64,000 bases of DNA from Bacteroidales bacterium. Lineage in GTDB: Bacteria > Bacteroidota > Bacteroidia > Bacteroidales > P3. The stretch lies in contig JAGCVD010000021.1 of NCBI GenBank assembly GCA_017962545.1, positions 1-64,000 on the forward strand, read 5' to 3'. Of this stretch, positions 1-64,000 are shown piece by piece; within the stretch, counting starts at the first letter, position 1; each line of letters opens with the position of its first letter. Both the position numbers and the translations under genes were made by a program. The notes below the pieces were generated by a model. The model was given only the letters and a program-made list of their open reading frames with translations. It did no database searches and was not told the DNA's origin.

Positions 1-117
1 GCCACGGGCTACAGCGCCACACTCGACATCCGCGCCCTGCCCGCGGGCCCCTACCTCGTCCGCATCACCACACCCAGCGGCACCGTCACCAAGAAACTCC
101 TCGTCCAGCGCCGCTGA
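1..117 (+). CDS. C-terminal end of a type IX secretion (T9SS) cargo protein, partial
   Basis: Frame 1 is open from the window edge to a TGA at 115-117 and encodes the last 38 residues of a protein whose body lies to the left. The tail contains LPAGPYLVRIT, then a short turn (PSGT) and TKKLLVQ before the stop. This is the classic type A C-terminal sorting domain recognised by the Bacteroidota type IX secretion system, where the last beta-strands direct outer-membrane translocation and are then cleaved. The cargo domain is out of view, so the function of the protein is unknown. The domain call is from pattern recognition and fits the other Bacteroidota features of the window. Confidence 0.85.
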   Translation, partial: ATGYSATLDIRALPAGPYLVRITTPSGTVTKKLLVQRR

Positions 118-442
118 CATCCGATCCCAGCCCGCCAGGGCTGGGTGTAAGGTAAATCTTAATTTCTGTTAAAGCGGGTTTTGCTCTATTTAATATAATC
201 TTGGTATTAGTGGCACTGTAACCCATTGAAAACCAAGACCACCTATCCACCCTCGCTCTACCCTCCCCCTACCCACACCCCGAAAGCCACTCGTCTACAG
301 TGTGTTGTATGGAGTCAAAATAGAGACTTTTCAGGGCGAGGATGGCGGCCGGGTAGAGTTAAGATGTGTTAAATCTTTTTATGGGCGACGGAGGGGCCGA
401 AGGGACAATATTCTGTGGGGTGTGGCGTTATTGTTATTCCCT
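118..442. other. Intergenic region holding copy A of a 216-bp dispersed element
   Basis: This 325-bp gap has no convincing gene. Most of it (158-373) is copy A of the element described separately. An open frame runs through part of it into the following gene, but that extension has no family resemblance and lies in the repeated DNA, so it is treated as non-coding. A short GC-rich inverted repeat (CCCAGCCC / GGGCTGGG, about 126-146) just after the first stop codon could act as a terminator, but it has no T-tract. Confidence 0.6.
158..373 (+). repeat. 216-bp dispersed repeat, copy A
   Basis: The sequence aligns without gaps, at roughly three quarters identity by eye, to the reverse complement of 42182-42397. 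Best conserved are the left end (CTTAATTT.TGTTAAA), TTTTGCTCTATTTAA, a pyrimidine-rich middle (CTCTACCCTCC), CTACAGT.TGTT, AGAGACTTTT and the right end (AGAGTTAAGAT.TGTTAAA). It has no reading frame shared by both copies. Both copies are intergenic. It could be a small RNA, a regulatory leader or a non-autonomous mobile element; nothing in the sequence decides between these. Confidence 0.8.
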
Positions 443-3400
443 ATGGCCACGCAGGACGACATACGGCAGGCGCTCGACGCCTTTATCCGCAAGTATTACA
501 AGAATTTGCTGATACGGGGCTCGTTGTATGCTGTGGGCATCGTCGTCACGCTTTTCCTGGCGGCGGTGCTGCTGGAGCACTACGGCTGGCTGTCGCCGCT
601 GGGCAGGGCCCTCATCTTCTGGGTGGGCCTGGCGGCGGTGCTGGCGGTAACGGGCAGGCTCGTCGTGCGGCCGCTGCTGAAGATGGCTGGCCGCGGCAGA
701 CGGCTCTCCCATGCCGACGCCGCCCGTATCATCGGGCGCCACTTCCCCGAGGTCAGCGACAAGCTGCTGAACCTGCTGCAGCTGATGGAGAGTGCGGAGG
801 TGGCCGATGCAACCTCAACCTCCGACTTCCGAACTCCGACTTCCGAACTATTGTTGGCTGCCATCGAGCAGAAGACGGCCGAGCTGCGGCCGGTGCCGTT
901 CCTCAACGCCATCAACCTGCAGCGCAACCGCCGCTACCTCAGGTATGCCCTGCCGCCGCTGGCGGTGCTGGCGCTGCTGCTGCTCGTGGCGCCCTCGGCC
1001 GTCACGGGTCCCACGCGCCGCATCACCCACTACAATACCGTCTATGAGCGTCCCGCCCCCTTCGCTTTCCGTCTCCTCAGCGACCCCCTCGCCGCCCAGC
1101 AGGGCGGCGACTTCGAGCTGCTGGCCACCACCGACGGCGAGGCGCAGCCCGCCGAGGTGTTCCTCGACGTCGACGGACGCCGCTACAAGATGCACAGGGA
1201 GGGCGCCGTCTTCAGCCACCGCTTCACCAAGTTGGCGCGCTCGCAGACCTTCCGCCTCAGCGGCGGTGGCGTCACCTCGTCGCCCTACACCCTCGAGGTG
1301 CTCCCCAACCCCGTGGTGCTCGCCTTCCGTATGCTCCTCACCTACCCCGCCTACACAGGCCGCCAGGCCGAGACGGTGGTGGGCCTGGGCGACGCCGCCG
1401 TGCCCGAAGGCACCACGGTGCGCTGGCTCTTCCAGACGCGCGACGCCGACAGCTTGTATTTTGAGGTGGATGGCGGGAATTGGCAAGCGGCGGCTGTGGA
1501 TGCCAACGGCAGGGTGGAAATCAGCCGCCGTGTGATGGCCAATATGGATTATTCCTTCTGCGTTGGCAAAACTCCGACCTCCGATCTCCGACCTCCGACC
1601 TCCGACACGCTTCGTTACAGCCTCTCGGCCATCGCCGACGCGGTGCCGCTGATAGCCGTCGAGGAGGTCGTCGACTCGCTGCATCCCGACCGCCGCCTCT
1701 TCCGCGGGCGCATAAAGGACGATTACGGCTTCTCCAGGCTTGTCTTCGTCCACCGGACGGTCAATCCTGCCGACACGACGAGAAACGCGCTCAGCGAGGC
1801 CGAAATGGCCCTCGACGGGCAGACGGCACAGGAGTTCTTCTTCTCGTTCAACACCGCCGAGCTCTCGCTGGCGCCGGGCGACGAGCTGAGCTACTGGTTC
1901 GAGGTGGCCGACAACGACGCCATCCACGGCCCCAAGACGGCGCGCTCGCAGCAGTTCGACATCAAGATACCCTCCGAGGAGGAGCTCGACCGTCTGCTGG
2001 AGCAGTCGTCGTCGGACATACGCCAGAGCGCCGACGCCCAGATGGGCGAGCTGCAGCGCCTGCAGGAGGAGATCAACGAGATGATGAAGAAGCTCGTCGA
2101 CAAGAAGGAGCTCTCGTGGCAGGACAAGAAGGACCTGGAGCAGATTGCCGAGAAGCAGCGCCAGGTCAAGGAGATGATGCAGCAGATGCGGCGGCAGATA
2201 GAGGAGAACAACCGTCTGGAGCAGCGCTACCGCGAGCAGAGCGAGCAGCTCATGGAGAAGCAGCGCGAGCTGGACCGTCTGATGAACGAGGTGATGGACG
2301 AGAAGATGAAGGAGACCATGGCCGAGATTGAGCGCATGATGCAGGAGCTCGACAAGAAGAAGGTGCAGCAGCAGCTGGAGCAGCTGAAGCTCGACAACGC
2401 CGACCTCGAGCGCCAGCTCGACCAGAACATCGAGCTGATGAAACGTCTGGAGATAGAGAAGAAGGTGGAGCAGACCATCCAAAAGATGGACCGTCTGGCC
2501 GAGGAGCAGCGCGACCTGGGTACACGGACCTCCTCGTCCGCCAAGCAGGACAAGGAGGAGCTGCAACAGAAGCAGCAGGAGCTCAACGACCGCTACCAGC
2601 AGCTGAAGGAGGAGATAGAGCAAATCAAGCAGGACTACAAGGCCCTCGACCCCTCGACTGACTTCAAGGTGCCTGCCGACCTGGAGCAGCAGGTGGAGCA
2701 ACACCAGCAAGGGGCGCAGCAGAGCCTGCAGCGTGGCAACAACAAGGAGGCGTCGAAGATGCAGCGTGAGGCTGCCGACGACCTGGAGCGTCTCAGCGAG
2801 GCCCTCGCCGAAGCGCAGGTCGACGCTGAGCAGGAGGACCTGGCCGAGGACGCCGAGCAGGTGCGCCAGTTGCTGAAGAACCTCGTGCGTCTCTCGTTCA
2901 ACCAGGAGGAGCTCATCAACGACGTCAAGGCCATCTATATCTCCGATCCCCGCTACCAGACCGTCATCACCCGTCAAAACCGCGTGCGCGACGATTTCCG
3001 CAATGTCGAGGACTCCCTCCGCGCCATGGCGCGCCGCCAGCTGCAGGTGGCCTCGGCCATCACCAAGGAGGTCGGCGCCGTGGACGCCAATATCAGCCGC
3101 TCGCTCAGCGGCCTGCTGGACATGAACCAGAGTTTCTACGGCGCGGGCAGCGGCGCGGCGATAAATTACAAGAACAGCCAGGCCGCCAACGCCATGCAGT
3201 ACAGCATGACGTCGCTCAACAACCTGGCGCTGGTGCTCGCCGAGAGCCTCGACCAGATGCAGAACCAGATGCGCCAGAACGCGCAGAAGAAAAAGAACGG
3301 CCAGTGCAAGAACCCGGGCAAGAGCGGCAGCCAGTGCTCGAATCCCGGCAAAGGAAAGCCTTCGCCGAAGTCGATGCGCCAGATGCAGCAGGAGCTCAAC

Positions 3401-3913
3401 AAGCAGATGGAGGCTCTGAAGAAGCAGCTCGACAAGCAGGGCAAGCAGCAGAACGGTCGTCACCAGCTGGGGCAGGGACAGCAGATGAGCGAGGAGTTCG
3501 CCAAGATGGCTGCCCAGCAGGAGATGATACGCCGCATGATGCAGCAGTACGGCCAGGAGATGAAGTCGGCCAGTGGCGGCGACCCCAAGCTGGCACGTGA
3601 AATCGACCAGATGATGCGTCAGATGGAGCAGACCGAGACAGACCTCGTCAACCGCACCATCACCCAGCAGACCCTCCAGCGCCAGCAGCAGATCATGACG
3701 CGTCTGCTGGAGCACGAGCGCGCCGAGATGCAGCGCGAGAAGGAGCAACGCCGCGAGAGCCACGAAGGCTCGGAGCTCTACAGCCAGCCCTCCCCTGCCG
3801 AGTTGGAGAAATACAACCGCCAGCTGCAGCCCGCCGCCGAGCCGCTGCGTACCGTGCCGCCCAACCTGCAGCCTTACTACCGCCAGAAGGTCAACGACTT
3901 TTTCTACCGCTAG
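443..3913 (+). CDS. DUF4175 family membrane protein with long coiled coil
   Basis: This 1156-residue protein has membrane segments near residues 26-45, 55-75 and 170-190, then a beta-rich presumably periplasmic region to about residue 510. A long Gln/Glu/Lys/Met-rich coiled coil follows (about 510-820), and the C-terminal part is Gln/Met-rich. The architecture and its place directly before an RsbW-like ATPase, ybeY and mnmG match the Bacteroidota DUF4175 family, whose biochemical role is unknown. The start at ATG 443 (MATQDDIRQ) is chosen because the 47 codons upstream fall in a dispersed repeat. Two short heptad-repeat peptides are inserted in frame at about residues 122-136 (STSDFRTPTSE) and 376-388 (PTSDLRPPTSD). 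Family call good, function unknown. Confidence 0.8.
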   Translation: MATQDDIRQALDAFIRKYYKNLLIRGSLYAVGIVVTLFLAAVLLEHYGWLSPLGRALIFWVGLAAVLAVTGRLVVRPLLKMAGRGRRLSHADAARIIGRHFPEVSDKLLNLLQLMESAEVADATSTSDFRTPTSELLLAAIEQKTAELRPVPFLNAINLQRNRRYLRYALPPLAVLALLLLVAPSAVTGPTRRITHYNTVYERPAPFAFRLLSDPLAAQQGGDFELLATTDGEAQPAEVFLDVDGRRYKMHREGAVFSHRFTKLARSQTFRLSGGGVTSSPYTLEVLPNPVVLAFRMLLTYPAYTGRQAETVVGLGDAAVPEGTTVRWLFQTRDADSLYFEVDGGNWQAAAVDANGRVEISRRVMANMDYSFCVGKTPTSDLRPPTSDTLRYSLSAIADAVPLIAVEEVVDSLHPDRRLFRGRIKDDYGFSRLVFVHRTVNPADTTRNALSEAEMALDGQTAQEFFFSFNTAELSLAPGDELSYWFEVADNDAIHGPKTARSQQFDIKIPSEEELDRLLEQSSSDIRQSADAQMGELQRLQEEINEMMKKLVDKKELSWQDKKDLEQIAEKQRQVKEMMQQMRRQIEENNRLEQRYREQSEQLMEKQRELDRLMNEVMDEKMKETMAEIERMMQELDKKKVQQQLEQLKLDNADLERQLDQNIELMKRLEIEKKVEQTIQKMDRLAEEQRDLGTRTSSSAKQDKEELQQKQQELNDRYQQLKEEIEQIKQDYKALDPSTDFKVPADLEQQVEQHQQGAQQSLQRGNNKEASKMQREAADDLERLSEALAEAQVDAEQEDLAEDAEQVRQLLKNLVRLSFNQEELINDVKAIYISDPRYQTVITRQNRVRDDFRNVEDSLRAMARRQLQVASAITKEVGAVDANISRSLSGLLDMNQSFYGAGSGAAINYKNSQAANAMQYSMTSLNNLALVLAESLDQMQNQMRQNAQKKKNGQCKNPGKSGSQCSNPGKGKPSPKSMRQMQQELNKQMEALKKQLDKQGKQQNGRHQLGQGQQMSEEFAKMAAQQEMIRRMMQQYGQEMKSASGGDPKLAREIDQMMRQMEQTETDLVNRTITQQTLQRQQQIMTRLLEHERAEMQREKEQRRESHEGSELYSQPSPAELEKYNRQLQPAAEPLRTVPPNLQPYYRQKVNDFFYR
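811..849 (+). repeat. In-frame heptad repeat array in the DUF4175 gene (1)
   Basis: Degenerate 7-bp units of the form CTCCGAC/TTCCGAA lie inside the coding frame and encode TSTSDFRTPTSE. The same motif family recurs in pyrK, the BadF-type kinase, lysC and tsaC (the last two on the opposite strand relative to the gene). Confidence 0.85.
1571..1606 (+). repeat. In-frame heptad repeat array in the DUF4175 gene (2)
   Basis: Five consecutive units CTCCGAC, CTCCGAT, CTCCGAC, CTCCGAC, CTCCGAC lie in frame and encode TPTSDLRPPTSDT in the presumed periplasmic region. Confidence 0.88.
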
Positions 3914-3956
3914 CGCCCTCGCGTCCAGCGGTGGAAATCAGCCAATTCTGTTTTCT

Positions 3957-3989
3957 TTTGTTCTTGTTTGATTATTTTTTGTATCTTTG
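3957..3989 (+). promoter_or_regulatory. Bacteroidota-type promoter for the RsbW-like gene
   Basis: TTTG (3957-3960) and TATCTTTG (3982-3989) are separated by 21 nt, matching the -33/-7 consensus of the Bacteroidota primary sigma factor. Transcription would begin a few bases downstream, ahead of the ATG at 4014. This rules out the TTG at 3987 as the start codon. Confidence 0.75.
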
Positions 3990-4013
3990 CAGCCAGTAAA
4001 ATATGTGCGCGCG

Positions 4014-4463
4014 ATGACCGAAACGTTTGTCATACAGTCCGATATTGCCCTCCTGCCCTCGGTTGAGGAGCGGCTGTTCCATTTCTGCCAGCTCTGTCAT
4101 GTGGGCAACTACTATTCCGCCGTCAGCGTGGCGGCCCTGCAGGCCGTGGAGAACGCCATCGTCCACGGCAACGGCGCCGACGCCGCCAAGACCGTCGAGC
4201 TGACCTTCGGCACCTGCCGTGGCGGCCTCTTCGTCGAGGTGGCCGACCAAGGTGCCGGCTTCGACTATGGCTGCTATGGCGACCTGCCGACCGACGGCGC
4301 GGGCGAGGGTATCTTCGTCATGCGACAGCTGGCCGACCAGGTGACCTACTCCGAGGGTGGCCGTCGGGTGCGACTCGAGTTCACCGTCGCCGGTATCGAC
4401 CCCGCCGACGCCCTCGAGCGCGTCGCCATCCTCCGACAACATTTCGCCCCAGTGGCGGCGTGA
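4014..4463 (+). CDS. RsbW-like ATP-binding protein (HATPase_c_2)
   Basis: This 149-residue GHKL-fold ATPase belongs to the anti-sigma-factor/serine kinase type. The N-box ENAIVHGN is at residues 46-53, the G1 box DQGAGFD at 78-84 and the G2-like GEGIFVMRQL near 97-106. There are no other domains. In Firmicutes, RsbW-type proteins phosphorylate anti-sigma antagonists; in Bacteroidota the partner is usually not known, and none (STAS domain, PP2C phosphatase) is visible here. The start at ATG 4014 is set by the promoter that overlaps the upstream TTG. The gene sits between DUF4175 and ybeY, the usual Bacteroidota order. Confidence 0.82.
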   Translation: MTETFVIQSDIALLPSVEERLFHFCQLCHVGNYYSAVSVAALQAVENAIVHGNGADAAKTVELTFGTCRGGLFVEVADQGAGFDYGCYGDLPTDGAGEGIFVMRQLADQVTYSEGGRRVRLEFTVAGIDPADALERVAILRQHFAPVAA

Positions 4464-4597
4464 CGGCATTGGTCGTTTTGCGTCGTCTGAGGAGCACCAC
4501 TACCCTCCCCCACTCCATCCGTGGCGCGCATTTTGAGGAATAGAACAACCGATAGTGGTTGTAGCATATTGTAAATCAAAAAGATATATAGATATTT

Positions 4598-5026
4598 ATG
4601 GCCATCCGTTTCTCTGTGCAATCTGGAGATTTTGAGCTCGCCGAACCCGAAAAGGTGCGTCGGTGGGTCGCCGAGGTGGTGAAACGGCAGGGGAAGAGCG
4701 TCGGCAACATCTGTTACCTCTTTTGTGACGACGAGTACCTGCTCGGGGTTAACCGGCAGTACCTCGACCATGACACCTACACCGACATTATCACCTTCGA
4801 CTATGTCGCCGGAGGGCTTATCTCGGGCGACATCATGATTAGTATAGACAGGGTGGGGGAGAATGCACGTCAGTTTGGCGTGCCTTTCGAGCAGGAGCTC
4901 CACAGGGTGGTCATCCACGGCGTGCTGCATCTGCTGGGGCAGGGCGACAAGAGTCCTGCCGAGGCCGCCGAGATGCGCCGTCGTGAAGAGGAGGCGCTGG
5001 CGCTGTGGAGTCAACTATTCGAGTAA
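4598..5026 (+). CDS. ybeY: Endoribonuclease YbeY, rRNA maturation factor
   Basis: This 142-residue protein is of normal length for YbeY, a zinc-dependent endoribonuclease of 16S rRNA 3'-end processing and ribosome quality control. The metal motif reads IHGVLHLLGQGD, giving His107 and His111. The third ligand position holds Asp117 rather than the His of proteobacterial proteins; a 'GYxD' form is common in Bacteroidota as I remember it, so this is probably not a defect. DEYLLGVNRQYLDHDTYTD is the conserved N-terminal half motif. A 134-bp gap upstream contains a small inverted repeat (ACAACC/GGTTGT, about 4544-4561). Confidence 0.93.
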   Translation: MAIRFSVQSGDFELAEPEKVRRWVAEVVKRQGKSVGNICYLFCDDEYLLGVNRQYLDHDTYTDIITFDYVAGGLISGDIMISIDRVGENARQFGVPFEQELHRVVIHGVLHLLGQGDKSPAEAAEMRRREEEALALWSQLFE

Positions 5027-5074
5027 ATTGCCGTTAGGTTTCACGGGGAACAGACGGTGTAAATGACATAGAAC

Positions 5075-6940
5075 ATGGTATTTGAGCCTTATGATATAGT
5101 AGTGGTAGGCGCTGGTCATGCCGGCGCCGAGGCGGCAGCAGCGGCAGCACGTCTGGGCTGTCGTGTGCTGCTGGTCACACAGATGCTCGATACCATCTGC
5201 CAGATGTCGTGCAACCCCGCCATGGGCGGCGTGGCCAAAGGACAGATAGTCCGCGAGGTCGACGCCCTGGGGGGCTGGAGTGGCATCGTCACCGACCGCT
5301 CGGCCATCCAGTTCCGCATGCTCAACCGCTCCAAGGGCCCCGCCATGTGGAGCCCCCGTGCACAATGCGACCGCATGCTCTTCTCGCTGAACTGGCGTCA
5401 GGTGCTGGAGTCTATCCCCAACCTCGCCCTTTGGCAGGACGAGGTCACGGCGCTGACCTTCGACGGCAAAGCGGTATCGGGTGTCGTCACCCGCATGGGA
5501 CACACCATCCCGGCACGGGCGGTGGTCCTCACCAGCGGCACCTTCCTCAACGGCACCATCTATATCGGTACTGACAGCTGGCGCGGCGGCAGGGTGGGGG
5601 AAGCCCCCGCCGTGGGGCTCTCCGACCAGCTGCGCGACTTCGGCTTCGAGGTGCAGCGTCTCAAGACGGGCACCCCCGTGCGTGTCGACGGCCGTACGAT
5701 AGACTTCTCCAAACTGCTGGAGCAACCGGGCGACGACAATCCCGACAAGTTCTCCTTCTCCGACACCGAACCACTCACCCGGCAGCGCTCCTGCTACCTG
5801 GCCAACACCAACCTGCGTACGCACGACATCCTGCGCACGGGCTTCGACCGTTCGCCGATGTTCACCGGACGCATCCAAGGGCGCGGACCGCGCTACTGTC
5901 CCTCCATCGAGGACAAGATCGACCGCTTCGCCGACAAGGACCACCATCAGCTCTTCGTCGAGCCCGAGGGGTGGCGCTCACAGTCGTGGTATCTCAACGG
6001 CTTCTCCTCGTCGCTACCCATCGAGGTGCAGCTCGCTGCATTACATAGTATCAGCGGTTTCGAGCATGCCAGGGTCTTCAAACCGGGCTATGCCATCGAA
6101 TATGACTACTTTCCCCCCACTCAATTGGGCTATACCCTTGAAACCAAGAGTGTAGAGAACCTCTACTTCGCGGGTCAGGTCAACGGCACCACAGGCTACG
6201 AGGAGGCCGCCTGCCAAGGTCTTATGGCCGGCACCAACGCAGCCCTCAAGTTGCAGGGGAAGGCTCCCTTCGTGCTGTCGCGCTCGCAGGCCTACATAGG
6301 CGTGCTCATCGACGACCTTGTCACCAAGGGGGTCGACGAGCCCTACCGTATGTTCACCTCCAGGGCTGAATACCGTATCCTGCTGCGGCAGGACAATGCC
6401 GACCAGCGCCTCACACCCCTGGCCCATGCCATCGGGTTGGCCGACGACGAGCGGATGCGCAGGGTGGGGGAGAAGCAACATCAGATAGCCTCCCTAAAAG
6501 CCATGGTCCATGACACTTCGGTCTCTCCCACCGACGCCAACGCGTGGTTGGAGGCCCAAAACTCGGCTGTTTTGTCCCAAAGGGTGCGTCTGGACGCCCT
6601 TCTGCTGCGTCCAGAGCTGAATCTAAGACAGTTGGCCGAGGTGGCGCCCGCCGTCGCCGACGCCATGGCGCAGCTGTCCGAGGAGGTGCTGCAGGAAGTG
6701 GAGACCAGCATCAAGTACCAACGTTATATAGAGAAAGAGCAGGAGGTGGCCTCGCGACTGCTGAAGTTCGAGGACATCGCACTGCCACCCGACTATGACT
6801 ATTTCCAACTCGAGGCCCTCAGTTATGAGTGCCGCGAGAAGCTCAACCGCTACCGCCCCGTCACCCTCGGCCAGGCCTCCCGCATCAGCGGCGTCTCACC
6901 CGCCGACCTCTCGGTCCTTCTACTCACCTTCGCCCGCTAG
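5075..6940 (+). CDS. mnmG: tRNA uridine-5-carboxymethylaminomethyl modification enzyme MnmG (GidA)
   Basis: This 621-residue FAD protein works with MnmE to install the carboxymethylaminomethyl group on U34 of certain tRNAs. The dinucleotide-binding motif VVGAGHAGAEAA is at the N-terminus (about residues 10-21), followed by the family signature NPAMGGVAKGQIVREVDALGG. GYEEAACQGLMAGTNAAL sits in the FAD domain and the C-terminal helical domain ends with ISGVSPADLSVLL. The length is typical. It lies 48 bp after ybeY and 3 bp before dus, so these tRNA/rRNA-processing genes probably form one transcription unit. Confidence 0.97.
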   Translation: MVFEPYDIVVVGAGHAGAEAAAAAARLGCRVLLVTQMLDTICQMSCNPAMGGVAKGQIVREVDALGGWSGIVTDRSAIQFRMLNRSKGPAMWSPRAQCDRMLFSLNWRQVLESIPNLALWQDEVTALTFDGKAVSGVVTRMGHTIPARAVVLTSGTFLNGTIYIGTDSWRGGRVGEAPAVGLSDQLRDFGFEVQRLKTGTPVRVDGRTIDFSKLLEQPGDDNPDKFSFSDTEPLTRQRSCYLANTNLRTHDILRTGFDRSPMFTGRIQGRGPRYCPSIEDKIDRFADKDHHQLFVEPEGWRSQSWYLNGFSSSLPIEVQLAALHSISGFEHARVFKPGYAIEYDYFPPTQLGYTLETKSVENLYFAGQVNGTTGYEEAACQGLMAGTNAALKLQGKAPFVLSRSQAYIGVLIDDLVTKGVDEPYRMFTSRAEYRILLRQDNADQRLTPLAHAIGLADDERMRRVGEKQHQIASLKAMVHDTSVSPTDANAWLEAQNSAVLSQRVRLDALLLRPELNLRQLAEVAPAVADAMAQLSEEVLQEVETSIKYQRYIEKEQEVASRLLKFEDIALPPDYDYFQLEALSYECREKLNRYRPVTLGQASRISGVSPADLSVLLLTFAR

Positions 6941-6943
6941 CCT

Positions 6944-7987
6944 ATGTTCCCAAGCCTCTCGGATAAAGACTGTATTATCGGCCTTTCGCCGATGGACGAC
7001 ATCACCGATATGCCGTTCCGTGAGCTCTGCAAGGAGTTCGGCGCCGACCTCCTCGTCACCGAGTTTATCGCCTCCGAAGCCCTCAACCGTGACGCCGAGA
7101 AGAGTTTCCGTAAGATGCGCTTCACCGAGCGGCAGCGTCCCATAGGCATCCAGATTTTCGGCGCCGACGAGGATGAGTTGCTCCGTTGTCTCGAGGTGGT
7201 GGAGCAGGCTGAGCCCGATTTCATTGACATCAACTGGGGCTGTCCCGTGCGCAAGGTGGCGGGCAAAGGAGCTGGTTCCGGCATCCTTCAGGACATACCT
7301 AAGATGCTTGGAATCACCGCCAATATCGTCAAAAAGGCATCTCTTCCTGTCACGGTGAAGACCAGGCTGGCTTATAGCGCGGATTCTATGAAGGTTACGG
7401 ACTTCGCCGAAGCGCTGCAAGATACCGGCATCGCCGCCCTCGCCATCCACGGACGCACTAAGACTCAGATGTATAGCGGTGCTGCCGACTGGACCCTGAT
7501 AGGGGAGGTGAAGAACAATCCCAGGATGCACATCCCCATCTTCGGCAATGGCGACATCACCACGGCGGCACAAGCGCTTGATAGCAAGAGACGTTACGGC
7601 GTGGACGGCATACTAATCGGCCGTGGTGCCATCGGTAACCCGTGGATATTCAGGCAGTGCCATCAATTGTTTCACGGGGAACAGGAGTATGTGGTGTCGG
7701 TGGCCGAGCGGGTGGAGGTCTGCCGACGTCACCTCCACATGGAGGTCGACTTTAATCGAACGAAGGAGCGAGAGAAGAGTGAGCTTGCTTGCTCTTCCGA
7801 GCCGGAGAGAGAAGGCGTAGCCAAAGGAGAGCGCACCGCCATCTTCGAGATGCGTAAACATTATGGCGCCTACTTCAAAGGGCTCTTCAACTTCAAACCC
7901 TACCGCCTCGCCCTCGTCAACGCCACCTCCCTGTCCGACCTCGACCTTTTGTTAGACCAAATTGCGGAGCGGTATCACAATAATTAG
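6944..7987 (+). CDS. dus: tRNA-dihydrouridine synthase (DusB-like)
   Basis: This 347-residue flavoenzyme reduces uridine to dihydrouridine in the tRNA D-loop. The FMN-barrel start IGLSPMDDITDMPFR, the catalytic Cys100 in INWGCPVRKV and HGRTKTQMYSG are all present. The start follows mnmG by only 3 bp. Residues about 270-296 (nt 7755-7830) are a charged, low-complexity stretch (TKEREKSELACSSEPEREG) between the barrel and the helical domain, just before MRKHYGAYFKG. It looks inserted: the DNA there is purine-rich with heptad-like spacing and contains a hairpin (AAGAGTGAGC/GCTTGCTCTT). The frame is kept, so the enzyme is probably functional. Confidence 0.93.
   Translation: MFPSLSDKDCIIGLSPMDDITDMPFRELCKEFGADLLVTEFIASEALNRDAEKSFRKMRFTERQRPIGIQIFGADEDELLRCLEVVEQAEPDFIDINWGCPVRKVAGKGAGSGILQDIPKMLGITANIVKKASLPVTVKTRLAYSADSMKVTDFAEALQDTGIAALAIHGRTKTQMYSGAADWTLIGEVKNNPRMHIPIFGNGDITTAAQALDSKRRYGVDGILIGRGAIGNPWIFRQCHQLFHGEQEYVVSVAERVEVCRRHLHMEVDFNRTKEREKSELACSSEPEREGVAKGERTAIFEMRKHYGAYFKGLFNFKPYRLALVNATSLSDLDLLLDQIAERYHNN
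7752..7832 (+). repeat. Apparent in-frame insertion with a hairpin inside dus
   Basis: A purine-rich stretch with roughly 7-bp periodicity is followed by AAGAGTGAGC-GCTTGCTCTT, which can fold with two wobble pairs. The encoded residues are charged and low in complexity, unlike the rest of the enzyme. The edges are estimates. Confidence 0.45.
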
Positions 7988-8011
7988 AACGCCCCTGCGT
8001 TACATTGGTAT

Positions 8012-8464
8012 ATGGAAGCGAAGAATATTATCGAGATAAAGAACAAACGGGCGGCGTATGAGTATTTCCTCATGGATGAGTACACCGCGGGGCTGGTGCT
8101 GATGGGAAGTGAAATCAAGAGCATCCGCGAGGGCAAGGCCAACCTCAACGATGCCTGGTGCACCTTCGTCGGCGACGAGCTGTTCGTCCGCGATATGCAT
8201 ATCTCGGAATATAAGTTCGGCAGCTACTGGGGCCACACCGCCAAGCGCGACCGCAAGTTGCTGCTCAACCGACGCGAGCTGCGCAAGCTGCAGATTAAAA
8301 TCAAGGAGCGCGGCTACACCATCGTGCCGGAACTGCTCTTCGTCAATCCGCAGGGCTACGCCAAGCTGACCATCGCCCTGGCCAAGGGTAAGCATCATTA
8401 CGACAAGCGCGAGACCATCAAGGCCAAGGACTCGCGTCGCGACATGGAAAGGGAACTCGCATGA
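8012..8464 (+). CDS. smpB: SsrA-binding protein SmpB
   Basis: This 150-residue protein binds tmRNA and brings it to stalled ribosomes for trans-translation. Conserved blocks are [37 protein letters not shown] and [10 protein letters not shown]. The C-terminal tail is [20 protein letters not shown]. The length is normal. Its last codons overlap the lysC start by 4 bp (ATGA), implying translational coupling to lysC. No ssrA gene was recognised in the window. Confidence 0.96.
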
Positions 8465-9735
8465 AGGTATTTAAATTCGGCGGAGCCTCCGTCAACAGCG
8501 CCGACGCCGTGCGCAACATGGCGCAGATTGTGAAGAACCACCTGGAAGAGGAACCGCTGGTGGTGGTCGTCTCCGCCATGGGCAAGACCACGAACCTGCT
8601 GGAGAAGCTTGTGCCGGGGAGTTCGGAGTTCGGAGTTCGGAGTTCGGAGATGAGGCTGCTGCTGGAGGACTACCACCGTGGCATTGCCGCCGCACTGATG
8701 CCCGATAGCAAGGAGGTCCAGCAGAAGATAGACACCCTGCTGGCCAACCTCGACCGCCTCTGCGCCACCTTGCCGGCCGACGTGGAGCACTATAACTACA
8801 ACTACGACCAGGTGGTCAGCCACGGCGAACTGCTCTCCACGACCATTATCGCCGACTACCTCAACAGCCAGGGTGTCGACACCCTGTGGCAGGACGCCCG
8901 CGAATATATCATCACCGACAACCACTACCGCGAAGGGCGTGTCGACTGGACCACCACCCAGGAAAGAATTAAGAATTTGGAATTAAGAATTAAGTATTCC
9001 TGCCGTGTGGTTTTGACGCAGGGCTTCATCGGTGGCACCGCTGACGGACACACCACCACCCTCGGTCGCGAGGGCTCCGATTACACGGCGGCCATCCTGG
9101 CCCACTGCCTCGGTGCCGAGAGCGTCACCATCTGGAAGGATGTGCCGGGATTCCTCAACGCCGACCCCAAGTTCTTCGCCGACACCGTCAAGATTAACCA
9201 GATACCCTACAACGAGGCTATCGAGCTGGCCTACTATGGCGCCTCGGTCATCCACCCCAAGACGGTGAAGCCCATCCAAAACAAGAACATACCTCTTTAT
9301 ATCCGCTCCTTCATCACCCCCGACAGCGAGGGCTCTTCCATAGGCAACTATCGTACCATCTGTCCCGAGACCCCCCTCTACATCTTCAAGAACAATCAGA
9401 TACTGCTCTCCATCCTGCCGCGCGACTATTCTTTCATCGCCGAGGACAACCTGCAGGTCATCTTCGGCATACTGAACGAACTTGGCATCCGGGTGAACCT
9501 GATGCAGAACTCCGCCCTGAGTTTCTCCATCTGTGTCGACAACAATCCGCAGCGTATCGGCGTGCTGATAGAGCGCCTGAAGCACATGTTCCGCGTGCGA
9601 TATAACGAGAACCTGCAGCTCATCACCATCCGCTACTACACGCAGCAGGTCATCGACAGCATCGTCGCCGGCCGCCCCATCCTCCTCGAGCAGCGTAGCC
9701 GCTCCACAGAGCAGCTGATTGTCCCCTGTCAGTAA
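8461..9735 (+). CDS. lysC: Aspartate kinase, monofunctional
   Basis: This 424-residue protein phosphorylates aspartate in the first step of Lys/Thr/Met/diaminopimelate synthesis. The kinase domain starts [11 protein letters not shown] and contains [33 protein letters not shown] is typical of aspartate kinases. The C-terminal part carries ACT-type regulatory repeats ([20 protein letters not shown]). No homoserine dehydrogenase domain follows. Two heptad-repeat peptides are inserted in frame in surface loops: residues about 53-64 ([11 protein letters not shown]) and 168-180 ([10 protein letters not shown]). Neither touches a conserved motif. Confidence 0.94.
8619..8650 (+). repeat. In-frame heptad repeat array in lysC (1)
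   Basis: Four copies of GTTCGGA (the complement of the CTCCGAA-type unit in the DUF4175 gene) encode [10 protein letters not shown] in aspartate kinase, following EKLVPG. Confidence 0.9.
8964..8996 (+). repeat. In-frame heptad repeat array in lysC (2)
   Basis: Units GAATTAA, GAATTTG, GAATTAA, GAATTAA encode [10 protein letters not shown]. It is a different heptad family (AT-rich) from the first lysC array. Confidence 0.88.
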
Positions 9736-9793
9736 TGATTTTTTTCACCCCTCTGTCAGATTTTCGTCGAAAAGTGGGTATTATATTATTGCT

Positions 9794-10507
9794 ATGAGAC
9801 GAATTGTTTTTCTTTTACTGCTTTTGTCGGCGAGCCCCCCGCTTTGGGCGCAGAAGCCTGATGTGTCCGACAGTGTGGTGGTGATGGGTACCGTAGTCAA
9901 CCGTATAACCAGCCAGCCCGAACCCTTCAGCATAGTGCAGTTGCTACAAGATACAATGGTGGTGGCTTCGGCGTCTTGCGACGAGGAGGGCTGGTTCGGC
10001 ATCGATGCTCTGCCTGTCGGCAGTTATCTCCTTGAGGTGCAGGTGCGCGGACTCACCCTTTATCAAGCCGACTTGGTGTTGCAAGAGAACGCCGTGCTCA
10101 ACATCGGCGTCATCACCGACTCCATCCGCCTGGTCAACTTGCGCGAGGTGGCCATCGTCGCCCTCCGCCATCTGTTGGGCGGGCAGCTTATCAGCTCCAC
10201 CCACGACATACGCTTGTGGAACCTGTCCTATCGCAATGGCGGCGGCGACCACAACGCCGCAGTGGCTATCTCGCCCGACATGGCGCCAGAAATGGACGAA
10301 CTGGACTATCAAAACGGTGTGTCCCGCGGTCTTCTGCCTGACGGTGTCCCTACCAGCGCCTACAAGTATTACCTTTCCGACTTCGGCCTCAACGTCAGCT
10401 CCGAAAACAGCGCCATGAAGAACGAACTGCTCCGCGAGGGCCGCATCCTCGACACCAGGCGCTGCGCTCCCGCCGACAAGGATTCTACCCGTCATGATAA
10501 GAAATAG
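9794..10507 (+). CDS. Exported protein with carboxypeptidase-regulatory-like domain, paralog 1
   Basis: This 237-residue protein has a signal peptide (MRRIVFLLLLLSASPPLWAQ) and then a beta-sandwich resembling the CarboxypepD_reg/SusC N-terminal domain: VVMGTVVNRITSQPEPFSIV, then DEEGWFGIDALPVGSYLLEV. No plug or barrel follows, so it is not a TonB receptor. It is closely related to the next gene over residues 1-150, and the C-terminal parts differ. The start at ATG 9794 is preferred to an upstream codon overlapping lysC because it begins the signal peptide. The function is unknown; it is probably periplasmic or outer-membrane associated. Confidence 0.75.
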   Translation: MRRIVFLLLLLSASPPLWAQKPDVSDSVVVMGTVVNRITSQPEPFSIVQLLQDTMVVASASCDEEGWFGIDALPVGSYLLEVQVRGLTLYQADLVLQENAVLNIGVITDSIRLVNLREVAIVALRHLLGGQLISSTHDIRLWNLSYRNGGGDHNAAVAISPDMAPEMDELDYQNGVSRGLLPDGVPTSAYKYYLSDFGLNVSSENSAMKNELLREGRILDTRRCAPADKDSTRHDKK

Positions 10508-11129
10508 ACTCATCCTCTTCCTCATGCTCCTGCTCAGCGCTGTTACCCTCTGCGCTCAGGAAGACGAGCCCGACAGCGTCGTTGTGTTGGGACATGTGGT
10601 TAACCGCCTCGCCGGCGAGGCGGAGCCGTACTGTATGGTGCATTTCCTGCAAGGTAGCGACACTGTAGCCACTGCTTTTTGCGACTATGAAGGTTACTTC
10701 AGCGTCGACCTCCTCCCAGTGGGTACCTATGGCCTCAGCGTCTCGCTGCGGGGCATGACGCTCTATCAGGCCGACTTGGTGCTGGGCGACAACGCCATGC
10801 TTTCTATCTCGGTCATCACCGACAGCTTCCAGCTGCGCACGCTGCGCGAGGTAGCCATCGTAGCCCCAAAGCACCAGTTGGCCGAACAGGGACAGCTGAT
10901 TACTCACTATGACGACCCGCGGCTCTGGGACTTCATGAACCGCCCCTGCTGGGGCACGGAGAGCCACTATGGCGGTGCCGATGCCGGTTTCAAGCCGGGT
11001 CAGTTCTACGCCCCCGCCAAGGGCAGAGACGACGACCGGATATGGCAAATCTACTGGCCCGACTGCGTGTTGCCCGTCCCGAAGGAGCATCAGGCCCAAG
11101 AGGAGAAAAAAGAGGCGAGCGGCGAATAG
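10494..11129 (+). CDS. Exported protein with carboxypeptidase-regulatory-like domain, paralog 2
   Basis: This 211-residue protein has a signal peptide ending ...VTLCAQ and the same layout as its upstream neighbour: SVVVLGHVVNRLAGEAEPY, DYEGYFSVDLLPVGTYGL, TLYQADLVL and ITDS.QLRTLREVAIVAPKHQL align position by position. The two genes overlap by 14 bp (10494-10507) and form a tandem duplication with diverged tails; this one ends in a Lys/Glu-rich segment. The stop is one base from the convergent aroB stop. The function is unknown. Confidence 0.75.
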   Translation: MIRNRLILFLMLLLSAVTLCAQEDEPDSVVVLGHVVNRLAGEAEPYCMVHFLQGSDTVATAFCDYEGYFSVDLLPVGTYGLSVSLRGMTLYQADLVLGDNAMLSISVITDSFQLRTLREVAIVAPKHQLAEQGQLITHYDDPRLWDFMNRPCWGTESHYGGADAGFKPGQFYAPAKGRDDDRIWQIYWPDCVLPVPKEHQAQEEKKEASGE

Positions 11130-11130
11130 C

Positions 11131-12168
11131 TTATTTCGTCACCGTCAGGAAAGCGTCACGCACCTCGTTGTCCGACACCTCCACGTCGATGACCGCCGCC
11201 CCGGGCTCCTGCAGCAATACACACCGCAGCGTCCCGTCGGCATTCTTCTTGTCCTGTCGCATCAAGGGCAGCATCTGCTCGATGTCTTTTAAATTTACAG
11301 TGGGTAGTTGACAGTTGACAGTTGACAGTTGTTCTTTGAGCCAGTGGGAGTAGGTGGTGTAGACCTCCTCCTGTAAGCCTATTTTCTTCGTGGAGAGGTA
11401 TATGGCTACCTTCATGCCGACACCGACGGCAAGACCGTGAGGCAGTCCGCGATAGACCTCGATGGCGTGGCCGAAAGTGTGGCCGAAGTTGAGTATCTTC
11501 CTGATACTATGGTCGTAAGGGTCGGATTTCACCACACGGGCTTTGATGCGGGCAACCTCTTTAATGGTGGATAGTGGGTAGTGGTCAGTGGATAGCAGCT
11601 GCTCGAACAACGTGGGGTCGGTGACGGCGGCGGTTTTCACCATCTCCATCAGGCCGTTGAGGTGCTCCACCTCGGGGAGCGTCTCCAAAAAGGCTGGTTC
11701 TATGACTGTTATGGCGGCGGGGTAGAAGTGTCCTATGCTGTTCTTCACGCCACCGAAGTCGATGGCCGTCTTGCCGCCGATGGCGGCATCGGTCATGGCC
11801 AGCAAGGTGGTGGGGACATGGATATGGCGGATGCCACGCTTGTAGCCTGCTGCCACAAAACCTCCTAGGTCACAGACACTTCCTCCGCCGAGGTTGACGA
11901 GCACCGTGCTGCGGTCGGCCTCGCCCTCGAGGAGCGTCTGCCACACCTGTGCCGCCACCTCCAGACTCTTGCATTCCTCGCCCACCGGCACCTCGATGAA
12001 CTCGGCTTCCTGCAACGCCTCCACATAACCTATGAGCAGTGGCAGACAGTGCTGGAAGGTGTTTTCATCCACCAGGATGACGTACTTCGCTTCTTGCCAT
12101 TCCTCCTTGGCCAACTCGCGCCCCAGCGCCCGCAGGCCGCCATAGAGTATCTTGCTTCTATTGTTCAT
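11131..12168 (-). CDS. aroB: 3-dehydroquinate synthase
   Basis: This 345-residue NAD- and metal-dependent enzyme makes the second shikimate-pathway intermediate from DAHP. Visible motifs are VNLGGGSVCDLGGFVAAGYKR, the metal-binding region LNFGHTFGHAIE (about residues 225-236) and HVPTTLLAMTDAAIGGKTAID. Two heptad-repeat peptides interrupt the helical C-terminal domain: LLSTDHYPLSTIKE at about 190-202 and QLSTVNCQLPTVNL at about 278-290. Both keep the frame and avoid catalytic residues. The gene is convergent with the paralogous exported-protein pair. Confidence 0.95.
   Translation of the reverse strand: MNNRSKILYGGLRALGRELAKEEWQEAKYVILVDENTFQHCLPLLIGYVEALQEAEFIEVPVGEECKSLEVAAQVWQTLLEGEADRSTVLVNLGGGSVCDLGGFVAAGYKRGIRHIHVPTTLLAMTDAAIGGKTAIDFGGVKNSIGHFYPAAITVIEPAFLETLPEVEHLNGLMEMVKTAAVTDPTLFEQLLSTDHYPLSTIKEVARIKARVVKSDPYDHSIRKILNFGHTFGHAIEVYRGLPHGLAVGVGMKVAIYLSTKKIGLQEEVYTTYSHWLKEQLSTVNCQLPTVNLKDIEQMLPLMRQDKKNADGTLRCVLLQEPGAAVIDVEVSDNEVRDAFLTVTK
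11299..11334 (-). repeat. In-frame heptad repeat array in aroB (1)
   Basis: On the + strand the units read GTTGACA, GTTGACA, GTTGACA, GTTG. On the coding strand they encode QLSTVNCQLPTVN. Confidence 0.9.
11566..11598 (-). repeat. In-frame heptad repeat array in aroB (2)
   Basis: The + strand units GTGGATA, GTGGGTA, GTGGTCA, GTGGATA encode LSTDHYPLST on the coding strand. Confidence 0.85.
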
Positions 12169-12268
12169 GCCTTAAATAACGCAAACGGACATGCATTATT
12201 GCATCGCGTGGCGGCGGGTTTATAGTAGTGTACAATAAATATATAAGGTCGGGCGTTATATATTCCGC

Positions 12269-14161
12269 ATGAAAAAAATAGAGCTGTTATCACCCGCCAA
12301 GAATCTGGAGTTCGGTCGCGAGGCCATTAACCACGGCGCCGACGCGCTCTACATCGGTGCGCCGGCCTTCGGCGCCCGTGCCGCCGCCACCAACACCATC
12401 GAGGACATCGACGCCCTCGTGAACTACGCCCACCTCTATGGCGCCAAGGTCTACGTGACGGTCAACACGCTACTCTACGACAGCGAGCTCGACGACGCGG
12501 TGAAGATGATCTATCAGCTCTATGACGCCGGCGTCGATGCCCTGCTCATCCAGGACATGGGCCTCTGGTATTGCGACCTGCCGCCCATTGCGCTGCATGC
12601 CAGCACCCAATGCCACAATGCCTCCATCGAGCGCATAAAATTCATGGAATCAACTGGTTTTAGCCGTGTTGTGCTGGCCCGCGAGACCTCCTTGGAGCAG
12701 ATGCGCGCCATCCACAAGGCCACCCACCTGGAGCTCGAGGCCTTCGTCCACGGTGCCCTCTGTGTGAGCTACAGCGGCCAGTGCTATATGAGCCAGTACC
12801 TCAACAACCGTAGCGGCAACCGTGGCTGCTGCTCGCAGCCCTGCCGTTCTTCCTACGACCTCCTCACCGACGACGGCCGTCTCCTTGTCAAGGACCGTCA
12901 CCTGCTGTCGCTGCGCGACTTCAATGCGAGCCAACATCTTGAAAGCATGATAGATGCAGGCATCGTCTCGTTCAAGATAGAGGGGCGCCTGAAAGACCTC
13001 TCCTACGTCAAGAACATCACCGCCTACTACCGTCGGCTGCTCGACGGCATCTTGGAGGGACGCCAGCGCGCCTCCTCGGGCACCACAACCTTCTTCTTCA
13101 CCCCCGACCCCGACCGCACCTTCAATCGCGGCTACACCGACTATTTCCTCCGTGGGCGGCAGCCCATGGCCAACTTCGCCACCCAGAAGTCGATGGGCAA
13201 GAGGGTGGGGGAGGTCACCGCCGTGGGACGACGCAGTCTCACCGTCGACGGCACGGAGCCCTTCGCCAACGGCGACGGCCTTTGCTACCTCGACGCCGAC
13301 AACCGCCTGCAGGGCTTCCTCGTCAACCAGGTGCAAGGCCGCACCATCACCCCCAACGTGATGCCCGACATACAGGTGGGCACCACCCTCTGGCGCAACA
13401 ACGACCAGCTGTTCGAGAAGATGCTGCAAGGCCGCACCGCCGAGCGCAAGATAGGCGTGCGCATCAAATATAACGTCTATATCGACTGCGTCAGGGTCGA
13501 GATGGAAGACGAGGACGGCGTCAGGGCCTTTGTCGATTCCGACGCCGAATACAATATCGCCGCCGACTTCGGCCGTATGTCGGAGACCATCGTCAGACAG
13601 CTCTCCAAGTTGGGCGACACCCCTTTCACCCCAATTGAGGTAATCGATACCACCGAAGGCTTGTATTTCCTGCCGGCTTCGACGCTCAACCAAATGCGCC
13701 GTGCCGCCGTTGAAGCCCTCAAGCTGTGCCGCATCAACCACTTCCATCCCAAGGATGTCTATCCCGCCGAGGGACGCTATGCCGACGACACGGTGCCGTA
13801 CCCTGAGAAGTCGGTCGACTACCGCGTCAATGTCGTCAACGCCAAGGCCGAGACCTTCTACCGTCTCCATGGCGTGACACAGGTGGAGCGCGGCCTCGAG
13901 CAGACCCGCAACTACGACGGCAAGGCCCTCATGACCACCAAATACTGCCTGCGCTACGAGCTGGGCTGCTGCCTGCACCCCGAGAAATGGAAAGCCGCCA
14001 AAGGCCGCCCCGCCCCAGGTGCCGCCACCGACAACGCTTCCGCCGCTCACCTTGAGGGTCCCATCCGTCCCGACGACACCCTGCTGCTCCGCAACCAGGA
14101 CCGTCTCTTCCGTCTCGAGTTCGACTGCCGCCAGTGCCTCATGCGCATCTACAAAAAGTAG
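12269..14161 (+). CDS. U32 family protein, RlhA-like 23S rRNA hydroxylation protein or collagenase-like peptidase
   Basis: This 630-residue protein has an N-terminal TIM-barrel-like domain (LLSPAKNLEFGREAINHGADALYIG) and the U32 signature VHGALCVSYSGQCYMSQYL followed by NRGCCSQPCR (about residues 160-195). A long C-terminal extension ends in a Cys-containing tail (FDCRQCLMRIYKK). The length and cysteines resemble E. coli RlhA (YdcP, C2501 hydroxylation of 23S rRNA) more than the short UbiU/V or YhbU proteins. A role in RNA hydroxylation is inferred from family knowledge; 'peptidase' is the historical label. Confidence 0.82.
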   Translation: MKKIELLSPAKNLEFGREAINHGADALYIGAPAFGARAAATNTIEDIDALVNYAHLYGAKVYVTVNTLLYDSELDDAVKMIYQLYDAGVDALLIQDMGLWYCDLPPIALHASTQCHNASIERIKFMESTGFSRVVLARETSLEQMRAIHKATHLELEAFVHGALCVSYSGQCYMSQYLNNRSGNRGCCSQPCRSSYDLLTDDGRLLVKDRHLLSLRDFNASQHLESMIDAGIVSFKIEGRLKDLSYVKNITAYYRRLLDGILEGRQRASSGTTTFFFTPDPDRTFNRGYTDYFLRGRQPMANFATQKSMGKRVGEVTAVGRRSLTVDGTEPFANGDGLCYLDADNRLQGFLVNQVQGRTITPNVMPDIQVGTTLWRNNDQLFEKMLQGRTAERKIGVRIKYNVYIDCVRVEMEDEDGVRAFVDSDAEYNIAADFGRMSETIVRQLSKLGDTPFTPIEVIDTTEGLYFLPASTLNQMRRAAVEALKLCRINHFHPKDVYPAEGRYADDTVPYPEKSVDYRVNVVNAKAETFYRLHGVTQVERGLEQTRNYDGKALMTTKYCLRYELGCCLHPEKWKAAKGRPAPGAATDNASAAHLEGPIRPDDTLLLRNQDRLFRLEFDCRQCLMRIYKK

Positions 14162-14390
14162 TCCTCAAAAAATTTTTTTACCCTTTTTCGCCCCATTTTG
14201 CCTGGGCCTAACTCCCTCTTCCTTAGGGTTTCCATATCACCCTCTTCTTCCTTTCGCCTACCTTGCTTCTTCATTTTATTTAAAGGTCATATACAATATT
14301 TCAATCATTCTTCAGTTACTATTGAAGAACGATTGGAGAGGTCTTGAAGACCCATTGAAGAACAGTACAACAGAATAGGAGGATATACTT
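14162..14390. other. Intergenic region with small inverted repeats
   Basis: No gene is seen. The 3' half contains TTCTTCA...TGAAGAA, two copies of ATTGAAGAAC (about 14322-14360) and a small hairpin GGTCTT-GA-AGACC between them. Immediately before the next ATG is AGGAGG (14378-14383), an unusually strong Shine-Dalgarno sequence for this phylum. Confidence 0.55.
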
Positions 14391-15197
14391 ATGGCAATTC
14401 TAACGACAGGTATCACGGGTCCGTTCATCGGACGGGTGGGGCCGGTGGTGGGCTATATGTGGAAGCACACGCACTGTGTCCGTGCCTATGTGGAGCACAT
14501 CCGCTATCCCAACACCGAGGACCAGCAGCGCGAGCGCGCCTGGTTTGTCAGCATGGTGCGTTTCGCCGCCGCGGCGCGGCCGGCGCTGAAGCTGGGCATG
14601 CAACAGAAGGCCAAGGAGTTCAACATGACGGAGGGCAATTTCTTCGTCAAGATGAACAAGCGCCATTTTGTCCGCGCCAACGGGCAGGTGGCTGTCGACT
14701 ACAGCAGCCTGAAGCTCTCCTTCGGCTCGGCGGCGGATGTCTACTTCCATGCGCCGCGCTTCGAGGAAGGCGAGACGGTGGCGGTGGATTTCGAGAAGAA
14801 CGCCCTGCCGCTGCGCTCCTCGGGCGACGACAGCGTGTACCTGTATGTCTATGCCCCCGGGCTCGGCGAAGGCCTGCTGTCGGCACCGGCGCCGCGCCGC
14901 AGCAAGACGGTGCGCTTCAAGCTCCCCGAATGGTGGGCCGGCCAGGAGGTGCACCTCTACGGCTTCGTGGTCGACAAGGAAGGGCGGGCCTCGAAAACCA
15001 CCTATGTCGGCGTGGGCCGTGTGAACCACTACGAGGACCGCGGCCGCTATATCCCCCTGAACAACAAATGGAAAGAGTTCGTCGACATCGCCAACGAGGT
15101 GAACGAGACGCACGAGGCGGCGCCGCAGGCAGCGTTGCCTGAGGTTGACGACAAGCCTCGCATCGACCTCTTCGGCGACCCGCCGGAGGTGCCTTAA
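14391..15197 (+). CDS. DUF6266 family protein
   Basis: This 268-residue protein begins MAILTTGITGPFIGRVGPV, followed by GYMWKHTHCVRAY and a block of positively charged and aromatic residues, then FNMTEGNFFVKMNKRHF. This matches the Bacteroidota DUF6266 family, of unknown function, which starts with a glycine-rich 'GPF.GKVG.VVG..W' motif. The C-terminal half is beta-rich (YLYVYAPGLGEG, VHLYGFVVDKEGRASK). No signal peptide is present. It stands alone between the U32 gene and tRNA-Lys, with a perfect AGGAGG 8-13 nt before the ATG. Family call moderate to good. Confidence 0.72.
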   Translation: MAILTTGITGPFIGRVGPVVGYMWKHTHCVRAYVEHIRYPNTEDQQRERAWFVSMVRFAAAARPALKLGMQQKAKEFNMTEGNFFVKMNKRHFVRANGQVAVDYSSLKLSFGSAADVYFHAPRFEEGETVAVDFEKNALPLRSSGDDSVYLYVYAPGLGEGLLSAPAPRRSKTVRFKLPEWWAGQEVHLYGFVVDKEGRASKTTYVGVGRVNHYEDRGRYIPLNNKWKEFVDIANEVNETHEAAPQAALPEVDDKPRIDLFGDPPEVP

Positions 15198-15319
15198 AAA
15201 GCCTCTCCCCGACCTTTGCGGGGTGAGTTTTCAAACCTTTTCACGCCGCCGTCAGGCAAATATTTTTGTGTATAAGCATCTAGATAATAGTTGCTTAGGA
15301 TTTGCTTTGCACAATTTTT

Positions 15320-15350
15320 TTTGTCAGTTGAAAAAAATGTGGTACTTTTG
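15320..15350 (+). promoter_or_regulatory. Promoter of tRNA-Lys
   Basis: TTTG (15320-15323) and TACTTTTG (15343-15350), spaced 19 nt, fit the Bacteroidota -33/-7 consensus, with the tRNA 5' end 38 nt further down. Confidence 0.75.
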
Positions 15351-15388
15351 CACCCCGTTTTGAGGCCGAGAAAGGCCGTAAAAAGGAT

Positions 15389-15464
15389 GACTCAGTAGCT
15401 CAGCAGGTAGAGCACAACACTTTTAATGTTGGGGTCCTGGGTTCGAGCCCCAGCTGGGTCACCA
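15389..15464 (+). tRNA. tRNA-Lys (anticodon TTT)
   Basis: A complete cloverleaf can be folded. Acceptor GACTCAG pairs with CTGGGTC (one G-T), the D-arm is GCTC/GAGC, and the anticodon stem CAACA/TGTTG has loop CTTTTAA (anticodon at 15422-15424). The T-arm is CTGGG/CCCAG with TTCGAGC. The discriminator A is at 15461 and CCA is encoded at 15462-15464. The tRNA is followed after 16 nt by an intrinsic terminator. Confidence 0.97.
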
Positions 15465-15480
15465 AAAAGACAAGCAAGAG

Positions 15481-15509
15481 AACCGGAACCTGATGATTCC
15501 GGTTTTTTT
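15481..15509 (+). terminator. Intrinsic terminator after tRNA-Lys
   Basis: An 8-bp perfect stem AACCGGAA/TTCCGGTT with loop CCTGATGA is followed by a T run. It ends 9 nt before the ATG of the next gene, leaving no room for a separate promoter. Confidence 0.88.
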
Positions 15510-15518
15510 AATCGTGAT

Positions 15519-17330
15519 ATGCGTAAGGTCCTTGTACTGGCAATGTGGTTGGCGGGCGCCGTGGGTGCGCTTCTCGCGCAGCAGAGCGACGAGCAACTGG
15601 CGGCGTATTACTACGACCACGGCGAGTACGGCCAGGCGGCCCAACTGTATGAAGGACTGTACAAGCATGGCGCCAACAAGTATTACTATCAGCGGCTGCT
15701 CTCGACCTACCTGGAGCTGGGGCAGTACAAGGATGCCGTGCAGCTGGTGGAGCGCCGTCAGAAGAGCCAGCCCAAGGACCTCAGCCTGCTGGTCGACGAG
15801 GGCTCCATCTACCTGCGCCAGCGGCAGGAGAAGAAAGCCGTGCGTTGTTTCGACAAGGCGGTGGACCGTGTGGACGCCAACCAGCAGCCCGTGGCCGACC
15901 TGGCGCAGGCTTTCCTCAACGTGGGACGTCCCGCCTATGCGGCACGTACCTACCTCGCCGCCCGCGGTGCCACCAGCAACAAGACGCTCTACTTCAACGA
16001 GCTGGTGGGTGTCTACCAGCAGATGGGCGACTACGAGGCCATGACGGGCGAATATTTCGACCTGCTGGACCACCAGCCGGGGATGATGAACAGCGTCCAG
16101 ATATCCATGCAGCGCATGCTGCAGGAGGCCCCCGACCGCCGTCTGTCCGACGGTATCAGGCGCGCGCTGGTGAGCCGTGTGCAGGAGCACCCCGACAATA
16201 AGGTCTACCTCGAGATGATGATATGGTTCTCGTTGCAGGAGAACGACTTCCGCTTCGCGTTGGAGCAGGCCGAGGCTGTCGACGCCCGCTACCCCGACCT
16301 CGGCGGCGGGCAGGTGATGCGCGTGGCGCAGATAGCGCAGAGCAATGCCGCCCTCGACGTGGCCGCTGACGGCTACCGCTACATGCAGCGCAAGGGCAAG
16401 GACGACGCCCACTATTTCGACGCCCGCAAGGGTGAGCTGGAGGTGGAGTTCGCGCGTATCAATCACAACTATACCGTCGCCGCCAAAGACTTGGCGGCGC
16501 TGAAGGCCAAGTACCTCGCCGCCTTCGACGAGCTGGGGCGCAACGACCGCACCGTCACCTTGATGCGCCACTATGCCACGCTGATGGCCTATCACGGCGG
16601 CGACGTGCAGGAGGCCGTCAGCACGCTCGACGATGTGCTGGAGCTGCCGCGACTGAAGGCGCAGGTGCGCGACGAGGTGAAGCTCGAGCTGGGCGACCTG
16701 CTGCTGTTCGCCGGCCAGACCTGGGACGCCTCGCTGCTCTACATGCAGGTGGAGAAGGCCAACAAGAACGACCTGCTGGGCTCCGCCGCCAAGTTCCGCA
16801 ACGCCAAGCTGTCGTACTACACCCACGACTTCGAGTGGGCCAAATCGCAGCTCGACGTGCTGAGAGCCTCGACCAGCAAGCTCATCGCCAACGACGCCAT
16901 GGAGCTGTCGCTGCTCATCTCCGACAACATGGAGGACGACAGCACCTACGGCACCTTGGCTCTTTTCGCCGACGCCGACCTGCTGCTCTACCGCGGCCAG
17001 CTGGACTCGGCATGGGAGGCCTTCGATGCCGTCGGCCGCGCCATGCTGTCGCATCCCCTCTTCGACGAGGTGCTGATGCGCAAGGCGCAGATACGCATGA
17101 AGCAGGCCCGCTATGCCGAGGCCGACAGCCTGCTGAAGCGGCTCGTCGACTTCTACCCCGAGGACATCACGGCCGACGACGCCTTGATGCTCCGCGCCGA
17201 ACTCAATGAGGAGCACCTCGCCAATCCGCAGACGGCCCTCGAATGCTACGAGAAGCTGCTGCTCGACTACCCGACGAGCCTCTATGTGGACCGTGCCCGA
17301 AAACGATACAACGCATTGAAAGCAAGATGA
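15519..17330 (+). CDS. Exported tetratricopeptide-repeat protein
   Basis: This 603-residue protein has a signal peptide (MRKVLVLAMWLAGAVGALLAQ) and then helical TPR-like pairs throughout (for example AAYYYDHGEYGQAAQLYEGL and PQTALECYEKLLLDYP near the C-terminus). No enzymatic motif is seen. Such proteins usually scaffold envelope complexes. The start at 15519 is fixed by the signal peptide; the open frame upstream runs through the tRNA and cannot be coding. The stop overlaps the rsmA ATG (ATGA), so the two are translationally coupled. The only visible promoter upstream is that of tRNA-Lys. Confidence 0.82.
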   Translation: MRKVLVLAMWLAGAVGALLAQQSDEQLAAYYYDHGEYGQAAQLYEGLYKHGANKYYYQRLLSTYLELGQYKDAVQLVERRQKSQPKDLSLLVDEGSIYLRQRQEKKAVRCFDKAVDRVDANQQPVADLAQAFLNVGRPAYAARTYLAARGATSNKTLYFNELVGVYQQMGDYEAMTGEYFDLLDHQPGMMNSVQISMQRMLQEAPDRRLSDGIRRALVSRVQEHPDNKVYLEMMIWFSLQENDFRFALEQAEAVDARYPDLGGGQVMRVAQIAQSNAALDVAADGYRYMQRKGKDDAHYFDARKGELEVEFARINHNYTVAAKDLAALKAKYLAAFDELGRNDRTVTLMRHYATLMAYHGGDVQEAVSTLDDVLELPRLKAQVRDEVKLELGDLLLFAGQTWDASLLYMQVEKANKNDLLGSAAKFRNAKLSYYTHDFEWAKSQLDVLRASTSKLIANDAMELSLLISDNMEDDSTYGTLALFADADLLLYRGQLDSAWEAFDAVGRAMLSHPLFDEVLMRKAQIRMKQARYAEADSLLKRLVDFYPEDITADDALMLRAELNEEHLANPQTALECYEKLLLDYPTSLYVDRARKRYNALKAR

Positions 17331-18094
17331 ATGAAGTAAGAGCCAAGAAGTTCCTGGGGCAGCATTTCCTCACCGACGAGGGCATCGCCCGCCGCATCGT
17401 CGACAGCCTGTCGCCAACAGCACAGCATGTGCTGGAGATAGGTCCCGGCATGGGGGTGCTGACCAAATACCTGATAGGGAAAGAGAATATCGACTTCCAC
17501 GTGGTGGAGATCGACCGCGAGAGCGTGGTCTGGCTGCATGAGCACTACGAAGGGCTGCATGTCATCGAGGGCGACTTTCTGAAGATGGACCTAAATGCTC
17601 TGTTCCATGATACTTGCGCCATCATCGGCAACTTCCCCTACAACATCTCGTCGCAGATACTCTTCAAGGTCTTCGAGCAGCGCAACCGCGTCACCGAGGT
17701 GGTGGGGATGTTCCAGAAAGAGGTGGCCGAGCGCGTCGCCGCGGGACCCGGCAGCAAGACTTACGGAATCTTATCTGTCTTGTTGTCAGCGTTCTACAAT
17801 ATCGAGTATCTCTTCACCGTCCCCGAGCACGTCTTCAATCCGCCTCCCAAGGTGAAGTCGGCGGTCATCCGTCTTACGCGCAATGAGGTAACCGCCTTGG
17901 AATGTGACGAGAAGCTGTTCGTGCAGACCGTCAAGGCGGGCTTCAACCAACGCCGCAAAACGCTGCGCAACGCCCTGCGTCAGCTGGGCTTGCCGCTCGA
18001 CGCGGTGCCCGACGTGTTGCTCGCCAAACGGGCCGAGCAGCTGTCGGTCGAGGAGTTTGTAACCATCACAAAAGCCATAGAATCATGTCAATAG
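17327..18094 (+). CDS. rsmA: 16S rRNA (A1518/A1519) dimethyltransferase
   Basis: This 255-residue SAM-dependent enzyme (KsgA) dimethylates two adjacent adenosines near the 16S rRNA 3' end. Motifs in order: GQHFLTDEGIARRIV, SAM-binding LEIGPGMGVLT, and catalytic motif IV as NFPYNISSQ. The tail has the RRKTLRNALR helix. Start ATG 17327 overlaps the TPR gene stop; the open frame extends upstream but only inside that gene. The 3' end overlaps the following membrane-protein gene by 10 bp. Confidence 0.97.
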   Translation: MNEVRAKKFLGQHFLTDEGIARRIVDSLSPTAQHVLEIGPGMGVLTKYLIGKENIDFHVVEIDRESVVWLHEHYEGLHVIEGDFLKMDLNALFHDTCAIIGNFPYNISSQILFKVFEQRNRVTEVVGMFQKEVAERVAAGPGSKTYGILSVLLSAFYNIEYLFTVPEHVFNPPPKVKSAVIRLTRNEVTALECDEKLFVQTVKAGFNQRRKTLRNALRQLGLPLDAVPDVLLAKRAEQLSVEEFVTITKAIESCQ

Positions 18095-18660
18095 TATCGT
18101 ATATCGTCATCGCTCTGGCGATGGGAATAGTCAATATGCTGCTCTTCCGCCGCTGCGGTGAGGCGACGCCGGTGCGTCTCTCGGCGGGTCTGTTGATAGT
18201 GTTGGCAGTATCGGCAATCCATGTAGTCTTGTATTACCTGGGAAGCAGGGTGGGGAGCCTGTTGTCGCTCCACTCGCCCGACGACCCGTATATGTATGCC
18301 GACGTCAACGCCTATATCTTTCTGGGATTGACCCTCATGGTCATCATCAAGATGTTCGCGCCCTATCTGCGCAAAGTGCCCCGTTTGCCGCTCTTCAATC
18401 TAGGCGACCGCCGCTCGGTGGTGGCTATGGCTGTGGCCACAGGCATCAATGTGCTGCTGGTGGGCATCGGCACGGGCTTCGTCGAGCAGGGCCATGCGCT
18501 GCACAAGATTGTCTGGCCGTTGCTGACAGCCAGCCTGCTGCTCGGCTACCTCGGCCTGATGTTCGGCCGCCAGAAGGTGCAGCTGCGTCCCCGCCGCTGG
18601 ATGGTGGTGGCCTGTGTGCTGTTGCTCGGCACAGCCATCGCCGCCTGCGTGAATGCATAA
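18085..18660 (+). CDS. MntP-like six-helix membrane protein lacking the usual acidic residues
   Basis: This 191-residue protein has about six hydrophobic segments in two similar halves separated by a loop with GDRRSVVAMAVATGINVLLVG. The pattern resembles the manganese exporter MntP, where the equivalent helices carry conserved Asp residues (ALSMDAF, ATSIDALAVG). Here those positions read ALAMGIVN and ATGINVLLVG, so the acidic metal ligands appear to be missing. It may be a divergent homolog with another substrate or a merely similar fold. It overlaps the rsmA 3' end by 10 bp. Confidence 0.5.
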   Translation: MSIVSYIVIALAMGIVNMLLFRRCGEATPVRLSAGLLIVLAVSAIHVVLYYLGSRVGSLLSLHSPDDPYMYADVNAYIFLGLTLMVIIKMFAPYLRKVPRLPLFNLGDRRSVVAMAVATGINVLLVGIGTGFVEQGHALHKIVWPLLTASLLLGYLGLMFGRQKVQLRPRRWMVVACVLLLGTAIAACVNA

Positions 18661-18664
18661 TTTT

Positions 18665-18697
18665 TTTGTGGTAATTCAAAATTATTGTGTATTTTTG
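18665..18697 (+). promoter_or_regulatory. Promoter upstream of the 137-residue hypothetical gene
   Basis: TTTG (18665-18668) and TATTTTTG (18690-18697) are separated by 21 nt, and the ATG follows at 18724. Confidence 0.75.
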
Positions 18698-18723
18698 CAG
18701 TCCGAAACAAATAGGAAGAAATT

Positions 18724-19137
18724 ATGGACTTGACGATTAAAATCAAACAGGGGCTGGGCGACATACGTTTCAGTATGCCTGTCGAGGAGGTCGTGGCCCT
18801 GATGGGTACCGCCGACGAGGTGGAGAACATCGACAACGCTGCCGACGAGCCCACCACGGTATTGCATTACAATGACTTGGGGCTGACGCTCTTTTTCGAG
18901 GGCGAGAATCCCGTGCTGGCCTGCATCGACACCTGCAACGAAGAGAGCGTGCTGCTGGGCGAGGAGGTCTTCGCGATGGACGAGAAATCACTCGTGCAGC
19001 TGATGGTGAAGAACGGCTACGCCGAACAGGATGTCGACGAGGAAGACTGGGGCGAACGCCGTGTGAGCTTCCCCGAAGGCAATATCGATTTCTATTTCGA
19101 CGAGGGAGAACTGGTGTCCATCATACTGGGAGCATGA
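18724..19137 (+). CDS. Conserved hypothetical protein, acidic, 137 residues
   Basis: The protein is acidic and soluble with no signal peptide. It starts MDLTIKIKQGLGDIRFSMP and has an alternating alpha/beta pattern (LHYNDLGLTLFFEGENPVL, WGERRVSFPEGNIDFYFDEG). I do not recognise the family with certainty; the fold could be immunity-protein or SMI1-like, but no diagnostic motif is visible. It has its own promoter, and its stop overlaps the WbqC-family gene start (ATGA), so the two are co-translated. Confidence 0.65.
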   Translation: MDLTIKIKQGLGDIRFSMPVEEVVALMGTADEVENIDNAADEPTTVLHYNDLGLTLFFEGENPVLACIDTCNEESVLLGEEVFAMDEKSLVQLMVKNGYAEQDVDEEDWGERRVSFPEGNIDFYFDEGELVSIILGA

Positions 19138-19751
19138 GTGTTGCGCTGTTCAGCACGGCTTATTTCCCTCCGGTGGCGTATGTCGCGGCCTTGTTGCGAC
19201 AGCCCGAGGTGCTCATCGAGGCCAAGGAGACGTTCCCCAAGCAGACCTACCGTAACAGGGCGGTGATAATGACCGCCGAAGGGGTGCGTACCTTGACGGT
19301 GCCGACAGTGCGCAGCAACCACAGTCGTACCGACGAGGTGGGCATCGACTACAAAGAGCGATGGAACGTAGTGCATCTCCGCACACTCACCGCCGCCTAT
19401 GCCGCCTCGCCATACTGGCTTTACTATCAGGATGATATAGAGGAATTACTGATGACCCGTTACAAGCGGCTGCTGGACCTCAACGGCGCCATACTGGCGT
19501 GGCTGCTGCGGAAGCTGAAGGCGGACTGTCGGGTGTCGCTGACCGAGGATTACTGTCCCGCCACAGGCGATGCGTCGGATTACCGCAACCGGTTCTCTCC
19601 CAAGGTTCCCTTGTCGGCGCAGGCCTTCCCGCTCTACTATCAGGTCTTTGCCGACCGACAGCCCTTCGTCCCCAACCTCAGCGTCCTCGACCTCCTGATG
19701 AATCTGGGCTCCGAAGCCAAAGAGTATCTCCCATCTGCGCTCCTTCCTTAA
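19134..19751 (+). CDS. WbqC family protein
   Basis: This 205-residue protein carries the WbqC signature: an N-terminal STAYFPPVAYVAAL with pattern Y.P...Y, then QTYRNRAVIMTAEGVRTLTVPT. The helical middle contains WNVVHLRTLTAAYAASPYW. WbqC-like proteins occur in O-antigen and surface-polysaccharide clusters, but many Bacteroidota encode a lone copy such as this; the reaction is not established. It is coupled to the preceding acidic protein by a 4-bp overlap. Confidence 0.82.
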   Translation: MSVALFSTAYFPPVAYVAALLRQPEVLIEAKETFPKQTYRNRAVIMTAEGVRTLTVPTVRSNHSRTDEVGIDYKERWNVVHLRTLTAAYAASPYWLYYQDDIEELLMTRYKRLLDLNGAILAWLLRKLKADCRVSLTEDYCPATGDASDYRNRFSPKVPLSAQAFPLYYQVFADRQPFVPNLSVLDLLMNLGSEAKEYLPSALLP

Positions 19752-19828
19752 TCTATTTCCCTGATTTATTTCCCCTGTAAAGGCAATAAACAGAGCCTTC
19801 GGGCGTTAATATTGGTAGCAGTAATTTA

Positions 19829-20311
19829 ATGGATGAGGTTATGCTTAAGACGTTAAATATCAATTACGAGGAGTATAATGGTGTTGACGAGCTGACGGCG
19901 GCCGACCGCGAGTTGATGGAGCAGGCTGCAAAGGCGGCTGCCGGAGCCTATGCCCCGTATTCCCGCTTCCATGTGGGAGCGGCGCTGCGGCTGGCCGACG
20001 GCACGGTGGTGTGTGGCAGCAATCAGGAGAATGCGGCCTATCCTTCGGGGCTCTGCGCCGAGCGTACCGCCATCTTCGCGGCGTCGGCTCAGTATCCGGA
20101 GAGGCGTGATTATGAGTCGCTTGCCATCGTGGGAATCAATGAGAACGGCGTGCGCTGCGAGGCGTCGCCCTGCGGCGCCTGCCGTCAGGTGCTGGCAGAA
20201 TACGAGCAGCAGCAGGGCCATCCGCTGAGGGTGGTGTGCTATGTCAACGAGGGCTGCGTGCGGGTGTTCAAGAGTGTGGCCGACCTATTGCCGTTTTCGT
20301 TCCAATTTTAA
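19829..20311 (+). CDS. cdd: Cytidine deaminase
   Basis: This 160-residue zinc enzyme deaminates (deoxy)cytidine for pyrimidine salvage. The zinc and catalytic residues are in CAERTAIFA (Cys76, Glu78) and PCGACRQVL (Cys115, Cys118). SRFHVGAAL and NQENAAYPSGL form the substrate pocket. The length is that of the small tetrameric class. The first ATG (19829) gives an N-terminal helix; a second at 19841 is possible. A strong terminator follows at 20422. Confidence 0.96.
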   Translation: MDEVMLKTLNINYEEYNGVDELTAADRELMEQAAKAAAGAYAPYSRFHVGAALRLADGTVVCGSNQENAAYPSGLCAERTAIFAASAQYPERRDYESLAIVGINENGVRCEASPCGACRQVLAEYEQQQGHPLRVVCYVNEGCVRVFKSVADLLPFSFQF

Positions 20312-20421
20312 CATTTAAGGTGCAAGATGGGCTCGGTTTAACGCGAGGGGACAGATGCTGGAACGGCAAAAACATTGCTGTCTAGTGTTTGATTCCATGA
20401 TGTTTACAACGTATGGGAGAG

Positions 20422-20457
20422 GGGAGTGGTAAAAAAAATTTTACCACTCCCTTTTTT
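20422..20457 (+). terminator. Strong intrinsic terminator after cdd
   Basis: A perfect 13-bp stem GGGAGTGGTAAAA/TTTTACCACTCCC with a 4-nt A loop (20435-20438) is followed by six Ts. It abuts the -7 box of the next gene (20463), so termination and initiation signals are packed together. Confidence 0.88.
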
Positions 20458-20462
20458 CTTTG

Positions 20463-20470
20463 TATTTTTG
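20463..20470 (+). promoter_or_regulatory. -7 promoter box of the PpiD-like gene
   Basis: TATTTTTG followed by CA fits the Bacteroidota -7 consensus. The -33 position would fall within the terminator stem, where no TTTG is present. Confidence 0.55.
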
Positions 20471-20525
20471 CACGCTTAAATAATGAATAAATAATAACAT
20501 AAAAATAAAATTAAACAACAACAAA

Positions 20526-22652
20526 ATGGCAATTATTGGAACTATCAGAAAGCATTCGTGGATAGCTGTCGTCCTGGTGGGCGGTGCCATCCTGGCCTTC
20601 ATTTTTCAGGATTTGAGCAAGAACCGTGGAGGCATCCCCGATGTGGGTAAGGTCGACGGTGCCACCATGACCTCGCAGCGTTTCAACGAGCTTGTGACCG
20701 AGGCCGAGGACAACTACAAGATGCAGTATCAGGTGACGCAGGTGCCCTCCGAGGTGGAGATCCAGCTGCGCGACCAGGTGTGGCAGCAGTTTGTCGAGGA
20801 GACTCTGCTCGAGGAGCAGACCGCCAAACTGGGTCTCACCGTGACGCCGGCAGAGATGAACGATATGTATGTCGGCCAGTTCATCCATCCCTACATCCGT
20901 CAGTCGTTCACCGACCCCAAGACCGGTGTGTATGACATCCAGCAGGTGAACTATTGGATTGAGAACTTCAACAATATCGACACCATGCGCCGCCGTCAGT
21001 GGGTGGAGCTGGAGAAGGCCGTGAAGACCGACCGCGAACAGCAGAAGTATGTGACGCTGCTCACCGCGGGTTTCTATATGCCCAAGGCTATCAACGAGAA
21101 GGTGTCGTCCTATGCCCAGGAAGCCTCAAACGTGCGTGTGGTGGCCCTGCCCTACATGAATGTCAGTGACGAGGAAGCCGTTGTCAACGATGCCGACTAC
21201 AAAGCCTATTACGACGAGCACAAGGCCGAGTTCCGTATCCGTGAGGAGATGCGTGAGGTGGAGTTCATCACCTATCCCGTGAATCCCACTCCCGAGGACC
21301 TCGCCGAGATAGAGCAGGATATGCAGAAGGTGTGGAACGAGTTCCAGGAAGTCCCTGAGGACGAGCTGGCATTCTTTGTCAACGCCGAGTCCGACCGCAG
21401 CTATGATTCTTCCTATGTCAAGGCCAACAGCCTCCGCGCTCCTCTTGACGAGTGGGTTGCCACCGCTTCGACAGGCTCGATGATGGCTCCTCAGATGGTG
21501 GGCAACGAGTGGGTGATGGCCAAGGTGATGGGTAGCGCCGTGCGCCCCGACAGCCTGCGTGCCAGCGTGGTGTACATCCTTAACGAGAACGCCGGTGGCG
21601 GCATCACGCGCAGCAACGACCAGGCCAAGCACCTGGCCGACAGCGTGCTGGCATTGGTGAACGGTAAGAAGATGACCTTCGAGCAGGCTGTCAGCCAGTT
21701 CAGCGACGACCCGCAGAAGGAAGAGACCAAAGGCGACATGAACTGGCAGCTTGATGGCGGCTATGGCTTCCTCAACGAGCAGATTGTCAACACTCCCGTG
21801 GGTACCAGCTTCCTCTTCGAGCATCCGCAAGGTGTCGGATACTTCGTCGTGAAGGTCACCGACAAGACCCCCGCCATCAAGAAGTACCGTGTGGCTATGA
21901 TTACCCGTGAGATTGTTCCCTCGAACAATACCAACCGTGCCATCTACAACGAGGCCAACCGTTTTGCCGGTCAGAACAGAACCATCGACGCCATGGATGC
22001 CGCTGCCCGCGAGCAGAACATGCAGGTGCGCAATGCGCAGGTGCGTATGATGGACGACCGTTTGGCTGGTGTGGCCAACGCCCGCAGCATCGTCCAGTGG
22101 GCTTACAACGAGGACACCAGGGTGGGCGATGTGGCCGACCAGGTCTACGAGTGCGACGGTATGTTTATCGTCGTGGCCCTGAAGGATGTCTACAAGAAAG
22201 GCTACGCCACCTTGGAGCAGGTGCGTCCGATGATAGAGCAGCAGGTGCGTGTCGAGAAGAAAGCCCAGGTGTTGATGGAGCGTGCCAACGCAGCCGTCAA
22301 GGCCGGTCAAGACATCCAGTCGGTGGCTGTGGCGCTGAATGCCCCGGTCGACACCCTGGAAGGTGTTGCTTTCGGTGACATGAACCTCCAGAAATTCGGC
22401 ATGGAGCCCAAGGTGATCTCCACCATCGCCGTCACCAAAGGAGGTCTCGTGGGTCCTGTGAAGGGCGCCAACGGTGTCTATCTGGTGCAGGTCGACAGCA
22501 AGGTGCCGCATGAGGCTACCGGCTACGAGATGGCTCGCATGGCCCAGATGTTCCAATACAAGACCATGCGCGACAACCGTCGTACCTGGCCTGTGGCCCA
22601 GGTGCTGCGCGACGCTGCCAAGATTACCGACCAGCGTAACAAGTTCTTCTAA
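20526..22652 (+). CDS. PpiD-like periplasmic peptidyl-prolyl isomerase/foldase
   Basis: This 708-residue protein has one N-terminal membrane anchor (IAVVLVGGAILAFIFQDLS, about residues 12-30). A SurA_N-type chaperone region follows (FNELVTEAEDNYKMQYQ...), then a parvulin-like rotamase domain around residues 340-450 (LADSVLALVNGKKMTFEQAV, FSDDP, GYGFLNEQI). A second parvulin-like segment lies near the C-terminus. This is the Bacteroidota PpiD/SurA_N_3 type, which assists folding of secreted and outer-membrane proteins. It has its own promoter. The following envelope genes (M23-like, dxr, RseP-like, LptF/G-like) point in the same direction. Confidence 0.88.
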   Translation: MAIIGTIRKHSWIAVVLVGGAILAFIFQDLSKNRGGIPDVGKVDGATMTSQRFNELVTEAEDNYKMQYQVTQVPSEVEIQLRDQVWQQFVEETLLEEQTAKLGLTVTPAEMNDMYVGQFIHPYIRQSFTDPKTGVYDIQQVNYWIENFNNIDTMRRRQWVELEKAVKTDREQQKYVTLLTAGFYMPKAINEKVSSYAQEASNVRVVALPYMNVSDEEAVVNDADYKAYYDEHKAEFRIREEMREVEFITYPVNPTPEDLAEIEQDMQKVWNEFQEVPEDELAFFVNAESDRSYDSSYVKANSLRAPLDEWVATASTGSMMAPQMVGNEWVMAKVMGSAVRPDSLRASVVYILNENAGGGITRSNDQAKHLADSVLALVNGKKMTFEQAVSQFSDDPQKEETKGDMNWQLDGGYGFLNEQIVNTPVGTSFLFEHPQGVGYFVVKVTDKTPAIKKYRVAMITREIVPSNNTNRAIYNEANRFAGQNRTIDAMDAAAREQNMQVRNAQVRMMDDRLAGVANARSIVQWAYNEDTRVGDVADQVYECDGMFIVVALKDVYKKGYATLEQVRPMIEQQVRVEKKAQVLMERANAAVKAGQDIQSVAVALNAPVDTLEGVAFGDMNLQKFGMEPKVISTIAVTKGGLVGPVKGANGVYLVQVDSKVPHEATGYEMARMAQMFQYKTMRDNRRTWPVAQVLRDAAKITDQRNKFF

Positions 22653-22666
22653 AACGAGGTATTTGG

Positions 22667-22750
22667 TTTAAGGTTTAAAGTTTGAGGTTTAAGAGGTGCT
22701 GTCTAGGCAACTGCTTGACCTTGAATTTTAAACCTTAAACTTTAACTCCC
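22667..22750. repeat. Heptad repeats forming a long inverted pair
   Basis: The left arm is GGTTTAA-GGTTTAA-AGTTTGA-GGTTTAA (about 22668-22695). The right arm is TTTTAAACCTTAAACTTTAAC (22725-22745). GTTTAAGGTTTAAAG in the left arm is complementary to the right arm with about one mismatch, so the whole spacer can fold into a long hairpin. It fills most of the gap between the PpiD-like and M23-like genes. Confidence 0.75.
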
Positions 22751-22756
22751 AAAGAT

Positions 22757-23662
22757 ATGGGGCTCAAGGACTGGTGGTTTAAACTCAAAGGTGGCGGGCT
22801 TGGCGATGTCATCAAGCACAAGCACCGTTTTGTGGTGATGGACACCGACACCTTCAAGGAGAAGTTCTCCTTCCAGTTGTCGGGCATCAACCTTTTTGTC
22901 GCCATTGGTGTCACCATCATCGTCCTTATCCTGCTTACCACCATCCTTATCGCCTTCACGCCCTTGCGTGAATGGATTCCCGGATACACCAACACGGCTG
23001 CTGTGGAGCAGACTTATGCCAACGCCAAGAAGCTCGACTCGCTGCAAGTACAGCTGGAGAACCAAGAGTGGATGGTGGCGACGTTGCAGGCTGTGTTGCG
23101 CGGCGAGGAACTGGGCGAGACGCCGCAGCAGGACAGCACCGCCTCGCTACAGCAGTTGACGGCCGTCTACCGTCGCTCGAAAGAGGATAGTTTGTTGCGT
23201 CTCGAGGTGGAGCGTGAAGACAACCGCTATCAGGTAAAGAGTGCCACCGTGACGGCACCTTCCGGTACTGTCGCCACCGCCGACGCTTCGCCGGCCATCA
23301 CGCATCTGTTCTTTACTCCGCTCAAAGGCAATATTCTTATGCCCTATGGGCGTGACCATCATGGTGTGGACATCGCCGGTGATGCCGGTCATGCCGTCTG
23401 TGCCGCCTACAGCGGGACAGTGGTCTTCTCGGGCTTTACCGCCGATGCCGGCTATATGCTAACCATACAGCATCCGGGCAATGTCATCACCATTTACCGG
23501 AATTGCAGCTCGCCGCTGGTGCGGCAAGGTGACGCGGTACGGGCAGGGGAGCCTGTGGCCTATGTCGGCAGCAGTGGTCGCCGCGAGCAAGGCCCCTACC
23601 TGCACTTCGAGATATGGGTGGGCGGCACCGCCGTCAACCCCGTGGAGTATATTTCTTTTTAG
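22757..23662 (+). CDS. M23-type (LytM) membrane-anchored protein with degenerate active site
   Basis: This 301-residue protein has a short cytoplasmic N-terminus, one membrane helix (about residues 43-67), a coiled-coil linker and a C-terminal LytM/M23 domain. LytM enzymes use HxxxD plus the last His of HxH for zinc, and two further His for catalysis. Here the zinc ligands are kept (His201/Asp205 in HHGVD; His283 in YLHFE). The two catalytic positions read Asn249 (IYRNCS instead of YxHLS) and Tyr281 (PYLHFE instead of PHLHFE). This predicts a non-hydrolytic protein, perhaps an EnvC/NlpD-like regulator of cell-wall enzymes. Confidence 0.85.
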   Translation: MGLKDWWFKLKGGGLGDVIKHKHRFVVMDTDTFKEKFSFQLSGINLFVAIGVTIIVLILLTTILIAFTPLREWIPGYTNTAAVEQTYANAKKLDSLQVQLENQEWMVATLQAVLRGEELGETPQQDSTASLQQLTAVYRRSKEDSLLRLEVEREDNRYQVKSATVTAPSGTVATADASPAITHLFFTPLKGNILMPYGRDHHGVDIAGDAGHAVCAAYSGTVVFSGFTADAGYMLTIQHPGNVITIYRNCSSPLVRQGDAVRAGEPVAYVGSSGRREQGPYLHFEIWVGGTAVNPVEYISF

Positions 23663-23711
23663 GAGACAAGAGATAAGGAGACAGGCGATAAGGAGTTAAG
23701 GAGACAGGAGA
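23661..23711 (+). repeat. Heptad-like repeats GGAGACA/GGAGATA between the M23-like gene and dxr
   Basis: Units such as GGAGACAAGAGATAAGGAGA are repeated directly after the stop codon. The same family occurs at 28.6, 29.65 and 35.95 kb, always intergenic. Confidence 0.75.
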
Positions 23712-23778
23712 TTTGCCCGACCGCAGGGAGCGGCCTTGAGCACCGCTGAAAAAGAGAATAATGTAGCGAAAAAGACAA

Positions 23779-24918
23779 ATGGAGAATCCCACAAAACGTA
23801 TAGCCATCTTAGGTTCGACAGGGTCGATAGGTACCCAGGCGCTCAATGTCATCCGTCGCCACCGCAACCTTTTCGAGGTGGAGGTGCTGTGTGCCGGAGG
23901 CAATGCCGACTTGCTGATACAGCAGGCCCTTGAATTCCGTCCCAACGCCGTCGTTATCGCCGACAAGAACAAGTACAGCCAAGTGAGCGATGCTTTGACC
24001 GACACGGAGGTGAAGGTCTTTGCCGGCGCGGAGTCGATGGTCGACTTGATGGAGATGGAGAGCGTCGACATGGTGTTGGCGGCCATCGTGGGTTTCGCCG
24101 GCCTCAAGCCCACCTTGCGTGCCATCGAGTGTGGCAAGCCCGTGGCTCTGGCCAACAAAGAGACTATGGTGGTGGCCGGTGCCATTGTCACCGCCGCCGC
24201 TGCCCGTCACCGCGTCCCCATCCTGCCTGTCGACAGCGAGCATTCCGCCATATTCCAGTGCCTGATGGGCGAGGGGAGTGCTGTCGACAAGATACTCCTC
24301 ACCGCCAGCGGCGGACCGTTCCGCGGCATGACGCGCGACCAGTTGGCTTCCGTCACCTTGGAGCAAGCCCTGAAGCATCCCAACTGGAGCATGGGCCGCA
24401 AGGTGACCATCGACAGCGCCTCGCTGATGAACAAAGGCCTTGAAGTCATCGAGGCCAAGTGGCTCTTCGGTGTCGAGGCGAATGACATCGAGGTGCTGGT
24501 GCACCCCCAGTCAGTGGTGCATTCCATGGTGCAGTTCCGTGACGGCAGCATCAAGGCCCAGCTCGGCATACCCACCATGGAGACACCTATCCAGTATGCC
24601 TTCTCTTTCCCTGAGCGCATAGAGAGCCATCTTCCGCGGCTCGACTTTTCACAATACCCGACACTCACTTTCGAGCGTCCCGACCGTGATACTTTCCGCT
24701 GCCTTGACTTGGCCTACCAAGCCATCAACCGCGGCGGCAACATACCTTGTGTGATGAATGCAGCCAACGAGGTGGCTGTACAGCAGTTCATCGACGGAAA
24801 GATAGGCTTCCTCGACATCGCCGACCATGTAGAGCGAGCCATGCAGGAGGCCGCGTTTATCGCCAACCCCACCCTCGACGACCTTTTACTAACCGATAAA
24901 ACCATTCACAACAAATGA
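23779..24918 (+). CDS. dxr: 1-deoxy-D-xylulose-5-phosphate reductoisomerase
   Basis: This 379-residue NADPH enzyme converts DXP to MEP, the committed step of non-mevalonate isoprenoid synthesis. The NADPH motif is ILGSTGSIGTQALNVIR (residues 9-25). Conserved blocks are ALANKETMVVAG, PVDSEHSAIFQ, LTASGGPFR and MGRKVTIDSASLMNKGLE. The length is normal. The stop overlaps the RseP-like gene start by 4 bp (ATGA). dxr next to rseP is a widespread arrangement. Confidence 0.97.
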   Translation: MENPTKRIAILGSTGSIGTQALNVIRRHRNLFEVEVLCAGGNADLLIQQALEFRPNAVVIADKNKYSQVSDALTDTEVKVFAGAESMVDLMEMESVDMVLAAIVGFAGLKPTLRAIECGKPVALANKETMVVAGAIVTAAAARHRVPILPVDSEHSAIFQCLMGEGSAVDKILLTASGGPFRGMTRDQLASVTLEQALKHPNWSMGRKVTIDSASLMNKGLEVIEAKWLFGVEANDIEVLVHPQSVVHSMVQFRDGSIKAQLGIPTMETPIQYAFSFPERIESHLPRLDFSQYPTLTFERPDRDTFRCLDLAYQAINRGGNIPCVMNAANEVAVQQFIDGKIGFLDIADHVERAMQEAAFIANPTLDDLLLTDKTIHNK

Positions 24919-26315
24919 AGTGGCTAGCACTCATTCTCAGTCTTTCGCTGCTCGTGTTGACTCACGAGCTCGGCCATCTAGGCTTTGCCAAACTGTTCCA
25001 CACGCGCGTGCGCAGGTTCTATATCTTCTTCAACTGGAAGTTCTCCATCCTTAAAGCCAAGAAATTCGGTGGCAAATGGCATTTCCTGTTCTTCAACGCC
25101 AAGACTCCCGACAGCTGGGATGAGAAGAACCTCGCCCCCGAAGACCAGGACAACACCCTCTGGGGCATCGGCTGGGTGCCGCTGGGCGGCTACTGCGACA
25201 TCGCGGGCATGATCGACGAGACCAAGGGCGAGAAAGACCTTGCGAGTGAACCCCAACCGTGGGAATACCGCACCAAGCCCGCCTGGCAGCGCCTTTGCAT
25301 CGTCAGTGGCGGCGTACTGGTCAATTTCATCTCCGCCCTTATCCTCTTCTCGGCCATCTTTGCCCACTGGGGACAGGACGAGCTTCCGCTGCGCAACGCC
25401 ACGCTGGGTTACGACTACCATCAGGTGATGCTTGACGAAGGTTTCCGTAACGGCGATATCATCTATGCCCTCGACGGCCGCGAGATGTACGACTATACCG
25501 AGACATCCAAGGCCCTGCTGCTCGACAATCCGCAGCAGGTCACCGTCTTGCGCGGCGACTCGCTTGTCGACCTCACTCTGAGCGGCAGCCTCGTCGAACA
25601 GATCAACCGCCAGCACGTCAAACATCTTTTCACGCCCCGCATGCCCTTCGTTGTCAAAGATTTCGTGGCAGGCTCGGTGGCACAGCGGGCAGGTATGCTG
25701 GCCGGCGACAGCGTGGTAGGCATGGGAGGTGTGCCCATGGCGGCATACACAGACATCGCCGAGGCGCTCAGGCAACATGCCGGCGACAGTGTGACGGTGA
25801 ACTTCTACCGTCAAGGCGCTCTCGACAGCGTCACCGTCCAGATAGGCTCCGACGGCAAGCTGGGGGTACAGCTTGTCACCGACCTCGCATGTCTCTTCTC
25901 GGTGAAGCACATTGACTATAATATCTGGCAGGCCATTCCCGCAGGCATCAGCCACGGCTGGAAGACCCTTATGGAATATGTCTCCTCGCTCAAGATGCTC
26001 TTCTCGCCGGGAGGCATGCAGAACCTTGGCGGATTCGGCACCATGAGTAGCATCTTCCCCGACCACTGGGAGTGGCAGGCTTTCTGGACCATCACAGCTC
26101 TGCTGGCGCTCGTGTTGGCTTTCATGAACATCATCCCCATCCCGGGTCTCGATGGCGGTCACCTCGTCTTCACGCTCTGGGAGATGGTCACAGGCCGCAA
26201 GCCTTCCGACAAGTTCCTCTCGGTGGCGCAGAATATCGGCATAATATTCTTGTTGGCGCTGATGGTGCTGGCCAACGGTAACGACCTTTGGCGCTGGCTC
26301 TCGGGGAAATTTTAA
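24915..26315 (+). CDS. rseP: RseP-like site-2 zinc protease (M50)
   Basis: This 466-residue intramembrane metalloprotease has its zinc motif in the first helix (LTHELGHLGFAK; His17, Glu18, His21). A PDZ domain lies near residues 235-310 (AGMLAGDSVVGMGGVPM). The third ligand motif is in the C-terminal helix (NIIPIPGLDGGHL). A hydrophilic insert between the first helix and the second (WDEKNLAPEDQDNTLWGIGW) is typical of Bacteroidota members. It cuts anti-sigma factors or leftover signal peptides in the membrane. It is translationally coupled to dxr and 16 bp upstream of the LptF/G-like gene. Confidence 0.93.
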   Translation: MKWLALILSLSLLVLTHELGHLGFAKLFHTRVRRFYIFFNWKFSILKAKKFGGKWHFLFFNAKTPDSWDEKNLAPEDQDNTLWGIGWVPLGGYCDIAGMIDETKGEKDLASEPQPWEYRTKPAWQRLCIVSGGVLVNFISALILFSAIFAHWGQDELPLRNATLGYDYHQVMLDEGFRNGDIIYALDGREMYDYTETSKALLLDNPQQVTVLRGDSLVDLTLSGSLVEQINRQHVKHLFTPRMPFVVKDFVAGSVAQRAGMLAGDSVVGMGGVPMAAYTDIAEALRQHAGDSVTVNFYRQGALDSVTVQIGSDGKLGVQLVTDLACLFSVKHIDYNIWQAIPAGISHGWKTLMEYVSSLKMLFSPGGMQNLGGFGTMSSIFPDHWEWQAFWTITALLALVLAFMNIIPIPGLDGGHLVFTLWEMVTGRKPSDKFLSVAQNIGIIFLLALMVLANGNDLWRWLSGKF

Positions 26316-26331
26316 CCGCCCATAGGCAAAC

Positions 26332-27717
26332 ATGAAAAAACTCGACCGTCTGATACTCCGCTCGTTCATAGGCCCGCTGGTGCTCACCTTCGCCATCGCG
26401 GTCTTCGTGCTGCTCATGCAGTTCGTGTGGAAATATGTGGACGATCTTGTGGGCAAGGGTTTGGAGTTCAGCGTTATCGCCGAACTGCTGACCTATGCTT
26501 CCGCCACCTTTGTCCCTATGGCGTTGCCTATTGCCGTCTTGTTTGCCTCCATCATGACCATGGGTAACTTTGGTGAGAAGTACGAGCTGGTGGCCATGAA
26601 GGCTGGCGGCGTGTCTCTCACCCGGGTCATGATGCCTATGGCCATTGTCGTGCTGCTGCTCACAGGCATGGCTTTCTACTTTGCCAACAACGTTATGCCC
26701 ACGGCCATGCTCAAATACCGCATGACCCTCTACGACATCACCCGTAAAAAGCCTGCCGTCAACATACGTCCGGGCGAATACTATAAGGACATTGAGGGCT
26801 ATGTCATCCGTGTGGGCAGCAAGGACTCCGATGGCAGCACCATGCACGATGTCGTCATCTACGACCATACGCACGGCATGAACGAAATCACTGTCACGGT
26901 GGCGCAAAGCGGTATCATGACGGCCTCGGCCGACAACCGTTATCTTCGTTTCACCCTTCGTGACGGCTACTCCTATTCCGAGTCCTCCTCAGGCGAGATG
27001 TACACACGACGTCCCTTCACTACCATTGGCTTCGATGAACAAACCATCACCTTTGATATCTCTTCTTTCTCCTTCAACCGCAGCAACGAAGACCTCTTCA
27101 AAGGGAGTTATCAGATGATGAACATTGCCCAGCTTGACACCACGGTGCGCCGTCTCGACAGCTCGCTGGCGGTACGTCGCGCACAGGGACGTCAGCAACT
27201 GGTGGGAGGCCTTCATGCCTGGCAGCATCGGGTTGATATAGAAACTACAGGCAACCGTCAAATAGTCACCGACAGCAAGTTCATGCCCTCATCCTCGACA
27301 GCGGTCAATTATGCTCTGAATACCGCACGGTCTGCTGCCAATGATGCCAAGACACAGGCCGAGCTGCAGCAGGCCGACCAGGAGTATATCAACCGTCATC
27401 TTATTGAGTGGCAGCGCAAATACACCCTCTCCGTGGCCTGTCTTCTGCTTTTCCTCATCGGCGCCCCCTTCGGCAGCATCGTCCGCAAGGGCGGCCTAGG
27501 GTTGCCGCTCGTGGCCTCGGTGCTCTTCTTCGTCATCTACTATGTCATAGGGATGATAGCCGAGAAGGCTGTCCGCGAGAGCGCCATCGGACCTATCGGT
27601 ATGTGGATTAGCACATTCGCGCTGCTGCCCATAGGCATCATCCTAACCATAGAAGCCACCACCGACAGCTCTCTCTTCGACGCCGCTTTCTGGCGTCGCC
27701 TTTTCCGCCGTCGATAG
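26332..27717 (+). CDS. LptF/LptG family lipopolysaccharide export permease
   Basis: This 461-residue protein has three N-terminal membrane helices, a periplasmic beta-jellyroll domain (about residues 130-330) and three C-terminal helices. The N-terminal LDRLILRSFIGPLVLTFAI and FGEKYELVAMKAGGVSL (coupling helix region) are characteristic of YjgP/YjgQ. With LptB it forms the inner-membrane ABC machine that extracts LPS. I cannot say whether it corresponds to LptF or LptG; no second paralog is in view. It is probably in the same transcription unit as dxr and rseP. Confidence 0.92.
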   Translation: MKKLDRLILRSFIGPLVLTFAIAVFVLLMQFVWKYVDDLVGKGLEFSVIAELLTYASATFVPMALPIAVLFASIMTMGNFGEKYELVAMKAGGVSLTRVMMPMAIVVLLLTGMAFYFANNVMPTAMLKYRMTLYDITRKKPAVNIRPGEYYKDIEGYVIRVGSKDSDGSTMHDVVIYDHTHGMNEITVTVAQSGIMTASADNRYLRFTLRDGYSYSESSSGEMYTRRPFTTIGFDEQTITFDISSFSFNRSNEDLFKGSYQMMNIAQLDTTVRRLDSSLAVRRAQGRQQLVGGLHAWQHRVDIETTGNRQIVTDSKFMPSSSTAVNYALNTARSAANDAKTQAELQQADQEYINRHLIEWQRKYTLSVACLLLFLIGAPFGSIVRKGGLGLPLVASVLFFVIYYVIGMIAEKAVRESAIGPIGMWISTFALLPIGIILTIEATTDSSLFDAAFWRRLFRRR

Positions 27718-27744
27718 AGAGTCGGCTATATTCAAAAAAAGACG

Positions 27745-27752
27745 TATCTTTG
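27745..27752 (+). promoter_or_regulatory. -7 promoter box upstream of pyrK
   Basis: TATCTTTG followed by CA lies 26 nt before the pyrK ATG. No clear TTTG is seen at the -33 distance. Confidence 0.55.
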
Positions 27753-27777
27753 CAAAATCAAATAGAGCACTATTGAT

Positions 27778-28560
27778 ATGAAAGAAATAAGCGATTTCAC
27801 CATCATTGAGCGGCGGCAGCATGGCCCACACTATTTCACGCTGGTGTTGCGGCACAGCCACCTCACTCCGCTGTTGCCGACAATGCCGGGACAGTTTGTC
27901 GAGGTCCGTGTCGACGGACAGCCGGGTGTTATGTTGCGGCGTCCCATTTCGGTGCACGATGTCGACCCCGAGGCTGGCACCCTCTCTCTGCTCGTCCAAG
28001 TGGTGGGTCAGGGCACTCGCCGTCTGAGTCAACTGGCTGTTGGAGAAAAGATTAACCTTGTATACCCTCTGGGTCACGGCTTTACCTCCGACCTCCGATC
28101 TCCGACCTCCGCACTATTAGTGGGTGGCGGTGCCGGCATAGCGCCTTTGCTGTATCTTGCCAAGGTGCTGAAAGCAAGAGGTGTAAGATGTACTATATTA
28201 CTCGGTGGCCGTACGGCGGAGCTTATCCCCGTGCGCGATGAGTTCCGCCCCTACGGCGAGGTGTGCATCGCCACCGACGACGGCTCGCTGGGGCATAAAG
28301 GTCTTGTTGTCAGCCACCCTGCTTTCGCGGAGCAGTATGATATCATCTACACCTGCGGTCCCACGCCAATGATGAAAGCAGTGGCACGCTCAGCAGCGGA
28401 GCGCGGCATACGCTGCGAGGTGAGCCTGGAGAACATGATGGCCTGCGGCGTGGGCGCATGCCTCTGCTGCGTCACCGACACCGACCAAGGGCACCGCTGC
28501 GTCTGCAAGGACGGCCCCGTGTTTGATATCACGAACATGAAGAAATGGTATGCTAATTAG
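27778..28560 (+). CDS. pyrK: Dihydroorotate dehydrogenase B, electron-transfer subunit
   Basis: This 260-residue ferredoxin-reductase-like subunit carries FAD and a [2Fe-2S] cluster and passes electrons from PyrD to NAD. The FAD motif is LRRPISVHDVD (about residues 58-68), the nucleotide-binding loop is LLVGGGAGIAPLLYLAK, and the C-terminal cluster cysteines lie in MACGVGACLCC...HRCVCKDGPVF. A heptad-repeat peptide (TSDLRSPTSA, nt 28083-28113) is inserted immediately before the Gly-rich loop, replacing the short linker normally found there. pyrD follows after 171 bp. Confidence 0.94.
   Translation: MKEISDFTIIERRQHGPHYFTLVLRHSHLTPLLPTMPGQFVEVRVDGQPGVMLRRPISVHDVDPEAGTLSLLVQVVGQGTRRLSQLAVGEKINLVYPLGHGFTSDLRSPTSALLVGGGAGIAPLLYLAKVLKARGVRCTILLGGRTAELIPVRDEFRPYGEVCIATDDGSLGHKGLVVSHPAFAEQYDIIYTCGPTPMMKAVARSAAERGIRCEVSLENMMACGVGACLCCVTDTDQGHRCVCKDGPVFDITNMKKWYAN
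28083..28113 (+). repeat. In-frame heptad repeat array in pyrK
   Basis: Units CTCCGAC, CTCCGAT, CTCCGAC, CTCCGCA encode TSDLRSPTSA between the FAD and NAD domains. Confidence 0.88.
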
Positions 28561-28636
28561 TAGTTAAGTAGACAGTAGTTTTTCACTAGATTAAATTTAT
28601 TTCAAAGGAGTTCAAAGCCTGCAAGCAGGCAGAAGT

Positions 28637-28697
28637 AGATAAGACAATACAATTTCTAGCAATAAACAAGGCAGCGACAAGTGCATTTGTCTTATCT
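28637..28697 (+). repeat. 61-bp inverted-repeat-ended element, copy 1 (upstream of pyrD)
   Basis: The ends AGATAAGACAA and TTGTCTTATCT are exact inverted repeats (11 bp). The interior (TACAATTTCTAGCAATAAAC...GCAGCGACAAGTGCA) matches copy 2 at 29656-29716 with only a few substitutions. It ends 34 bp before the pyrD start. Confidence 0.88.
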
Positions 28698-28731
28698 CCT
28701 TTCCTCCTTATCTCCCTCAAAGAATAAGAAT

Positions 28732-29631
28732 ATGCTAGCAGTTAAAGTACATAATCTCAGTTTAAAGAACCCGGTGATGACCGCCAGCGGCACCTTCGGC
28801 TATGGCGAGGAGTTCGCCGACTTCGTCGACCTCGAGCGTCTGGGCGGCTTCATTGTGAAAGGCACCACCGGCAGCCACCGTGAGGGCAATCCCTACCCCC
28901 GCATGGCCGAGACCCCCTCGGGCATGCTCAACGCCGTGGGTCTCCAGAACGGTGGTGTGGAGAAGTTCTGCTCCGAGGTGTATCATAGAATCAAGCACTT
29001 AGACACCAATATTGTCGTCAACGTCAGCGGTTCCTCCATCGAGGAGTACTGCGACGTGGCGTCGCAGATTGACGCTCTGGAGAAGATTCCTGCCATCGAG
29101 CTGAACATCAGCTGCCCCAACGTGAAAAAAGGTGGTATGGGCTTCGGCACCAATCCCGACATGGCGGCACAAGTGGTCGCTGCGGTGCGTAAGGTGTACC
29201 ATAAGACGCTGATAGTAAAGCTGACACCCAATGTCACTAGCATCGTCGACATCGCCAAGGCGGTGGAGAGCGCCGGTGCCGACAGTGTGAGTCTCATCAA
29301 CACCATGCTGGGTATGGCCATCGACGTGGAGAAGCGTCGTCCCTACCTCAGCACCATCACCGGTGGTTTGAGTGGCCCCTGCGTGAAGCCCGTGGCGGTA
29401 CGTATGGTGTGGCAAGTGGCTCATGCCGTGCAGATTCCCGTTATCGGTTTGGGTGGCATCGCTTCGGCGGCCGACGCGCTGGAGTTCCTGATGGCTGGCG
29501 CCAAAGCCATCCAGGTGGGCACAGCCAACTTCATCGACCCCGCCGTCACCATGAAGATTGTCGACGGCCTCGAGGACTACTGCAATCGTCATGGTATCAA
29601 GGATATCAATGAGATAATTGGGATAATATAG
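28732..29631 (+). CDS. pyrD: Dihydroorotate dehydrogenase B, catalytic subunit
   Basis: This 299-residue FMN enzyme oxidises dihydroorotate to orotate. It begins [31 protein letters not shown] and [10 protein letters not shown] are family blocks. [16 protein letters not shown] contains the catalytic Cys in the class 1B position. [17 protein letters not shown] binds the FMN phosphate. The ATG at 28732 is chosen because it starts the conserved N-terminus; the open frame upstream runs through the 61-bp element. It pairs with pyrK upstream. Confidence 0.95.
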
Positions 29632-29655
29632 AAGGGAAGGAGACAGGAGGGAAGG

Positions 29656-29716
29656 AGATAAGACAATACAGTTTCTAGCAGTAAACATGGCAGCGACAAG
29701 TGCATTTGTCTTACCT
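29656..29716 (+). repeat. 61-bp inverted-repeat-ended element, copy 2 (upstream of the BadF-type kinase)
   Basis: Same length and nearly the same sequence as 28637-28697, and at a similar distance from the downstream start codon. The terminal inverted repeat has one mismatch (TTATCT to TTACCT) but extends outward into the flanking GGAGACAGGAGG-type repeats. Confidence 0.88.
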
Positions 29717-29756
29717 CCTCATCTTCTTACCTCCTTATCTTCTCAAAGAAAAAGAT

Positions 29757-30599
29757 ATGATTCTCATTGCTGACAGCGGCAGCACAAAGACCACGTGGAT
29801 GGAGATAGACTCTGGTAACAAGGTGGTTACCGAGGGCCTGAATCCTCATTTTACCACCGACGAGGCCTTCCTCGCCGCCTGCTCCGCTGTGCGCCAGCAG
29901 CTCCGACTTCCGACTTCCGACCTCCGACTTTACTTTTACGGTTCCGGCTGCGGTGATGCTTTGCAACGTGAGCGCGTGTTGCGGCAGCTCCAGCATGGCT
30001 TCGGCACAGAAGATGTGCATGTTGAGACCGATATGTTGGGCGCCTGTCGCGCTATCTGGGGTCGTCACAATGGTCTGGTGGGCATCCTCGGCACGGGGAG
30101 TAACGCCTGCTACTACGACGGTGAACGCATTGTTTATCAAGCCCCAAGCCTGGGTTATATTATTGGCGACCACGGGTCGGCCAACCACGTAGGTCGTCTC
30201 TTGCTGCTGGACTACCTCACGGGCAAGATGTCCGACGAGCTAAGTGGCATGTTCCAAGAACGTTATCCTAGGACGCACGAGGAATGGGTAGAGGCATTGT
30301 ATCACCGACCCAACCCCAACAGGATGCTGGCGGCGCTGGCGCCGTTTGCCGTGGACCATCTGGACGACGACTACTGCCGTAATACGATATACTATGCCCT
30401 CGACGACTGGTACAGCTACCAGTTGTCCGACATAGTGTTGAAGTCGGATTGTCGGCGCCTCTGTGTCGTCGGTGGCTTCGCCGCTGCGGTGGCCGGCGTG
30501 CTTGACGACTACTGTGACGACAACGGGATAACCTTGGGCACCGTAGCGGCCAACCCCATAGAGGGCTTGCTAAATTATCACGCCCAATACAATATATAA
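29757..30599 (+). CDS. BadF/BadG/BcrA/BcrD-type ATPase, probable N-acetylglucosamine kinase
   Basis: This 280-residue ASKHA-fold protein has phosphate-1 loop ADSGSTKTTWMEID at the N-terminus, phosphate-2 region GILGTGSNACYY, and adenosine motif DHGSANHVGRLLLLDYL. Length and motifs match Bacteroidota sugar kinases annotated as N-acetylglucosamine kinase-like; the substrate is inferred, not visible. A heptad-repeat peptide (LRLPTSDLRL, nt 29901-29930) lies in frame at about residues 49-58. ATG 29757 is the conserved start; the upstream open frame is repeat DNA. Confidence 0.83.
   Translation: MILIADSGSTKTTWMEIDSGNKVVTEGLNPHFTTDEAFLAACSAVRQQLRLPTSDLRLYFYGSGCGDALQRERVLRQLQHGFGTEDVHVETDMLGACRAIWGRHNGLVGILGTGSNACYYDGERIVYQAPSLGYIIGDHGSANHVGRLLLLDYLTGKMSDELSGMFQERYPRTHEEWVEALYHRPNPNRMLAALAPFAVDHLDDDYCRNTIYYALDDWYSYQLSDIVLKSDCRRLCVVGGFAAAVAGVLDDYCDDNGITLGTVAANPIEGLLNYHAQYNI
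29901..29930 (+). repeat. In-frame heptad repeat array in the BadF-type kinase gene
   Basis: Units CTCCGAC, TTCCGAC, TTCCGAC, CTCCGAC encode LRLPTSDLRL between a surface helix and the next strand. Confidence 0.85.
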
Positions 30600-30650
30600 T
30601 AACTTTCTGCCGTTATTATCATTCATTAAACTAAAAACAGATACTGAAAC

Positions 30651-31076
30651 ATGGATTTATCAAACATTCTGGTGATTGCCGGTAAGCCGGACCTGAGTGA
30701 GCTGGTGTCGCAGACCAAAGGCGGCGCCGTAGTGAAGAACTTAGTGACAGGACAGAAATACCCTGTCTTCAAGAACGATAGAATCAGCTCGCTGGGCGAG
30801 ATACGTCTCTTCACAGAGACCGATGAATGCCCGTTGGAGGAGGTGATGCAAGGCATCTTCAAGAAACTGGAGGGCAAGGCCACCGACTTCGACCCCAAGA
30901 AGGCGGAGAGCAAGGCGATGTTCGACCTGCTGGGCGAGGTGTTGCCCGACTATGACCGTGAGCGTGTACACGCCTCTGACGTGAAGAAGCTCTTCTCGTG
31001 GTACAACGTGCTGCTGTCGGCCGACAAGATTACCCTCGACGAGGAGAAGAATGAGGACGAAAAAGAAAATCAATAA
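30651..31076 (+). CDS. DUF5606 family protein
   Basis: This 141-residue soluble protein starts MDLSNILVIAGKPDLSELV, followed by SQTKGGAVVKNLVTGQKYPV. This matches the Bacteroidota DUF5606 family, an N-terminal SH3-like domain followed by a helical part (YDRERVHASDVKKLFSWYNVL). The C-terminus is acidic and charged. The function is unknown. It lies between the BadF-type kinase gene (51 bp upstream) and a lipoprotein gene, with no obvious separate promoter. Confidence 0.78.
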   Translation: MDLSNILVIAGKPDLSELVSQTKGGAVVKNLVTGQKYPVFKNDRISSLGEIRLFTETDECPLEEVMQGIFKKLEGKATDFDPKKAESKAMFDLLGEVLPDYDRERVHASDVKKLFSWYNVLLSADKITLDEEKNEDEKENQ

Positions 31077-31103
31077 TATCAGTAATCATTTAATGTTAAA
31101 GCT

Positions 31104-32165
31104 ATGAAGAAAATATTGTATGCGCTTTGCGCCATGATGATGCTGGCCATGACTGCATGCCACCGCGACGACAACAATCCTCAAGGTCCTGCCAATGGCG
31201 GTGGAACACCGCAGCCCGACCCCATACCTACCGGCGAGGGCATCTTCAATCCTGACCAGAAGATTGAGACCATCGCTATCGACGGTCAGACAAGCGAGCA
31301 GTGGGTTTGGACGAACGGGAAGTTGATGATGGTCGAGAACGCCGATGGCGCCACCTCGTTTGAGTACAACGGTTGGCGTGTCAGCGAGATGACGACGATA
31401 TTGGAAGGCACGCCTGTCGATGTGGAATATGCCTATGACGATAACAACAAGTTGGCCACGGTGGACGCCTACAGCGGCAATATGCATGCTATCGGCATCG
31501 TGTTCAACCACAACAACGCTGCGGGCAAGATAAGCGATATGTCGCTCAATATCAACAGCACCCTTCTCGGCCTGCTGTCGGAACTCATAGGCAATGGCGG
31601 CATCCCTGGCTTCACCAAGGGAATGTCGAAGTTCAGTATTGAAAATACCGATTTCAATGCCCACCTCACCTGGGAGGGCGACAATGTGAAGCGCATGATA
31701 CTCGACGGCACAGTCTCTATCAATACAACCATCGACGAGGCCTCAAATCTCCTCTCGATGATGAACATTGATTCGTTGGGCTCTTTCAATCTGGATTCAA
31801 TAATTAGCACCTTTAGCTTCTTATTGACCGACTCCAATCTGCTGGTGACGGTTCAGTTGGCCGACACCACCGACTACACCTACGACAGCCAGAACAATCC
31901 ATTCTATGGCTATCTGGGTGCGCTCGACGTGACCACCTTCTCGGCAAACAACGCGAAGACCATGCGTTCGTCAGGTACCGCCAACATTAGCATCACGGCA
32001 CATACATGGCTCGGCAATCAAGCGATTCCCCTGCCGGCCTATTCCATCGGCTCGCGTAGCGAGACCTACACCTATACTTATAACAACGCCAACTTCCCGC
32101 TGACCGTCACCGTGACCGACAGTGACAATGCAAGCAGCGTGAAGCAATATACCTATAAACAATAA
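31104..32165 (+). CDS. Lipoprotein, DUF4595-like
   Basis: This 353-residue protein has a lipoprotein signal ([19 protein letters not shown], Cys at about residue 19) followed by a Pro/Gly-rich linker. The body is made of short strand-turn units such as [28 protein letters not shown] and [15 protein letters not shown], resembling the YD/RHS-like repeats of Bacteroidota DUF4595 lipoproteins. It is probably surface or periplasm exposed. The family call is tentative and no enzymatic motif is seen. metG begins one base after its stop. Confidence 0.65.
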
Positions 32166-32166
32166 T

Positions 32167-34230
32167 ATGATTTATACCGAGAAAGACAAACAATATAAGC
32201 GCTATACCGTCACCTCGGCACTGCCCTACGCCAACGGTCCCGTGCATATCGGCCACCTGGCCGGCGTCTATGTCCCCGCCGATGTCTATGTGCGCTACCT
32301 CCGCGCCCAGGGCGAGCAGGTGATGTTCATCGGCGGCAGCGACGAGCACGGCGTGCCCATCACCATCAAAGCCCGCAAGGAGGGTTGCACACCGCAGGAC
32401 ATCGTCGACCGCTACCACAAGATTATCAAGGACAGCTTCGCCGAGCTGGGCATCAGTTTCGATATCTACAGCCGCACCTCCAGCAAAGAGCACCACGAGA
32501 CCGCGGCGGCCTACTTCAAGAAGCTCTACGACGAGGGCAAGTTTGTCGAGAAAGTGTCCATGCAGTACTACGACGAGGAGGCCGGCTGCTTCCTGGCCGA
32601 CCGCTACATCACCGGCACCTGCCCCCATTGCGGCAACGAGCGCGCCTACGGCGACCAGTGCGAAGCCTGCGGCACCAGCCTCAACGCCACCGACCTCATC
32701 AACCCCAAGAGCGCCCTCAGCGGCAGCAAGCCCGTCCTCAAGGAGACCAAGCACTGGTTCCTCCCGCTCGACCAGGACGAGCCCTGGCTGCGCGAGTGGA
32801 TTCTCGAAGGCCACAAGGGCGACTGGAAGACCAATGTCTATGGCCAGTGCAAGTCATGGATCGACGCCGGCCTGCAGCCTCGCGCTGTCACACGCGACCT
32901 CGACTGGGGCGTGAAGGTGCCCATCGAGGGTGCCGACGGCAAGGTGCTCTACGTCTGGTTCGACGCCCCCATCGGATACATCTCTTTCACCAAGCAGCTC
33001 AAAGGCGACGACTGGGAGAAATGGTGGAAAGACCAGGACACCAAGCTGGTGCACTTCATAGGTAAGGACAACATCGTCTTCCACTGCATCATCTTCCCCT
33101 CGATGCTCCATGCCGACGGCAGCTACATACTGCCCGCCAACGTGCCCGCCAACGAGTTCCTCAACCTCGAGGGCGACAAAATCTCGACCTCGCGCAACTG
33201 GGCCGTCTGGCTGCACGAGTACCTGCAGGAGTTCCCCGGCAAGCAGGACGTTCTGCGCTACACCCTCTGCAGCAACGCCCCCGAGACCAAGGACAACGAC
33301 TTTACATGGAAGGACTTCCAGCTGAAGAACAACAGCGAGTTGGTGGCCATCCTCGGCAACTTCGTCAACAGAACATTAGTTCTCACTCATAAGTTTTACG
33401 GCGGCAAAGTACCTGGGAGTACAGGCGGCACGCCTGTGGATCAAGAGGTGGTCAAGGAACTTGCCACCTTCCCCGAGCGCATCGGCCGCAGCATCGAGAC
33501 CTACCGCTTCCGCGAGGCCCTCGCCGAGATGATGAACCTCGCCCGCCTTGGTAACAAATACCTCACCGACACCGAGCCTTGGAAGCTTATCAAGACCGAC
33601 CCCGAGCGCACTGCCACGGTGATGAACCTCTCGCTGCAGATATGTGCCAACCTGGCCATCCTCTGCGCCCCCTTCCTGCCATTCACGGCCGACAAGATGC
33701 ACCGTATCATGAACCTGCAGGCCCTGGGTTGGAAAGACGCCGGCCGCGCCGACATCCTCATGGAAGGCCATCAGATCGACCAGCCCGAGCTGCTTTTCGA
33801 GCAGATCAGCGACGAGACCATCCAGGCCCAGGTCGACAAGCTGCAGGCCACCAAGGCTCAGAACGAACTCAACGCCTGGAAGCCCGCCGACGTCAAGGCT
33901 CCGGTCACCATCGACGATTTCGGCCGTATGGATATCCGTGTTGCTACCATCCTCGAATGCTGCAAGGTGCCCAAGGCCGACAAGCTGCTGCAGTTCAAGC
34001 TCGACGACGGCACCGGCACCCCGCGCACCATCGTCAGCGGTATCGCCAAGTATTACACCGAGCCCGAGAAACTCGTCGGCCGTCAGGTATGCTTCATTGC
34101 TAACTTCCCTCCGCGCAAACTCAAGGGTGTCGAGAGCCAGGGCATGATCCTCAGCGCCGAAGACAAAGACGGCCGTCTGGTGCTCCTCACCCCCAGCGAC
34201 TTCGTCACCCCCGGCTGCAACGTGGGTTGA
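32167..34230 (+). CDS. metG: Methionyl-tRNA synthetase
   Basis: This 687-residue class I synthetase has the HIGH-type motif [12 protein letters not shown] and a zinc knuckle CPHCGN...CEACG. KISTS stands in for KMSKS ([10 protein letters not shown]). A C-terminal tRNA-binding EMAP/OB domain ([30 protein letters not shown]) follows. Between the catalytic core and the anticodon domain is a short stretch ([14 protein letters not shown]) whose DNA holds a perfect 7-bp hairpin (ACAGGCG-GCA-CGCCTGT, 33421-33437); it looks like a small in-frame insertion. A terminator follows the stop codon. Confidence 0.97.
33421..33437 (+). repeat. Hairpin insert in metG
   Basis: ACAGGCG and CGCCTGT form a perfect 7-bp stem around GCA. 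The sequence encodes part of GSTGGTPVD in a linker region. Only one copy was found in the window. Confidence 0.4.
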
Positions 34231-34251
34231 TAATCACATAACATTGCTAGA

Positions 34252-34288
34252 AACAAAGGCATCCCCATAGTTTGAGGATGCCTTTGTT
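34252..34288 (+). terminator. Terminator-like hairpin after metG
   Basis: A perfect 13-bp stem AACAAAGGCATCC/GGATGCCTTTGTT lies 20 nt after the metG stop. The T tract is weak. Confidence 0.7.
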
Positions 34289-34452
34289 GTACATTCTTGT
34301 TAATGCTATTTGTTAATGGGGTGATAGTGTGAAGCAGCGATACTAAAACATGGTTATCCCCTCAAATCAGTTGTGTGACAGGTGCCCCTGTCACCATTGT
34401 AAACATAAGCGGTCACCTGATCACCTGAAAAAGGTACCCACAAATAAAAAAA

Positions 34453-34466
34453 TCGCAAATTTGCGA
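34453..34466. promoter_or_regulatory. 14-bp palindrome, likely antitoxin operator
   Basis: TCGCAAATTTGCGA is a perfect palindrome, and its TTTG (34460-34463) sits 22 nt before the -7 box TATCTTTG at 34486-34493. A dimeric HTH antitoxin binding here would block the promoter, as in autoregulated toxin-antitoxin operons. The regulator assignment is inferred. Confidence 0.6.
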
Positions 34467-34493
34467 ATTATTTGAAAATTATATGTATCTTTG
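34460..34493 (+). promoter_or_regulatory. Promoter of the HigBA-type operon
   Basis: TTTG (34460-34463) and TATCTTTG (34486-34493) fit the Bacteroidota consensus with 22-nt spacing. The -7 box ends 9 nt before the toxin ATG, so the mRNA leader is very short or absent. Confidence 0.65.
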
Positions 34494-34502
34494 CAGCGTA
34501 TT

Positions 34503-34820
34503 ATGGTAGTGACTTTTGATCAAAAATATCTCCAGGAGTTGTATGTCAACGGACAGACAACCAGCAAGAAACACCGCTTTCAACCCGATGTGATAGCGCG
34601 ATATGTCAAGGTGATAAACATGATGAAAAACATGAACAACGTACTTGACCTTACACGTTTTAACGGATTGCACTACGAACACCTCTCTGGAGACAAGGAT
34701 GGATATTCTTCCGTAAGAGTGAACAACAAATACCGCATAGAATTCACGGAAGAGACCATCGGTGACCAAAAAATTGCCACCATCTGCAATATCACGGAAT
34801 TGTCAAACCATTATCAGTAA
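34503..34820 (+). CDS. higB: HigB/RelE-ParE family toxin
   Basis: This 105-residue basic protein has the C-terminal RelE-fold signature: LHYEHLSGDKDGYSSVRVNN followed by KYRIEFTEE. HigB toxins are ribosome-dependent mRNA endonucleases. The toxin precedes the antitoxin, the reversed order typical of higBA. The ATG at 34503 is used; the TTG at 34491 lies inside the -7 box. The gene is more AT-rich than its neighbours, in keeping with horizontal acquisition. Confidence 0.85.
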   Translation: MVVTFDQKYLQELYVNGQTTSKKHRFQPDVIARYVKVINMMKNMNNVLDLTRFNGLHYEHLSGDKDGYSSVRVNNKYRIEFTEETIGDQKIATICNITELSNHYQ

Positions 34821-34825
34821 AGAAT

Positions 34826-35170
34826 ATGATACACATCGCAGGAGTAAAGGACAACATGATAGCCAACAACCTCACACCATTTATCTCCACACATCCGGGT
34901 GAGGTAATCAAAGATGAGCTTGAGGCACGCGGCATTACACAACGCCAACTATCCGAGGTGACGGGCATCTCCTATTCGGTAGTCAACGAGGTGTTGAATG
35001 GCAAACGTCCTGTCACCATCGAATATGCTCTGTTGATAGGCAAAGCGCTCGATATCGATCCTATTCCCCTTGTCAACATGCAATCAGATTACGACATGCA
35101 GATGGTTCGTCGAAATAAGACATTGACAGCACGTCTAAACAATATGCGAAAGATAGCTGCTGTACTTTAG
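34826..35170 (+). CDS. higA: HigA-type HTH antitoxin
   Basis: This 114-residue protein has an XRE helix-turn-helix: HPGEVIKDELEARGITQRQL, then SEVTGISYSVVNEVLNGKRP. The HPGE start with the HTH immediately following is characteristic of HigA. The C-terminal helix carries basic residues (MVRRNKTLTARLNNMRK). It starts 5 bp after the toxin stop; an internal ATG at 34856 is a possible alternative start. It neutralises HigB and probably represses the operon at the palindrome upstream. Confidence 0.87.
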   Translation: MIHIAGVKDNMIANNLTPFISTHPGEVIKDELEARGITQRQLSEVTGISYSVVNEVLNGKRPVTIEYALLIGKALDIDPIPLVNMQSDYDMQMVRRNKTLTARLNNMRKIAAVL

Positions 35171-35197
35171 TTTACACATTCACTTGCGAATATACAG

Positions 35198-35220
35198 GAG
35201 CCGTCCGTGATGGGCGGCTC
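35198..35220 (+). terminator. Hairpin downstream of higA
   Basis: GAGCCGTCC/GGGCGGCTC forms a 9-bp stem with one T-G pair. There is only a short T-rich tail, so termination would be weak. Confidence 0.5.
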
Positions 35221-35557
35221 TGTTGCTTGTCACTAAGTAAAAACGCCATTTCTTTGAAACACATAATATGCCGCTTTACCGATGAAAATGATGACAAGGG
35301 CGGCTAACTCGTGGCCGCCCCGCTTCACGACAGCGGGCTTTTATTGCCTCGCAGAGGACAAGGAGATGCTATACTGCAGGCTCGCTGTTGCCATACTCCA
35401 CCTTCGCTCTATCCAAGCACAAACACCTCACTTGAGCGAGGAAAGGTCATGGGAACAGCGAGGCAACTCCGAGAGACCCCCTTGGGTGGGGCGAGCCTGC
35501 CCCGTGGCTTGGTCTTAGGTACCCCTTAGGAACATCAAAGGTACCCCTAAGGCTCCA

Positions 35558-35612
35558 TAGAGTTGGTATAGAGTTGGTATAGGGTTCCTATAGGGTTCGT
35601 ATTGAGTTTGTA
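35558..35612 (+). repeat. 11-bp tandem repeat, five degenerate copies
   Basis: TAGAGTTGGTA, TAGAGTTGGTA, TAGGGTTCCTA, TAGGGTTCGTA, TTGAGTTTGTA follow one another without spacers. The period is 11 bp, one DNA helical turn, unlike the 7-bp arrays elsewhere. Confidence 0.85.
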
Positions 35613-35633
35613 AAACGGGTAACTGACTGAAAG

Positions 35634-35659
35634 ATATATTCTTCTATAGAAGAATATAT
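35634..35659. repeat. 26-bp perfect palindrome
   Basis: ATATATTCTTC-TATA-GAAGAATATAT reads the same on both strands. It could be a protein-binding site, a cruciform or the stem of an RNA hairpin. Confidence 0.85.
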
Positions 35660-35703
35660 ATAGTATATCCGAGGTCAAAATGACATACGGCTGTCATATT
35701 ATC

Positions 35704-35740
35704 TGTATCATCATCCATAGATCAAGATGCAGGATGATGA
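35704..35740. repeat. 10-bp perfect inverted repeat with 15-nt loop
   Basis: ATCATCATCC and GGATGATGAT flank ATAGATCAAGATGCA. A smaller stem (ATGACA/TGTCAT, about 35679-35697) lies just upstream. Confidence 0.7.
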
Positions 35741-35922
35741 TTAGACGTTTCGTGGGAAGCCATGTTTTTATTGGTGGGAAGCACCACTTTTTTCTGTCTA
35801 CGACAATTTACATCTTTTTTATTGGGATGTATATAGTGGATATATGTCGTTCATATATAATGGATTATGAATAGGCCGGAAAAATAGGTGAAGGTTTCGG
35901 AAATTCCCTCAGGGAAAGATTG

Positions 35923-35930
35923 TACTTTTG
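35923..35930 (+). promoter_or_regulatory. -7 promoter box of the Ser/Arg-rich protein gene
   Basis: TACTTTTG followed by CAG fits the Bacteroidota -7 consensus. It lies 95 nt before the ATG, and a small inverted repeat TTCCCTCAGGGAA (35903-35915) sits between the -33 and -7 positions. Confidence 0.6.
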
Positions 35931-35945
35931 CAGCAGAAAAAGGAT

Positions 35946-35990
35946 AAAACAGGAGACAGGAGATAAGGAGACAGGAGATAAGTAGAGAAG
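35946..35990 (+). repeat. GGAGACA/GGAGATA heptad-like repeats in a 5' leader
   Basis: Alternating GGAGACA and GGAGATAA units lie between the promoter and the ATG of the Ser/Arg-rich protein, so they would be transcribed as part of its 5' UTR. Confidence 0.75.
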
Positions 35991-36025
35991 ATAATAAAAA
36001 CAAATAATAAGAAAGGAGTAACATT

Positions 36026-37138
36026 ATGAAAACTTCGAAAGTAATCGCACTCGCAATGATGGCCCTGGCGCTGAGCGCCACGCCGGCATTGGCACAACGT
36101 AGCGGCGGCAGCCGTGGCGGCGGTGGCGGCAGCCACAGCAGCTCTGTCAGCAGCAGCCGCTCCTCCAGCAGTCATAGCAGCTCCGTGAGTTCCAGCCGCT
36201 CGTCGAGCAGCAGCTCGAGCCGCAGTTCGTTCAGCAGCAGTTCCAGCCGTTCCTCGAGTCCCAGCAGCTCCAGCCGTAGCTCGTTCAGCAGTTCCAGCCG
36301 TTCGTCGAGCCCCAGCAGCTCGAGCCGCAGTTCGTTCAGCAGCTCCAGTCGCAGCAGCTCGGTGAGTGCTCCCAGCCGTTCCAGCGTCGGCAGCCATAGT
36401 GAAGGTGTCCGCTCGGAGCGTCCTTCGGTGCGCGGCGGTGTCGAGGCCCGCGGCAGCCACGCCGGTGTGCGTGGCCGTGAGGCAGGCCGTACGGCTCCCA
36501 CGGTGCGTGGCGAAGGTGCGTCGCGTGGCGCTGGCGCAGTCAACGAGAGAAGCCATGGCGCGGTGCGTGAAGGCGGTCCGGCCCCCAAAGCGCCTGCCGG
36601 CACCATCTCGGCCTCCGGCCGTCCTGCATCGTCAGGCCCTGCCAACTATGCACGCCCGGGTCACCCCGGCGGCGTGATGCCTCCCAGCCATCGCCCCATC
36701 CACCCTGCACCCTACTTCTACCACCCCTGGCACCACCACATGGTACACTGCCACCCCGTCTACTGGGATCCCTTCCCCCCGCGTCCCTGGTACTGGCCCG
36801 GATTCTGGCTCTACTGCAACAGCTACTGGTATGACTACCACGTGACCGACGTCGTCGTAGTGCGCCGCTACGTGCAGGACACCTACCACGTCGACATGGT
36901 CACCTACGGCATCAGCGGCGACATCATGTACGCCATCGTCCGCGACGGCGGTAGCACCTACCTCCAAGTCTATGACAAGGACGACCACCTGCTGGCCGAG
37001 CAGAAGATCAACAAGAAATACTGCAACATGGTCATCGACGCCGACAACGGAGGCTGCTGGATCAGCAAGAAGCACGAGAAAGATCCCTTGCTCTTCATCT
37101 GGGCCGACGGACAACTCCTCATCTACGAGGCCGACTAA
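36026..37138 (+). CDS. Exported Ser/Arg-repeat protein
   Basis: This 370-residue protein has a signal peptide (MKTSKVIALAMMALALSATPALAQ) followed by a Gly-rich patch. A Ser/Arg low-complexity region spans about residues 36-115. Within it a 17-residue unit, SSSSRSSFSSSSRSSSP, is repeated about three times (DNA period 51 bp, about 36203-36365). Residues 120-210 are Gly/Arg/Ala-rich. A His/Trp/Tyr/Pro-rich stretch follows (HPWHHHMVHCHPVYWDPF), then a compact beta-rich C-terminal domain ending ADGQLLIYEAD. I do not recognise a family. Arg-Ser repeats suggest a disordered cationic surface or periplasmic segment. Confidence 0.75.
   Translation: MKTSKVIALAMMALALSATPALAQRSGGSRGGGGGSHSSSVSSSRSSSSHSSSVSSSRSSSSSSSRSSFSSSSSRSSSPSSSSRSSFSSSSRSSSPSSSSRSSFSSSSRSSSVSAPSRSSVGSHSEGVRSERPSVRGGVEARGSHAGVRGREAGRTAPTVRGEGASRGAGAVNERSHGAVREGGPAPKAPAGTISASGRPASSGPANYARPGHPGGVMPPSHRPIHPAPYFYHPWHHHMVHCHPVYWDPFPPRPWYWPGFWLYCNSYWYDYHVTDVVVVRRYVQDTYHVDMVTYGISGDIMYAIVRDGGSTYLQVYDKDDHLLAEQKINKKYCNMVIDADNGGCWISKKHEKDPLLFIWADGQLLIYEAD
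36203..36365 (+). repeat. 51-bp tandem repeats coding a Ser/Arg region
   Basis: About three copies of a 17-codon unit (SSSSRSSFSSSSRSSSP) with mostly synonymous differences. Such an array could change copy number by slippage or recombination without breaking the frame. Confidence 0.75.
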
Positions 37139-37140
37139 AG

Positions 37141-37205
37141 ATAAAAGGTTATAGGTTAAAGGTTATAGGTGATAGAAAAGCCTATAATCTTTAACTTTTC
37201 CCCCT
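37141..37205. repeat. Heptad repeats forming a hairpin after the Ser/Arg-rich gene
   Basis: GGTTATA, GGTTAAA, GGTTATA, GGTGATA are followed by CCTATAATCTTTAAC, which can pair with them. This is the same arrangement as at 22667-22750. It may serve as a transcription-termination or mRNA-stability hairpin. Confidence 0.65.
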
Positions 37206-37228
37206 AAACAGTAAACCTAAAATTATTC

Positions 37229-38005
37229 ATGAAGAAACACATCCTCATCTCTGCGGTCCTTCTCGCCGCCTTCGCAGGCCTCTTCGCCTCCTGCTCCAAG
37301 TACTATGGCGAACCCACCACCGAGCACTACACCATCGACGGCTCCTATACCAAACTCGATGTCAGCCATGCCTTCAATGTCACCGTCAGCGACGCCGTCA
37401 GCGACGCTGTCGTCACCGTGCCTGAGGACTTGCACAAGAAAGTGAAAGTAAAGGTAAAAGACGGCACGCTCTATATCGGCTTCACCTCCAGTTGGATTGC
37501 CACCTCTGGCGAATGCGCCGTGGTGCTGCCCCGCAACGCGCAACTTAAAGACCTGGATCTCAGCGGCGCCTCCTCCTTCCGTGGCGACCTGCAGGGCCTT
37601 TCCTCCGACATTGAGATTTCCGGCGCCAGCCAGTTCTACGGCAGTGTCTTGGCTGCCGATGTCGATTTTGAGATTTCTGGTGCCTCCAAGGCCGATTGCA
37701 TGGTCTCGGCCGATGAGGTGGATGCTGACATCAGCGGCGCCTCCAATGTCACCCTCCAGGGTGCCTGCACAGGCACGATGGATATCGATGTCAGCGGTGC
37801 CAGCGACCTCAATGCCCGCCTGTTCGACACCGATGTCGTCAAGGGCGAGCTGAGTGGTTCCAGCGACGCCGACGTCACCGTCTGTAGCCGTATCGCTGTC
37901 GCCGTCAGCGGCTCCAGCCGCCTCACCTACGGTGCCGCGTCGTCCGACTGCCATCCCACCTTTGCCTGCACCATGTCGGGTTCCTCCACCGTCACCCCTC
38001 GCTAG
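37229..38005 (+). CDS. DUF2807 (head GIN domain) lipoprotein
   Basis: This 258-residue protein has a lipoprotein signal (LAAFAGLFASC, Cys at about residue 22). A beta-helix follows made of repeated SGAS turns: LDLSGASSFRG, IEISGASQFYG, FEISGASKAD, ADISGASNV, IDVSGASDL. This is the DUF2807 'putative auto-transporter adhesin, head GIN' domain, a right-handed beta-helix found widely in Bacteroidota lipoproteins; its role is unknown. It lies 90 bp after the Ser/Arg-rich gene and is followed by a strong terminator. Confidence 0.88.
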   Translation: MKKHILISAVLLAAFAGLFASCSKYYGEPTTEHYTIDGSYTKLDVSHAFNVTVSDAVSDAVVTVPEDLHKKVKVKVKDGTLYIGFTSSWIATSGECAVVLPRNAQLKDLDLSGASSFRGDLQGLSSDIEISGASQFYGSVLAADVDFEISGASKADCMVSADEVDADISGASNVTLQGACTGTMDIDVSGASDLNARLFDTDVVKGELSGSSDADVTVCSRIAVAVSGSSRLTYGAASSDCHPTFACTMSGSSTVTPR

Positions 38006-38027
38006 ACAGGACGACAAGACAAAGAGA

Positions 38028-38054
38028 AAAGCCGCTCAGTAGAGCGGCTTTTTT
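38028..38054. terminator. Bidirectional intrinsic terminator
   Basis: A perfect 10-bp stem AAAGCCGCTC/GAGCGGCTTT with loop AGTA has T runs on both strands. It serves the DUF2807 gene and the convergent aminotransferase gene. Confidence 0.92.
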
Positions 38055-38078
38055 GTTTGATATTGTCAAGACAAGTGT

Positions 38079-39281
38079 TTACTGCAGCTTGGCCAAAGCC
38101 TCTTTGATGCGGCGGAGGGCTTCGCGCAGCAGGTCCTCGCTGGTGGCGTAGCTGAGGCGGATGCAGCTGTCGTCGCCAAAGGCGCTGCCCATCACCGTGG
38201 CCACGTTGGCCTCGTTGAGCAGGTAGAAGGCCATATCGGTCGAGTTCTCAATCTTCTTGCCGTTGAACGACTTGCCGTAGTACGAGCTGCAGTCGGGGAA
38301 GAAGTAGAAGGCGCCCTGCGGCAGACGCACCTTGAGACCGGGGATGTCGCACAGCAGCTTGTAGACCATGTCGCGGCGCTGCTGGAAGATGTTGCGCATG
38401 TCGATGATGTCCTTGCTGGTCTTGGGATCCATCAGCATGGCGCAGACGGTGGCCTTCTGGGCGATGGAGCAGGTGGCGCTGGTCACCTGGCCCTGCAGCT
38501 TGTTGGCGGCCTTGGCGATGACCGTGGGAGCGGCGATGAAGCCGATACGCCAGCCGGTCATTGCGAAGCCCTTGGCGACGCCGTTGACGGTGATGACGCG
38601 CTCCTTCACCTCGGGGAACTGGGCGATGCTCTCGTGCTTGCCCACGAAGTTGATGTGCTCGTAGATTTCGTCGGCCATGACGAAGAGGTTCTCATGACGG
38701 GCCACGACCTCGGCGATACCCTTCAGCTCCTCTTTGGTGTAGAGCATGCCGGTGGGGTTCGAGGGCGAGGAGAACATGATGAGCTTGGTGCGCGGCGTGA
38801 TGGCGGCCTCGAGCTGCTCGGGAGTCACCTTGAAGTCGTTCTCCAGCTTGGTCTTCACGAAGACGCACTTGCCCTCGGCCAGACGGACGAACTCCTTGTA
38901 GCTCACCCAGAAAGGCGTGGGAATAATGACCTCGTCGCCGGGGTTGATGAGGCATTGAACCACCTGGAACAGGCTCTGCTTGGCGCCGGTGCTGACGACA
39001 ATCTGCTCGGGCTTGTACTCGAGGCCGTTGTCGCGCATCAGCTTGGTGCAGATGGCTTCCTTCAGGTCGGGATAGCCCGGCACAGGAGGATAGTGGGTGA
39101 AATTGTCGTCGATGGCCTTCTTGGCGGCCTCCTTCACTACCTCGGGGGTGTTGAAGTCGGGTTCGCCGATGCTGAGGCTGATGACGTCTTTGCCCTGGGC
39201 TTTGAGCTCACGGGCTTTGGCGGTCATGGCGAGAGTCTCGCTCTCGGCCATATTGAGGATTCTATTGGACAGGATTTCCAT
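38079..39281 (-). CDS. PLP-dependent aminotransferase, aspartate aminotransferase type
   Basis: This 400-residue fold-type I aminotransferase has the substrate-binding start SIGEPDFNTPEVVKEAA and the PLP region VSTGAKQSLFQ. SSPSNPTG, MADEIYEHINF and the Schiff-base Lys237 in NGVAKGFAMTGWRIGF follow. CIRLSYATS supplies the carboxylate-binding Arg. Class Ib aspartate aminotransferases of this length transfer amino groups between aspartate and 2-oxoglutarate; the exact substrate cannot be read from sequence. It is the last gene of a leftward set gtrA, S23, aminotransferase. Confidence 0.93.
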   Translation of the reverse strand: MEILSNRILNMAESETLAMTAKARELKAQGKDVISLSIGEPDFNTPEVVKEAAKKAIDDNFTHYPPVPGYPDLKEAICTKLMRDNGLEYKPEQIVVSTGAKQSLFQVVQCLINPGDEVIIPTPFWVSYKEFVRLAEGKCVFVKTKLENDFKVTPEQLEAAITPRTKLIMFSSPSNPTGMLYTKEELKGIAEVVARHENLFVMADEIYEHINFVGKHESIAQFPEVKERVITVNGVAKGFAMTGWRIGFIAAPTVIAKAANKLQGQVTSATCSIAQKATVCAMLMDPKTSKDIIDMRNIFQQRRDMVYKLLCDIPGLKVRLPQGAFYFFPDCSSYYGKSFNGKKIENSTDMAFYLLNEANVATVMGSAFGDDSCIRLSYATSEDLLREALRRIKEALAKLQ

Positions 39282-39289
39282 GATGTATA

Positions 39290-39345
39290 GAGGTTTAAGG
39301 TTTTAAGAGGTTTAAAAGGTTTAAGAGGTTTTAAGGTTTTGTGTG
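39290..39345. repeat. GGTTTAAG-type repeats overlapping the 3' end of the S23 gene
   Basis: Repeats of GGTTTAAG/GGTTTTAAGA fill the gap between the aminotransferase and S23-family genes and run into the S23 coding end (39321 onward), giving its last residues QNLKTS. Confidence 0.8.
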
Positions 39346-39689
39346 ATTTCTTTTAGGTATAAGATGTGATTATTTATTGCGGAGGAGATTATTTTACATT
39401 TGCTGAGGAGTTGTTGGAATTGGTCTTCGGTACAATAATTCAATTCTTTGCATAGGTACACCATACTTCGTACTTCTGCACAGCTTCCTTTTGCTATATA
39501 TAGGTACTTAATGAACGATTGAGGTGTGTTATATTCGCTTCCTTCAGCGATATTATTCATTATTGAAACAGTTGCTCGTTGTAGTTGATCCTTGAATCCA
39601 TAATCTCTATTCTCTCGCATTAATTTGTATATCAAAAGGGTTAATTCCTTGGCATATATCCATGTTTCCAGTTCTTCAAAATAAGCCAT
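39321..39689 (-). CDS. Four-helix bundle protein, S23/IVS-encoded family
   Basis: This 122-residue protein matches the four-helix-bundle family first seen encoded in 23S rRNA intervening sequences and related to the Avd protein of diversity-generating retroelements. It has LETWIYAKELTLLIYKL, then RATVSIMNNIAEGSE and FIKYLYIAKGSCAEVRSM. The IAEG motif and central helices are characteristic. No reverse transcriptase or rRNA is nearby. The gene is clearly more AT-rich than its neighbours, its C-terminus is made of repeat DNA and it is squeezed 12 bp after gtrA. It looks like an acquired cassette; its function is unknown. Confidence 0.88.
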   Translation of the reverse strand: MAYFEELETWIYAKELTLLIYKLMRENRDYGFKDQLQRATVSIMNNIAEGSEYNTPQSFIKYLYIAKGSCAEVRSMVYLCKELNYCTEDQFQQLLSKCKIISSAINNHILYLKEITQNLKTS

Positions 39690-39701
39690 ACTAAACCTCG
39701 T

Positions 39702-40151
39702 TTACTTTTCAACTCCTTCATCCTTTCCAACCTCTCCAACCTCTCCAGCCTTCCGGAAAGTGAACAACATGTTGCCGAAGAAGTTCCACAGGGTGGTGAC
39801 GCCCACGGCGAAGACCCAGAGGATATAGAAGCGCCAGTCGTCGTTCCAGGCAGGCAGCAGCCGTCCTGTGAGCCAGAGGGTGCCATTGTTGATGCCCAGG
39901 CCTATGATGCTGACAAGGATGAACTTGAGATACTCCACGCCCACCTGCTTCTCTTTGCTCTTGAAGGTCCAGATGCGGTTGAGGATGTAGTTGGTGGTGG
40001 CGGCGGTGATGAAGCCGATAGTATTGGCTATGAAAGGGTTGAGCCCGAAGACCTCCTTGCATAAATATAGCACGCCGAAGTGCACCACCATGCCGCTGGC
40101 ACCCACGACACCGAACTTCAAGAATTTTGTAATGAGGGCCTTAATATCCAT
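39702..40151 (-). CDS. GtrA family membrane protein
   Basis: This 149-residue protein has four hydrophobic helices, beginning LITKFLKFGVVGASGMVVHF and containing NTIGFITAATTNYILNRIWTFKS, which is the family signature. The third helix is LVSIIGLGINNGTLWL. GtrA proteins are thought to flip or bind polyprenyl-linked sugars for cell-surface polysaccharides. The last residues (AGEVGEVGKDEGVEK) are encoded by 9-bp repeats (GGAGAGGTT on the coding strand, about 39718-39755), suggesting the natural C-terminus was altered next to the S23 cassette. Confidence 0.88.
   Translation of the reverse strand: MDIKALITKFLKFGVVGASGMVVHFGVLYLCKEVFGLNPFIANTIGFITAATTNYILNRIWTFKSKEKQVGVEYLKFILVSIIGLGINNGTLWLTGRLLPAWNDDWRFYILWVFAVGVTTLWNFFGNMLFTFRKAGEVGEVGKDEGVEK
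39718..39755 (-). repeat. 9-bp repeats at the end of gtrA
   Basis: On the coding strand GGAGAGGTT, GGAGAGGTT, GGAAAGGAT follow one another and encode GEVGEVGKD. They border the S23 gene on its upstream side. Confidence 0.75.
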
Positions 40152-40170
40152 AACTTCGAACTCCGATTCC

Positions 40171-40197
40171 GTGGTGTGCCGTCGGCTCAGCCGACAA
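40171..40197. repeat. GTCGGCT hairpin unit nested in heptads, copy 1
   Basis: GTGGTGTGCC precedes the palindrome GTCGGCTCAGCCGAC (40181-40195). Heptad DNA (CTTCGAACTCCGATTCC) lies on the left and CAACTCCGAACTA on the right, as if the unit had inserted into an array. A second copy lies at 42128-42153. Confidence 0.75.
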
Positions 40198-40204
40198 CTC
40201 CGAA

Positions 40205-40840
40205 CTAATTAAAGACTTTCTCCTCGGGCGAGTGTATGATACCGGTCTTGCGGACTTTCTGTTTCTTGAGGCCTTTGGGCTTGCTGATGCGCGGCTGCAG
40301 TTTGACCACACGCGGCAGGTAGTGGATGTCGCCGTCGCCGTTCACCTCGAGACCGTAGACCTTCTTGGTATTCAGATTACATTTCAAGTGCCAGAAGTGA
40401 CCGCAGCCGCCGGTGGTCAGCAGCACGTCGCTGGCCAGCCGTTCGTCGGTCAGGTTCTCATCCCACAGGAAGTTGACCCATATCACATGGTCGCCGCGGT
40501 CGTTGGTGAAGCCCACATACTGACGGCGGTACATACGCATATGCTCGTCGATGATGGGGCACATGCCGCCCTGGTTGTAGTGGTCGCGGTTGACATAGGA
40601 GATACGCTTCTGAATGATACGCTCCGCCTCGGCAATCTCGGCATCGGTGGGCGTGAAACGGCCGTCCTGGTTCTCCACCGTGAAATCCACCTCCCAATCC
40701 TGATGGAACGACCAGCCGTGGTAGTTGATACCCCACACCTCGGCGACTTTCCATTTCTCCACGGGTTCCATATACTCCTGCGCTGCCGCCAGAGAGGCGA
40801 AAAACATCACTATGACGGCAAAAATCAGCGTCTTTTTCAT
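40205..40840 (-). CDS. Exported hypothetical protein, 211 residues
   Basis: The protein has a signal peptide (MKKTLIFAVIVMFFASLAAAQ), then a mixed alpha/beta region rich in Trp, His and Asp (WGINYHGWSFHQDWEVDF) and a segment MCPIIDEHMRMYRRQYVGFT. A basic C-terminus (KLQPRISKPKGLKKQKVRK) follows. Two cysteines occur in TGGCGHFWHLKC. I do not recognise the family. It has a clear promoter on the minus strand at 40866-40897 and stands alone upstream of gtrA. Confidence 0.65.
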   Translation of the reverse strand: MKKTLIFAVIVMFFASLAAAQEYMEPVEKWKVAEVWGINYHGWSFHQDWEVDFTVENQDGRFTPTDAEIAEAERIIQKRISYVNRDHYNQGGMCPIIDEHMRMYRRQYVGFTNDRGDHVIWVNFLWDENLTDERLASDVLLTTGGCGHFWHLKCNLNTKKVYGLEVNGDGDIHYLPRVVKLQPRISKPKGLKKQKVRKTGIIHSPEEKVFN

Positions 40841-40865
40841 TCTTTTACATCTTAATTTTCAGGTG

Positions 40866-40897
40866 CAAAAATACTCATATTTCGGCACCTGGGCAAA
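40866..40897 (-). promoter_or_regulatory. Promoter of the 211-residue exported protein gene
   Basis: On the minus strand TTTG (40897-40894) and TATTTTTG (40873-40866) are 20 nt apart. It is divergent from the atoD promoter. Confidence 0.72.
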
Positions 40898-40925
40898 TTT
40901 TTTTTTCAATATGCAAAAAATATAG

Positions 40926-40933
40926 TATTTTTG
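40926..40933 (+). promoter_or_regulatory. -7 promoter box of atoD-kal
   Basis: TATTTTTG followed by CAG is 47 nt before the atoD ATG. A -33 TTTG is not evident. Confidence 0.6.
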
Positions 40934-40979
40934 CAGTCTGAAACAAATAACGTAACAAACAATAAAATAGTATATCAAT

Positions 40980-41627
40980 ATGAAGAAATTTGTCACCGTC
41001 AAAGAGGCCGCCGACATGATTCACGACGGCATGACCGTCATGGTCGGAGGTTTTCTCGGTGTGGGCAACCCCATCGCCCTCATCGACGAACTCGTGGCCC
41101 GCAACGTGAAGGACCTCACCATCATCTGCAACGACACCGCCTATCCCGAGGTCGGCGTCGGCAAGCTCATCACCAACCACCAGGTGAAGGCCCTCATCGC
41201 CACCCACATCGGCACTAACAACAATACCATCGACCAGATGAACGCCGGTGAGTTGAAAGTCACGCTGCAGCCCCAGGGCACCCTGGCCGAGCAGATCCGC
41301 GCCGCCGGCGCAGGCCTCGGCGGAGTCCTCACCCAGACGGGCCTCGGCACCGTCGTCGAGAACGGCAAGCAGAAAATCACCGTCGACGGCAAGGAGTACC
41401 TCCTCGAGAAGCCCGTGCGTGCCGACGTCGCCATCATCGGCGCCAACATCGCCGACGAGGCCGGCAACCTAGTGTATAAAGGCACCAGCCAGAACTTCAG
41501 CCCCATGATGGCCACCGCCGCCGACACCGTCATCGTCGAGCCGCAGGAAATCGTCCCTACTGGCAGCATCGCCCCCGAGACTGTCAAGACTCCCGGCATC
41601 TTTGTCGATTACGTAATCAAAAAATAG
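40980..41627 (+). CDS. atoD: 3-oxoacid/acetate CoA-transferase subunit A
   Basis: This 215-residue alpha subunit of a family I CoA-transferase starts [20 protein letters not shown], followed by [16 protein letters not shown] and [29 protein letters not shown] is the CoA-binding region. [21 protein letters not shown] is also family-typical. The catalytic Glu is on the B subunit, which is not in the window. kal follows after 7 bp, pointing to the lysine fermentation pathway, where this enzyme moves CoA between acetoacetate or 3-keto-5-aminohexanoate-derived products and acetate. Confidence 0.9.
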
Positions 41628-41634
41628 ACAGAAT

Positions 41635-42027
41635 ATGGCAGTTAAATCTATGCTCCGCGTCCGCATGAGCGCTAAGGACGCCCACTACGGTGGAAACCTC
41701 GTCGACGGCGCCCACATGCTCCACCTCTTTGGCGATGTCGCCACCGAGCTCCTCATCATCCAGGACGGCGATGAAGGTCTCTTCTGCGCCTACGACATGG
41801 TCGAATTCAAGGCCCCCGTCTATGCCGGCGACTACATCGAAGCTTACGGCGAGATCACCCATGTCGGCAACACCAGCCGCAAGATGAGCTTCGAGGCCTA
41901 CAAGGTCATCAAGACCCGCCCCGACATCAGCGACAGCGCCGCCGACGTCCTCGAGGAGAAAATCCTCGTCTGCCGCGCCTCCGGCACCTGTGTCACCCCG
42001 AAGAATTGCCAGCGCAAGAACAACTAG
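41635..42027 (+). CDS. kal: 3-aminobutyryl-CoA ammonia-lyase
   Basis: This 130-residue hotdog-fold protein has the long distinctive motif [21 protein letters not shown], then [21 protein letters not shown] and [13 protein letters not shown]. This pattern is characteristic of Kal, which removes ammonia from 3-aminobutyryl-CoA to give crotonyl-CoA in anaerobic lysine degradation. The general thioesterase label is less specific. It is in one unit with atoD and is followed by a strong terminator. None of kamA, kamDE, kdd, kce or atoA is adjacent. Confidence 0.85.
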
Positions 42028-42057
42028 CGCCCCGCAACGACACAAAACGACAACAAG

Positions 42058-42087
42058 AAAAGGCTCTCATCGGAGAGCCTTTCTTTG
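42058..42087 (+). terminator. Intrinsic terminator after kal
   Basis: A perfect stem AGGCTCTC/GAGAGCCT, extended by A-T pairs, with loop ATCG is followed by a T-rich tail. Confidence 0.9.
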
Positions 42088-42127
42088 TTGTCGCTGAGTC
42101 TCTAAGTCCATAAGTCTTGACGTCTCG

Positions 42128-42153
42128 TGGTATGTCGTCGGCTCAGCCGACAA
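42128..42153. repeat. GTCGGCT hairpin unit nested in heptads, copy 2
   Basis: GTGGTATGTC leads into the palindrome GTCGGCTCAGCCGAC (42137-42151), with heptad-like DNA on both sides. It matches copy 1 at 40171-40197 except for two bases or so. Confidence 0.75.
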
Positions 42154-42181
42154 GTCTCGTCGACTCAGCCATTCAGTCGCT

Positions 42182-42397
42182 TTTAACATATCTTAACTCT
42201 AGCTGGGTGCTACCCTCGCCCTAAAAAGTCTCTGTTTTGTCTCTGTATAACATACTGTAGATGAGGTGATTTATGGGGGAGGGTAGAGGGAGGGTAGAGG
42301 GAGGGTAGATAGGTAGTGTTGGTTCTCAGGTAATTACGGTGTCCTTAATACTACGGTTATGTTAAATAGAGCAAAATCCAGTTTAACAAAAATTAAG
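42182..42397 (-). repeat. 216-bp dispersed repeat, copy B (inverted)
   Basis: On the minus strand it aligns end to end with 158-373, with conserved termini and a pyrimidine-rich centre made of CTCTACCCTCC repeats. It lies between kal and the recombinase gene, reading away from the recombinase. No shared reading frame is seen. Confidence 0.8.
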
Positions 42398-42463
42398 GCT
42401 TGTTTTTCCAAGAACAGAGGTAGGGCGGACAGTACGTCTGGCGATACTTTTTCGGAAGTTTAA

Positions 42464-42495
42464 TTTGGCTGATTCGGAAAAAAGTTGTAATTTTG
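42464..42495 (+). promoter_or_regulatory. Promoter of the tyrosine recombinase gene
   Basis: TTTG (42464-42467) and TAATTTTG (42488-42495), 20 nt apart, match the Bacteroidota consensus. The ATG at 42502 is only 7 nt beyond the -7 box, implying a leaderless or near-leaderless mRNA. Confidence 0.75.
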
Positions 42496-42501
42496 CAGCC
42501 G

Positions 42502-43410
42502 ATGAAACTGGAGGAGTCCATAGCACGGTTCCGCGACTATATCGCCACCGAACGCCGCATGGCGGCGGGAACGGTGCGCAATTATATTGACGACCTGGAG
42601 GACTTGGCAGCCTATGTGAAGGCGCTGGGCGTAGAGGAACTGGACCAACTCGAGGCCAACGACCTGCGGGCATGGGAGATGGAACACCTGAACCGCGGCG
42701 AGGCGGCAGGCACGGTGAAACGGCGGCTGGCATCGGTGGGCAGCTGGCTGCGCTTCCTCAGACGTCACGGCTTCTTCGAACGCGACCTGATGGCCAAGGT
42801 GTCGGCACCACGGGTGCCCAACCGGCTGCCGGTGTTTTTCCGCGAGAAGGAGACGGAGCATCTGTACGACGAGGGTCTGTTCGGCGACGATTTCATCGGC
42901 CAGCGCGACAGGCTGCTGCTGCGCATGCTCTACGAGACGGGGATGCGCCGCGCGGAGCTGGTGGGCCTGAAGGAGAGCTCGGTGGACCTCGGCGCGCTGA
43001 CGCTGAAGGTACTAGGCAAGCGCAACAAGGAGCGCGTGATACCTATAGAAAATGAGCTGGCACACAATATTTCGGATTATCTTGCGTTAAAGCATCAGGA
43101 GTGGGGTGAGACGGAGTGGCTGTTTGTGAACGACAAGGGAGGCCAGATGGACGGCAACGGGGTGTATTACGTGGTAAGGAAGTACATGAGACTGCTGAGT
43201 ACGGCCGACAGGGTGTCGCCGCATGTGTTCCGCCACAGTTTCGCGACACATATCCTCGACGAGGGCGGCAGCATGAGGGCCATCCAGGAGTTGCTGGGGC
43301 ATGAGAGCCTGGCGACGACGGAGCAGTACACCCACGTGACCCGCGAGCACCTGAAGGAGGTGTACAAACATGCGCACCCGAGGAGCAGGGGAGGGAGTGA
43401 CAAGGAGTGA
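42502..43410 (+). CDS. xerC: Tyrosine recombinase XerC/XerD
   Basis: This 302-residue integrase-family protein has an N-terminal SAM-like core-binding domain (residues 1-90) and a catalytic domain. The catalytic set is complete: Arg149 (TGMRRAEL), Lys173 (LGKRNKER), His241 and Arg244 (HVFRHSFATH), His267 (LLGHESL) and Tyr276 (TEQYTHV). It resolves chromosome dimers at dif. Its place just before hpf is the usual Bacteroidota chromosomal position, so it is a housekeeping copy, not a mobile integrase. XerC versus XerD cannot be settled here. The C-terminal tail (RSRGGSDKE) is encoded by GGGGAGTG-like repeats. Confidence 0.92.
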   Translation: MKLEESIARFRDYIATERRMAAGTVRNYIDDLEDLAAYVKALGVEELDQLEANDLRAWEMEHLNRGEAAGTVKRRLASVGSWLRFLRRHGFFERDLMAKVSAPRVPNRLPVFFREKETEHLYDEGLFGDDFIGQRDRLLLRMLYETGMRRAELVGLKESSVDLGALTLKVLGKRNKERVIPIENELAHNISDYLALKHQEWGETEWLFVNDKGGQMDGNGVYYVVRKYMRLLSTADRVSPHVFRHSFATHILDEGGSMRAIQELLGHESLATTEQYTHVTREHLKEVYKHAHPRSRGGSDKE

Positions 43411-43464
43411 AGGGGAGTGAGAGGACGATACATTAGAGATACAACCCTTTTAAATTTTTAGCAT

Positions 43465-43752
43465 ATGAACACAATCATCAACACTGCCAAATTCAAGGCC
43501 GACGAGAAGTTGGAGAAGTACATCAATGAAAAGGTTGGCAAACTGGACCGTATGACTGACCGCGCTACCAAGTGTGAGGTGTTCCTCAAGATAGACAAAC
43601 CCGAGGCTGACAATAATAAGATTGCCGAGCTGCAGTTGGCCCTGCCGGGTCAGACGCTGTTCATCGGCAAGCAAGCCGACACCTTCGAGCAGGCCGTCAG
43701 TGAGGCCGTCGATGCCATGAAGGTGCAGATCGAGAAGTATAAGAATGCCTAG
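43465..43752 (+). CDS. hpf: Ribosome hibernation-promoting factor (short HPF/RaiA)
   Basis: This 95-residue protein of the short HPF class has a beta-alpha-beta-beta-beta-alpha fold: INTAKFKADEKLEKYINEKV, KCEVFLKIDKPEADNNKIAE and the C-terminal helix EAVDAMKVQIEKYK. It binds the 30S decoding region in stationary phase. It lies 54 bp after the recombinase gene. Its TAG stop overlaps the convergent ssb stop within CTAG. Confidence 0.92.
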   Translation: MNTIINTAKFKADEKLEKYINEKVGKLDRMTDRATKCEVFLKIDKPEADNNKIAELQLALPGQTLFIGKQADTFEQAVSEAVDAMKVQIEKYKNA

Positions 43753-44168
43753 AACGGCAGGTCGCCCAGGGGCTCGGTCTCGGGGGTGAGGATGTCCATC
43801 AGCGGGTTGGGACGATTTTCCTCTTGCTGACGCTTTGAGAGCAGCAGCAGGTTTTCGGCCACCACCTCGGTGACATGACGCTTGTTGCCCTCCTTGTCTT
43901 CCCAGGAGCGGCTCTGCAGACGTCCTTCGATATATATTTGTGCGCCTTTGGTGAGGATGCGCTCGGCGACGTCGGCCAGGCCTCGCCAGCAGACGACGTT
44001 ATGCCATTCGGTGACTTCGACGCGCTCGTTGTCGCGGCGGCGTGCTTCGGTGGTGGCTAAGGGGAAGGAAGCCTTCTTGACGGGCATGGCGCCGTCGGAA
44101 GGGAATGTCACTACATCGGGATTCTTTCCTACATTACCTACTAAGATTACTTTGTTGACTCCAATCAT
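43749..44168 (-). CDS. ssb: Single-stranded DNA-binding protein
   Basis: This 139-residue OB-fold protein contains NKVILVGNVGKNPDVVTF, then EWHNVVCWRGLADVAERIL and KGAQIYIEGRLQSRSWED. The acidic C-terminal tip ends ETEPLGDLPF, the motif that recruits replication and repair proteins. The length is short but normal for Bacteroidota. It is downstream of mutY on the same strand (85 bp). Confidence 0.96.
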   Translation of the reverse strand: MIGVNKVILVGNVGKNPDVVTFPSDGAMPVKKASFPLATTEARRRDNERVEVTEWHNVVCWRGLADVAERILTKGAQIYIEGRLQSRSWEDKEGNKRHVTEVVAENLLLLSKRQQEENRPNPLMDILTPETEPLGDLPF

Positions 44169-44253
44169 GATGTGATAATAAGTTGTTGGTTTCGCAAATA
44201 TGAATTAGACCGCGAAAATACGATAAAAAAATGAATTGGGGAAATAAAGATAT

Positions 44254-45312
44254 TCACAATGTCTGCAAGTATCTATCAATCAGCCTTGGCACCGGCACGG
44301 ATTTCATCTGCGACCTTGTCACGGCAGCGCCAAAGGTGGGAAGGACGACGGGCTCGGCGGGCAATTCGGCCTGTATGAAACGGGCATGGATGGTGCGGTG
44401 CGTGAGCTGGTGGGTGTAGGGTGGGGAGAGTTGAAAGTTGAAAACTGAAAACTGAAAGTTTTTTTCAATAAACGCTATGGCGGCGGCGTGTAGCTCTTCG
44501 TGGTTCAATTCGTGGTCGGTTTCCAGCAGCGGGAATTCCCAGAGGCCGCGCCAGATGTCGTTGCCTGTGCGGCGTTGCATGAGGGTGTACTGGTCGCCCT
44601 CTTTGTGCCAGCGCAGGTTGAAGTAGTAGAACCAGCGGTCTTTCGGTTTGGCTTTGGGTATTTTGACGGGCAGTAGGTCAACGCGACTGGTGCGCAGGGC
44701 CTCGCATTCGTCGGCGAAGGGGCAGGCGGCGCAGTCAGGTTGCGGGCGGCACTGCAGGGAGCCGAAGTCCATCAGGGCGGCGTTGAAGCGGTCGGGCCGT
44801 CGGCGGTCGATGAGTTGCAGCAGCAGTGCCTCGAATTCACGGTAGGCCGCGTCGGTGGCGATGGGGGTGCTGATGCCGCGCAGGCGGCTGATGAAGCGGT
44901 ATACGTTGCCGTCGATGACGGGGTGGGGCAGGCGGTAGGCGAAGGAGGCGATGGCGGCGGCGGTGTAGCGCCCCACGCCCTTGAGGCGCAGGATGCCCTC
45001 GTAGGTGTCGGGGAACCGTCCGCCACATTCATCCATAATATATTGCGCGGCTGCGTGCAGGTTGCGCGCGCGCGAGTAGTAGCCCAGTCCCTGCCAGAGG
45101 CGCAGCACCTGCTCCTCGGTGGCGGCGGCGAGGTCGGTGACGGTGGGGAAAGTTTCGACGAAGCGCAGCCAGTAGTCGCGCCCCTGTTCGATGCGGGTTT
45201 GTTGCAGTATGATTTCCGACAGCCAGATGCGGTAGGGGTCGTCGATGCCGCGCCACGGAAGTGTGCGTCCGTAGTCGTTGTACCAAGCCTCCAATTTATC
45301 CGAAAAAGCCAT
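44254..45312 (-). CDS. mutY: A/G-specific adenine glycosylase
   Basis: This 352-residue base-excision enzyme removes adenine paired with 8-oxoguanine. It has the catalytic Glu in LSEIILQQTRIEQ, the helix-hairpin-helix LKGVGRYTAAAIASFAY with catalytic Asp in VIDGNVYRF, and a [4Fe-4S] loop CRPQPDCAACPFADEC. A C-terminal NUDIX-like domain (RRTGNDIWRGLWEFPLL) follows. A heptad-repeat peptide (FQFSVFNFQLS) interrupts this last domain at nt 44427-44461. The start at 45312 (MAFSDKLEAW) is preferred to an ATG 7 codons earlier. Confidence 0.95.
   Translation of the reverse strand: MAFSDKLEAWYNDYGRTLPWRGIDDPYRIWLSEIILQQTRIEQGRDYWLRFVETFPTVTDLAAATEEQVLRLWQGLGYYSRARNLHAAAQYIMDECGGRFPDTYEGILRLKGVGRYTAAAIASFAYRLPHPVIDGNVYRFISRLRGISTPIATDAAYREFEALLLQLIDRRRPDRFNAALMDFGSLQCRPQPDCAACPFADECEALRTSRVDLLPVKIPKAKPKDRWFYYFNLRWHKEGDQYTLMQRRTGNDIWRGLWEFPLLETDHELNHEELHAAAIAFIEKNFQFSVFNFQLSPPYTHQLTHRTIHARFIQAELPAEPVVLPTFGAAVTRSQMKSVPVPRLIDRYLQTL
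44427..44461 (-). repeat. In-frame heptad repeat array in mutY
   Basis: On the + strand GAGTTGA, AAGTTGA, AAACTGA, AAACTGA, AAGTTTT. On the coding strand this encodes NFQFSVFNFQLS. Confidence 0.88.
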
Positions 45313-45471
45313 CGTTTTTGTTAATAATTGCAATGAAAACGGCTATTAACTATCTGAAAAAAGAGTGTTAAAATTCAGTTTTCTGTTTTTGTTATGCTGT
45401 TGGTTTATAATAAGTTATATTTAAGTAAATGTTAAAAAAAATTAAAATCAGACTTATCAACCTTGAAACAT

Positions 45472-45502
45472 TTTGCCAGTTTGAAAAAAGGTGGTACTTT
45501 TG
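45472..45502 (+). promoter_or_regulatory. Promoter of rpmB-rpsU
   Basis: TTTG (45472-45475) and TACTTTTG (45495-45502) are 19 nt apart. The rpmB ATG follows after 66 nt. The rest of the gap (45313-45568) is AT-rich and has no gene. Confidence 0.78.
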
Positions 45503-45568
45503 CAGCCGTTTTCGCCGAAAAAGCGAGACGATAAAGTAACGCAATAAAACAATAAAAAGTATACTACA

Positions 45569-45808
45569 ATGTCGAAGAAATGTGAAATTACCGGAAAGAA
45601 AGTGATCGTGGGCAACAATGTGTCGCATTCGCGTATCCACACCAAACGTACCTTCAGCCCCAACCTGCAGACGAAGAAGTTCTACATTCCCGAGGAGGAT
45701 ATGTGGATTACTTTGAAGGTTTCGGCCAAGGGTATGCGCATCATCAACAAGAAGGGCATCATCGCCGCTCTGAATGACGCCGCCGCCCAGGGACACCTGA
45801 TGTTCTAA
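45569..45808 (+). CDS. rpmB: 50S ribosomal protein L28
   Basis: This 79-residue basic protein starts MSKKCEITGKKVIVGNNVSH, followed by SRIHTKRTFSPNLQTKKFY, a full-length L28. In many Bacteroidota L28 is followed by L33 (rpmG) and a DUF4295 protein; here rpsU follows instead after 62 bp and rpmG is not seen. Confidence 0.97.
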   Translation: MSKKCEITGKKVIVGNNVSHSRIHTKRTFSPNLQTKKFYIPEEDMWITLKVSAKGMRIINKKGIIAALNDAAAQGHLMF

Positions 45809-45870
45809 GTGAAGACAACAAGTCTTAAATAAACAAATTATTAATCCTTAACAAGAAAGAGGTATTAGCA

Positions 45871-46068
45871 ATGATCGTAGTTCCCATTAAAGAAGGTGAA
45901 AACCTTGAGAGAGCTCTGAAGAAGCTGAAACGCAAATTTGACAAGACCGGTGTGGTGAAGGAGATGCGTCGCCGTCAACAGTTCACCAAGCCCAGCGTCA
46001 TCAATCGCGAGAAGCACCTGAAGGCCATCTACGTCCAGCATCTGCGCCAGCAGGAGCTCGACAAGTAA
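45871..46068 (+). CDS. rpsU: 30S ribosomal protein S21
   Basis: This 65-residue protein has MIVVPIKEGENLERALKKLK, then RKFDKTGVVKEMRRRQQF, typical S21. In Bacteroidota S21 helps hide the anti-Shine-Dalgarno sequence of 16S rRNA. It probably shares the rpmB promoter and is followed by a strong terminator. Confidence 0.97.
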   Translation: MIVVPIKEGENLERALKKLKRKFDKTGVVKEMRRRQQFTKPSVINREKHLKAIYVQHLRQQELDK

Positions 46069-46116
46069 GCCCGAGCCGAGAGCTCCCCAGTTAGGAGCAA
46101 CGCCATTGAAAGAGCA

Positions 46117-46149
46117 AGCCCCTGCAACCAATCGGTTGCAGGGGCTTTT
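46117..46149 (+). terminator. Strong intrinsic terminator after rpsU
   Basis: A perfect 13-bp stem AGCCCCTGCAACC/GGTTGCAGGGGCT with loop AATC is followed by four Ts. Confidence 0.93.
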
Positions 46150-46170
46150 CCGTATATGGGGGTTAAGTCA

Positions 46171-46773
46171 TCAGTCTTCCAAGTCAGCCAGGGCGCTGAG
46201 GTTGAAGGTGACACCGCCATAGATGGCCTGTTTGGTGTAGACGCCGTAGATGCTGACCCATTTGATGGGCGAGATGACGAGGCCGCCACCGAAGTTGAAG
46301 TAGGTCCAGGTGTTTTCTCTGTTGTAGTCGTGGTAGAGTTCGACGGATACGTAATCGCCGTCGCTGGAGGTCTGTGCGTTATGGGTGGCCATATCGGTGT
46401 GGCCGCTTGTGTTGACGTTGAAGCCGATGAGCGGCATGACGCGGAGCCAGGGAAGCACGGGAATCTGGTAGCCGAGGTTGATAGCGGTAGTTGTGGAGTC
46501 GGGGAAGAAACGCTGGTTGTAAGGGTCGTTCATGCTGGCCACGCGGTTGTCGTACTTGTACATAGGACCTGCGCCGATGAAGTCGAGGTAGACACCCCAG
46601 GCGCTGACGCTGGCACCGAAGCCGAAGGAGGTGAATTGAGCGTTTGTTCCAACCATACCGAGGTTAATACCAATCTCGTAGCGGTGCACGTTGTTCTTGA
46701 AATCGAACCATTGTGCGTTGGCACTCATCGAGAGCAGAGCTCCCATTGCAAAGATTAATAATGCTTTTTTCAT
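46171..46773 (-). CDS. Exported beta-barrel-like protein, 200 residues
   Basis: After a signal peptide (ALLSMSANAQ) the protein shows alternating strands rich in Gly and aromatics: YEIGINLGMVG, FTSFGFGASVSAWGVYLDF, TAINLGYQIPVLPWLRVMPLIGF. The last residues before a short acidic tail are GGVTFNLSALADLED. It probably forms a small outer-membrane barrel of about eight strands; no family was recognised. It is 21 bp downstream of the VanX-type dipeptidase gene. Confidence 0.65.
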   Translation of the reverse strand: MKKALLIFAMGALLSMSANAQWFDFKNNVHRYEIGINLGMVGTNAQFTSFGFGASVSAWGVYLDFIGAGPMYKYDNRVASMNDPYNQRFFPDSTTTAINLGYQIPVLPWLRVMPLIGFNVNTSGHTDMATHNAQTSSDGDYVSVELYHDYNRENTWTYFNFGGGLVISPIKWVSIYGVYTKQAIYGGVTFNLSALADLED

Positions 46774-46794
46774 AATGGTAGTGGTATTAAGTTG

Positions 46795-47556
46795 TTATTT
46801 GTTAAGTTGTTGCACTGGGAATGTGAAATAGGTGTCGGGGTAGGGCTCGTTGCGGAGGGTGAAGTGCCACCATTCGCTGTCGAGGGGCTTGAAGCCGTGA
46901 CGCAGCATAGCCTCGCGGAGTATCATACGGTTGGCGAACTGCTCGGCGGTGATGCTGCGGCCGGCGGGGCTGGCGCTGTTGTCGCCGTTATATTCTCCCG
47001 TCTCGGGATTGCCGCAGAAGTCGGGGTGGCTCTCGGGACCGAACCAGTCGAAAGTGCCGCCCATGTCGACCTCTTTCTCGGTGGTCATGTCGAAGAGCGT
47101 GAGGTCGACCGTCGAGCCGCGGGTGTGGCCGCTCTTGGCCATGATATATTCCTGGTCGAAGAGCACACTCTTGTCGAGGTCGGGGTAGAAATAGGGCTTC
47201 ATCATGGTGTCAGCAATGTCGGCAGCCCAGCGGACGAAGTGGTCGACACCCCTTTGGGGACGGTAGGCGTCGTAGATTTTGAGGCGGTAGCCTTGTGCCA
47301 TCACGTCGTCGCTGACGGCGTGGAGGCTGTCGGCGGCGCGGCGTGTGAGCAGTGCTGTGGGCTGCAGGTAGCCGTCGATGCGGGTACCGACGAAGTTGTA
47401 GGTGCCGTAGTAGCGGATTTCCAGTATTGCGTCGGGCACTGCGTCGGTGAGGGTGATGAAGTCGTCGGAATTCTCCTCGGGTGCAGGCACGGTGTTTGTC
47501 TCGCAGGAGACCAGCAGCAGTGTTGCGCAGGCGATGGCGAAGATAATCTGTTTCAT
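46795..47556 (-). CDS. ddpX: D-alanyl-D-alanine dipeptidase (VanX/DdpX type) lipoprotein
   Basis: This 253-residue zinc dipeptidase (M15D) has a lipoprotein signal (ATLLLVSC, Cys18). The zinc motif SGHTRGSTVDL (SxHxxGxxxD) and the catalytic ExxWH as SEWWHFTL are intact. DAYRPQRGVDHFVRWA carries the conserved Arg. It hydrolyses D-Ala-D-Ala. No vanH/vanA ligase is nearby, so it is more likely a peptidoglycan-turnover enzyme than a vancomycin-resistance determinant. Confidence 0.88.
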   Translation of the reverse strand: MKQIIFAIACATLLLVSCETNTVPAPEENSDDFITLTDAVPDAILEIRYYGTYNFVGTRIDGYLQPTALLTRRAADSLHAVSDDVMAQGYRLKIYDAYRPQRGVDHFVRWAADIADTMMKPYFYPDLDKSVLFDQEYIMAKSGHTRGSTVDLTLFDMTTEKEVDMGGTFDWFGPESHPDFCGNPETGEYNGDNSASPAGRSITAEQFANRMILREAMLRHGFKPLDSEWWHFTLRNEPYPDTYFTFPVQQLNK

Positions 47557-47641
47557 GATGCCGAACTATCTATATTGTTTATAATTCCTGCGGCTCAACT
47601 GATATTGCGCCGCAGGAATAACAGGTTGTAGTCGGGGGGTA

Positions 47642-49306
47642 TTACTGCTGTTGGGCGGTGATCTTCTCCAGCCACTTGAGCATGCCGAACATCACGGTCA
47701 TGGCGATGACGCAGATGACGGCGAATATCAGCCAGCACATCCACAGCTTGGGCATACCGTTGTAGAGGTACGGTCCGAGGAGGATGAGCAGGTTGCCGAT
47801 GGCGGTGGCGCCGAGCCACAGACCCTGGCAGATACCCTGCAGGTGCTTGGGAGCAATCTTCGACACGAAACTCAAGCCCAGCGGGCTGATGAAGAGCTCG
47901 GCGACGGTGAGGAAGAAGTAGGTGACAATCATGGCCCACGGACCGACTTTCATACCTTCGGCCGCTTCGACGGGCATGCCGAGGAACTCCTTGGGCGAGG
48001 GATAGCCGATATTGGCGCAGAGCACCATGAGGAAGATGTAGGCGCAGGCGGCGATCCCCATACCGAAGGCGATTTTCTTCGGGGTGGAGACCTCTTTACC
48101 TTTGCGTGCCAAGGTGGCGAAGAGCCACATAATGATGGGCGTCAGGATGATGACGAAGAAGGGGTTGATGCACTGCCAAATCTCGACGGGGATGGCGCTG
48201 CTGTTGACGAAGTCGCGGGCGAAGAAGGAGAGCGACTCGGCGTTTTGGTGGAACGAGAACCAGAAGAAGACGCAGACGCCGAGCACGGCATAGAGGCCGG
48301 CCATGCGCTGCTTGATTTCCTTGGCCATGGCGGCTTTCTCTTCGGGAGTGTAAGAGACGGCTTCGGCTTTGCTCTTCTTAGAAGGATTGGGCATACCCTT
48401 CTTGGTGCAGAGGAAGATGGTGAGGGAGATGAGCATGGCCAGCACAGAGGCGATGAAGGCAAAGTGGACGCCAGTGTTATAGACGGTCAGGTAGTTGTCG
48501 CAGAAAGCGCTGAGGTCGTTGGTGGCCTCGGGGAAGCGGGAGGTGATGGTGGTGAGGTTGTCAAGGTCATTGCCCTGCATGGAGTTGGTCACATAGCCAT
48601 GACAGAGCTTGGGCAGCTGGGCGTTGTAGACCATATCGTGAGCCTTCAGCCACCAGTTGCGGATGATGGGGGCGATGAAAGGGGCGATAACGCCGCCGAT
48701 GTTGATGAAGACGTAGAAAATCTGGAAGCCTGAGTCGCGTTTCTCTTTGGCTTTGGCCAGTGCCTCGGGGCCTTGCTTGGCGGCTTCGGCCTCGAAGTCG
48801 TCGTACATCTGGCCTACCACAGCCTGCAGGTTGCCTTTGAACAGACCGTTACCGCAGGCGATGATGACAAGAGCCACCATGGTGAGCACCATAACCCACG
48901 AGAAGCCGTGGCCGCTGAACACCGGGATGGCGAGGATGGCATAGCCGATGGCCATCACGATGATACCCCAGATGATGGTGCGCTTGTAGTTCTGCGTGCG
49001 GTCGGCAATGATACCGCCAGGCAGCGAAAGCACATAGATGAGGAAATAGAAGACGGCGAACATGATGGCTGCCGTGCCGTCGGGCACACCGAACTTGGAG
49101 CAGATGAAGAGCGTCAGCACGGCGTTCATGATGTAGTAGCCGAAACGCTCGCCCATGTTGCTCAATGCGGCGGGGATAAGTCCCTTGGGATGCTCCTTTA
49201 GTGCTTTACGCACATAGAAGATGATGAAGGGAATGACAACAATCAAACCTGCCACAAGCATAAAGAGCGGCGTATTGGCATTCCACAGATTTGTAATGAA
49301 ATCCAT
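47642..49306 (-). CDS. POT family proton-dependent oligopeptide transporter
   Basis: This 554-residue membrane protein has about 14 predicted helices. The N-terminal half holds SNMGERFGYYIMNAVLTLF and LPGGIIADRTQNYKRTIIWG. FYVFINIGGVIAPFIAPI (the PTR2 pattern FYxxINxG) and SFHQNAESLSFFARDF follow. It imports di- and tripeptides with protons. A hydrophilic stretch (KKGMPNPSKKSKAEAVSY) separates the halves. It has its own promoter, divergent from tsaC. Confidence 0.92.
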   Translation of the reverse strand: MDFITNLWNANTPLFMLVAGLIVVIPFIIFYVRKALKEHPKGLIPAALSNMGERFGYYIMNAVLTLFICSKFGVPDGTAAIMFAVFYFLIYVLSLPGGIIADRTQNYKRTIIWGIIVMAIGYAILAIPVFSGHGFSWVMVLTMVALVIIACGNGLFKGNLQAVVGQMYDDFEAEAAKQGPEALAKAKEKRDSGFQIFYVFINIGGVIAPFIAPIIRNWWLKAHDMVYNAQLPKLCHGYVTNSMQGNDLDNLTTITSRFPEATNDLSAFCDNYLTVYNTGVHFAFIASVLAMLISLTIFLCTKKGMPNPSKKSKAEAVSYTPEEKAAMAKEIKQRMAGLYAVLGVCVFFWFSFHQNAESLSFFARDFVNSSAIPVEIWQCINPFFVIILTPIIMWLFATLARKGKEVSTPKKIAFGMGIAACAYIFLMVLCANIGYPSPKEFLGMPVEAAEGMKVGPWAMIVTYFFLTVAELFISPLGLSFVSKIAPKHLQGICQGLWLGATAIGNLLILLGPYLYNGMPKLWMCWLIFAVICVIAMTVMFGMLKWLEKITAQQQ

Positions 49307-49376
49307 AATGTGTAATGTTTTGGTTTATAATTAATTTAACTATTTTTAATACACAAGGAGCTGTATAATCAATGTG

Positions 49377-49384
49377 CAAAGTTA
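49377..49384 (-). promoter_or_regulatory. -7 promoter box of the POT transporter gene
   Basis: On the minus strand TAACTTTG followed by CAC matches the -7 consensus. It lies 71 nt upstream of the ATG and is divergent from the tsaC promoter. Confidence 0.6.
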
Positions 49385-49427
49385 CGAAAAAAAGTTGATA
49401 CTTGGGCAGTATATGTGTTTTTTTTTG

Positions 49428-49435
49428 TATTTTTG
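49428..49435 (+). promoter_or_regulatory. -7 promoter box of tsaC
   Basis: TATTTTTG is 9 nt before the ATG at 49445, suggesting a very short leader. It overlaps the earlier in-frame ATG's coding stretch, which excludes that ATG. Confidence 0.65.
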
Positions 49436-49444
49436 CCGCTCGAA

Positions 49445-50002
49445 ATGAAGATGGAAGAGATTATACGGCAGACGGTGGAAGTGCTGCAGCAGGGCGGCAC
49501 CATCCTTTATCCTACCGACACAATCTGGGGTATTGGATGCGATGCGCGCAATGCCGCAGCGGTAGAGAAACTGTATGCCATCAAGGAGCGCGACCGAAGC
49601 AAGAGTATGCTGGTGCTGGTGAGTTCGGAGTTCGGAGATTGGAGTTCGGAGATTGGGGACAGGCCGACGACTTATATATTGCCACGGTCGATATGGCATG
49701 ACGAGATGCATTTCGAGGTGGCCTCCAACCTGCCTGCCGCCGACGGCTCACTGGGTCTGCGAGAGCCGAAGCATGCCTTCTGCCAAGAGGTGCTCCGTCG
49801 CCTGGGGGCCCCCTTGGTCAGCACGTCGGCCAATCTGTCGGGACGTCCGTCGCCGTATATATATAATGATATAGAGGAATCGCTGAAATCGAGGGTCGAT
49901 TTCTGTGTGCCGCCACTACCGGTATTTCTCTCGGGAGAGACATGCGGCAGCCGTATTGTGAAAGTGAAAGAAGACGGTTCGCAAGAGATTATCCGGCCGT
50001 AG
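49445..50002 (+). CDS. tsaC: L-threonylcarbamoyladenylate synthase (TsaC/Sua5 type), altered middle
   Basis: This 185-residue YrdC-fold enzyme of t6A tRNA modification has GGTILYPTDTIWGIGCDA and IKERDRSKSMLVLV. DGSLGLREP and RRLGAPLVSTSANLSG follow. In relatives a helix of about 20-25 residues follows SMLVLV; here that place is taken by a heptad-repeat peptide (SSEFGDWSSEIGD, nt 49621-49660), and the chain resumes at a strand that aligns with 'PLTIIYP'. The core ATP and threonine motifs remain. The 3' end overlaps the convergent phosphopantetheinyl transferase gene by 14 bp. Confidence 0.88.
   Translation: MKMEEIIRQTVEVLQQGGTILYPTDTIWGIGCDARNAAAVEKLYAIKERDRSKSMLVLVSSEFGDWSSEIGDRPTTYILPRSIWHDEMHFEVASNLPAADGSLGLREPKHAFCQEVLRRLGAPLVSTSANLSGRPSPYIYNDIEESLKSRVDFCVPPLPVFLSGETCGSRIVKVKEDGSQEIIRP
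49621..49660 (+). repeat. In-frame heptad repeat array in tsaC
   Basis: GTTCGGA, GTTCGGA, GATTGGA, GTTCGGA, GATTGGG encode SSEFGDWSSEIGD and apparently stand in place of a normal helix. Confidence 0.88.
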
Positions 50003-50492
50003 CAAAAGCCAACGCTGCCACGGTGTCGGGCAAGTCGCACGCTATCTCGTTTACTTCACAGTCTTTTGCTGACAAGGCATCGACCATGCTGCCAAAGCCA
50101 CGGATGCCTGTACCTTGGCATTTGAGGACGGCTTCTTTGCGTGTCCATAACCGAAGGAAAGCCATCTCGGGGTCTTCGCTATGTTGTATGGTGTCGACTT
50201 CAGCAGGCGTGCATACTCGTTTGATCAGCGAGGGATTGGTGTGCCGTCGGCTTTCGATGTCGATGCCTACAGGCCCATGGTCGCTGAAAGCCGCAGCCAC
50301 AGCGGTGCGACAGTGGCTGATGCTGATATATAGATTGGGATATTGGGGCAGGTAGGGTGCTCCGTGGCTGTCGTGCTCCACGAGGACCTCGTGCCCTATG
50401 AGTTGACCGAGTAGACGAACCGCCGCCGCACTCTGTTCAGCGTGAGTCTGCCACTGGCCACCGATTACCGACCATTGACCGCCAAAGGTCAT
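49989..50492 (-). CDS. 4'-phosphopantetheinyl transferase, short N-terminus
   Basis: This 167-residue Sfp-superfamily protein attaches phosphopantetheine to carrier proteins. Key motifs are present: ISISHCRTAVAAAFS, GIDIES (magnesium Asp and Glu) and LRLWTRKEAVLKCQGTGI (W..KEA.lK). Relatives usually have about 40 more N-terminal residues. Here the protein starts with a repeat-derived GGQWSVIGGQWQ and goes directly into the first conserved helix. The start is firm because the ATG overlaps the DUF3467 stop (ATGA). It may be functional but trimmed. Confidence 0.83.
   Translation of the reverse strand: MTFGGQWSVIGGQWQTHAEQSAAAVRLLGQLIGHEVLVEHDSHGAPYLPQYPNLYISISHCRTAVAAAFSDHGPVGIDIESRRHTNPSLIKRVCTPAEVDTIQHSEDPEMAFLRLWTRKEAVLKCQGTGIRGFGSMVDALSAKDCEVNEIACDLPDTVAALAFATAG
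50451..50486 (-). repeat. In-frame heptad-like repeats at the start of the phosphopantetheinyl transferase gene
   Basis: On the coding strand units of the type GGTCAAT, GGTCGGT, AATCGGT, GGCCAGT give GGQWSVIGGQWQ as the first residues after Met-Thr-Phe. Confidence 0.75.
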
Positions 50493-50803
50493 GCTTTGCC
50501 CAGGATGTCGTAGGGTACGGTGTCGCCCATGGTGGTATGTGGCTCCTCGATGGTGCCGAACTGCTGCTCGTATTTACGGATGTTGTCGTTCAGCGCCGCT
50601 AAGGTGCGTTTGGCATGGATGGGGTTCATGATGATGCGCTGCCGGATGGTGGCGCCTTCAGCGCCGGGAAGCATCTGGGCAAAATCCATCACCACCTCGG
50701 CGGGGGTGTGGCTGATGACCACGAGGTTTGAGTAGGTTCCTTCCGCTACCTCGGGTGTGATATTCAGTTTCAGGTTCTGCTGTTGCTCTTTCGGATTTGC
50801 CAT
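50489..50803 (-). CDS. DUF3467 family protein
   Basis: This 104-residue protein contains LKLNITPEVAEGTYSNLVVI, then SHTPAEVVMDFAQMLPG and RIIMNPIHAKRTLAALNDNI, the DUF3467 pattern common in Bacteroidota and some archaea. The function is unknown. It is translationally coupled to the downstream phosphopantetheinyl transferase by a 4-bp overlap. Confidence 0.85.
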   Translation of the reverse strand: MANPKEQQQNLKLNITPEVAEGTYSNLVVISHTPAEVVMDFAQMLPGAEGATIRQRIIMNPIHAKRTLAALNDNIRKYEQQFGTIEEPHTTMGDTVPYDILGKA

Positions 50804-50937
50804 AATTATGAATGTTTTGGAATGATAACGTAGGAGAACAAGAAATATTGTGCCGACAACGAGGAGTATAAGGGCTTGGAAAATAGTGTGTTTGTGATGG
50901 CACTATAAATTATTCTTTCCATATAAAAATATTTTAC

Positions 50938-50945
50938 TATTTTTG
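50938..50945 (+). promoter_or_regulatory. -7 promoter box upstream of the 86-residue gene and efp
   Basis: TATTTTTG followed by CAC lies 24 nt before the ATG at 50969. Confidence 0.62.
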
Positions 50946-50968
50946 CACCCTCAAAATCAATATACAAG

Positions 50969-51229
50969 ATGAGTCACAAGACCGCGATAAAGATATATGA
51001 GATAGCCTCCTACATCCTCATTTTGGGAGCCACGGCTATCTATTTCTGGCAGAAACAGCAAGGTCTCTCTCTCACCATGCTGGTGTTGGCTTTGGCCATC
51101 TTCTGCCGCTGGATGATGGACCGTCACCGCTATCGCTCTTGCGACGAAGAGAATGACCAACTGCGTGACGACCTGCGCCGTCTCACCCAATTGCTGGCAG
51201 AAGAAAAGAAAAAGAACAATAACAAATAA
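50969..51229 (+). CDS. Small membrane protein, 86 residues
   Basis: Two hydrophobic segments (IASYILILGATAIYFW and LTMLVLALAIFCRWMM) are followed by a charged coiled-coil tail (EENDQLRDDLRRLTQLLAEE). I do not recognise a named family. It lies 15 bp before efp and probably shares its promoter. Confidence 0.65.
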   Translation: MSHKTAIKIYEIASYILILGATAIYFWQKQQGLSLTMLVLALAIFCRWMMDRHRYRSCDEENDQLRDDLRRLTQLLAEEKKKNNNK

Positions 51230-51244
51230 AACACACATCATTTT

Positions 51245-51808
51245 ATGGCAACAACCACCGACATTAAGAACGGACTTTGCATCAATTTCAACAACGATAT
51301 CTATACCATCGTTGAGTTCCTTCACGTCAAGCCTGGCAAGGGCGCTGCTTTTGTGCGTACCAAGATGCGCAATGTTAAGACCGGCCGTATGCTGGAGAAC
51401 ACTTTCCCCAGCGGTGCCAAGATTGACATCGTGCGCGTCGAGCGTCGTCCCTACACCTACCTCTACAAGGAGGGCGACATGCATGTCTTCATGCACACCG
51501 AGACCTACGAGCAGATTTACATCCCCGAGCAGATTATCAACGCCCCGCAGTTCCTGAAAGACGGCCAGTACGTTGAGATCACCGTTGAGGCCGACACCGA
51601 GACTCCGCTGACCTGCGAGTTGCCTCCGTTCATCGAGACCGTCGTTACCTATACCGAGCCTGGCTTCGCCGGCAATACCGCCACCAACGCCATGAAGGAC
51701 GCCACCGTGGAACCCGGTGTTCAGGTTCGCGTGCCTCTCTTCATCAAAGAGGGCGAGCGTATCAAGGTCGACACCCGCACCTGCGAGTATGCAGAGCGCC
51801 TGAAATAG
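51245..51808 (+). CDS. efp: Translation elongation factor P
   Basis: This 187-residue three-domain OB/KOW protein relieves ribosome stalling at polyprolines. The tip loop is [13 protein letters not shown] with Lys32 at the modifiable position. [18 protein letters not shown] and [20 protein letters not shown] are the domain II and III signatures. It has full normal length. The next gene starts in the same frame 27 bp after the stop. Confidence 0.97.
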
Positions 51809-51842
51809 TTTAGGGTTAAAATTAAGAGTTTAGAGTTGAAAA
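51809..51842 (+). repeat. Heptad-like repeats supplying the start of the M28 gene
   Basis: TTTAGGG, TTAAAAT, TAAGAGT, TTAGAGT, TGAAAAG run from the efp stop into the next coding region. The TTG at 51836-51838 is inside this array. Confidence 0.65.
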
Positions 51843-52828
51843 GACTTGTGATTATAGCAGCCTGCCTGCTTCTGCTGGCAGGCTGCAAACATAAGCAGGC
51901 GCAGCCTCCCGAGGTCGCCGCTGTCGACTACACTCAGGTCGCAGTACCTGATTTCTGCGCCGATTCGGCCTACCGCTATACTGCCGACCAGTTGGCATTC
52001 GGCAACCGTATTCCCGGCAGCAAGGCCTGGCAGCGGTGTGCCGATTATCTCGTCGCGCAGATGCGGCGGTGGTGTGACACAGTCATCGTGCAGGATTTCC
52101 GTGCCATCCTCTGGGACAATAGCACTGTGCCAGGCAAGAATATCATTGCCTCGTTTAACCCACAGGCTCCTAGGCGTATCCTGTTGGCAGCCCACTGGGA
52201 CAGCCGCCGTTGGGCCGACCATGACGCTGATGTCAACCTTCAGCATAGCCCTGTTCCCGGTGCCAATGACGGCGCCGCCGGTGTGGCCACCCTCATGGAG
52301 ATGGCTCGCGTCATGAGTGCTATGCCCCCCTCGGTGGGTGTCGACTTCATCTTCTTCGATGTTGAGGATCAAGGTGTCGCCGATTGGAGCGAGGTCTATG
52401 ATGAGCATTCTTGGTGCAAAGGATCACAGTATTGGGCAGACAACAGGCACATACCCTACTACACCGCCGTCTATGGGGTTCTCTTTGATATGATAGGCAC
52501 CCCGGAGCCACGCTTTACCAAGGAATATATAAGTCGCCAATATGCCCCGGGCCTCACGGAGAAACTTTGGCAGTGTGCAGCAGCCCTCGGGTACGGGAAT
52601 ATCTTTGTCAGCCAAAACACTGACCCCATCCTCGACGACCACCTTTATGTTAATCAGATGGCTGGCATACCGATGGTGGATATTGTGCAGAACAGCCCGA
52701 CGACCAGTTTCTTTACCCACTGGCATACCACCACCGACGACCTCCAGTCGGTTAATGCTGAAGCGCTTCGTATTGTCGCTACCGTCACCATGAAGACACT
52801 CTATGGTGATTATCCTGCTGTGCAATGA
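51836..52828 (+). CDS. M28 family lipoprotein, glutaminyl-peptide cyclotransferase type
   Basis: This 330-residue protein has a lipoprotein signal (MKRLVIIAACLLLLAGC, Cys17) and an M28 zinc hydrolase fold. Conserved sites are LLAAHWDSR, PGANDGAAGVATLMEMA, FIFFDVEDQG, DDHLYVN and FFTHWHTTTDD. Bacteroidota members act as glutaminyl cyclases that form N-terminal pyroglutamate on exported proteins; a peptidase role is the alternative. No ATG exists in the frame before the signal peptide. TTG 51836 is the best start (GTG at 51848 would lose the Lys-Arg), and it sits in a repeat array. Confidence 0.87.
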   Translation: MKRLVIIAACLLLLAGCKHKQAQPPEVAAVDYTQVAVPDFCADSAYRYTADQLAFGNRIPGSKAWQRCADYLVAQMRRWCDTVIVQDFRAILWDNSTVPGKNIIASFNPQAPRRILLAAHWDSRRWADHDADVNLQHSPVPGANDGAAGVATLMEMARVMSAMPPSVGVDFIFFDVEDQGVADWSEVYDEHSWCKGSQYWADNRHIPYYTAVYGVLFDMIGTPEPRFTKEYISRQYAPGLTEKLWQCAAALGYGNIFVSQNTDPILDDHLYVNQMAGIPMVDIVQNSPTTSFFTHWHTTTDDLQSVNAEALRIVATVTMKTLYGDYPAVQ

Positions 52829-53238
52829 GGAAGGTGTTGTATATCATCTCTGTCATGCTAATCTTCGCCGCCTGTGCCGGCGACCGTTGCCGCACACCTT
52901 TCGGAGAGGGCTGCTCGATAGACCTTTCCGAGCCGGAGTTTATTAATCTTTACAACAATCCGGGAGAGACGCTGGTTATCTTCAACCGTGGTTACAGAGG
53001 TATCCTGGTGCACTGCATCAACTTCTCTGAATATGTGGCGTTTGAATGCGCCTGTCCTTATTGCCGAGAAACTGCTATGGAGCCCGACGATTCCCGTCGC
53101 GCTTCGATGCTTATATGTCCCGAATGCGGCTCACGCTTTGAGGTTATCTTCGGCAACCCTCTTGAAGGAGCGCTTACCAACTGTATGCTTTACCAATACA
53201 ATACCCATTATGATGGGCATTATTTGAGCATATACTAG
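52825..53238 (+). CDS. Lipoprotein with Rieske-like or zinc-ribbon four-cysteine domain
   Basis: This 137-residue protein has a lipoprotein signal (ISVMLIFAAC, Cys17). The domain reads FECACPYCRETAM and, about 35 residues later, LICPECGSRFEVIFGNPLEG. The order and the 'GSRF...GnplEGa' ending follow Rieske proteins, but the CxH pairs are CxxC here, so four cysteines could bind zinc or iron. It may be a rubredoxin-like or degenerate Rieske domain. It overlaps the M28 gene by 4 bp (ATGA). Confidence 0.68.
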   Translation: MRKVLYIISVMLIFAACAGDRCRTPFGEGCSIDLSEPEFINLYNNPGETLVIFNRGYRGILVHCINFSEYVAFECACPYCRETAMEPDDSRRASMLICPECGSRFEVIFGNPLEGALTNCMLYQYNTHYDGHYLSIY

Positions 53239-53738
53239 TTCCGTTTCCAGACAGTATACAGCAGATATACAATCAAGGCGGTGATTCCCAGCAGGAACAG
53301 CCGTGGAACGAACATGCTCACCAGAAGCGTTGCTGCCAGAATCCATACCACGCGCAATGCCATGCGTTTGTCGGGTGGTAGTGTCTGTAGCCGCTGTCTC
53401 ATCTGCTGTCCCCATTGCTTTGCATTGTTCATGTTGTGACCTTTGTCGTCAACAGTCTCGGCATGCGTTGTGGGGATTTCCTTAACTCTTACTTTCAGTG
53501 TCTTAGAGCCATGCTTGCCATCTTTCCACGCCGTGATGGTCAAGGCGGTGCGCCCCTTCGAGCGGTGCAGGCGAAAGCGTTTGCTTCCCGTGATGTCGAG
53601 GGGCAACACGGTGGCCTTGAAGCCGTTGTCAATCTTCAGCTCCACGCGGTCGGCTCCTGTGCAATCCCATTTTATCTCTACGATGTCGCCTTCGGTCACC
53701 GAGGTGCGGTCCACGTCGAATGTCATTCTTTTCTCCAT
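53235..53738 (-). CDS. Hypothetical protein with Ig-like domain and two membrane helices
   Basis: This 167-residue protein begins with a beta-sandwich (TFDVDRTSVTEGDIVEIKWD...TLKVRVKEI, residues 5-88) that looks like a bacterial Ig-like 'structure-giving' domain. A linker and two C-terminal hydrophobic segments (VVWILAATLLVSMFV, LFLLGITALIVYLLY) follow. I do not recognise a family. It lies 9 bp downstream of pgi on the same strand and overlaps the convergent lipoprotein gene by 4 bp. Confidence 0.65.
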   Translation of the reverse strand: MEKRMTFDVDRTSVTEGDIVEIKWDCTGADRVELKIDNGFKATVLPLDITGSKRFRLHRSKGRTALTITAWKDGKHGSKTLKVRVKEIPTTHAETVDDKGHNMNNAKQWGQQMRQRLQTLPPDKRMALRVVWILAATLLVSMFVPRLFLLGITALIVYLLYTVWKRN

Positions 53739-53747
53739 ACTGGTGGC

Positions 53748-55055
53748 TTAGAAGCCGGGCTTGCCGAGAAGGTGGAACATGTTGCGTTTGTAGGCCTCAA
53801 CGCCGGGTTGGTCGAAGGGGTTAACGCCGAGAGTATATCCGCTGACGCCACAGGCGAACTCAAAGAAATAGATTAGTTGGCCAAGGGTGTATTCATCTAT
53901 CTTGTCTACAGTTATTTCCACGACAGGTATGCCTCCGTCCACATGGGCTTGGAGGGTTCCTTCGGCGGCGCAGTCGTTAATCTCAGTTAATGTTTTGCAA
54001 GTAAGATAGTTAATGCCATCAAGGTTGCGCTCATCGGTGGGCACTGGTACGGTGGCATTGGGTCGGCGTACACGGAGCATGGTCTCCATCATCAAGCGCT
54101 CACCCTCCTGGACATACTGCCCCATGGAGTGCAGGTCGGTGGTGATGCTCAGGCTGTGAGGCAGCAAGCCTTTGTGTTCCTTGCCTTCGCTCTCGCCATA
54201 GAGTTGTTTCCACCATTCGGCCAGGTAGCGCAGGTTGGGTTGGCAGCTGACAAGCATCTCCACTTTGATACCACGACGGTAAAGGGCGTTGCGTACGGCG
54301 GCGTACAACAAAGCGGGGTTTCCGTCCAGGGTGTCGTCCTTATGGCAGATGACGCGCATATCGCTGGCACCTTGCAGCAGATGGTCGACATTATAGCCTG
54401 CCATGGCGATGGGAAGCAGTCCGACGGGTGTCAGGACCGAATAGCGGCCTCCGACGTTGTCGGGGATGACGTAGGCGGGGTAACCCTCCTGCTGTGCGAT
54501 GTCGTGCAGGGCGCCGCGGCGGGCGTCGGTGATGGCAATGATGCGCCGCGAGGCTTCCTCCTTGCCGTATTTCTGCTCCAAATGGGCTTTGACAATACGG
54601 AATGCTACGGCAGGTTCGGTGGTGGTGCCGCTTTTAGAGATAACGCAGATGCTGTAGTCTTCATGGTCGAGAAGTTGAAGCAACTGGCTATAATAGTCCT
54701 CACCTAGTGTGTGTCCAGCGTAGACAACATAAGGCTTTTCGCCGCGTACCATAGAGGCGTATTCCGACTGAAGGGCTTCGATGACCATTCGGGCTCCCAA
54801 ATAGGAGCCTCCGATGCCGATGACGACTAGTAGGCGGCTCTTTTCCGACAGGCGTTTCACGTCGGCTTTGAGGCTTGCGAGCATCTCGCTATTAATATCT
54901 TCCGGGAGATTCACCCAGCCGAGGAAATCGTTGCCGACAGCATCGCCTTTCAACAGATGTTCCTTTGCTTTTTTTACTTCGGGTAGCAGTGCCTCGATTT
55001 CATGTCTTGAAACAGAGTTGAATACATGCTCAACATTTACTTTTAAAGCGTCCAT
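53748..55055 (-). CDS. pgi: Glucose-6-phosphate isomerase
   Basis: This 435-residue protein is the short bacterial PGI type. It has VIGIGGSYLGARMVIEALQS (sugar phosphate region), CVISKSGTTTEPAVAFRI and YSVLTPVGLLPIAMAG. The C-terminal active-site helix region is GVNPFDQPGVEAYKRNMF. It interconverts glucose-6-P and fructose-6-P. The 5' gap (55056-55277) is AT-rich and shared with the divergent ompA. Confidence 0.96.
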   Translation of the reverse strand: MDALKVNVEHVFNSVSRHEIEALLPEVKKAKEHLLKGDAVGNDFLGWVNLPEDINSEMLASLKADVKRLSEKSRLLVVIGIGGSYLGARMVIEALQSEYASMVRGEKPYVVYAGHTLGEDYYSQLLQLLDHEDYSICVISKSGTTTEPAVAFRIVKAHLEQKYGKEEASRRIIAITDARRGALHDIAQQEGYPAYVIPDNVGGRYSVLTPVGLLPIAMAGYNVDHLLQGASDMRVICHKDDTLDGNPALLYAAVRNALYRRGIKVEMLVSCQPNLRYLAEWWKQLYGESEGKEHKGLLPHSLSITTDLHSMGQYVQEGERLMMETMLRVRRPNATVPVPTDERNLDGINYLTCKTLTEINDCAAEGTLQAHVDGGIPVVEITVDKIDEYTLGQLIYFFEFACGVSGYTLGVNPFDQPGVEAYKRNMFHLLGKPGF

Positions 55056-55198
55056 TTTGTTATATTTGTTGATAATTTGTTCGTATTTTGTATTGAAAAT
55101 ATGGTGTTTCGAGATTTTTTTTCATTCGTAACTTCAACATTTTCGCATAATTAACGAAATAAATAAAAAAATATTTTTCACAATTGAAAAAATATTTG

Positions 55199-55206
55199 TA
55201 TTTTTG
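55199..55206 (+). promoter_or_regulatory. -7 promoter box of the OmpA family gene
   Basis: TATTTTTG followed by CAC is preceded by an A/T-rich stretch typical of strong promoters. The ATG is 72 nt downstream, giving an AT-rich leader as expected for an abundant outer-membrane protein. Confidence 0.68.
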
Positions 55207-55277
55207 CACCGAATTATGAGATAATAAAGTAGTTAAGATATATTTTAGAATATTAACATTTAAAAATCATTAATGAT

Positions 55278-56546
55278 ATGCTGAAAAAACTAATCAAGAT
55301 GGGCGTTGTGATGTCGCTTCTCGTGACTTCTGTTAGCGCCTTTGCACAAAAGAACGAGTATCCTCGTTACAGTTTCGGTAGCAACTGGTCGCTCGGCGGT
55401 GCTATCGATTACACTTGGGAGGCCCAGCAGCATGGTATGAGCCATCCTGATGGTGCTTGGAGAAGGTCGACCAACGTTGGTTTCGATCTCTTCGGTATGA
55501 AGAAATTCCACCACGCTTTCGATCTCCGTCTCCGTGCCCACGTCCCCACGCTGTGGAAAGGTCTGCAGGACAATTCCGGTTACTACATGGCCCGCTACAC
55601 CACCCTTACCGGTGAGTTGATGTGGTCCCTCAGCAATGCCATCCACGGCTACGATCCCGATCGTAAATGGAGCGCCCCCTACTTCTTCGTCGGTGCTGGT
55701 GCTGCTATCGCCAACTGGGTCATTGACAAAGACCAGTTCGACGGCACCCATTATGCTGAGAAGAACCTTGGCCACGTGACGCCCGTGCTGACCGCCGGTA
55801 TCGGTGCCAGCTGGCAGTTCACCGAGAAGAGTTCCCTCTTCCTTGAGCTCGAGCTCAACGGAAACGACATTCCCGACATCTTCCACCAGAAGTGGGCTGA
55901 CCTCGGCATGGTTCACGCCGATGCTCGACTGGGTTACTTCTACAGCTTCGGTCTGACCGAGGCCGACCAGGCCATCGCTTCGCAGAAGAGCATGCTCACT
56001 CAGGACAACTTCGGCGCTCTCAACAGCCAGGTTGCCGCCCTCGAGCAGCAGGTTGCCAACAACCGCAACGAGGAGAAGAAACTCCAGAACCGTATCGCCG
56101 AGCTCGAGAAGCAGCTTGCTGACGCTCTCGCCGATCAGAACAACAAGGTCAACAGCGCCGCCGTTGATAGCCTGCAGGGCATCATCGACCAGATCAAGGC
56201 CGACCAGCTCAACTACTACGCTATGCCCTTCTCGGTGCTCTATGGTGTCGACGAGTGGCAGGTCACCGACGAGGAGATGGACAAAGTTAAAGCCGTCGCT
56301 CGCGTGATGAAGGACAACTCGAACATCAAGATCATGGTTGTTGGTTTCGCCGACTACACTGGCAGCGATGCTTACAACATGAAGCTCTCCGAGCGTCGTG
56401 CCAATGAGGTCAAGCGCCTCCTCACCAAGAAGTATGGTATCGATGCCGATCGTATCGAGGTCGACTACAAGGGTAAGAGCGCTCCCTTCGGCGATGTGCA
56501 GTATGCCATCAACCGTCGCGTCAGCTTCTACCGCGTGATTGAATAG
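55278..56546 (+). CDS. OmpA family outer-membrane protein
   Basis: This 422-residue protein has a signal peptide (VMSLLVTSVSAFAQ), an N-terminal beta-barrel (residues about 22-235) and a coiled-coil segment (VAALEQQVANNRNEEKKLQN). A C-terminal OmpA peptidoglycan-binding domain follows (IKIMVVGFADYTGSDAYNMK, LSERRANEVKRLL). It anchors the outer membrane to peptidoglycan. It stands alone between its own promoter and a terminator, and its codon use (TTC, GGT, CGT) suggests high expression. Confidence 0.93.
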   Translation: MLKKLIKMGVVMSLLVTSVSAFAQKNEYPRYSFGSNWSLGGAIDYTWEAQQHGMSHPDGAWRRSTNVGFDLFGMKKFHHAFDLRLRAHVPTLWKGLQDNSGYYMARYTTLTGELMWSLSNAIHGYDPDRKWSAPYFFVGAGAAIANWVIDKDQFDGTHYAEKNLGHVTPVLTAGIGASWQFTEKSSLFLELELNGNDIPDIFHQKWADLGMVHADARLGYFYSFGLTEADQAIASQKSMLTQDNFGALNSQVAALEQQVANNRNEEKKLQNRIAELEKQLADALADQNNKVNSAAVDSLQGIIDQIKADQLNYYAMPFSVLYGVDEWQVTDEEMDKVKAVARVMKDNSNIKIMVVGFADYTGSDAYNMKLSERRANEVKRLLTKKYGIDADRIEVDYKGKSAPFGDVQYAINRRVSFYRVIE

Positions 56547-56567
56547 TCCTTGTGACTAAAGAATAGA

Positions 56568-56598
56568 AGAGGGTCTCTCTGCAGAGAGGCCCTCTTTA
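56568..56598 (+). terminator. Intrinsic terminator after ompA
   Basis: AAGAGGGTCTCTCTGCAGAG and its complement AGAGGCCCTCTTT pair over about 12 bp, with one T-G pair near the middle, followed by a T/A tract. Confidence 0.82.
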
Positions 56599-56626
56599 TT
56601 TATATATTGTATATACAAATACTCAA

Positions 56627-57763
56627 TTACTCCGAGAGTATCTTGTATTCCACACGCCGGTTATTCTGACGTCCTTCCGGAGTGTCGTTGGTGTCGGTGG
56701 GCAGGTTCTTGCCAAAACCTCGCCAAGTGAGTCGGCTGCGGTCGATGCCATGAGCGACCAGGTAGTCGGCCACAGCCTTGGCTCTGTTTTCGGAAAGAAT
56801 ACGGTTGCGCTCCACGGTGCCTTGGTTGTCGGTATGACCACGCAGTTCGATGCGCATGGTGGGATGCTCGTTGAGGAGGGTGATGAGGGTGAGTAGGTCG
56901 TGATAGGATTGTGGAAGAATATCGCTTTTGTCGGTATCAAACAGTACGTTGCGAAGAGTGACGATATCACCTTTGCGGAGTGGCGTCACAGCAACGGTGT
57001 CTTTGCTTTCCTCGATGCAGTCGAGACACCGTACATTCACGTCATCGATATAGTAATAGGCGCCAGAGAGCACAGCGCTAGGATTGTCGGTCGGAACGAC
57101 GTGCGAATGATTGAACGAGTTGAAATTGCCGATGGTAAGGTAACGCTCGCCGCCTTGTGCTACGAACTCGCCCGAGACCTGATGCCAGTGCTGGCCGTCG
57201 TCAATCACTTCGTCGTTGACGACCTGCGGTTTATAGTAGGTGGCTATCATCTGTTTCTGTCCGCCGCCTAGGTCGGATATTTCATTCCGCATCAATATAT
57301 TCCACGTCGTGTCGGAGATGCGTTCGGATGTGAACAAGGCCCCCAGCGTGGCTATGGCATAGGGCGACTTGTCGGCCAGGCTTGCCCAAAAGCTGACGTG
57401 GTAGCGGTGGCCGGCTTTTAATGGCTCGCGTAGTTCGGTCTGAAGATACTCGCGGTAGTTCTCTTTTGAGCAATAGATACCACAATATGCCGCGCCAGTG
57501 TGAGGTTCTTGCTGCCCCATTTTGTTACGTGGGGTCTGACATTCACGTCCTCCACACGAATTGAAGTAGTCGCTGCTGCCCTTGGTGGGTTGCCACCAAG
57601 CATCGACGCCACTCATGATTCCTAGCGCATCGATTCGTTGCGGACATTGGTTATATTCTTCAAACGAGGGGTTATATACCATGTTATCAGCTGACTGTGC
57701 GTTTGCATGGCCCCAGTTGAGTAGGGCTAGTAGACTGACGAGTGGTAACCAGAGCTTCTTCAT
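56627..57763 (-). CDS. Exported protein with C-terminal OmpA peptidoglycan-binding domain
   Basis: This 378-residue protein has a signal peptide (WLPLVSLLALLNWGHANAQ) and a jellyroll-like domain with paired Cys (NSCGGREC; residues about 22-240; NMVYNPSFEEYNQCP is typical of Bacteroidota 'PF..E' carbohydrate-binding-like modules). The OmpA domain follows from about 262 (NVLFDTDKSDILPQS, RIELRGHTDNQGTVERN, LSENRAKAVADYL). The start at 57763 is set by the signal peptide; 40 codons upstream overlap the glycosyltransferase gene. It is 4 bp after that gene. Confidence 0.86.
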   Translation of the reverse strand: MKKLWLPLVSLLALLNWGHANAQSADNMVYNPSFEEYNQCPQRIDALGIMSGVDAWWQPTKGSSDYFNSCGGRECQTPRNKMGQQEPHTGAAYCGIYCSKENYREYLQTELREPLKAGHRYHVSFWASLADKSPYAIATLGALFTSERISDTTWNILMRNEISDLGGGQKQMIATYYKPQVVNDEVIDDGQHWHQVSGEFVAQGGERYLTIGNFNSFNHSHVVPTDNPSAVLSGAYYYIDDVNVRCLDCIEESKDTVAVTPLRKGDIVTLRNVLFDTDKSDILPQSYHDLLTLITLLNEHPTMRIELRGHTDNQGTVERNRILSENRAKAVADYLVAHGIDRSRLTWRGFGKNLPTDTNDTPEGRQNNRRVEYKILSE

Positions 57764-57767
57764 ATAA

Positions 57768-58889
57768 TTAACTGATTGTTTGTAGTATGCTCTGCCAAAG
57801 CAGGTCTGCACTTTTTTCCCAACTGAATTTCTCCCGTTGTATGCGTCCTTTGGCGATAAGTTCGTCACGCAATCCGGGTTCATTCAACCTACTGATAGCA
57901 TGGGCGATATCGTCGGGGTCGGAGGGGTTGATATAGAGGACAGCATCGCCCCCCACTTCAGGCATCGAGGTGGTTTGAGAGGTGATAACGGCTGTTTCGG
58001 CATACATGGCTTCCAGGATAGGGATGCCAAAGCCCTCAAAGTAAGAGGGATAAACGAGAGCCTCGGCCCCAGATAGCAGTGCCGCAAGTTCGTTAGGCTC
58101 TATGTGGCCAGGCATGATGACATCCTCTTTATGATTCATGGTATCATAGGCTTTCGCCAGTTCGTCCTGCCACCACACTCGGTTTCCTACCACAATCAGT
58201 TTCAGACCAGATGTGTCCGTGCGTTTTACCTGTTCAAAAGCCAACAGGAGGTTGGCGAGATTCTTCCGTTTAAGGATGGTGCTGATGAAAATAAGGTAAG
58301 GCTTACCGTCGGTAAAGCGCTGACGGATGGCTGTCTTTTCCTCTTCCGTATGGGAACGATAGCCATCGTGGGCACCGTCGTATACTACATCAATCTTTTT
58401 GAAATCAATATTATATGTCGAAGCAATATCTTGCTTGGAGTATTCGGATACGGTGGCGATACGAGAGGCGCTTGAAGCAAAACGAGGGAAGAAATGTGTC
58501 ATGTAGTGCTGGTGAGAGGGTCGCAGGTTTCCGTTGGCATGCTCAAAGTTGATGTCATGGATGACCGCCAGCGATGGCACTTTGGAGTGTAAAGGGATGA
58601 AACCATCGGGAGATAGGAAGAGATCTATTTTGTGTCGTTTAAGAAACAAGGAAACAGACAGTTCGAAGAACATCCACCATAGAACAGGATGCCGGGCTGG
58701 AGGCATCAGCACCACAGGAACAGCATTGTCGGAGAAGATGAACTCGGGTGAGGGTTGTCGGTCGAAGAGTAGATAGAACGTATGCTCGGGATGGGCCTTC
58801 ACAATACGGCGTGCAGTTTCATAAGTGAACCAGCCGATGCCGTCCATCTTGCCGTGCACCAGCAAGCGTGTGTTGATGGCAATACGCAT
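57768..58889 (-). CDS. GT4-type glycosyltransferase
   Basis: This 373-residue GT-B enzyme has an N-terminal half with MRIAINTRLLVHGKMDGIGW. A C-terminal nucleotide-sugar half holds FISTILKRKNLANLLLAFEQ, ALVYPSYFEGFGIPILEAM (the EX7E motif with EGFG) and TSQTTSMPEVGGDAVLYINP. It is probably a mannosyl- or rhamnosyl-transferase of surface glycan synthesis; donor and acceptor are unknown. It follows purN by 1 bp and precedes the OmpA-domain gene by 4 bp in one leftward unit. Confidence 0.9.
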   Translation of the reverse strand: MRIAINTRLLVHGKMDGIGWFTYETARRIVKAHPEHTFYLLFDRQPSPEFIFSDNAVPVVLMPPARHPVLWWMFFELSVSLFLKRHKIDLFLSPDGFIPLHSKVPSLAVIHDINFEHANGNLRPSHQHYMTHFFPRFASSASRIATVSEYSKQDIASTYNIDFKKIDVVYDGAHDGYRSHTEEEKTAIRQRFTDGKPYLIFISTILKRKNLANLLLAFEQVKRTDTSGLKLIVVGNRVWWQDELAKAYDTMNHKEDVIMPGHIEPNELAALLSGAEALVYPSYFEGFGIPILEAMYAETAVITSQTTSMPEVGGDAVLYINPSDPDDIAHAISRLNEPGLRDELIAKGRIQREKFSWEKSADLLWQSILQTIS

Positions 58890-58890
58890 G

Positions 58891-59469
58891 TTACGAATGC
58901 TTTATAGTCTCGTCAATCACCCTTGGGAAGTATTCTTTTTCCAGCAGATGTATTTTTGCTGCCAAAGTGTCGGCGGTATCATTTGGGGTGACGGTGCAAC
59001 GTGCTTGGAACAAAGTGGTTCCACGGTCGTAATGGTTGTCTACGACGTGGATGGTGATGCCGCTCTCATGCTCTCCGGCGGCGACGACGGCTTCATGGAC
59101 ATGATGGCCGTACATACCTTTGCCGCCATATTTGGGCAGCAGGGCGGGGTGGATGTTGATGATGCGGTTGGGATAGGCTTCCAGCATCTCTTCGGGAACC
59201 AGCCAGAGGAATCCGGCCAAGATAACCCAATCGACTTCTTTCTCCTGAAGGTATTTCATCACTGCGCCGTTCTCATAGAAATCGGCACGGCCGAAATAGT
59301 GAGACTCTATTCCCAGGTTTTTGGCACGCTCGGCGATATAGGCATTGCGCTTATTATAAATGATACACGCGACCTGTACATCGCTGCGGTTGGCGAAGTA
59401 TTCGCTGATTTGCTGTGCGTTGGTTCCGTTACCAGAGCCAAGTATAGCCATACGGATGGGCTTGTTCAT
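58891..59469 (-). CDS. purN: Phosphoribosylglycinamide formyltransferase
   Basis: This 192-residue enzyme transfers a formyl group from 10-formyl-THF to GAR in purine synthesis. It has MAILGSGNGTNAQQISEYFA, VILAGFLWLVPEEML, and the active-site Asn-His-Asp as NIHPALLPKYGGKGMYGHHV plus VDNHYDRGTTLF. The length is normal. It heads a leftward operon with the glycosyltransferase and OmpA-domain genes. Confidence 0.96.
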   Translation of the reverse strand: MNKPIRMAILGSGNGTNAQQISEYFANRSDVQVACIIYNKRNAYIAERAKNLGIESHYFGRADFYENGAVMKYLQEKEVDWVILAGFLWLVPEEMLEAYPNRIINIHPALLPKYGGKGMYGHHVHEAVVAAGEHESGITIHVVDNHYDRGTTLFQARCTVTPNDTADTLAAKIHLLEKEYFPRVIDETIKHS

Positions 59470-59498
59470 GAGTTGTTTTGTTGTCGATTTTCAGTGTG

Positions 59499-59506
59499 CA
59501 AAGATA
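59499..59506 (-). promoter_or_regulatory. -7 promoter box of purN
   Basis: On the minus strand TATCTTTG followed by CAC lies 29 nt upstream of the ATG. Confidence 0.62.
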
Positions 59507-59679
59507 CACAAAAAAATCAATTATGGCGAAAAATAGGTCTTTGGGGATGAAAAAAACATCCAAAAAGGACCGTGTTTCGTTAAAAAAGTTTAAAATTTAT
59601 AATCTTTTATATCAACGGCTTAACGGAGGGGAGGGTGTTGAGAAATGTTAAAAGGTGTTGTTGTATCAGAATTTTTTCG

Positions 59680-59687
59680 TTTCTTTG
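59680..59687 (+). promoter_or_regulatory. Possible -7 promoter box of acpP
   Basis: TTTCTTTG followed by CAC resembles the -7 box but has TT in place of the usual TA. It is 32 nt before the acpP ATG. Confidence 0.45.
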
Positions 59688-59719
59688 CACCCAGTTTTAA
59701 CATCAAAAAAGAGAAGAAA

Positions 59720-59956
59720 ATGTCAGAAATTGCTACTAAAGTTGTCAGTATTATCACCGACAAACTGGGTGTTGAAGAAAGCCAGGTGGTCCCCGAGGCC
59801 AGTTTTACCAATGACCTTGGTGCCGATTCGCTGGACACTGTCGAGCTGATTATGGAGCTTGAAAAAGAGTTTGATATCTCCATCCCCGACGAGGAAGCTG
59901 AGAAGATCGTCACTGTTGGCGATGCTATCGCTTTCATTGAGAACAACAAGAAGTAA
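59720..59956 (+). CDS. acpP: Acyl carrier protein
   Basis: This 78-residue acidic protein has the phosphopantetheine site [13 protein letters not shown] with Ser37. It starts [18 protein letters not shown]. The ATG at 59720 is used; the open frame upstream covers the promoter. fabF follows after 88 bp containing a hairpin terminator or attenuator. Confidence 0.97.
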
Positions 59957-59968
59957 GACTTCTGTTTA

Positions 59969-60017
59969 GAAACGTTGAGATGCCAGCCATAGCTGCGTTT
60001 CAACGTTTCTTCTTTTT
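59969..60017 (+). terminator. Terminator or attenuator between acpP and fabF
   Basis: GAAACGTTGA (59969-59978) pairs with TCAACGTTTC (60000-60009) and is followed by a T-rich run. Partial read-through would give more acpP than fabF mRNA. Confidence 0.78.
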
Positions 60018-60044
60018 TTAAGAATCACAACATCACAACCCATC

Positions 60045-61289
60045 ATGGAGTTGAAAAGAGTTGTCGTTACCGGTTTGGGTGCACTGACCCCGATTGGCAA
60101 CGGCGTTCCTACACTCTGGGAGTCGTTGACCAAAGGAGTGAGCGGCGGTGGCCCGATAACACGTTTTGATGCCTCCAAGTTCAGGACCAGAATAGCTGCT
60201 GAGCTGAAAGGTTTCGACCCGTCAAATTATTTCGACCGCAAGGAGATGCGTTTGCTGGACGGCTACACTATCTATGGCCTTGTGGCTGTGGACGAAGCTG
60301 TGCGCGACGCTGGTCTGCTTGACGAAAATATTGACAAAGCGCGTGTTGGCGTGGTATGGGGTTCCGGCATGGGTGGCGTCACCAGTCTCCAAGATGAGAT
60401 TATCGAATATGCCACCCACGACCGCATTCCGCGGTTCAGTCCCTACTTGGTGCCGAAGGTTATTATCGACATCTGTGCTGGGCAAATAGCCATCCGTTAT
60501 GGCCTGCGAGGCCCCAACTATTGTACCGCGGCGGCCTGCGCTTCGAGTGCGGCGGCCATCAACGATGCATTCAATCTCATCCGTCTTGGCAAGGCTGATG
60601 TGATGATTGCCGGCGGCAGCGAATGTGCTGTCATGGAGGCCGGTATCGGCGGTTTCGCCAACATGCATGCCCTCTCTACCCGCAACGACGACCCGCAGAC
60701 AGCCTCGCGTCCGTTCGACAAGGATCGCGATGGCTTCGTTCTCGGCGAAGGTGCTGGCACGCTGGTTCTTGAGGAGTTGGAGCATGCCGTGGCGCGTGGC
60801 GCCAAAATCTATGCCGAAGTGACGGGAGCAGGCCTCTCGGCCGACGCCTACCACATCACCGCCTCTCACCCTGACGGCTTGGGTGTCATCGCAGCCATGC
60901 GTCAAGCCATCGAAGAGTCGGGTATGCAGTTGACCGATGTGGATCATATTAATACCCACGGCACCTCGACGCCTATCGGCGACATCTCTGAGCCCAAGGC
61001 CATCGTGGGCCTTTTCGGCGACCATGCCTACAAGATATCCCTCAACTCCACAAAGTCGATGACAGGACACCTCCTCGGTGCCGCTGGCGCCGTGGAGTCT
61101 ATCGCCACCATCCTCGCCATCAAGAACGGTGTCGTCCCGCCGACCATCAATCACTTCACCGACGACCCCGACATTCCGGCGCTCGACTTCACCTTCAACC
61201 ACGCCCGTCAGCGTGAGGTGCGCTTCGCCCTCAGCAACGCCTTCGGCTTCGGCGGCCACAACGTGTGTCTGGCTTTCAGAAAGTTTTGA
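60045..61289 (+). CDS. fabF: 3-oxoacyl-ACP synthase II
   Basis: This 414-residue condensing enzyme elongates fatty acids with malonyl-ACP. The Cys-His-His set is complete: Cys165 in TAAACASSAAAINDA, His in INTHGTSTPIGD and His in KSMTGHLLGAAGAVE. It starts MELKRVVVTGLGALTPIGNG. The C-terminal NAFGFGGHNVCLAFRKF is typical. rnc follows after 2 bp, the common acpP-fabF-rnc order. Confidence 0.97.
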   Translation: MELKRVVVTGLGALTPIGNGVPTLWESLTKGVSGGGPITRFDASKFRTRIAAELKGFDPSNYFDRKEMRLLDGYTIYGLVAVDEAVRDAGLLDENIDKARVGVVWGSGMGGVTSLQDEIIEYATHDRIPRFSPYLVPKVIIDICAGQIAIRYGLRGPNYCTAAACASSAAAINDAFNLIRLGKADVMIAGGSECAVMEAGIGGFANMHALSTRNDDPQTASRPFDKDRDGFVLGEGAGTLVLEELEHAVARGAKIYAEVTGAGLSADAYHITASHPDGLGVIAAMRQAIEESGMQLTDVDHINTHGTSTPIGDISEPKAIVGLFGDHAYKISLNSTKSMTGHLLGAAGAVESIATILAIKNGVVPPTINHFTDDPDIPALDFTFNHARQREVRFALSNAFGFGGHNVCLAFRKF

Positions 61290-61291
61290 CC

Positions 61292-62029
61292 ATGCCATTG
61301 TTCGCCCGACGGAAGGAGAGTCCTGAGTTTTACCGTTTCTTTAGAAATGTGCTCGGCTTTACGCCCAAACGCACGGAGTTGTATCATATCGCTTTGACTC
61401 ACAGCTCCTTGTCGTCTGTCGAGCACGGCCACCGTATCAACAACGAGCGTCTCGAGTACCTTGGTGACGCTGTGCTGGGAGCCATTGTGGCGGAGTATCT
61501 ATACCGAAAATATCCCATGAAAGGCGAAGGTTTCCTCACTGAGATGCGCTCCAAGATAGTCAGCCGTAAGAGTCTCGGCAATCTGGCGCGCAAGATGGGC
61601 CTCCCAGAACTCGTCGAGCACCAGCGGGGACAGGAGGGCGCCTTCAAGAGCATGGGCGGCGACGCCTTCGAGGCCCTTATCGGCGCCGTCTATCTGGAAA
61701 AGGGATTTCGCTTCACACGCCGTTTCATTATTGACAAACTCCTCTGCACCTATCTTGACATTGACCAGATAGCCCAGACTGACTGGAACTTCAAAGGCAA
61801 GCTTATCGACTGGGGACAGAAGAACCGTCAGAAGGTTAGTTTCGAGGTGGTGCGCACACTTGTGCGTGACCATGACGGGCATCGTGAGTATGAGTGCCGC
61901 GTCAATATCGATGGGAAGCCCCAGCAGTCGGCCATCGGCTATACCATCAAGAGTGCCGAGCAGCTCGCCGCCGAGAAGACTTACAAAGCCCTTATGGCTG
62001 CTGCCGACAAGCCGCAGGAGGAAAAATAA
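61292..62029 (+). CDS. rnc: Ribonuclease III
   Basis: This 245-residue double-strand-specific endonuclease processes rRNA and mRNAs. The catalytic signature is NNERLEYLGDAVLGAI, with the second acidic cluster in GGDAFEALIGAVYLEKG. The dsRNA-binding domain occupies residues about 160-235 (DWGQKNRQKVSFEVV, GYTIKSAEQLAAEKTYKAL). ATG 61292 is used; a GTG 27 nt earlier would overlap fabF. A weak hairpin (CCCTCTTCCTGAAGAGAGGG) follows the stop. Confidence 0.95.
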   Translation: MPLFARRKESPEFYRFFRNVLGFTPKRTELYHIALTHSSLSSVEHGHRINNERLEYLGDAVLGAIVAEYLYRKYPMKGEGFLTEMRSKIVSRKSLGNLARKMGLPELVEHQRGQEGAFKSMGGDAFEALIGAVYLEKGFRFTRRFIIDKLLCTYLDIDQIAQTDWNFKGKLIDWGQKNRQKVSFEVVRTLVRDHDGHREYECRVNIDGKPQQSAIGYTIKSAEQLAAEKTYKALMAAADKPQEEK

Positions 62030-62142
62030 AACCTAGCCCTCTTCCTGAAGAGAGGGCGTCTATTACATTTTGTGTTAATATTCTTTGGTGGCGCAATAAT
62101 TACCGCCGGTTTACGTTATATGATTTAATAAATACTTTCACT

Positions 62143-63894
62143 ATGGATATCAACGCATTGAACATCGATGAGAGCGCCAAGTTGAATGCTACCGCTTGGC
62201 TTAACGGAGAATACGACGAGGCCACTAAGCAGGCCATCCGCGACATGGCAGAGAACAATCCCTCGGAACTCAACGAGAGTTTCTACCGCCATCTGGAGTT
62301 TGGTACCGGCGGTCTGCGCGGCATCATGGGCGTAGGCACCAACCGCATGAACAAATACACAGTAGCTATGGCCACCCAAGGCTTAGCCAATTATGTGAAA
62401 AAAATTAATGCCGGCGAGAGTGAGTTGCGCGCCGCCGTCAGCCACGACAGCCGCAATCACAGCCGCGAGTTCGCCGAGATTACCGCCAAGGTGCTGGCTT
62501 CCAACGGTTACAAGGTGTATCTCTTCGACGGCATGCGTCCTACGCCGGAGCTCAGTTTCGCTGTGCGTCATTTCCACTGCCACACTGGTGTGATGGTCAC
62601 TGCCTCGCACAACCCCAAAGAGTACAATGGCTATAAGGCCTACTGGAGCGACGGCTGCCAGCTGACGGCTCCTCATGATGAGGCCGTCATCGACGAGGTT
62701 CTGAAAATCAAGAGTGTCGGTGATGTGAAGATGAAAGGTGGCGAGGAGAACATCACTATCATCGGCGAAGAGGTGGATCAAGTCTATCTCCGCAGAGTTG
62801 AAGCCAACTCTCTCAATCCCGAGATTATCAAGAAGCACCACGATGTGAAGATTGTCTATACGCCGCTGCATGGCACAGGCATCACCCTCATCCCGCGGAT
62901 GCTGAAGCAGTTAGGCTTTACCAATGTCAATATTGTCGAGGCTCAGGCTGTGCCTGACGGCAACTTCCCCACCACGCCCAGTCCCAACCCCGAGGAGAAG
63001 GCTGCCATGAAGATGGCTGTCGACTTGGCCAAGGATATTGATGCCGACATCGTCTTCGCCTCCGATCCCGACGCCGACCGCGTGGGTGTGGCTGTGAAAC
63101 GTCCCGACGGCGAGTGGATGCTGCTCAACGGCAACCAGACGATGAGTGTACTGTTCTACTATATCGTCAAACAGTGGCAGGAGAAGCAGATGCTCACGGG
63201 CAACGAGTTCATGGTGAAGACCATTGTCACCAGCGAGCTGCCTGCCGACATCGCCACCCGTGCCGGCATCAAGATTTACGACGTGCTGACGGGCTTCAAG
63301 TTCATCGGTGCCAAGATACTCGAGTTGGAGGGCGTGGAGCAGTTCATCGCCGGTGGCGAGGAGAGCTACGGCTACATGATTGGCGACTTTGTGCGCGACA
63401 AGGACGCCGTGGCGGCCTGCTCGATGATTGCCGAGATTGCAGCCTGGGCTGTGGAGCAGGGCAAGACCTTCTTCGACGTGCTGGTGGATATCTACAAGCA
63501 GTACGGCTTCTATAAAGAAGGCCTCGTCAGCGTCGTGCGCAAGGGCAAGAGTGGCGCTGAGGAGATACAACAGATGATGCGCGACTACCGCAGCAACCCG
63601 CCCGCCGAAATCGACGGCGAGAAGGTGGTCTGCATCAAGGACTACAAGCTTCATGAGAGCAAGGACCTTGTGACAGGGAAGGTCACTCCTATCGACCTGC
63701 CGACCAGCAACGTGCTGCAGTTCTTTACCGACAAAGGCAACAAAGTCACGGTGCGTCCCAGCGGCACCGAGCCCAAGATTAAGTTCTACTTTGGCGTCAA
63801 AGGCGAGCTCTGTTGCAAGGGCAGCTTTGACAAGACCAACGAAGCCCTTGACCAAAAGATTGAAAGTATCAAACATAGCATGAATCTGGTATGA
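62143..63894 (+). CDS. Phosphoglucomutase/phosphomannomutase family protein
   Basis: This 583-residue alpha-D-phosphohexomutase of the long (PgcA-like) class has GTGGLRGIMGVGTNRMN, then the phosphoserine loop MVTASHNPKEYNGYK and the magnesium loop SDPDADRVGVAV. GGEESYGYMIGDFVRDKD binds the sugar and RPSGTEPKIKFYF binds the phosphate. It interconverts hexose 1- and 6-phosphates, feeding UDP-glucose or GDP-mannose synthesis. The start at 62143 begins the conserved N-terminus; the longer open frame overlaps rnc. Its stop overlaps the next start (ATGA). Confidence 0.94.
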   Translation: MDINALNIDESAKLNATAWLNGEYDEATKQAIRDMAENNPSELNESFYRHLEFGTGGLRGIMGVGTNRMNKYTVAMATQGLANYVKKINAGESELRAAVSHDSRNHSREFAEITAKVLASNGYKVYLFDGMRPTPELSFAVRHFHCHTGVMVTASHNPKEYNGYKAYWSDGCQLTAPHDEAVIDEVLKIKSVGDVKMKGGEENITIIGEEVDQVYLRRVEANSLNPEIIKKHHDVKIVYTPLHGTGITLIPRMLKQLGFTNVNIVEAQAVPDGNFPTTPSPNPEEKAAMKMAVDLAKDIDADIVFASDPDADRVGVAVKRPDGEWMLLNGNQTMSVLFYYIVKQWQEKQMLTGNEFMVKTIVTSELPADIATRAGIKIYDVLTGFKFIGAKILELEGVEQFIAGGEESYGYMIGDFVRDKDAVAACSMIAEIAAWAVEQGKTFFDVLVDIYKQYGFYKEGLVSVVRKGKSGAEEIQQMMRDYRSNPPAEIDGEKVVCIKDYKLHESKDLVTGKVTPIDLPTSNVLQFFTDKGNKVTVRPSGTEPKIKFYFGVKGELCCKGSFDKTNEALDQKIESIKHSMNLV

Positions 63895-64000
63895 AGAAAC
63901 TAGGATGGCAAATGTTTTTCGCCTTGTTGCTGGCCGACGTGGTGGCAGTGGTGATGCTCGTGTTGAGTGTGCACATGAAAGCCGCTCTGATTATCGGGGC
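63891..64000 (+). CDS. N-terminus of a membrane protein, partial
   Basis: The ATG at 63891 overlaps the phosphohexomutase stop. The 36 visible residues are a Lys-start and a hydrophobic helix (MFFALLLADVVAVVMLVLSV) followed by HMKAALIIG. It continues past the window edge. It could be a signal anchor or the first helix of a transporter; no family can be named. Confidence 0.6.
   Translation, partial: MKKLGWQMFFALLLADVVAVVMLVLSVHMKAALIIG

Follow-up and report, generated by a model that had tools for sequence, protein, structure and literature searches.

In-frame heptanucleotide arrays in housekeeping genes of a Bacteroidales genus: candidate selfish mini-elements copied in trans

Background

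Short repeats of bacterial genomes are mostly viewed as intergenic sequences or as frame-shifting switches of phase variation. The STRR of cyanobacteria are heptameric tandem repeats, and REP/REPIN elements, associated with RAYT (Y1) transposases, are dispersed through the genome in single and paired hairpin forms. The GGGNATC heptameric simple sequence repeats of Xanthomonas and Nostoc are described as being in excess in non-coding DNA and as G-rich in the cases studied (PMC4692102), and an excess of heptanucleotides was noted by Mrazek 2007, as told in PMC4679880. The latter report describes TAACTGA repeats in Beggiatoaceae, Cyanobacteria and five Bacteroidetes, positioned mostly directly upstream of start codons in its main genome. 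Rickettsia palindromic elements (RPE), the closest counterpart discussed below, are reported as short palindromes dispersed in frame through unrelated housekeeping genes (PMC10969869, PMC3767692, PMC2996958). Here we analyse arrays of heptanucleotides within the genes of a Bacteroidales bacterium, starting from a stretch of 64,000 nucleotides (contig JAGCVD010000021.1, assembly GCA_017962545.1), hereafter the window.

Results and discussion

Using a custom array scan (match +1, mismatch -2, score of at least 12), we found nine period-7 arrays in the window. The control, 20 order-3 Markov simulations, contained no such array, and periods 4, 5, 6, 8, 10 and 13 yielded none in the window at the same score. 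According to our own ORF caller eight of the nine lie inside genes, and the remaining one, built of AGGTTAT units (37146..37175), is intergenic. TRF served as a second array finder and the identities of the host genes were examined with Pfam, in which the BadF match stayed under the cut-off (26.8 vs 31.5 bits). On the forward strand, the gene for a DUF4175 protein carries an in-frame array of five CTCCGAC units detected by the scan and by TRF (1572..1606), lysC carries a GGAGTTC array (8618..8649) and an interrupted GAATTAA array free of in-frame stops (8964..8998), a pyrK-type gene carries a CTCCGAC array read as TSDLRSPTSA (28084..28111), a BadF-type gene a CTCCGAC/TTCCGAC array read as LRLPTSDLRL (about 29902..29930) and a tsaC/yciO-type gene a GTTCGGA/GATTGGA mosaic read as VSSEFGDWSSEIG (about 49621..49656). 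On the reverse strand are a TGTCAAC array (coding-strand unit) in aroB, read as QLSTVNCQL (11306..11331), and a TTTTCAG/CTTTCAA array in mutY, read as NFQFSVFNFQL (about 44429..44460). Three further genic cases are weaker: a 14-bp unit, CTCCGACTTCCGAA, present twice with 100% match in frame in the forward-strand DUF4175 gene (820..849, TSDFRTPTSEL), a degenerate TATCCAC array in the reverse-strand aroB (11567..11595, LSTDHYPLST; TRF 77%, scan score below 12) and a strongly degenerate array, also scoring below 12, at the N terminus of the reverse-strand phosphopantetheinyl transferase (about 50455..50490), which was recognised only via relatives and is believable only because some of them (e.g. 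locus L042) have a clearer array there. A first-pass annotation had placed heptanucleotide arrays in these genes and in intergenic gaps; all were recovered at or within about 10 bases of the positions proposed, the gaps being represented by the array at 37146..37175 and by an inverted pair of GGTTTAA and TTAAACC arrays with a 37-nt spacer (22665..22745), and its list stands with eight genic arrays by scan and the three weaker ones above. Its view that several unit families are in use is likewise supported, the arrays drawing on many of them. That in-frame period-7 arrays occur in housekeeping genes far above chance is confirmed.

The analysis was extended to the whole genome containing the window (G000) and to two congeners (G002 and G012) picked as array-rich in appearance. 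Together they hold 130 arrays, 73 of which are genic (22, 31 and 20, respectively), whereas 71 other Bacteroidota loci hold 32 arrays with a single genic one. Units on the sense strand are devoid of stops in 67 of the 73. A heptamer array encodes the identical seven-residue cycle from all three frames, so that one stop-free strand is enough and needed genes can host such a repeat without being broken, although its unit length is not divisible by three. Compared with the closest array-free homologue, the net length differs by a multiple of 3 nt in all 27 genic arrays compared, in keeping with the earlier claim that the arrays keep frame, and by at most 9 nt in 20 of them, the closest “array-free” homologue of a few bearing a different insert (with gains such as -66 and -18). 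An array thus usually stands in for a stretch of similar length, as in the pyrK-type gene, in which array-free members of the clade have a stretch of equal length at that place. Clean insertions occur as well: in-frame gains were found at the genes for a U32 peptidase and for UvrA- and UvrC-type proteins, the latter two gaining about 30 and about 24 residues at element sites of G012 relative to the homologues in the window's genome. The view of the arrays as peptide insertions therefore holds for such cases, while most arrays are not pure insertions and leave the net length nearly unchanged. The first-pass annotation predicted a position in loops or linkers for all arrays. In alignments with solved homologues, array residues of aroB, lysC and the tsaC-type gene face ordinary residues with small indels, and the mutY alignment ends before the array. 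With respect to size, 79 of the 130 arrays measure 27 to <36 nt (mode 30 to <33), which fits a preference for about four units; exact period-7 runs are shorter, their histogram dropping from 16-20 nt, and the preference for a size near 30 nt is thus true of mismatch-bearing arrays only.

Unlinked arrays of one genome share their units. Sharing was found in 3.7%, 7.4% and 7.8% of pairs in G000, G002 and G012, respectively, against a mean of 0.5-0.7% when letters were shuffled inside units and 0.11-0.13% for random genomic 7-mers, and the within-genome value of 0.080 exceeds all 500 permutations of labels across the three genomes (mean 0.046, maximum 0.061). Counted over 41 genomes of the genus (21-mers, at most two mismatches), the GTTCGGA family has 38 matches in the window's genome and at most 4 in each of the 40 congeners, the GAGTGAT family 639 in G002 and 94 in G007, and the GTAGTGG family 106 in G012 and 30 in G023. 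Reversed-pattern controls for the three families gave at most 0, 1 and 6 matches per strand and genome, the GTAGTGG maximum of 6 falling in G002, where the true pattern scores no higher. By these counts the unit families are largely genome-specific. A test of shared 11-mers at homologous sites gave a mean own-genome share of only 0.073, vs 0.047 in the other two. The contrast falls short of that in the whole-genome counts, since G002 and G012 have some families in common, such as ACTCTCC-type units, as do G000 and G012. Sharing extends to exact stretches of 26-44 nt, variant units included, which recur at unlinked places with unrelated flanks; a 26-nt mosaic, for example, is common to the DUF4175 array at 1572 and the pyrK-type array (at 28086). 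The within-genome pairs of at least 26 nt number 30 rather than 31, since one 45-nt pair (L004/L248) is a single locus present twice, and this doubled locus repeats a few further pairs still included in the count. A common unit grammar, AGTNNNN, was suspected by eye and rejected, composition-controlled counts showing modest enrichment of AAC, GAA and ACT only; purine/pyrimidine transitions are somewhat fewer under the same control (2.86 vs 3.28).

These data bear on the expansion mechanism, which had been left open and is now narrowed. Ordinary replication slippage in place, by which a chance 7-bp near-repeat would be extended by a polymerase favouring 7-nt steps and selection would retain in-frame outcomes, is in our judgement unlikely. 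It would account for the dominance of period 7 (38 arrays in the 464 kb examined, where period 8 has 10, period 11 has 9 and period 15 has 8), a 7-nt slippage bias has been proposed, as told in PMC4679880, and array-array pairs differing by one or two units (-14, -7, +14) do occur in the small non-genic or edge class, from which nothing firm is drawn: it comprises 8 arrays with an array-free homologue, and some of its rows are BadF-type loci truncated by locus ends. The phase of the arrays offers further support. When window arrays were compared with array-free homologues, the actual phase was the best of seven in 12 of 15, so decayed arrays may be present among these homologues, or similar sequence in cis may have given rise to arrays. 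Against slippage stand the genome-specific units and mosaics common to unlinked loci, the dispersed hairpins with a shared loop peptide described below, and the self-similarity of array-free homologues at lag 7, for which the sister clade shows no increase at the majority of 8 sites. Moreover, stepwise growth in a needed gene would pass through no intact intermediate, since a single 7-nt step breaks the frame. Units and mosaics common to unlinked genes, specific to each genome, disfavour slippage in place as the only source and suggest that copying in trans explains the sharing better. Seeding in cis was considered separately and is disfavoured by the lag-7 self-similarity at the 8 sites, which within the window's clade is raised slightly, yet the phase fit in 12 of 15 speaks for it.

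We further compared the same sites in relatives, taking one genome per species. Arrays were scored at 8 sites in 20 of 101 homologues of the window's clade and in 3 of 118 of the sister clade, and arrays in housekeeping genes run through the genus. The arrays are largely confined to the clade, and to call the peptides lineage-specific would understate the pattern: several sites are common to species while the unit family changes. Congeners carry arrays of different families at several sites, e.g. a GAGAACG/GAGAGCG-type array in G012 at the DUF4175 site 820..849. Site sharing is strong for the BadF-type gene, in which array length is equal across species, for mutY and for the tsaC-type gene, and weak for lysC (one of its two sites has an array in 1 of 15 clade members, the other in none of 15). 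In aroB and mutY, phase and length are constant across species and the unit changes, a pattern that would likewise be expected of ancient arrays under concerted evolution. The phase fit of 12 in 15, the families common to genomes, the weak sharing of lysC sites and the fact that all comparisons are between species, with no movement seen, are points weighing against copying in trans.

It might accordingly be proposed that the arrays are old, were fixed in the ancestor of the clade and had their units rewritten by conversion between arrays, with little or no new insertion. The sites common to species, the equal lengths and conserved phase in mutY and aroB under a changing unit and the equal length in the BadF-type gene are all as expected from such a history, which we nevertheless hold to be improbable. 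In the pyrK-type gene 12 clade members are array-free and, besides the window, 2 have arrays, and in its tree the window's genome and G022 adjoin array-free sisters, so these arrays most simply arose more than once. The gains at the U32 peptidase, UvrA- and UvrC-type genes and the unrelated palindromic inserts that occupy some of the same sites likewise speak against it.

In G012, a hairpin some 76 nt long, with arrays as its two arms, is dispersed through the genome and lies at 22 places in stop-free frames of at least 252 aa; this count takes stop-free rows in such frames only, the other matches including palindrome echoes in other frames. We read 13 ORFs, namely GTAGTGG-family places with close matches on both strands, and 12 of them encode the peptide VGSGQWVVGSTRGQxLPTTHYPLPT or a variant in one frame, while the thirteenth (L338) has its first part only; the peptide is also present in one ORF of G025. 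The hosts are unrelated housekeeping genes with the element inserted in frame, and at 3 of the 5 element sites with a homologue examined the window's genome has a different element. None of the 22 genic arrays of G000 has an inverted partner; G002 has 5 among its 31, G012 has 5 among its 20 and the control has 3 among 197. One in-frame double arm was found in G000 outside the 22 catalogued arrays. On these figures for G000, a hairpin origin of the single form is not required. A Y1 transposase match was present in 46 of the 61 genomes searched, G002 and G012 included, and no candidate was found in G000 (81% complete); on the latter ground a Y1/RAYT transposase is not proposed as the mover.

One peptide in one frame could also indicate a selected function, the arrays providing useful peptides or DNA or RNA signals such as binding sites or regulated translation. 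The alternating hydrophobic residues seen by eye at the BadF-type and mutY sites and the regulatory roles proposed for TAACTGA repeats (PMC4679880) would agree with this, but the host genes are unrelated, the peptides vary between species at one site where many congeners are array-free, and avoidance of TAG in the other frames, judging from the G012 sequences, can explain the single frame; we regard such a function as very improbable. An assembly or binning artefact, or chance, deserves practically no weight: the incomplete draft state of the window's genome (42 contigs) and the fragmentation of many congeners would speak for it, but simulated sequence gave no arrays, reversed-pattern matches were few and identical sites are occupied in frame in separate species.

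Our preferred reading, to which we assign a probability of roughly 55%, is that the arrays are selfish heptad mini-elements copied in trans and filtered by selection for frame. The basic form would be a patch some 30 nt long, made up of about four to five heptamers, and the fuller form a hairpin of two patches facing each other across a short loop. Every genome would have its own preferred set of heptamers, and copies would be carried in trans to unlinked loci, the probable route being DNA synthesis that jumps to an array or hairpin already present, uses it as template and goes back. Genic copies would survive if the frame is kept, the stop-free strand is the sense strand and the protein site is tolerant. 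If few places tolerate such elements, identical codon sites would be reused, and an element or unit family could be replaced there by another, often with little net change in length. From the comparisons above we infer that the sharing reflects copying events, that these run by template switching, that the sites are tolerant and in what order the events took place. Only tentatively, and with the odds against it, do we suggest that genome-specific heptamers are written into DNA by a dedicated process acting in trans, as patches of nearly constant size (about 30 nt) or hairpins of 76 nt, often overwriting the target at unchanged length, and that this process continually supplies the essential enzymes of one gut Bacteroidales genus with new stretches of peptide. 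The results suggest the copying of species-specific repeat words into many unrelated genes, often at the same tolerant spots, which would be a little-noticed route of protein rewriting. Natural pairs of which one member has an array at a given codon site and the other has none are numerous in the genus, so the spread of heptamer arrays and the share of bacterial protein stretches derived from selfish DNA become testable questions.

Comparison with known systems

The REP/REPIN elements resemble the present ones in having single and hairpin forms and differ from them in that here the arms are heptads, the elements lie in frame in genes and no Y1 candidate was found in the window's genome. The heptameric repeats of the GGGNATC and STRR type are alike in their 7-nt unit, a preference for about four units, the occurrence of singles and inverted pairs and positions often kept among relatives; tandem units above chance and arrays of about four units were found here too, whereas a mainly intergenic location was not. 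The GGGNATC-type repeats are described as in excess in non-coding DNA and, in the cases studied, G-rich, while about half of the present arrays are genic, many families are used per genome and most are not G-rich. TAACTGA repeats are also direct heptamer repeats, reach Bacteroidetes and in their stop-free reverse orientation lie inside ORFs, but that account concerns one unit, with ORF cases that are few and mostly at protein ends (PMC4679880); TAACTGA is not among the unit families listed for G000, G002 and G012.

In-frame insertion in unrelated housekeeping genes was found here as for the RPE of Rickettsia, and one conserved peptide in a single frame was found for the G012 hairpin only, this feature not being applicable to the single arrays of the window. 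RPE are given as 100-150 bp long, in contrast to the hairpins of about 76 nt and the lone patches near 30 nt seen here, and the present elements belong to a different phylum, have arms that are heptamer tandem repeats and use unit families that are largely genome-specific and change at fixed sites. On the best reading of these comparisons, the elements would work like RPE but be built from heptamers.

Many heptamer arrays lie in genes and in frame

The window comprises bases 1-64000 of contig 2 of a draft genome (G000; 1.95 Mb, 81% complete), and the closest named loci retrieved with its aspartokinase are from uncultured Bacteroidales, e.g. RUG153 and RUG737, RUG denoting rumen genomes. Nine period-7 arrays scoring at least 12 were found in the window vs none in 20 order-3 Markov simulations, and eight of the nine are genic and in frame. 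Across 464 kb of G000 (the window and 20 stretches), 44 period-7 arrays were identified, 22 of them genic, at a coding fraction of 0.92 by our own ORF caller; a stricter threshold left 38 arrays of period 7 vs 10 of period 8, 9 of period 11 and 8 of period 15. Arrays of 11-bp units were seen at window positions 35557-35612 and 42277-42309, and period 11 is also common in the genus (21 arrays, one genic, in 247 kb of the congener G012). A long degenerate repeat region of 39/51-bp units, CAGCAGCTC-like, overlaps an ORF at 36129-36354 and is unrelated to the heptamers.

The genic habit of these heptamer arrays is unusual. In G000 and two congeners picked for their array-rich appearance (G002 and G012), 73 of 130 arrays are genic, and under the stricter threshold the same genomes gave 66 genic arrays out of 117 for period 7 vs 5 out of 39 for period 11, which likewise loses the frame with each unit. 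Any ORF of at least 150 aa encloses 78/130 arrays in these three genomes vs 2/32 in 71 other Bacteroidota loci, and none of the four arrays, from two genomes, detected when 20 families of the order were sampled with one stretch per family. Nineteen further genus members showed a lower density (8 arrays in 326 kb), with five arrays genic. The proteins that carry arrays are ordinary enzymes, within the window an aspartokinase-type protein, dehydroquinate synthase, a DHODB electron-transfer-type protein, MutY and a Sua5/YciO/YrdC protein, and outside it proteins with a Pfam name in 9/10 cases of one set and 10/10 of another, including pantoate ligase, IPP transferase, Ham1, MraW, SpoU methylase, ThiF, GHMP kinase and S13 peptidase. 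A further G000 array (L381, contig C13:1800-3600, array at 897-927) encodes SRSEVGGRRSE just ahead of a DTPGHVDF motif in a protein whose sequence, judged by eye, is similar to that of the GTPase LepA.

Three 7-nt units return to frame and the seven-residue cycle is identical in all three frames, thus only the strand counts. The sense-strand unit is stop-free in 67 of the 73 genic arrays, and 38 of those 67 carry a stop on the opposite strand; among non-genic arrays, 55/57 contain a stop on one strand or both.

Hairpin elements

Sixteen places were chosen among matches to the GTAGTGG unit family (15 in G012, one in the relative G025), mostly for close opposite-strand matches. At 14 of them a hairpin of AGTGGGT-type arms and a short loop lies within an ORF, spanning 67-127 nt (76 nt in 8/14); the remaining two are a G012 copy outside ORFs and a single arm. 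Thirteen of the 14 encode VGSGQWVVGSTRGQxLPTTHYPLPT or a variant, always in one frame, and the other (locus L338) only the first part of it. A search of 41 genomes matched this peptide in ten, with no match in G000, and G012 has 22 such places in stop-free frames of at least 252 aa. Hosts according to Pfam include class I tRNA ligases, UvrA, UvrC, UvrD, a RarA/MgsA-type ATPase and anaerobic ribonucleotide reductase. For five hairpin sites a G000 homologue was among the loci analysed: two (UvrA-type, UvrC-type) are without the element, two (the L338 gene and an amidohydrolase-type gene) have a single array of another family, and the UvrD-type homologue has an unrelated insert, palindromic-looking from its peptide. 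At the hairpin of an efflux-protein gene (L286), the relative L042 is not empty and has 24 other residues. One in-frame double arm was found in G000 (L380).

Shared sites, changing units and replacement

At the BadF-type site (window position 29902) the window encodes LRLPTSDLRL, and six congeners have peptides of other heptamers there (FQLPTLNFQL, FSILNSQFSI, FAIPNSHLSI etc.), with arrays in G004, G012 and G019 too. The mutY (44429), aroB (11306 and 11567), tsaC-type (49621) and phosphopantetheinyl transferase (50455) sites partly behave likewise, with arrays of other units in congeners. Clades were taken from a FastTree tree of 32 genomes and six proteins, array columns excluded. Sharing among clade members is uneven between sites: the array score is passed by 5/10 at the BadF-type, 5/12 at the mutY and 5/15 at the tsaC-type site, but by 2/14 at the pyrK-type site (28084), 1/10 at each aroB site and 1/15 and 0/15 at the lysC sites (8618 and 8964). 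With sites pooled, 20/101 pass in the window's clade vs 3/118 in the sister clade, all three at the second lysC site. Since G000 and G022 each adjoin array-free sisters in the tree, the simplest reading is that the pyrK-type arrays arose more than once.

In the tsaC-type genes of G001 (L209) and G009 (L210), the place of the window's array is taken by palindromic inserts of GTAGGGAC type, again in frame. Internal stops were seen in the tsaC-type genes of G002 (L205), G024 (L211) and G064 (L216) and may be assembly errors or real. A second kind of in-frame insert, with peptides like SPLPLSQGEG...SPLLGRGAGV, was seen in the BadF-type gene of G007 (L146), where it is palindromic, and the UvrD-type homologue of G000, at sites where other species have heptad elements.

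Arrays replace sequence more commonly than they are inserted. The pooled genus set comprised 154 arrays; for 40 of them, including 28 genic ones, one or more homologous segments were found in another species. The net gain relative to an array-free homologue is a multiple of three in 27/27 genic arrays; 11 of these show no length change at all, 20 stay within 9 nt and two gain at least 21 nt. It is 0 at the pyrK-type gene and aroB 11306, and 0 to 3 nt at lysC 8618. Insertions occur too: a U32 peptidase gene has 36 nt in G036 vs nothing in three congeners by flank extrapolation, and at this site the G002 gene (L249:1502-3628) holds a 193-nt array that encodes, in frame, ITHHSSL-type repeats of about 60 residues in total. 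In addition, G012 has 30 residues vs none in G000 in the UvrA-type gene, and 26 vs 2 in the UvrC-type gene.

Unit sharing and a possible mechanism

Identical units were found in 3.7% (G000), 7.4% (G002) and 7.8% (G012) of unlinked array pairs; controls gave 0.5-0.7% with letters shuffled within units and 0.11-0.13% with random genomic 7-mers. This sharing is genome-specific, the observed value of 0.080 lying above all 500 permutations (mean 0.046, maximum 0.061). Between genomes it amounts to 1.7-3.8%, above chance, thus the genus as a whole has some of these words in common. When 41 genomes were searched for the GTTCGGA family, G000 gave 38 matches, three others gave 4, 4 and 3, and the remaining 37 gave none; the counts for GAGTGAT are 639 (G002) and 94 (G007), and those for GTAGTGG 106 (G012) and 30 (G023). 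Furthermore, exact stretches of at least 26 nt are common to two unlinked arrays in 30/4,302 pairs within genomes, after removal of one locus counted twice, vs 11/7,850 between genomes. Some contain variant units in identical order with unrelated flanks, examples being window positions 1572 and 28086 as well as three G002 ORFs, two of them called as genes.

We would attribute the in-frame arrays and hairpins, their shared sites, the genome-specific sharing and the mosaics, with a probability of about 0.55, to copying in trans. Copies would spread when, in the course of replication or repair, the template is switched to an array or hairpin already in place, and selection would retain those copies that are in frame, stop-free and in tolerant places; such places being few, the same ones would be reused. 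The main rival, slippage in place, appears unlikely. Array phase fits array-free homologues well (12/15), and no other finding speaks as strongly for a contribution in cis, or for some of these homologues being decayed arrays.

Relation to known repeats

A literature search, with most subscription journals outside its reach, found no description of housekeeping genes carrying dispersed heptamer arrays as in-frame elements. Heptamer repeats and in-frame palindromic elements are each known already. Earlier reports describe GGGNATC repeats in Xanthomonas and Nostoc, with four units preferred and inverted pairs (PMC4692102), TAACTGA repeats in Beggiatoaceae, Cyanobacteria and five Bacteroidetes (PMC4679880), and in-frame palindromic elements in Rickettsia and Wolbachia (PMC2996958, PMC10969869, PMC3767692). 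The GGGNATC and TAACTGA repeats have a 7-nt unit in common with the arrays described here, and the Rickettsia and Wolbachia elements, like our hairpins, lie in frame within genes.
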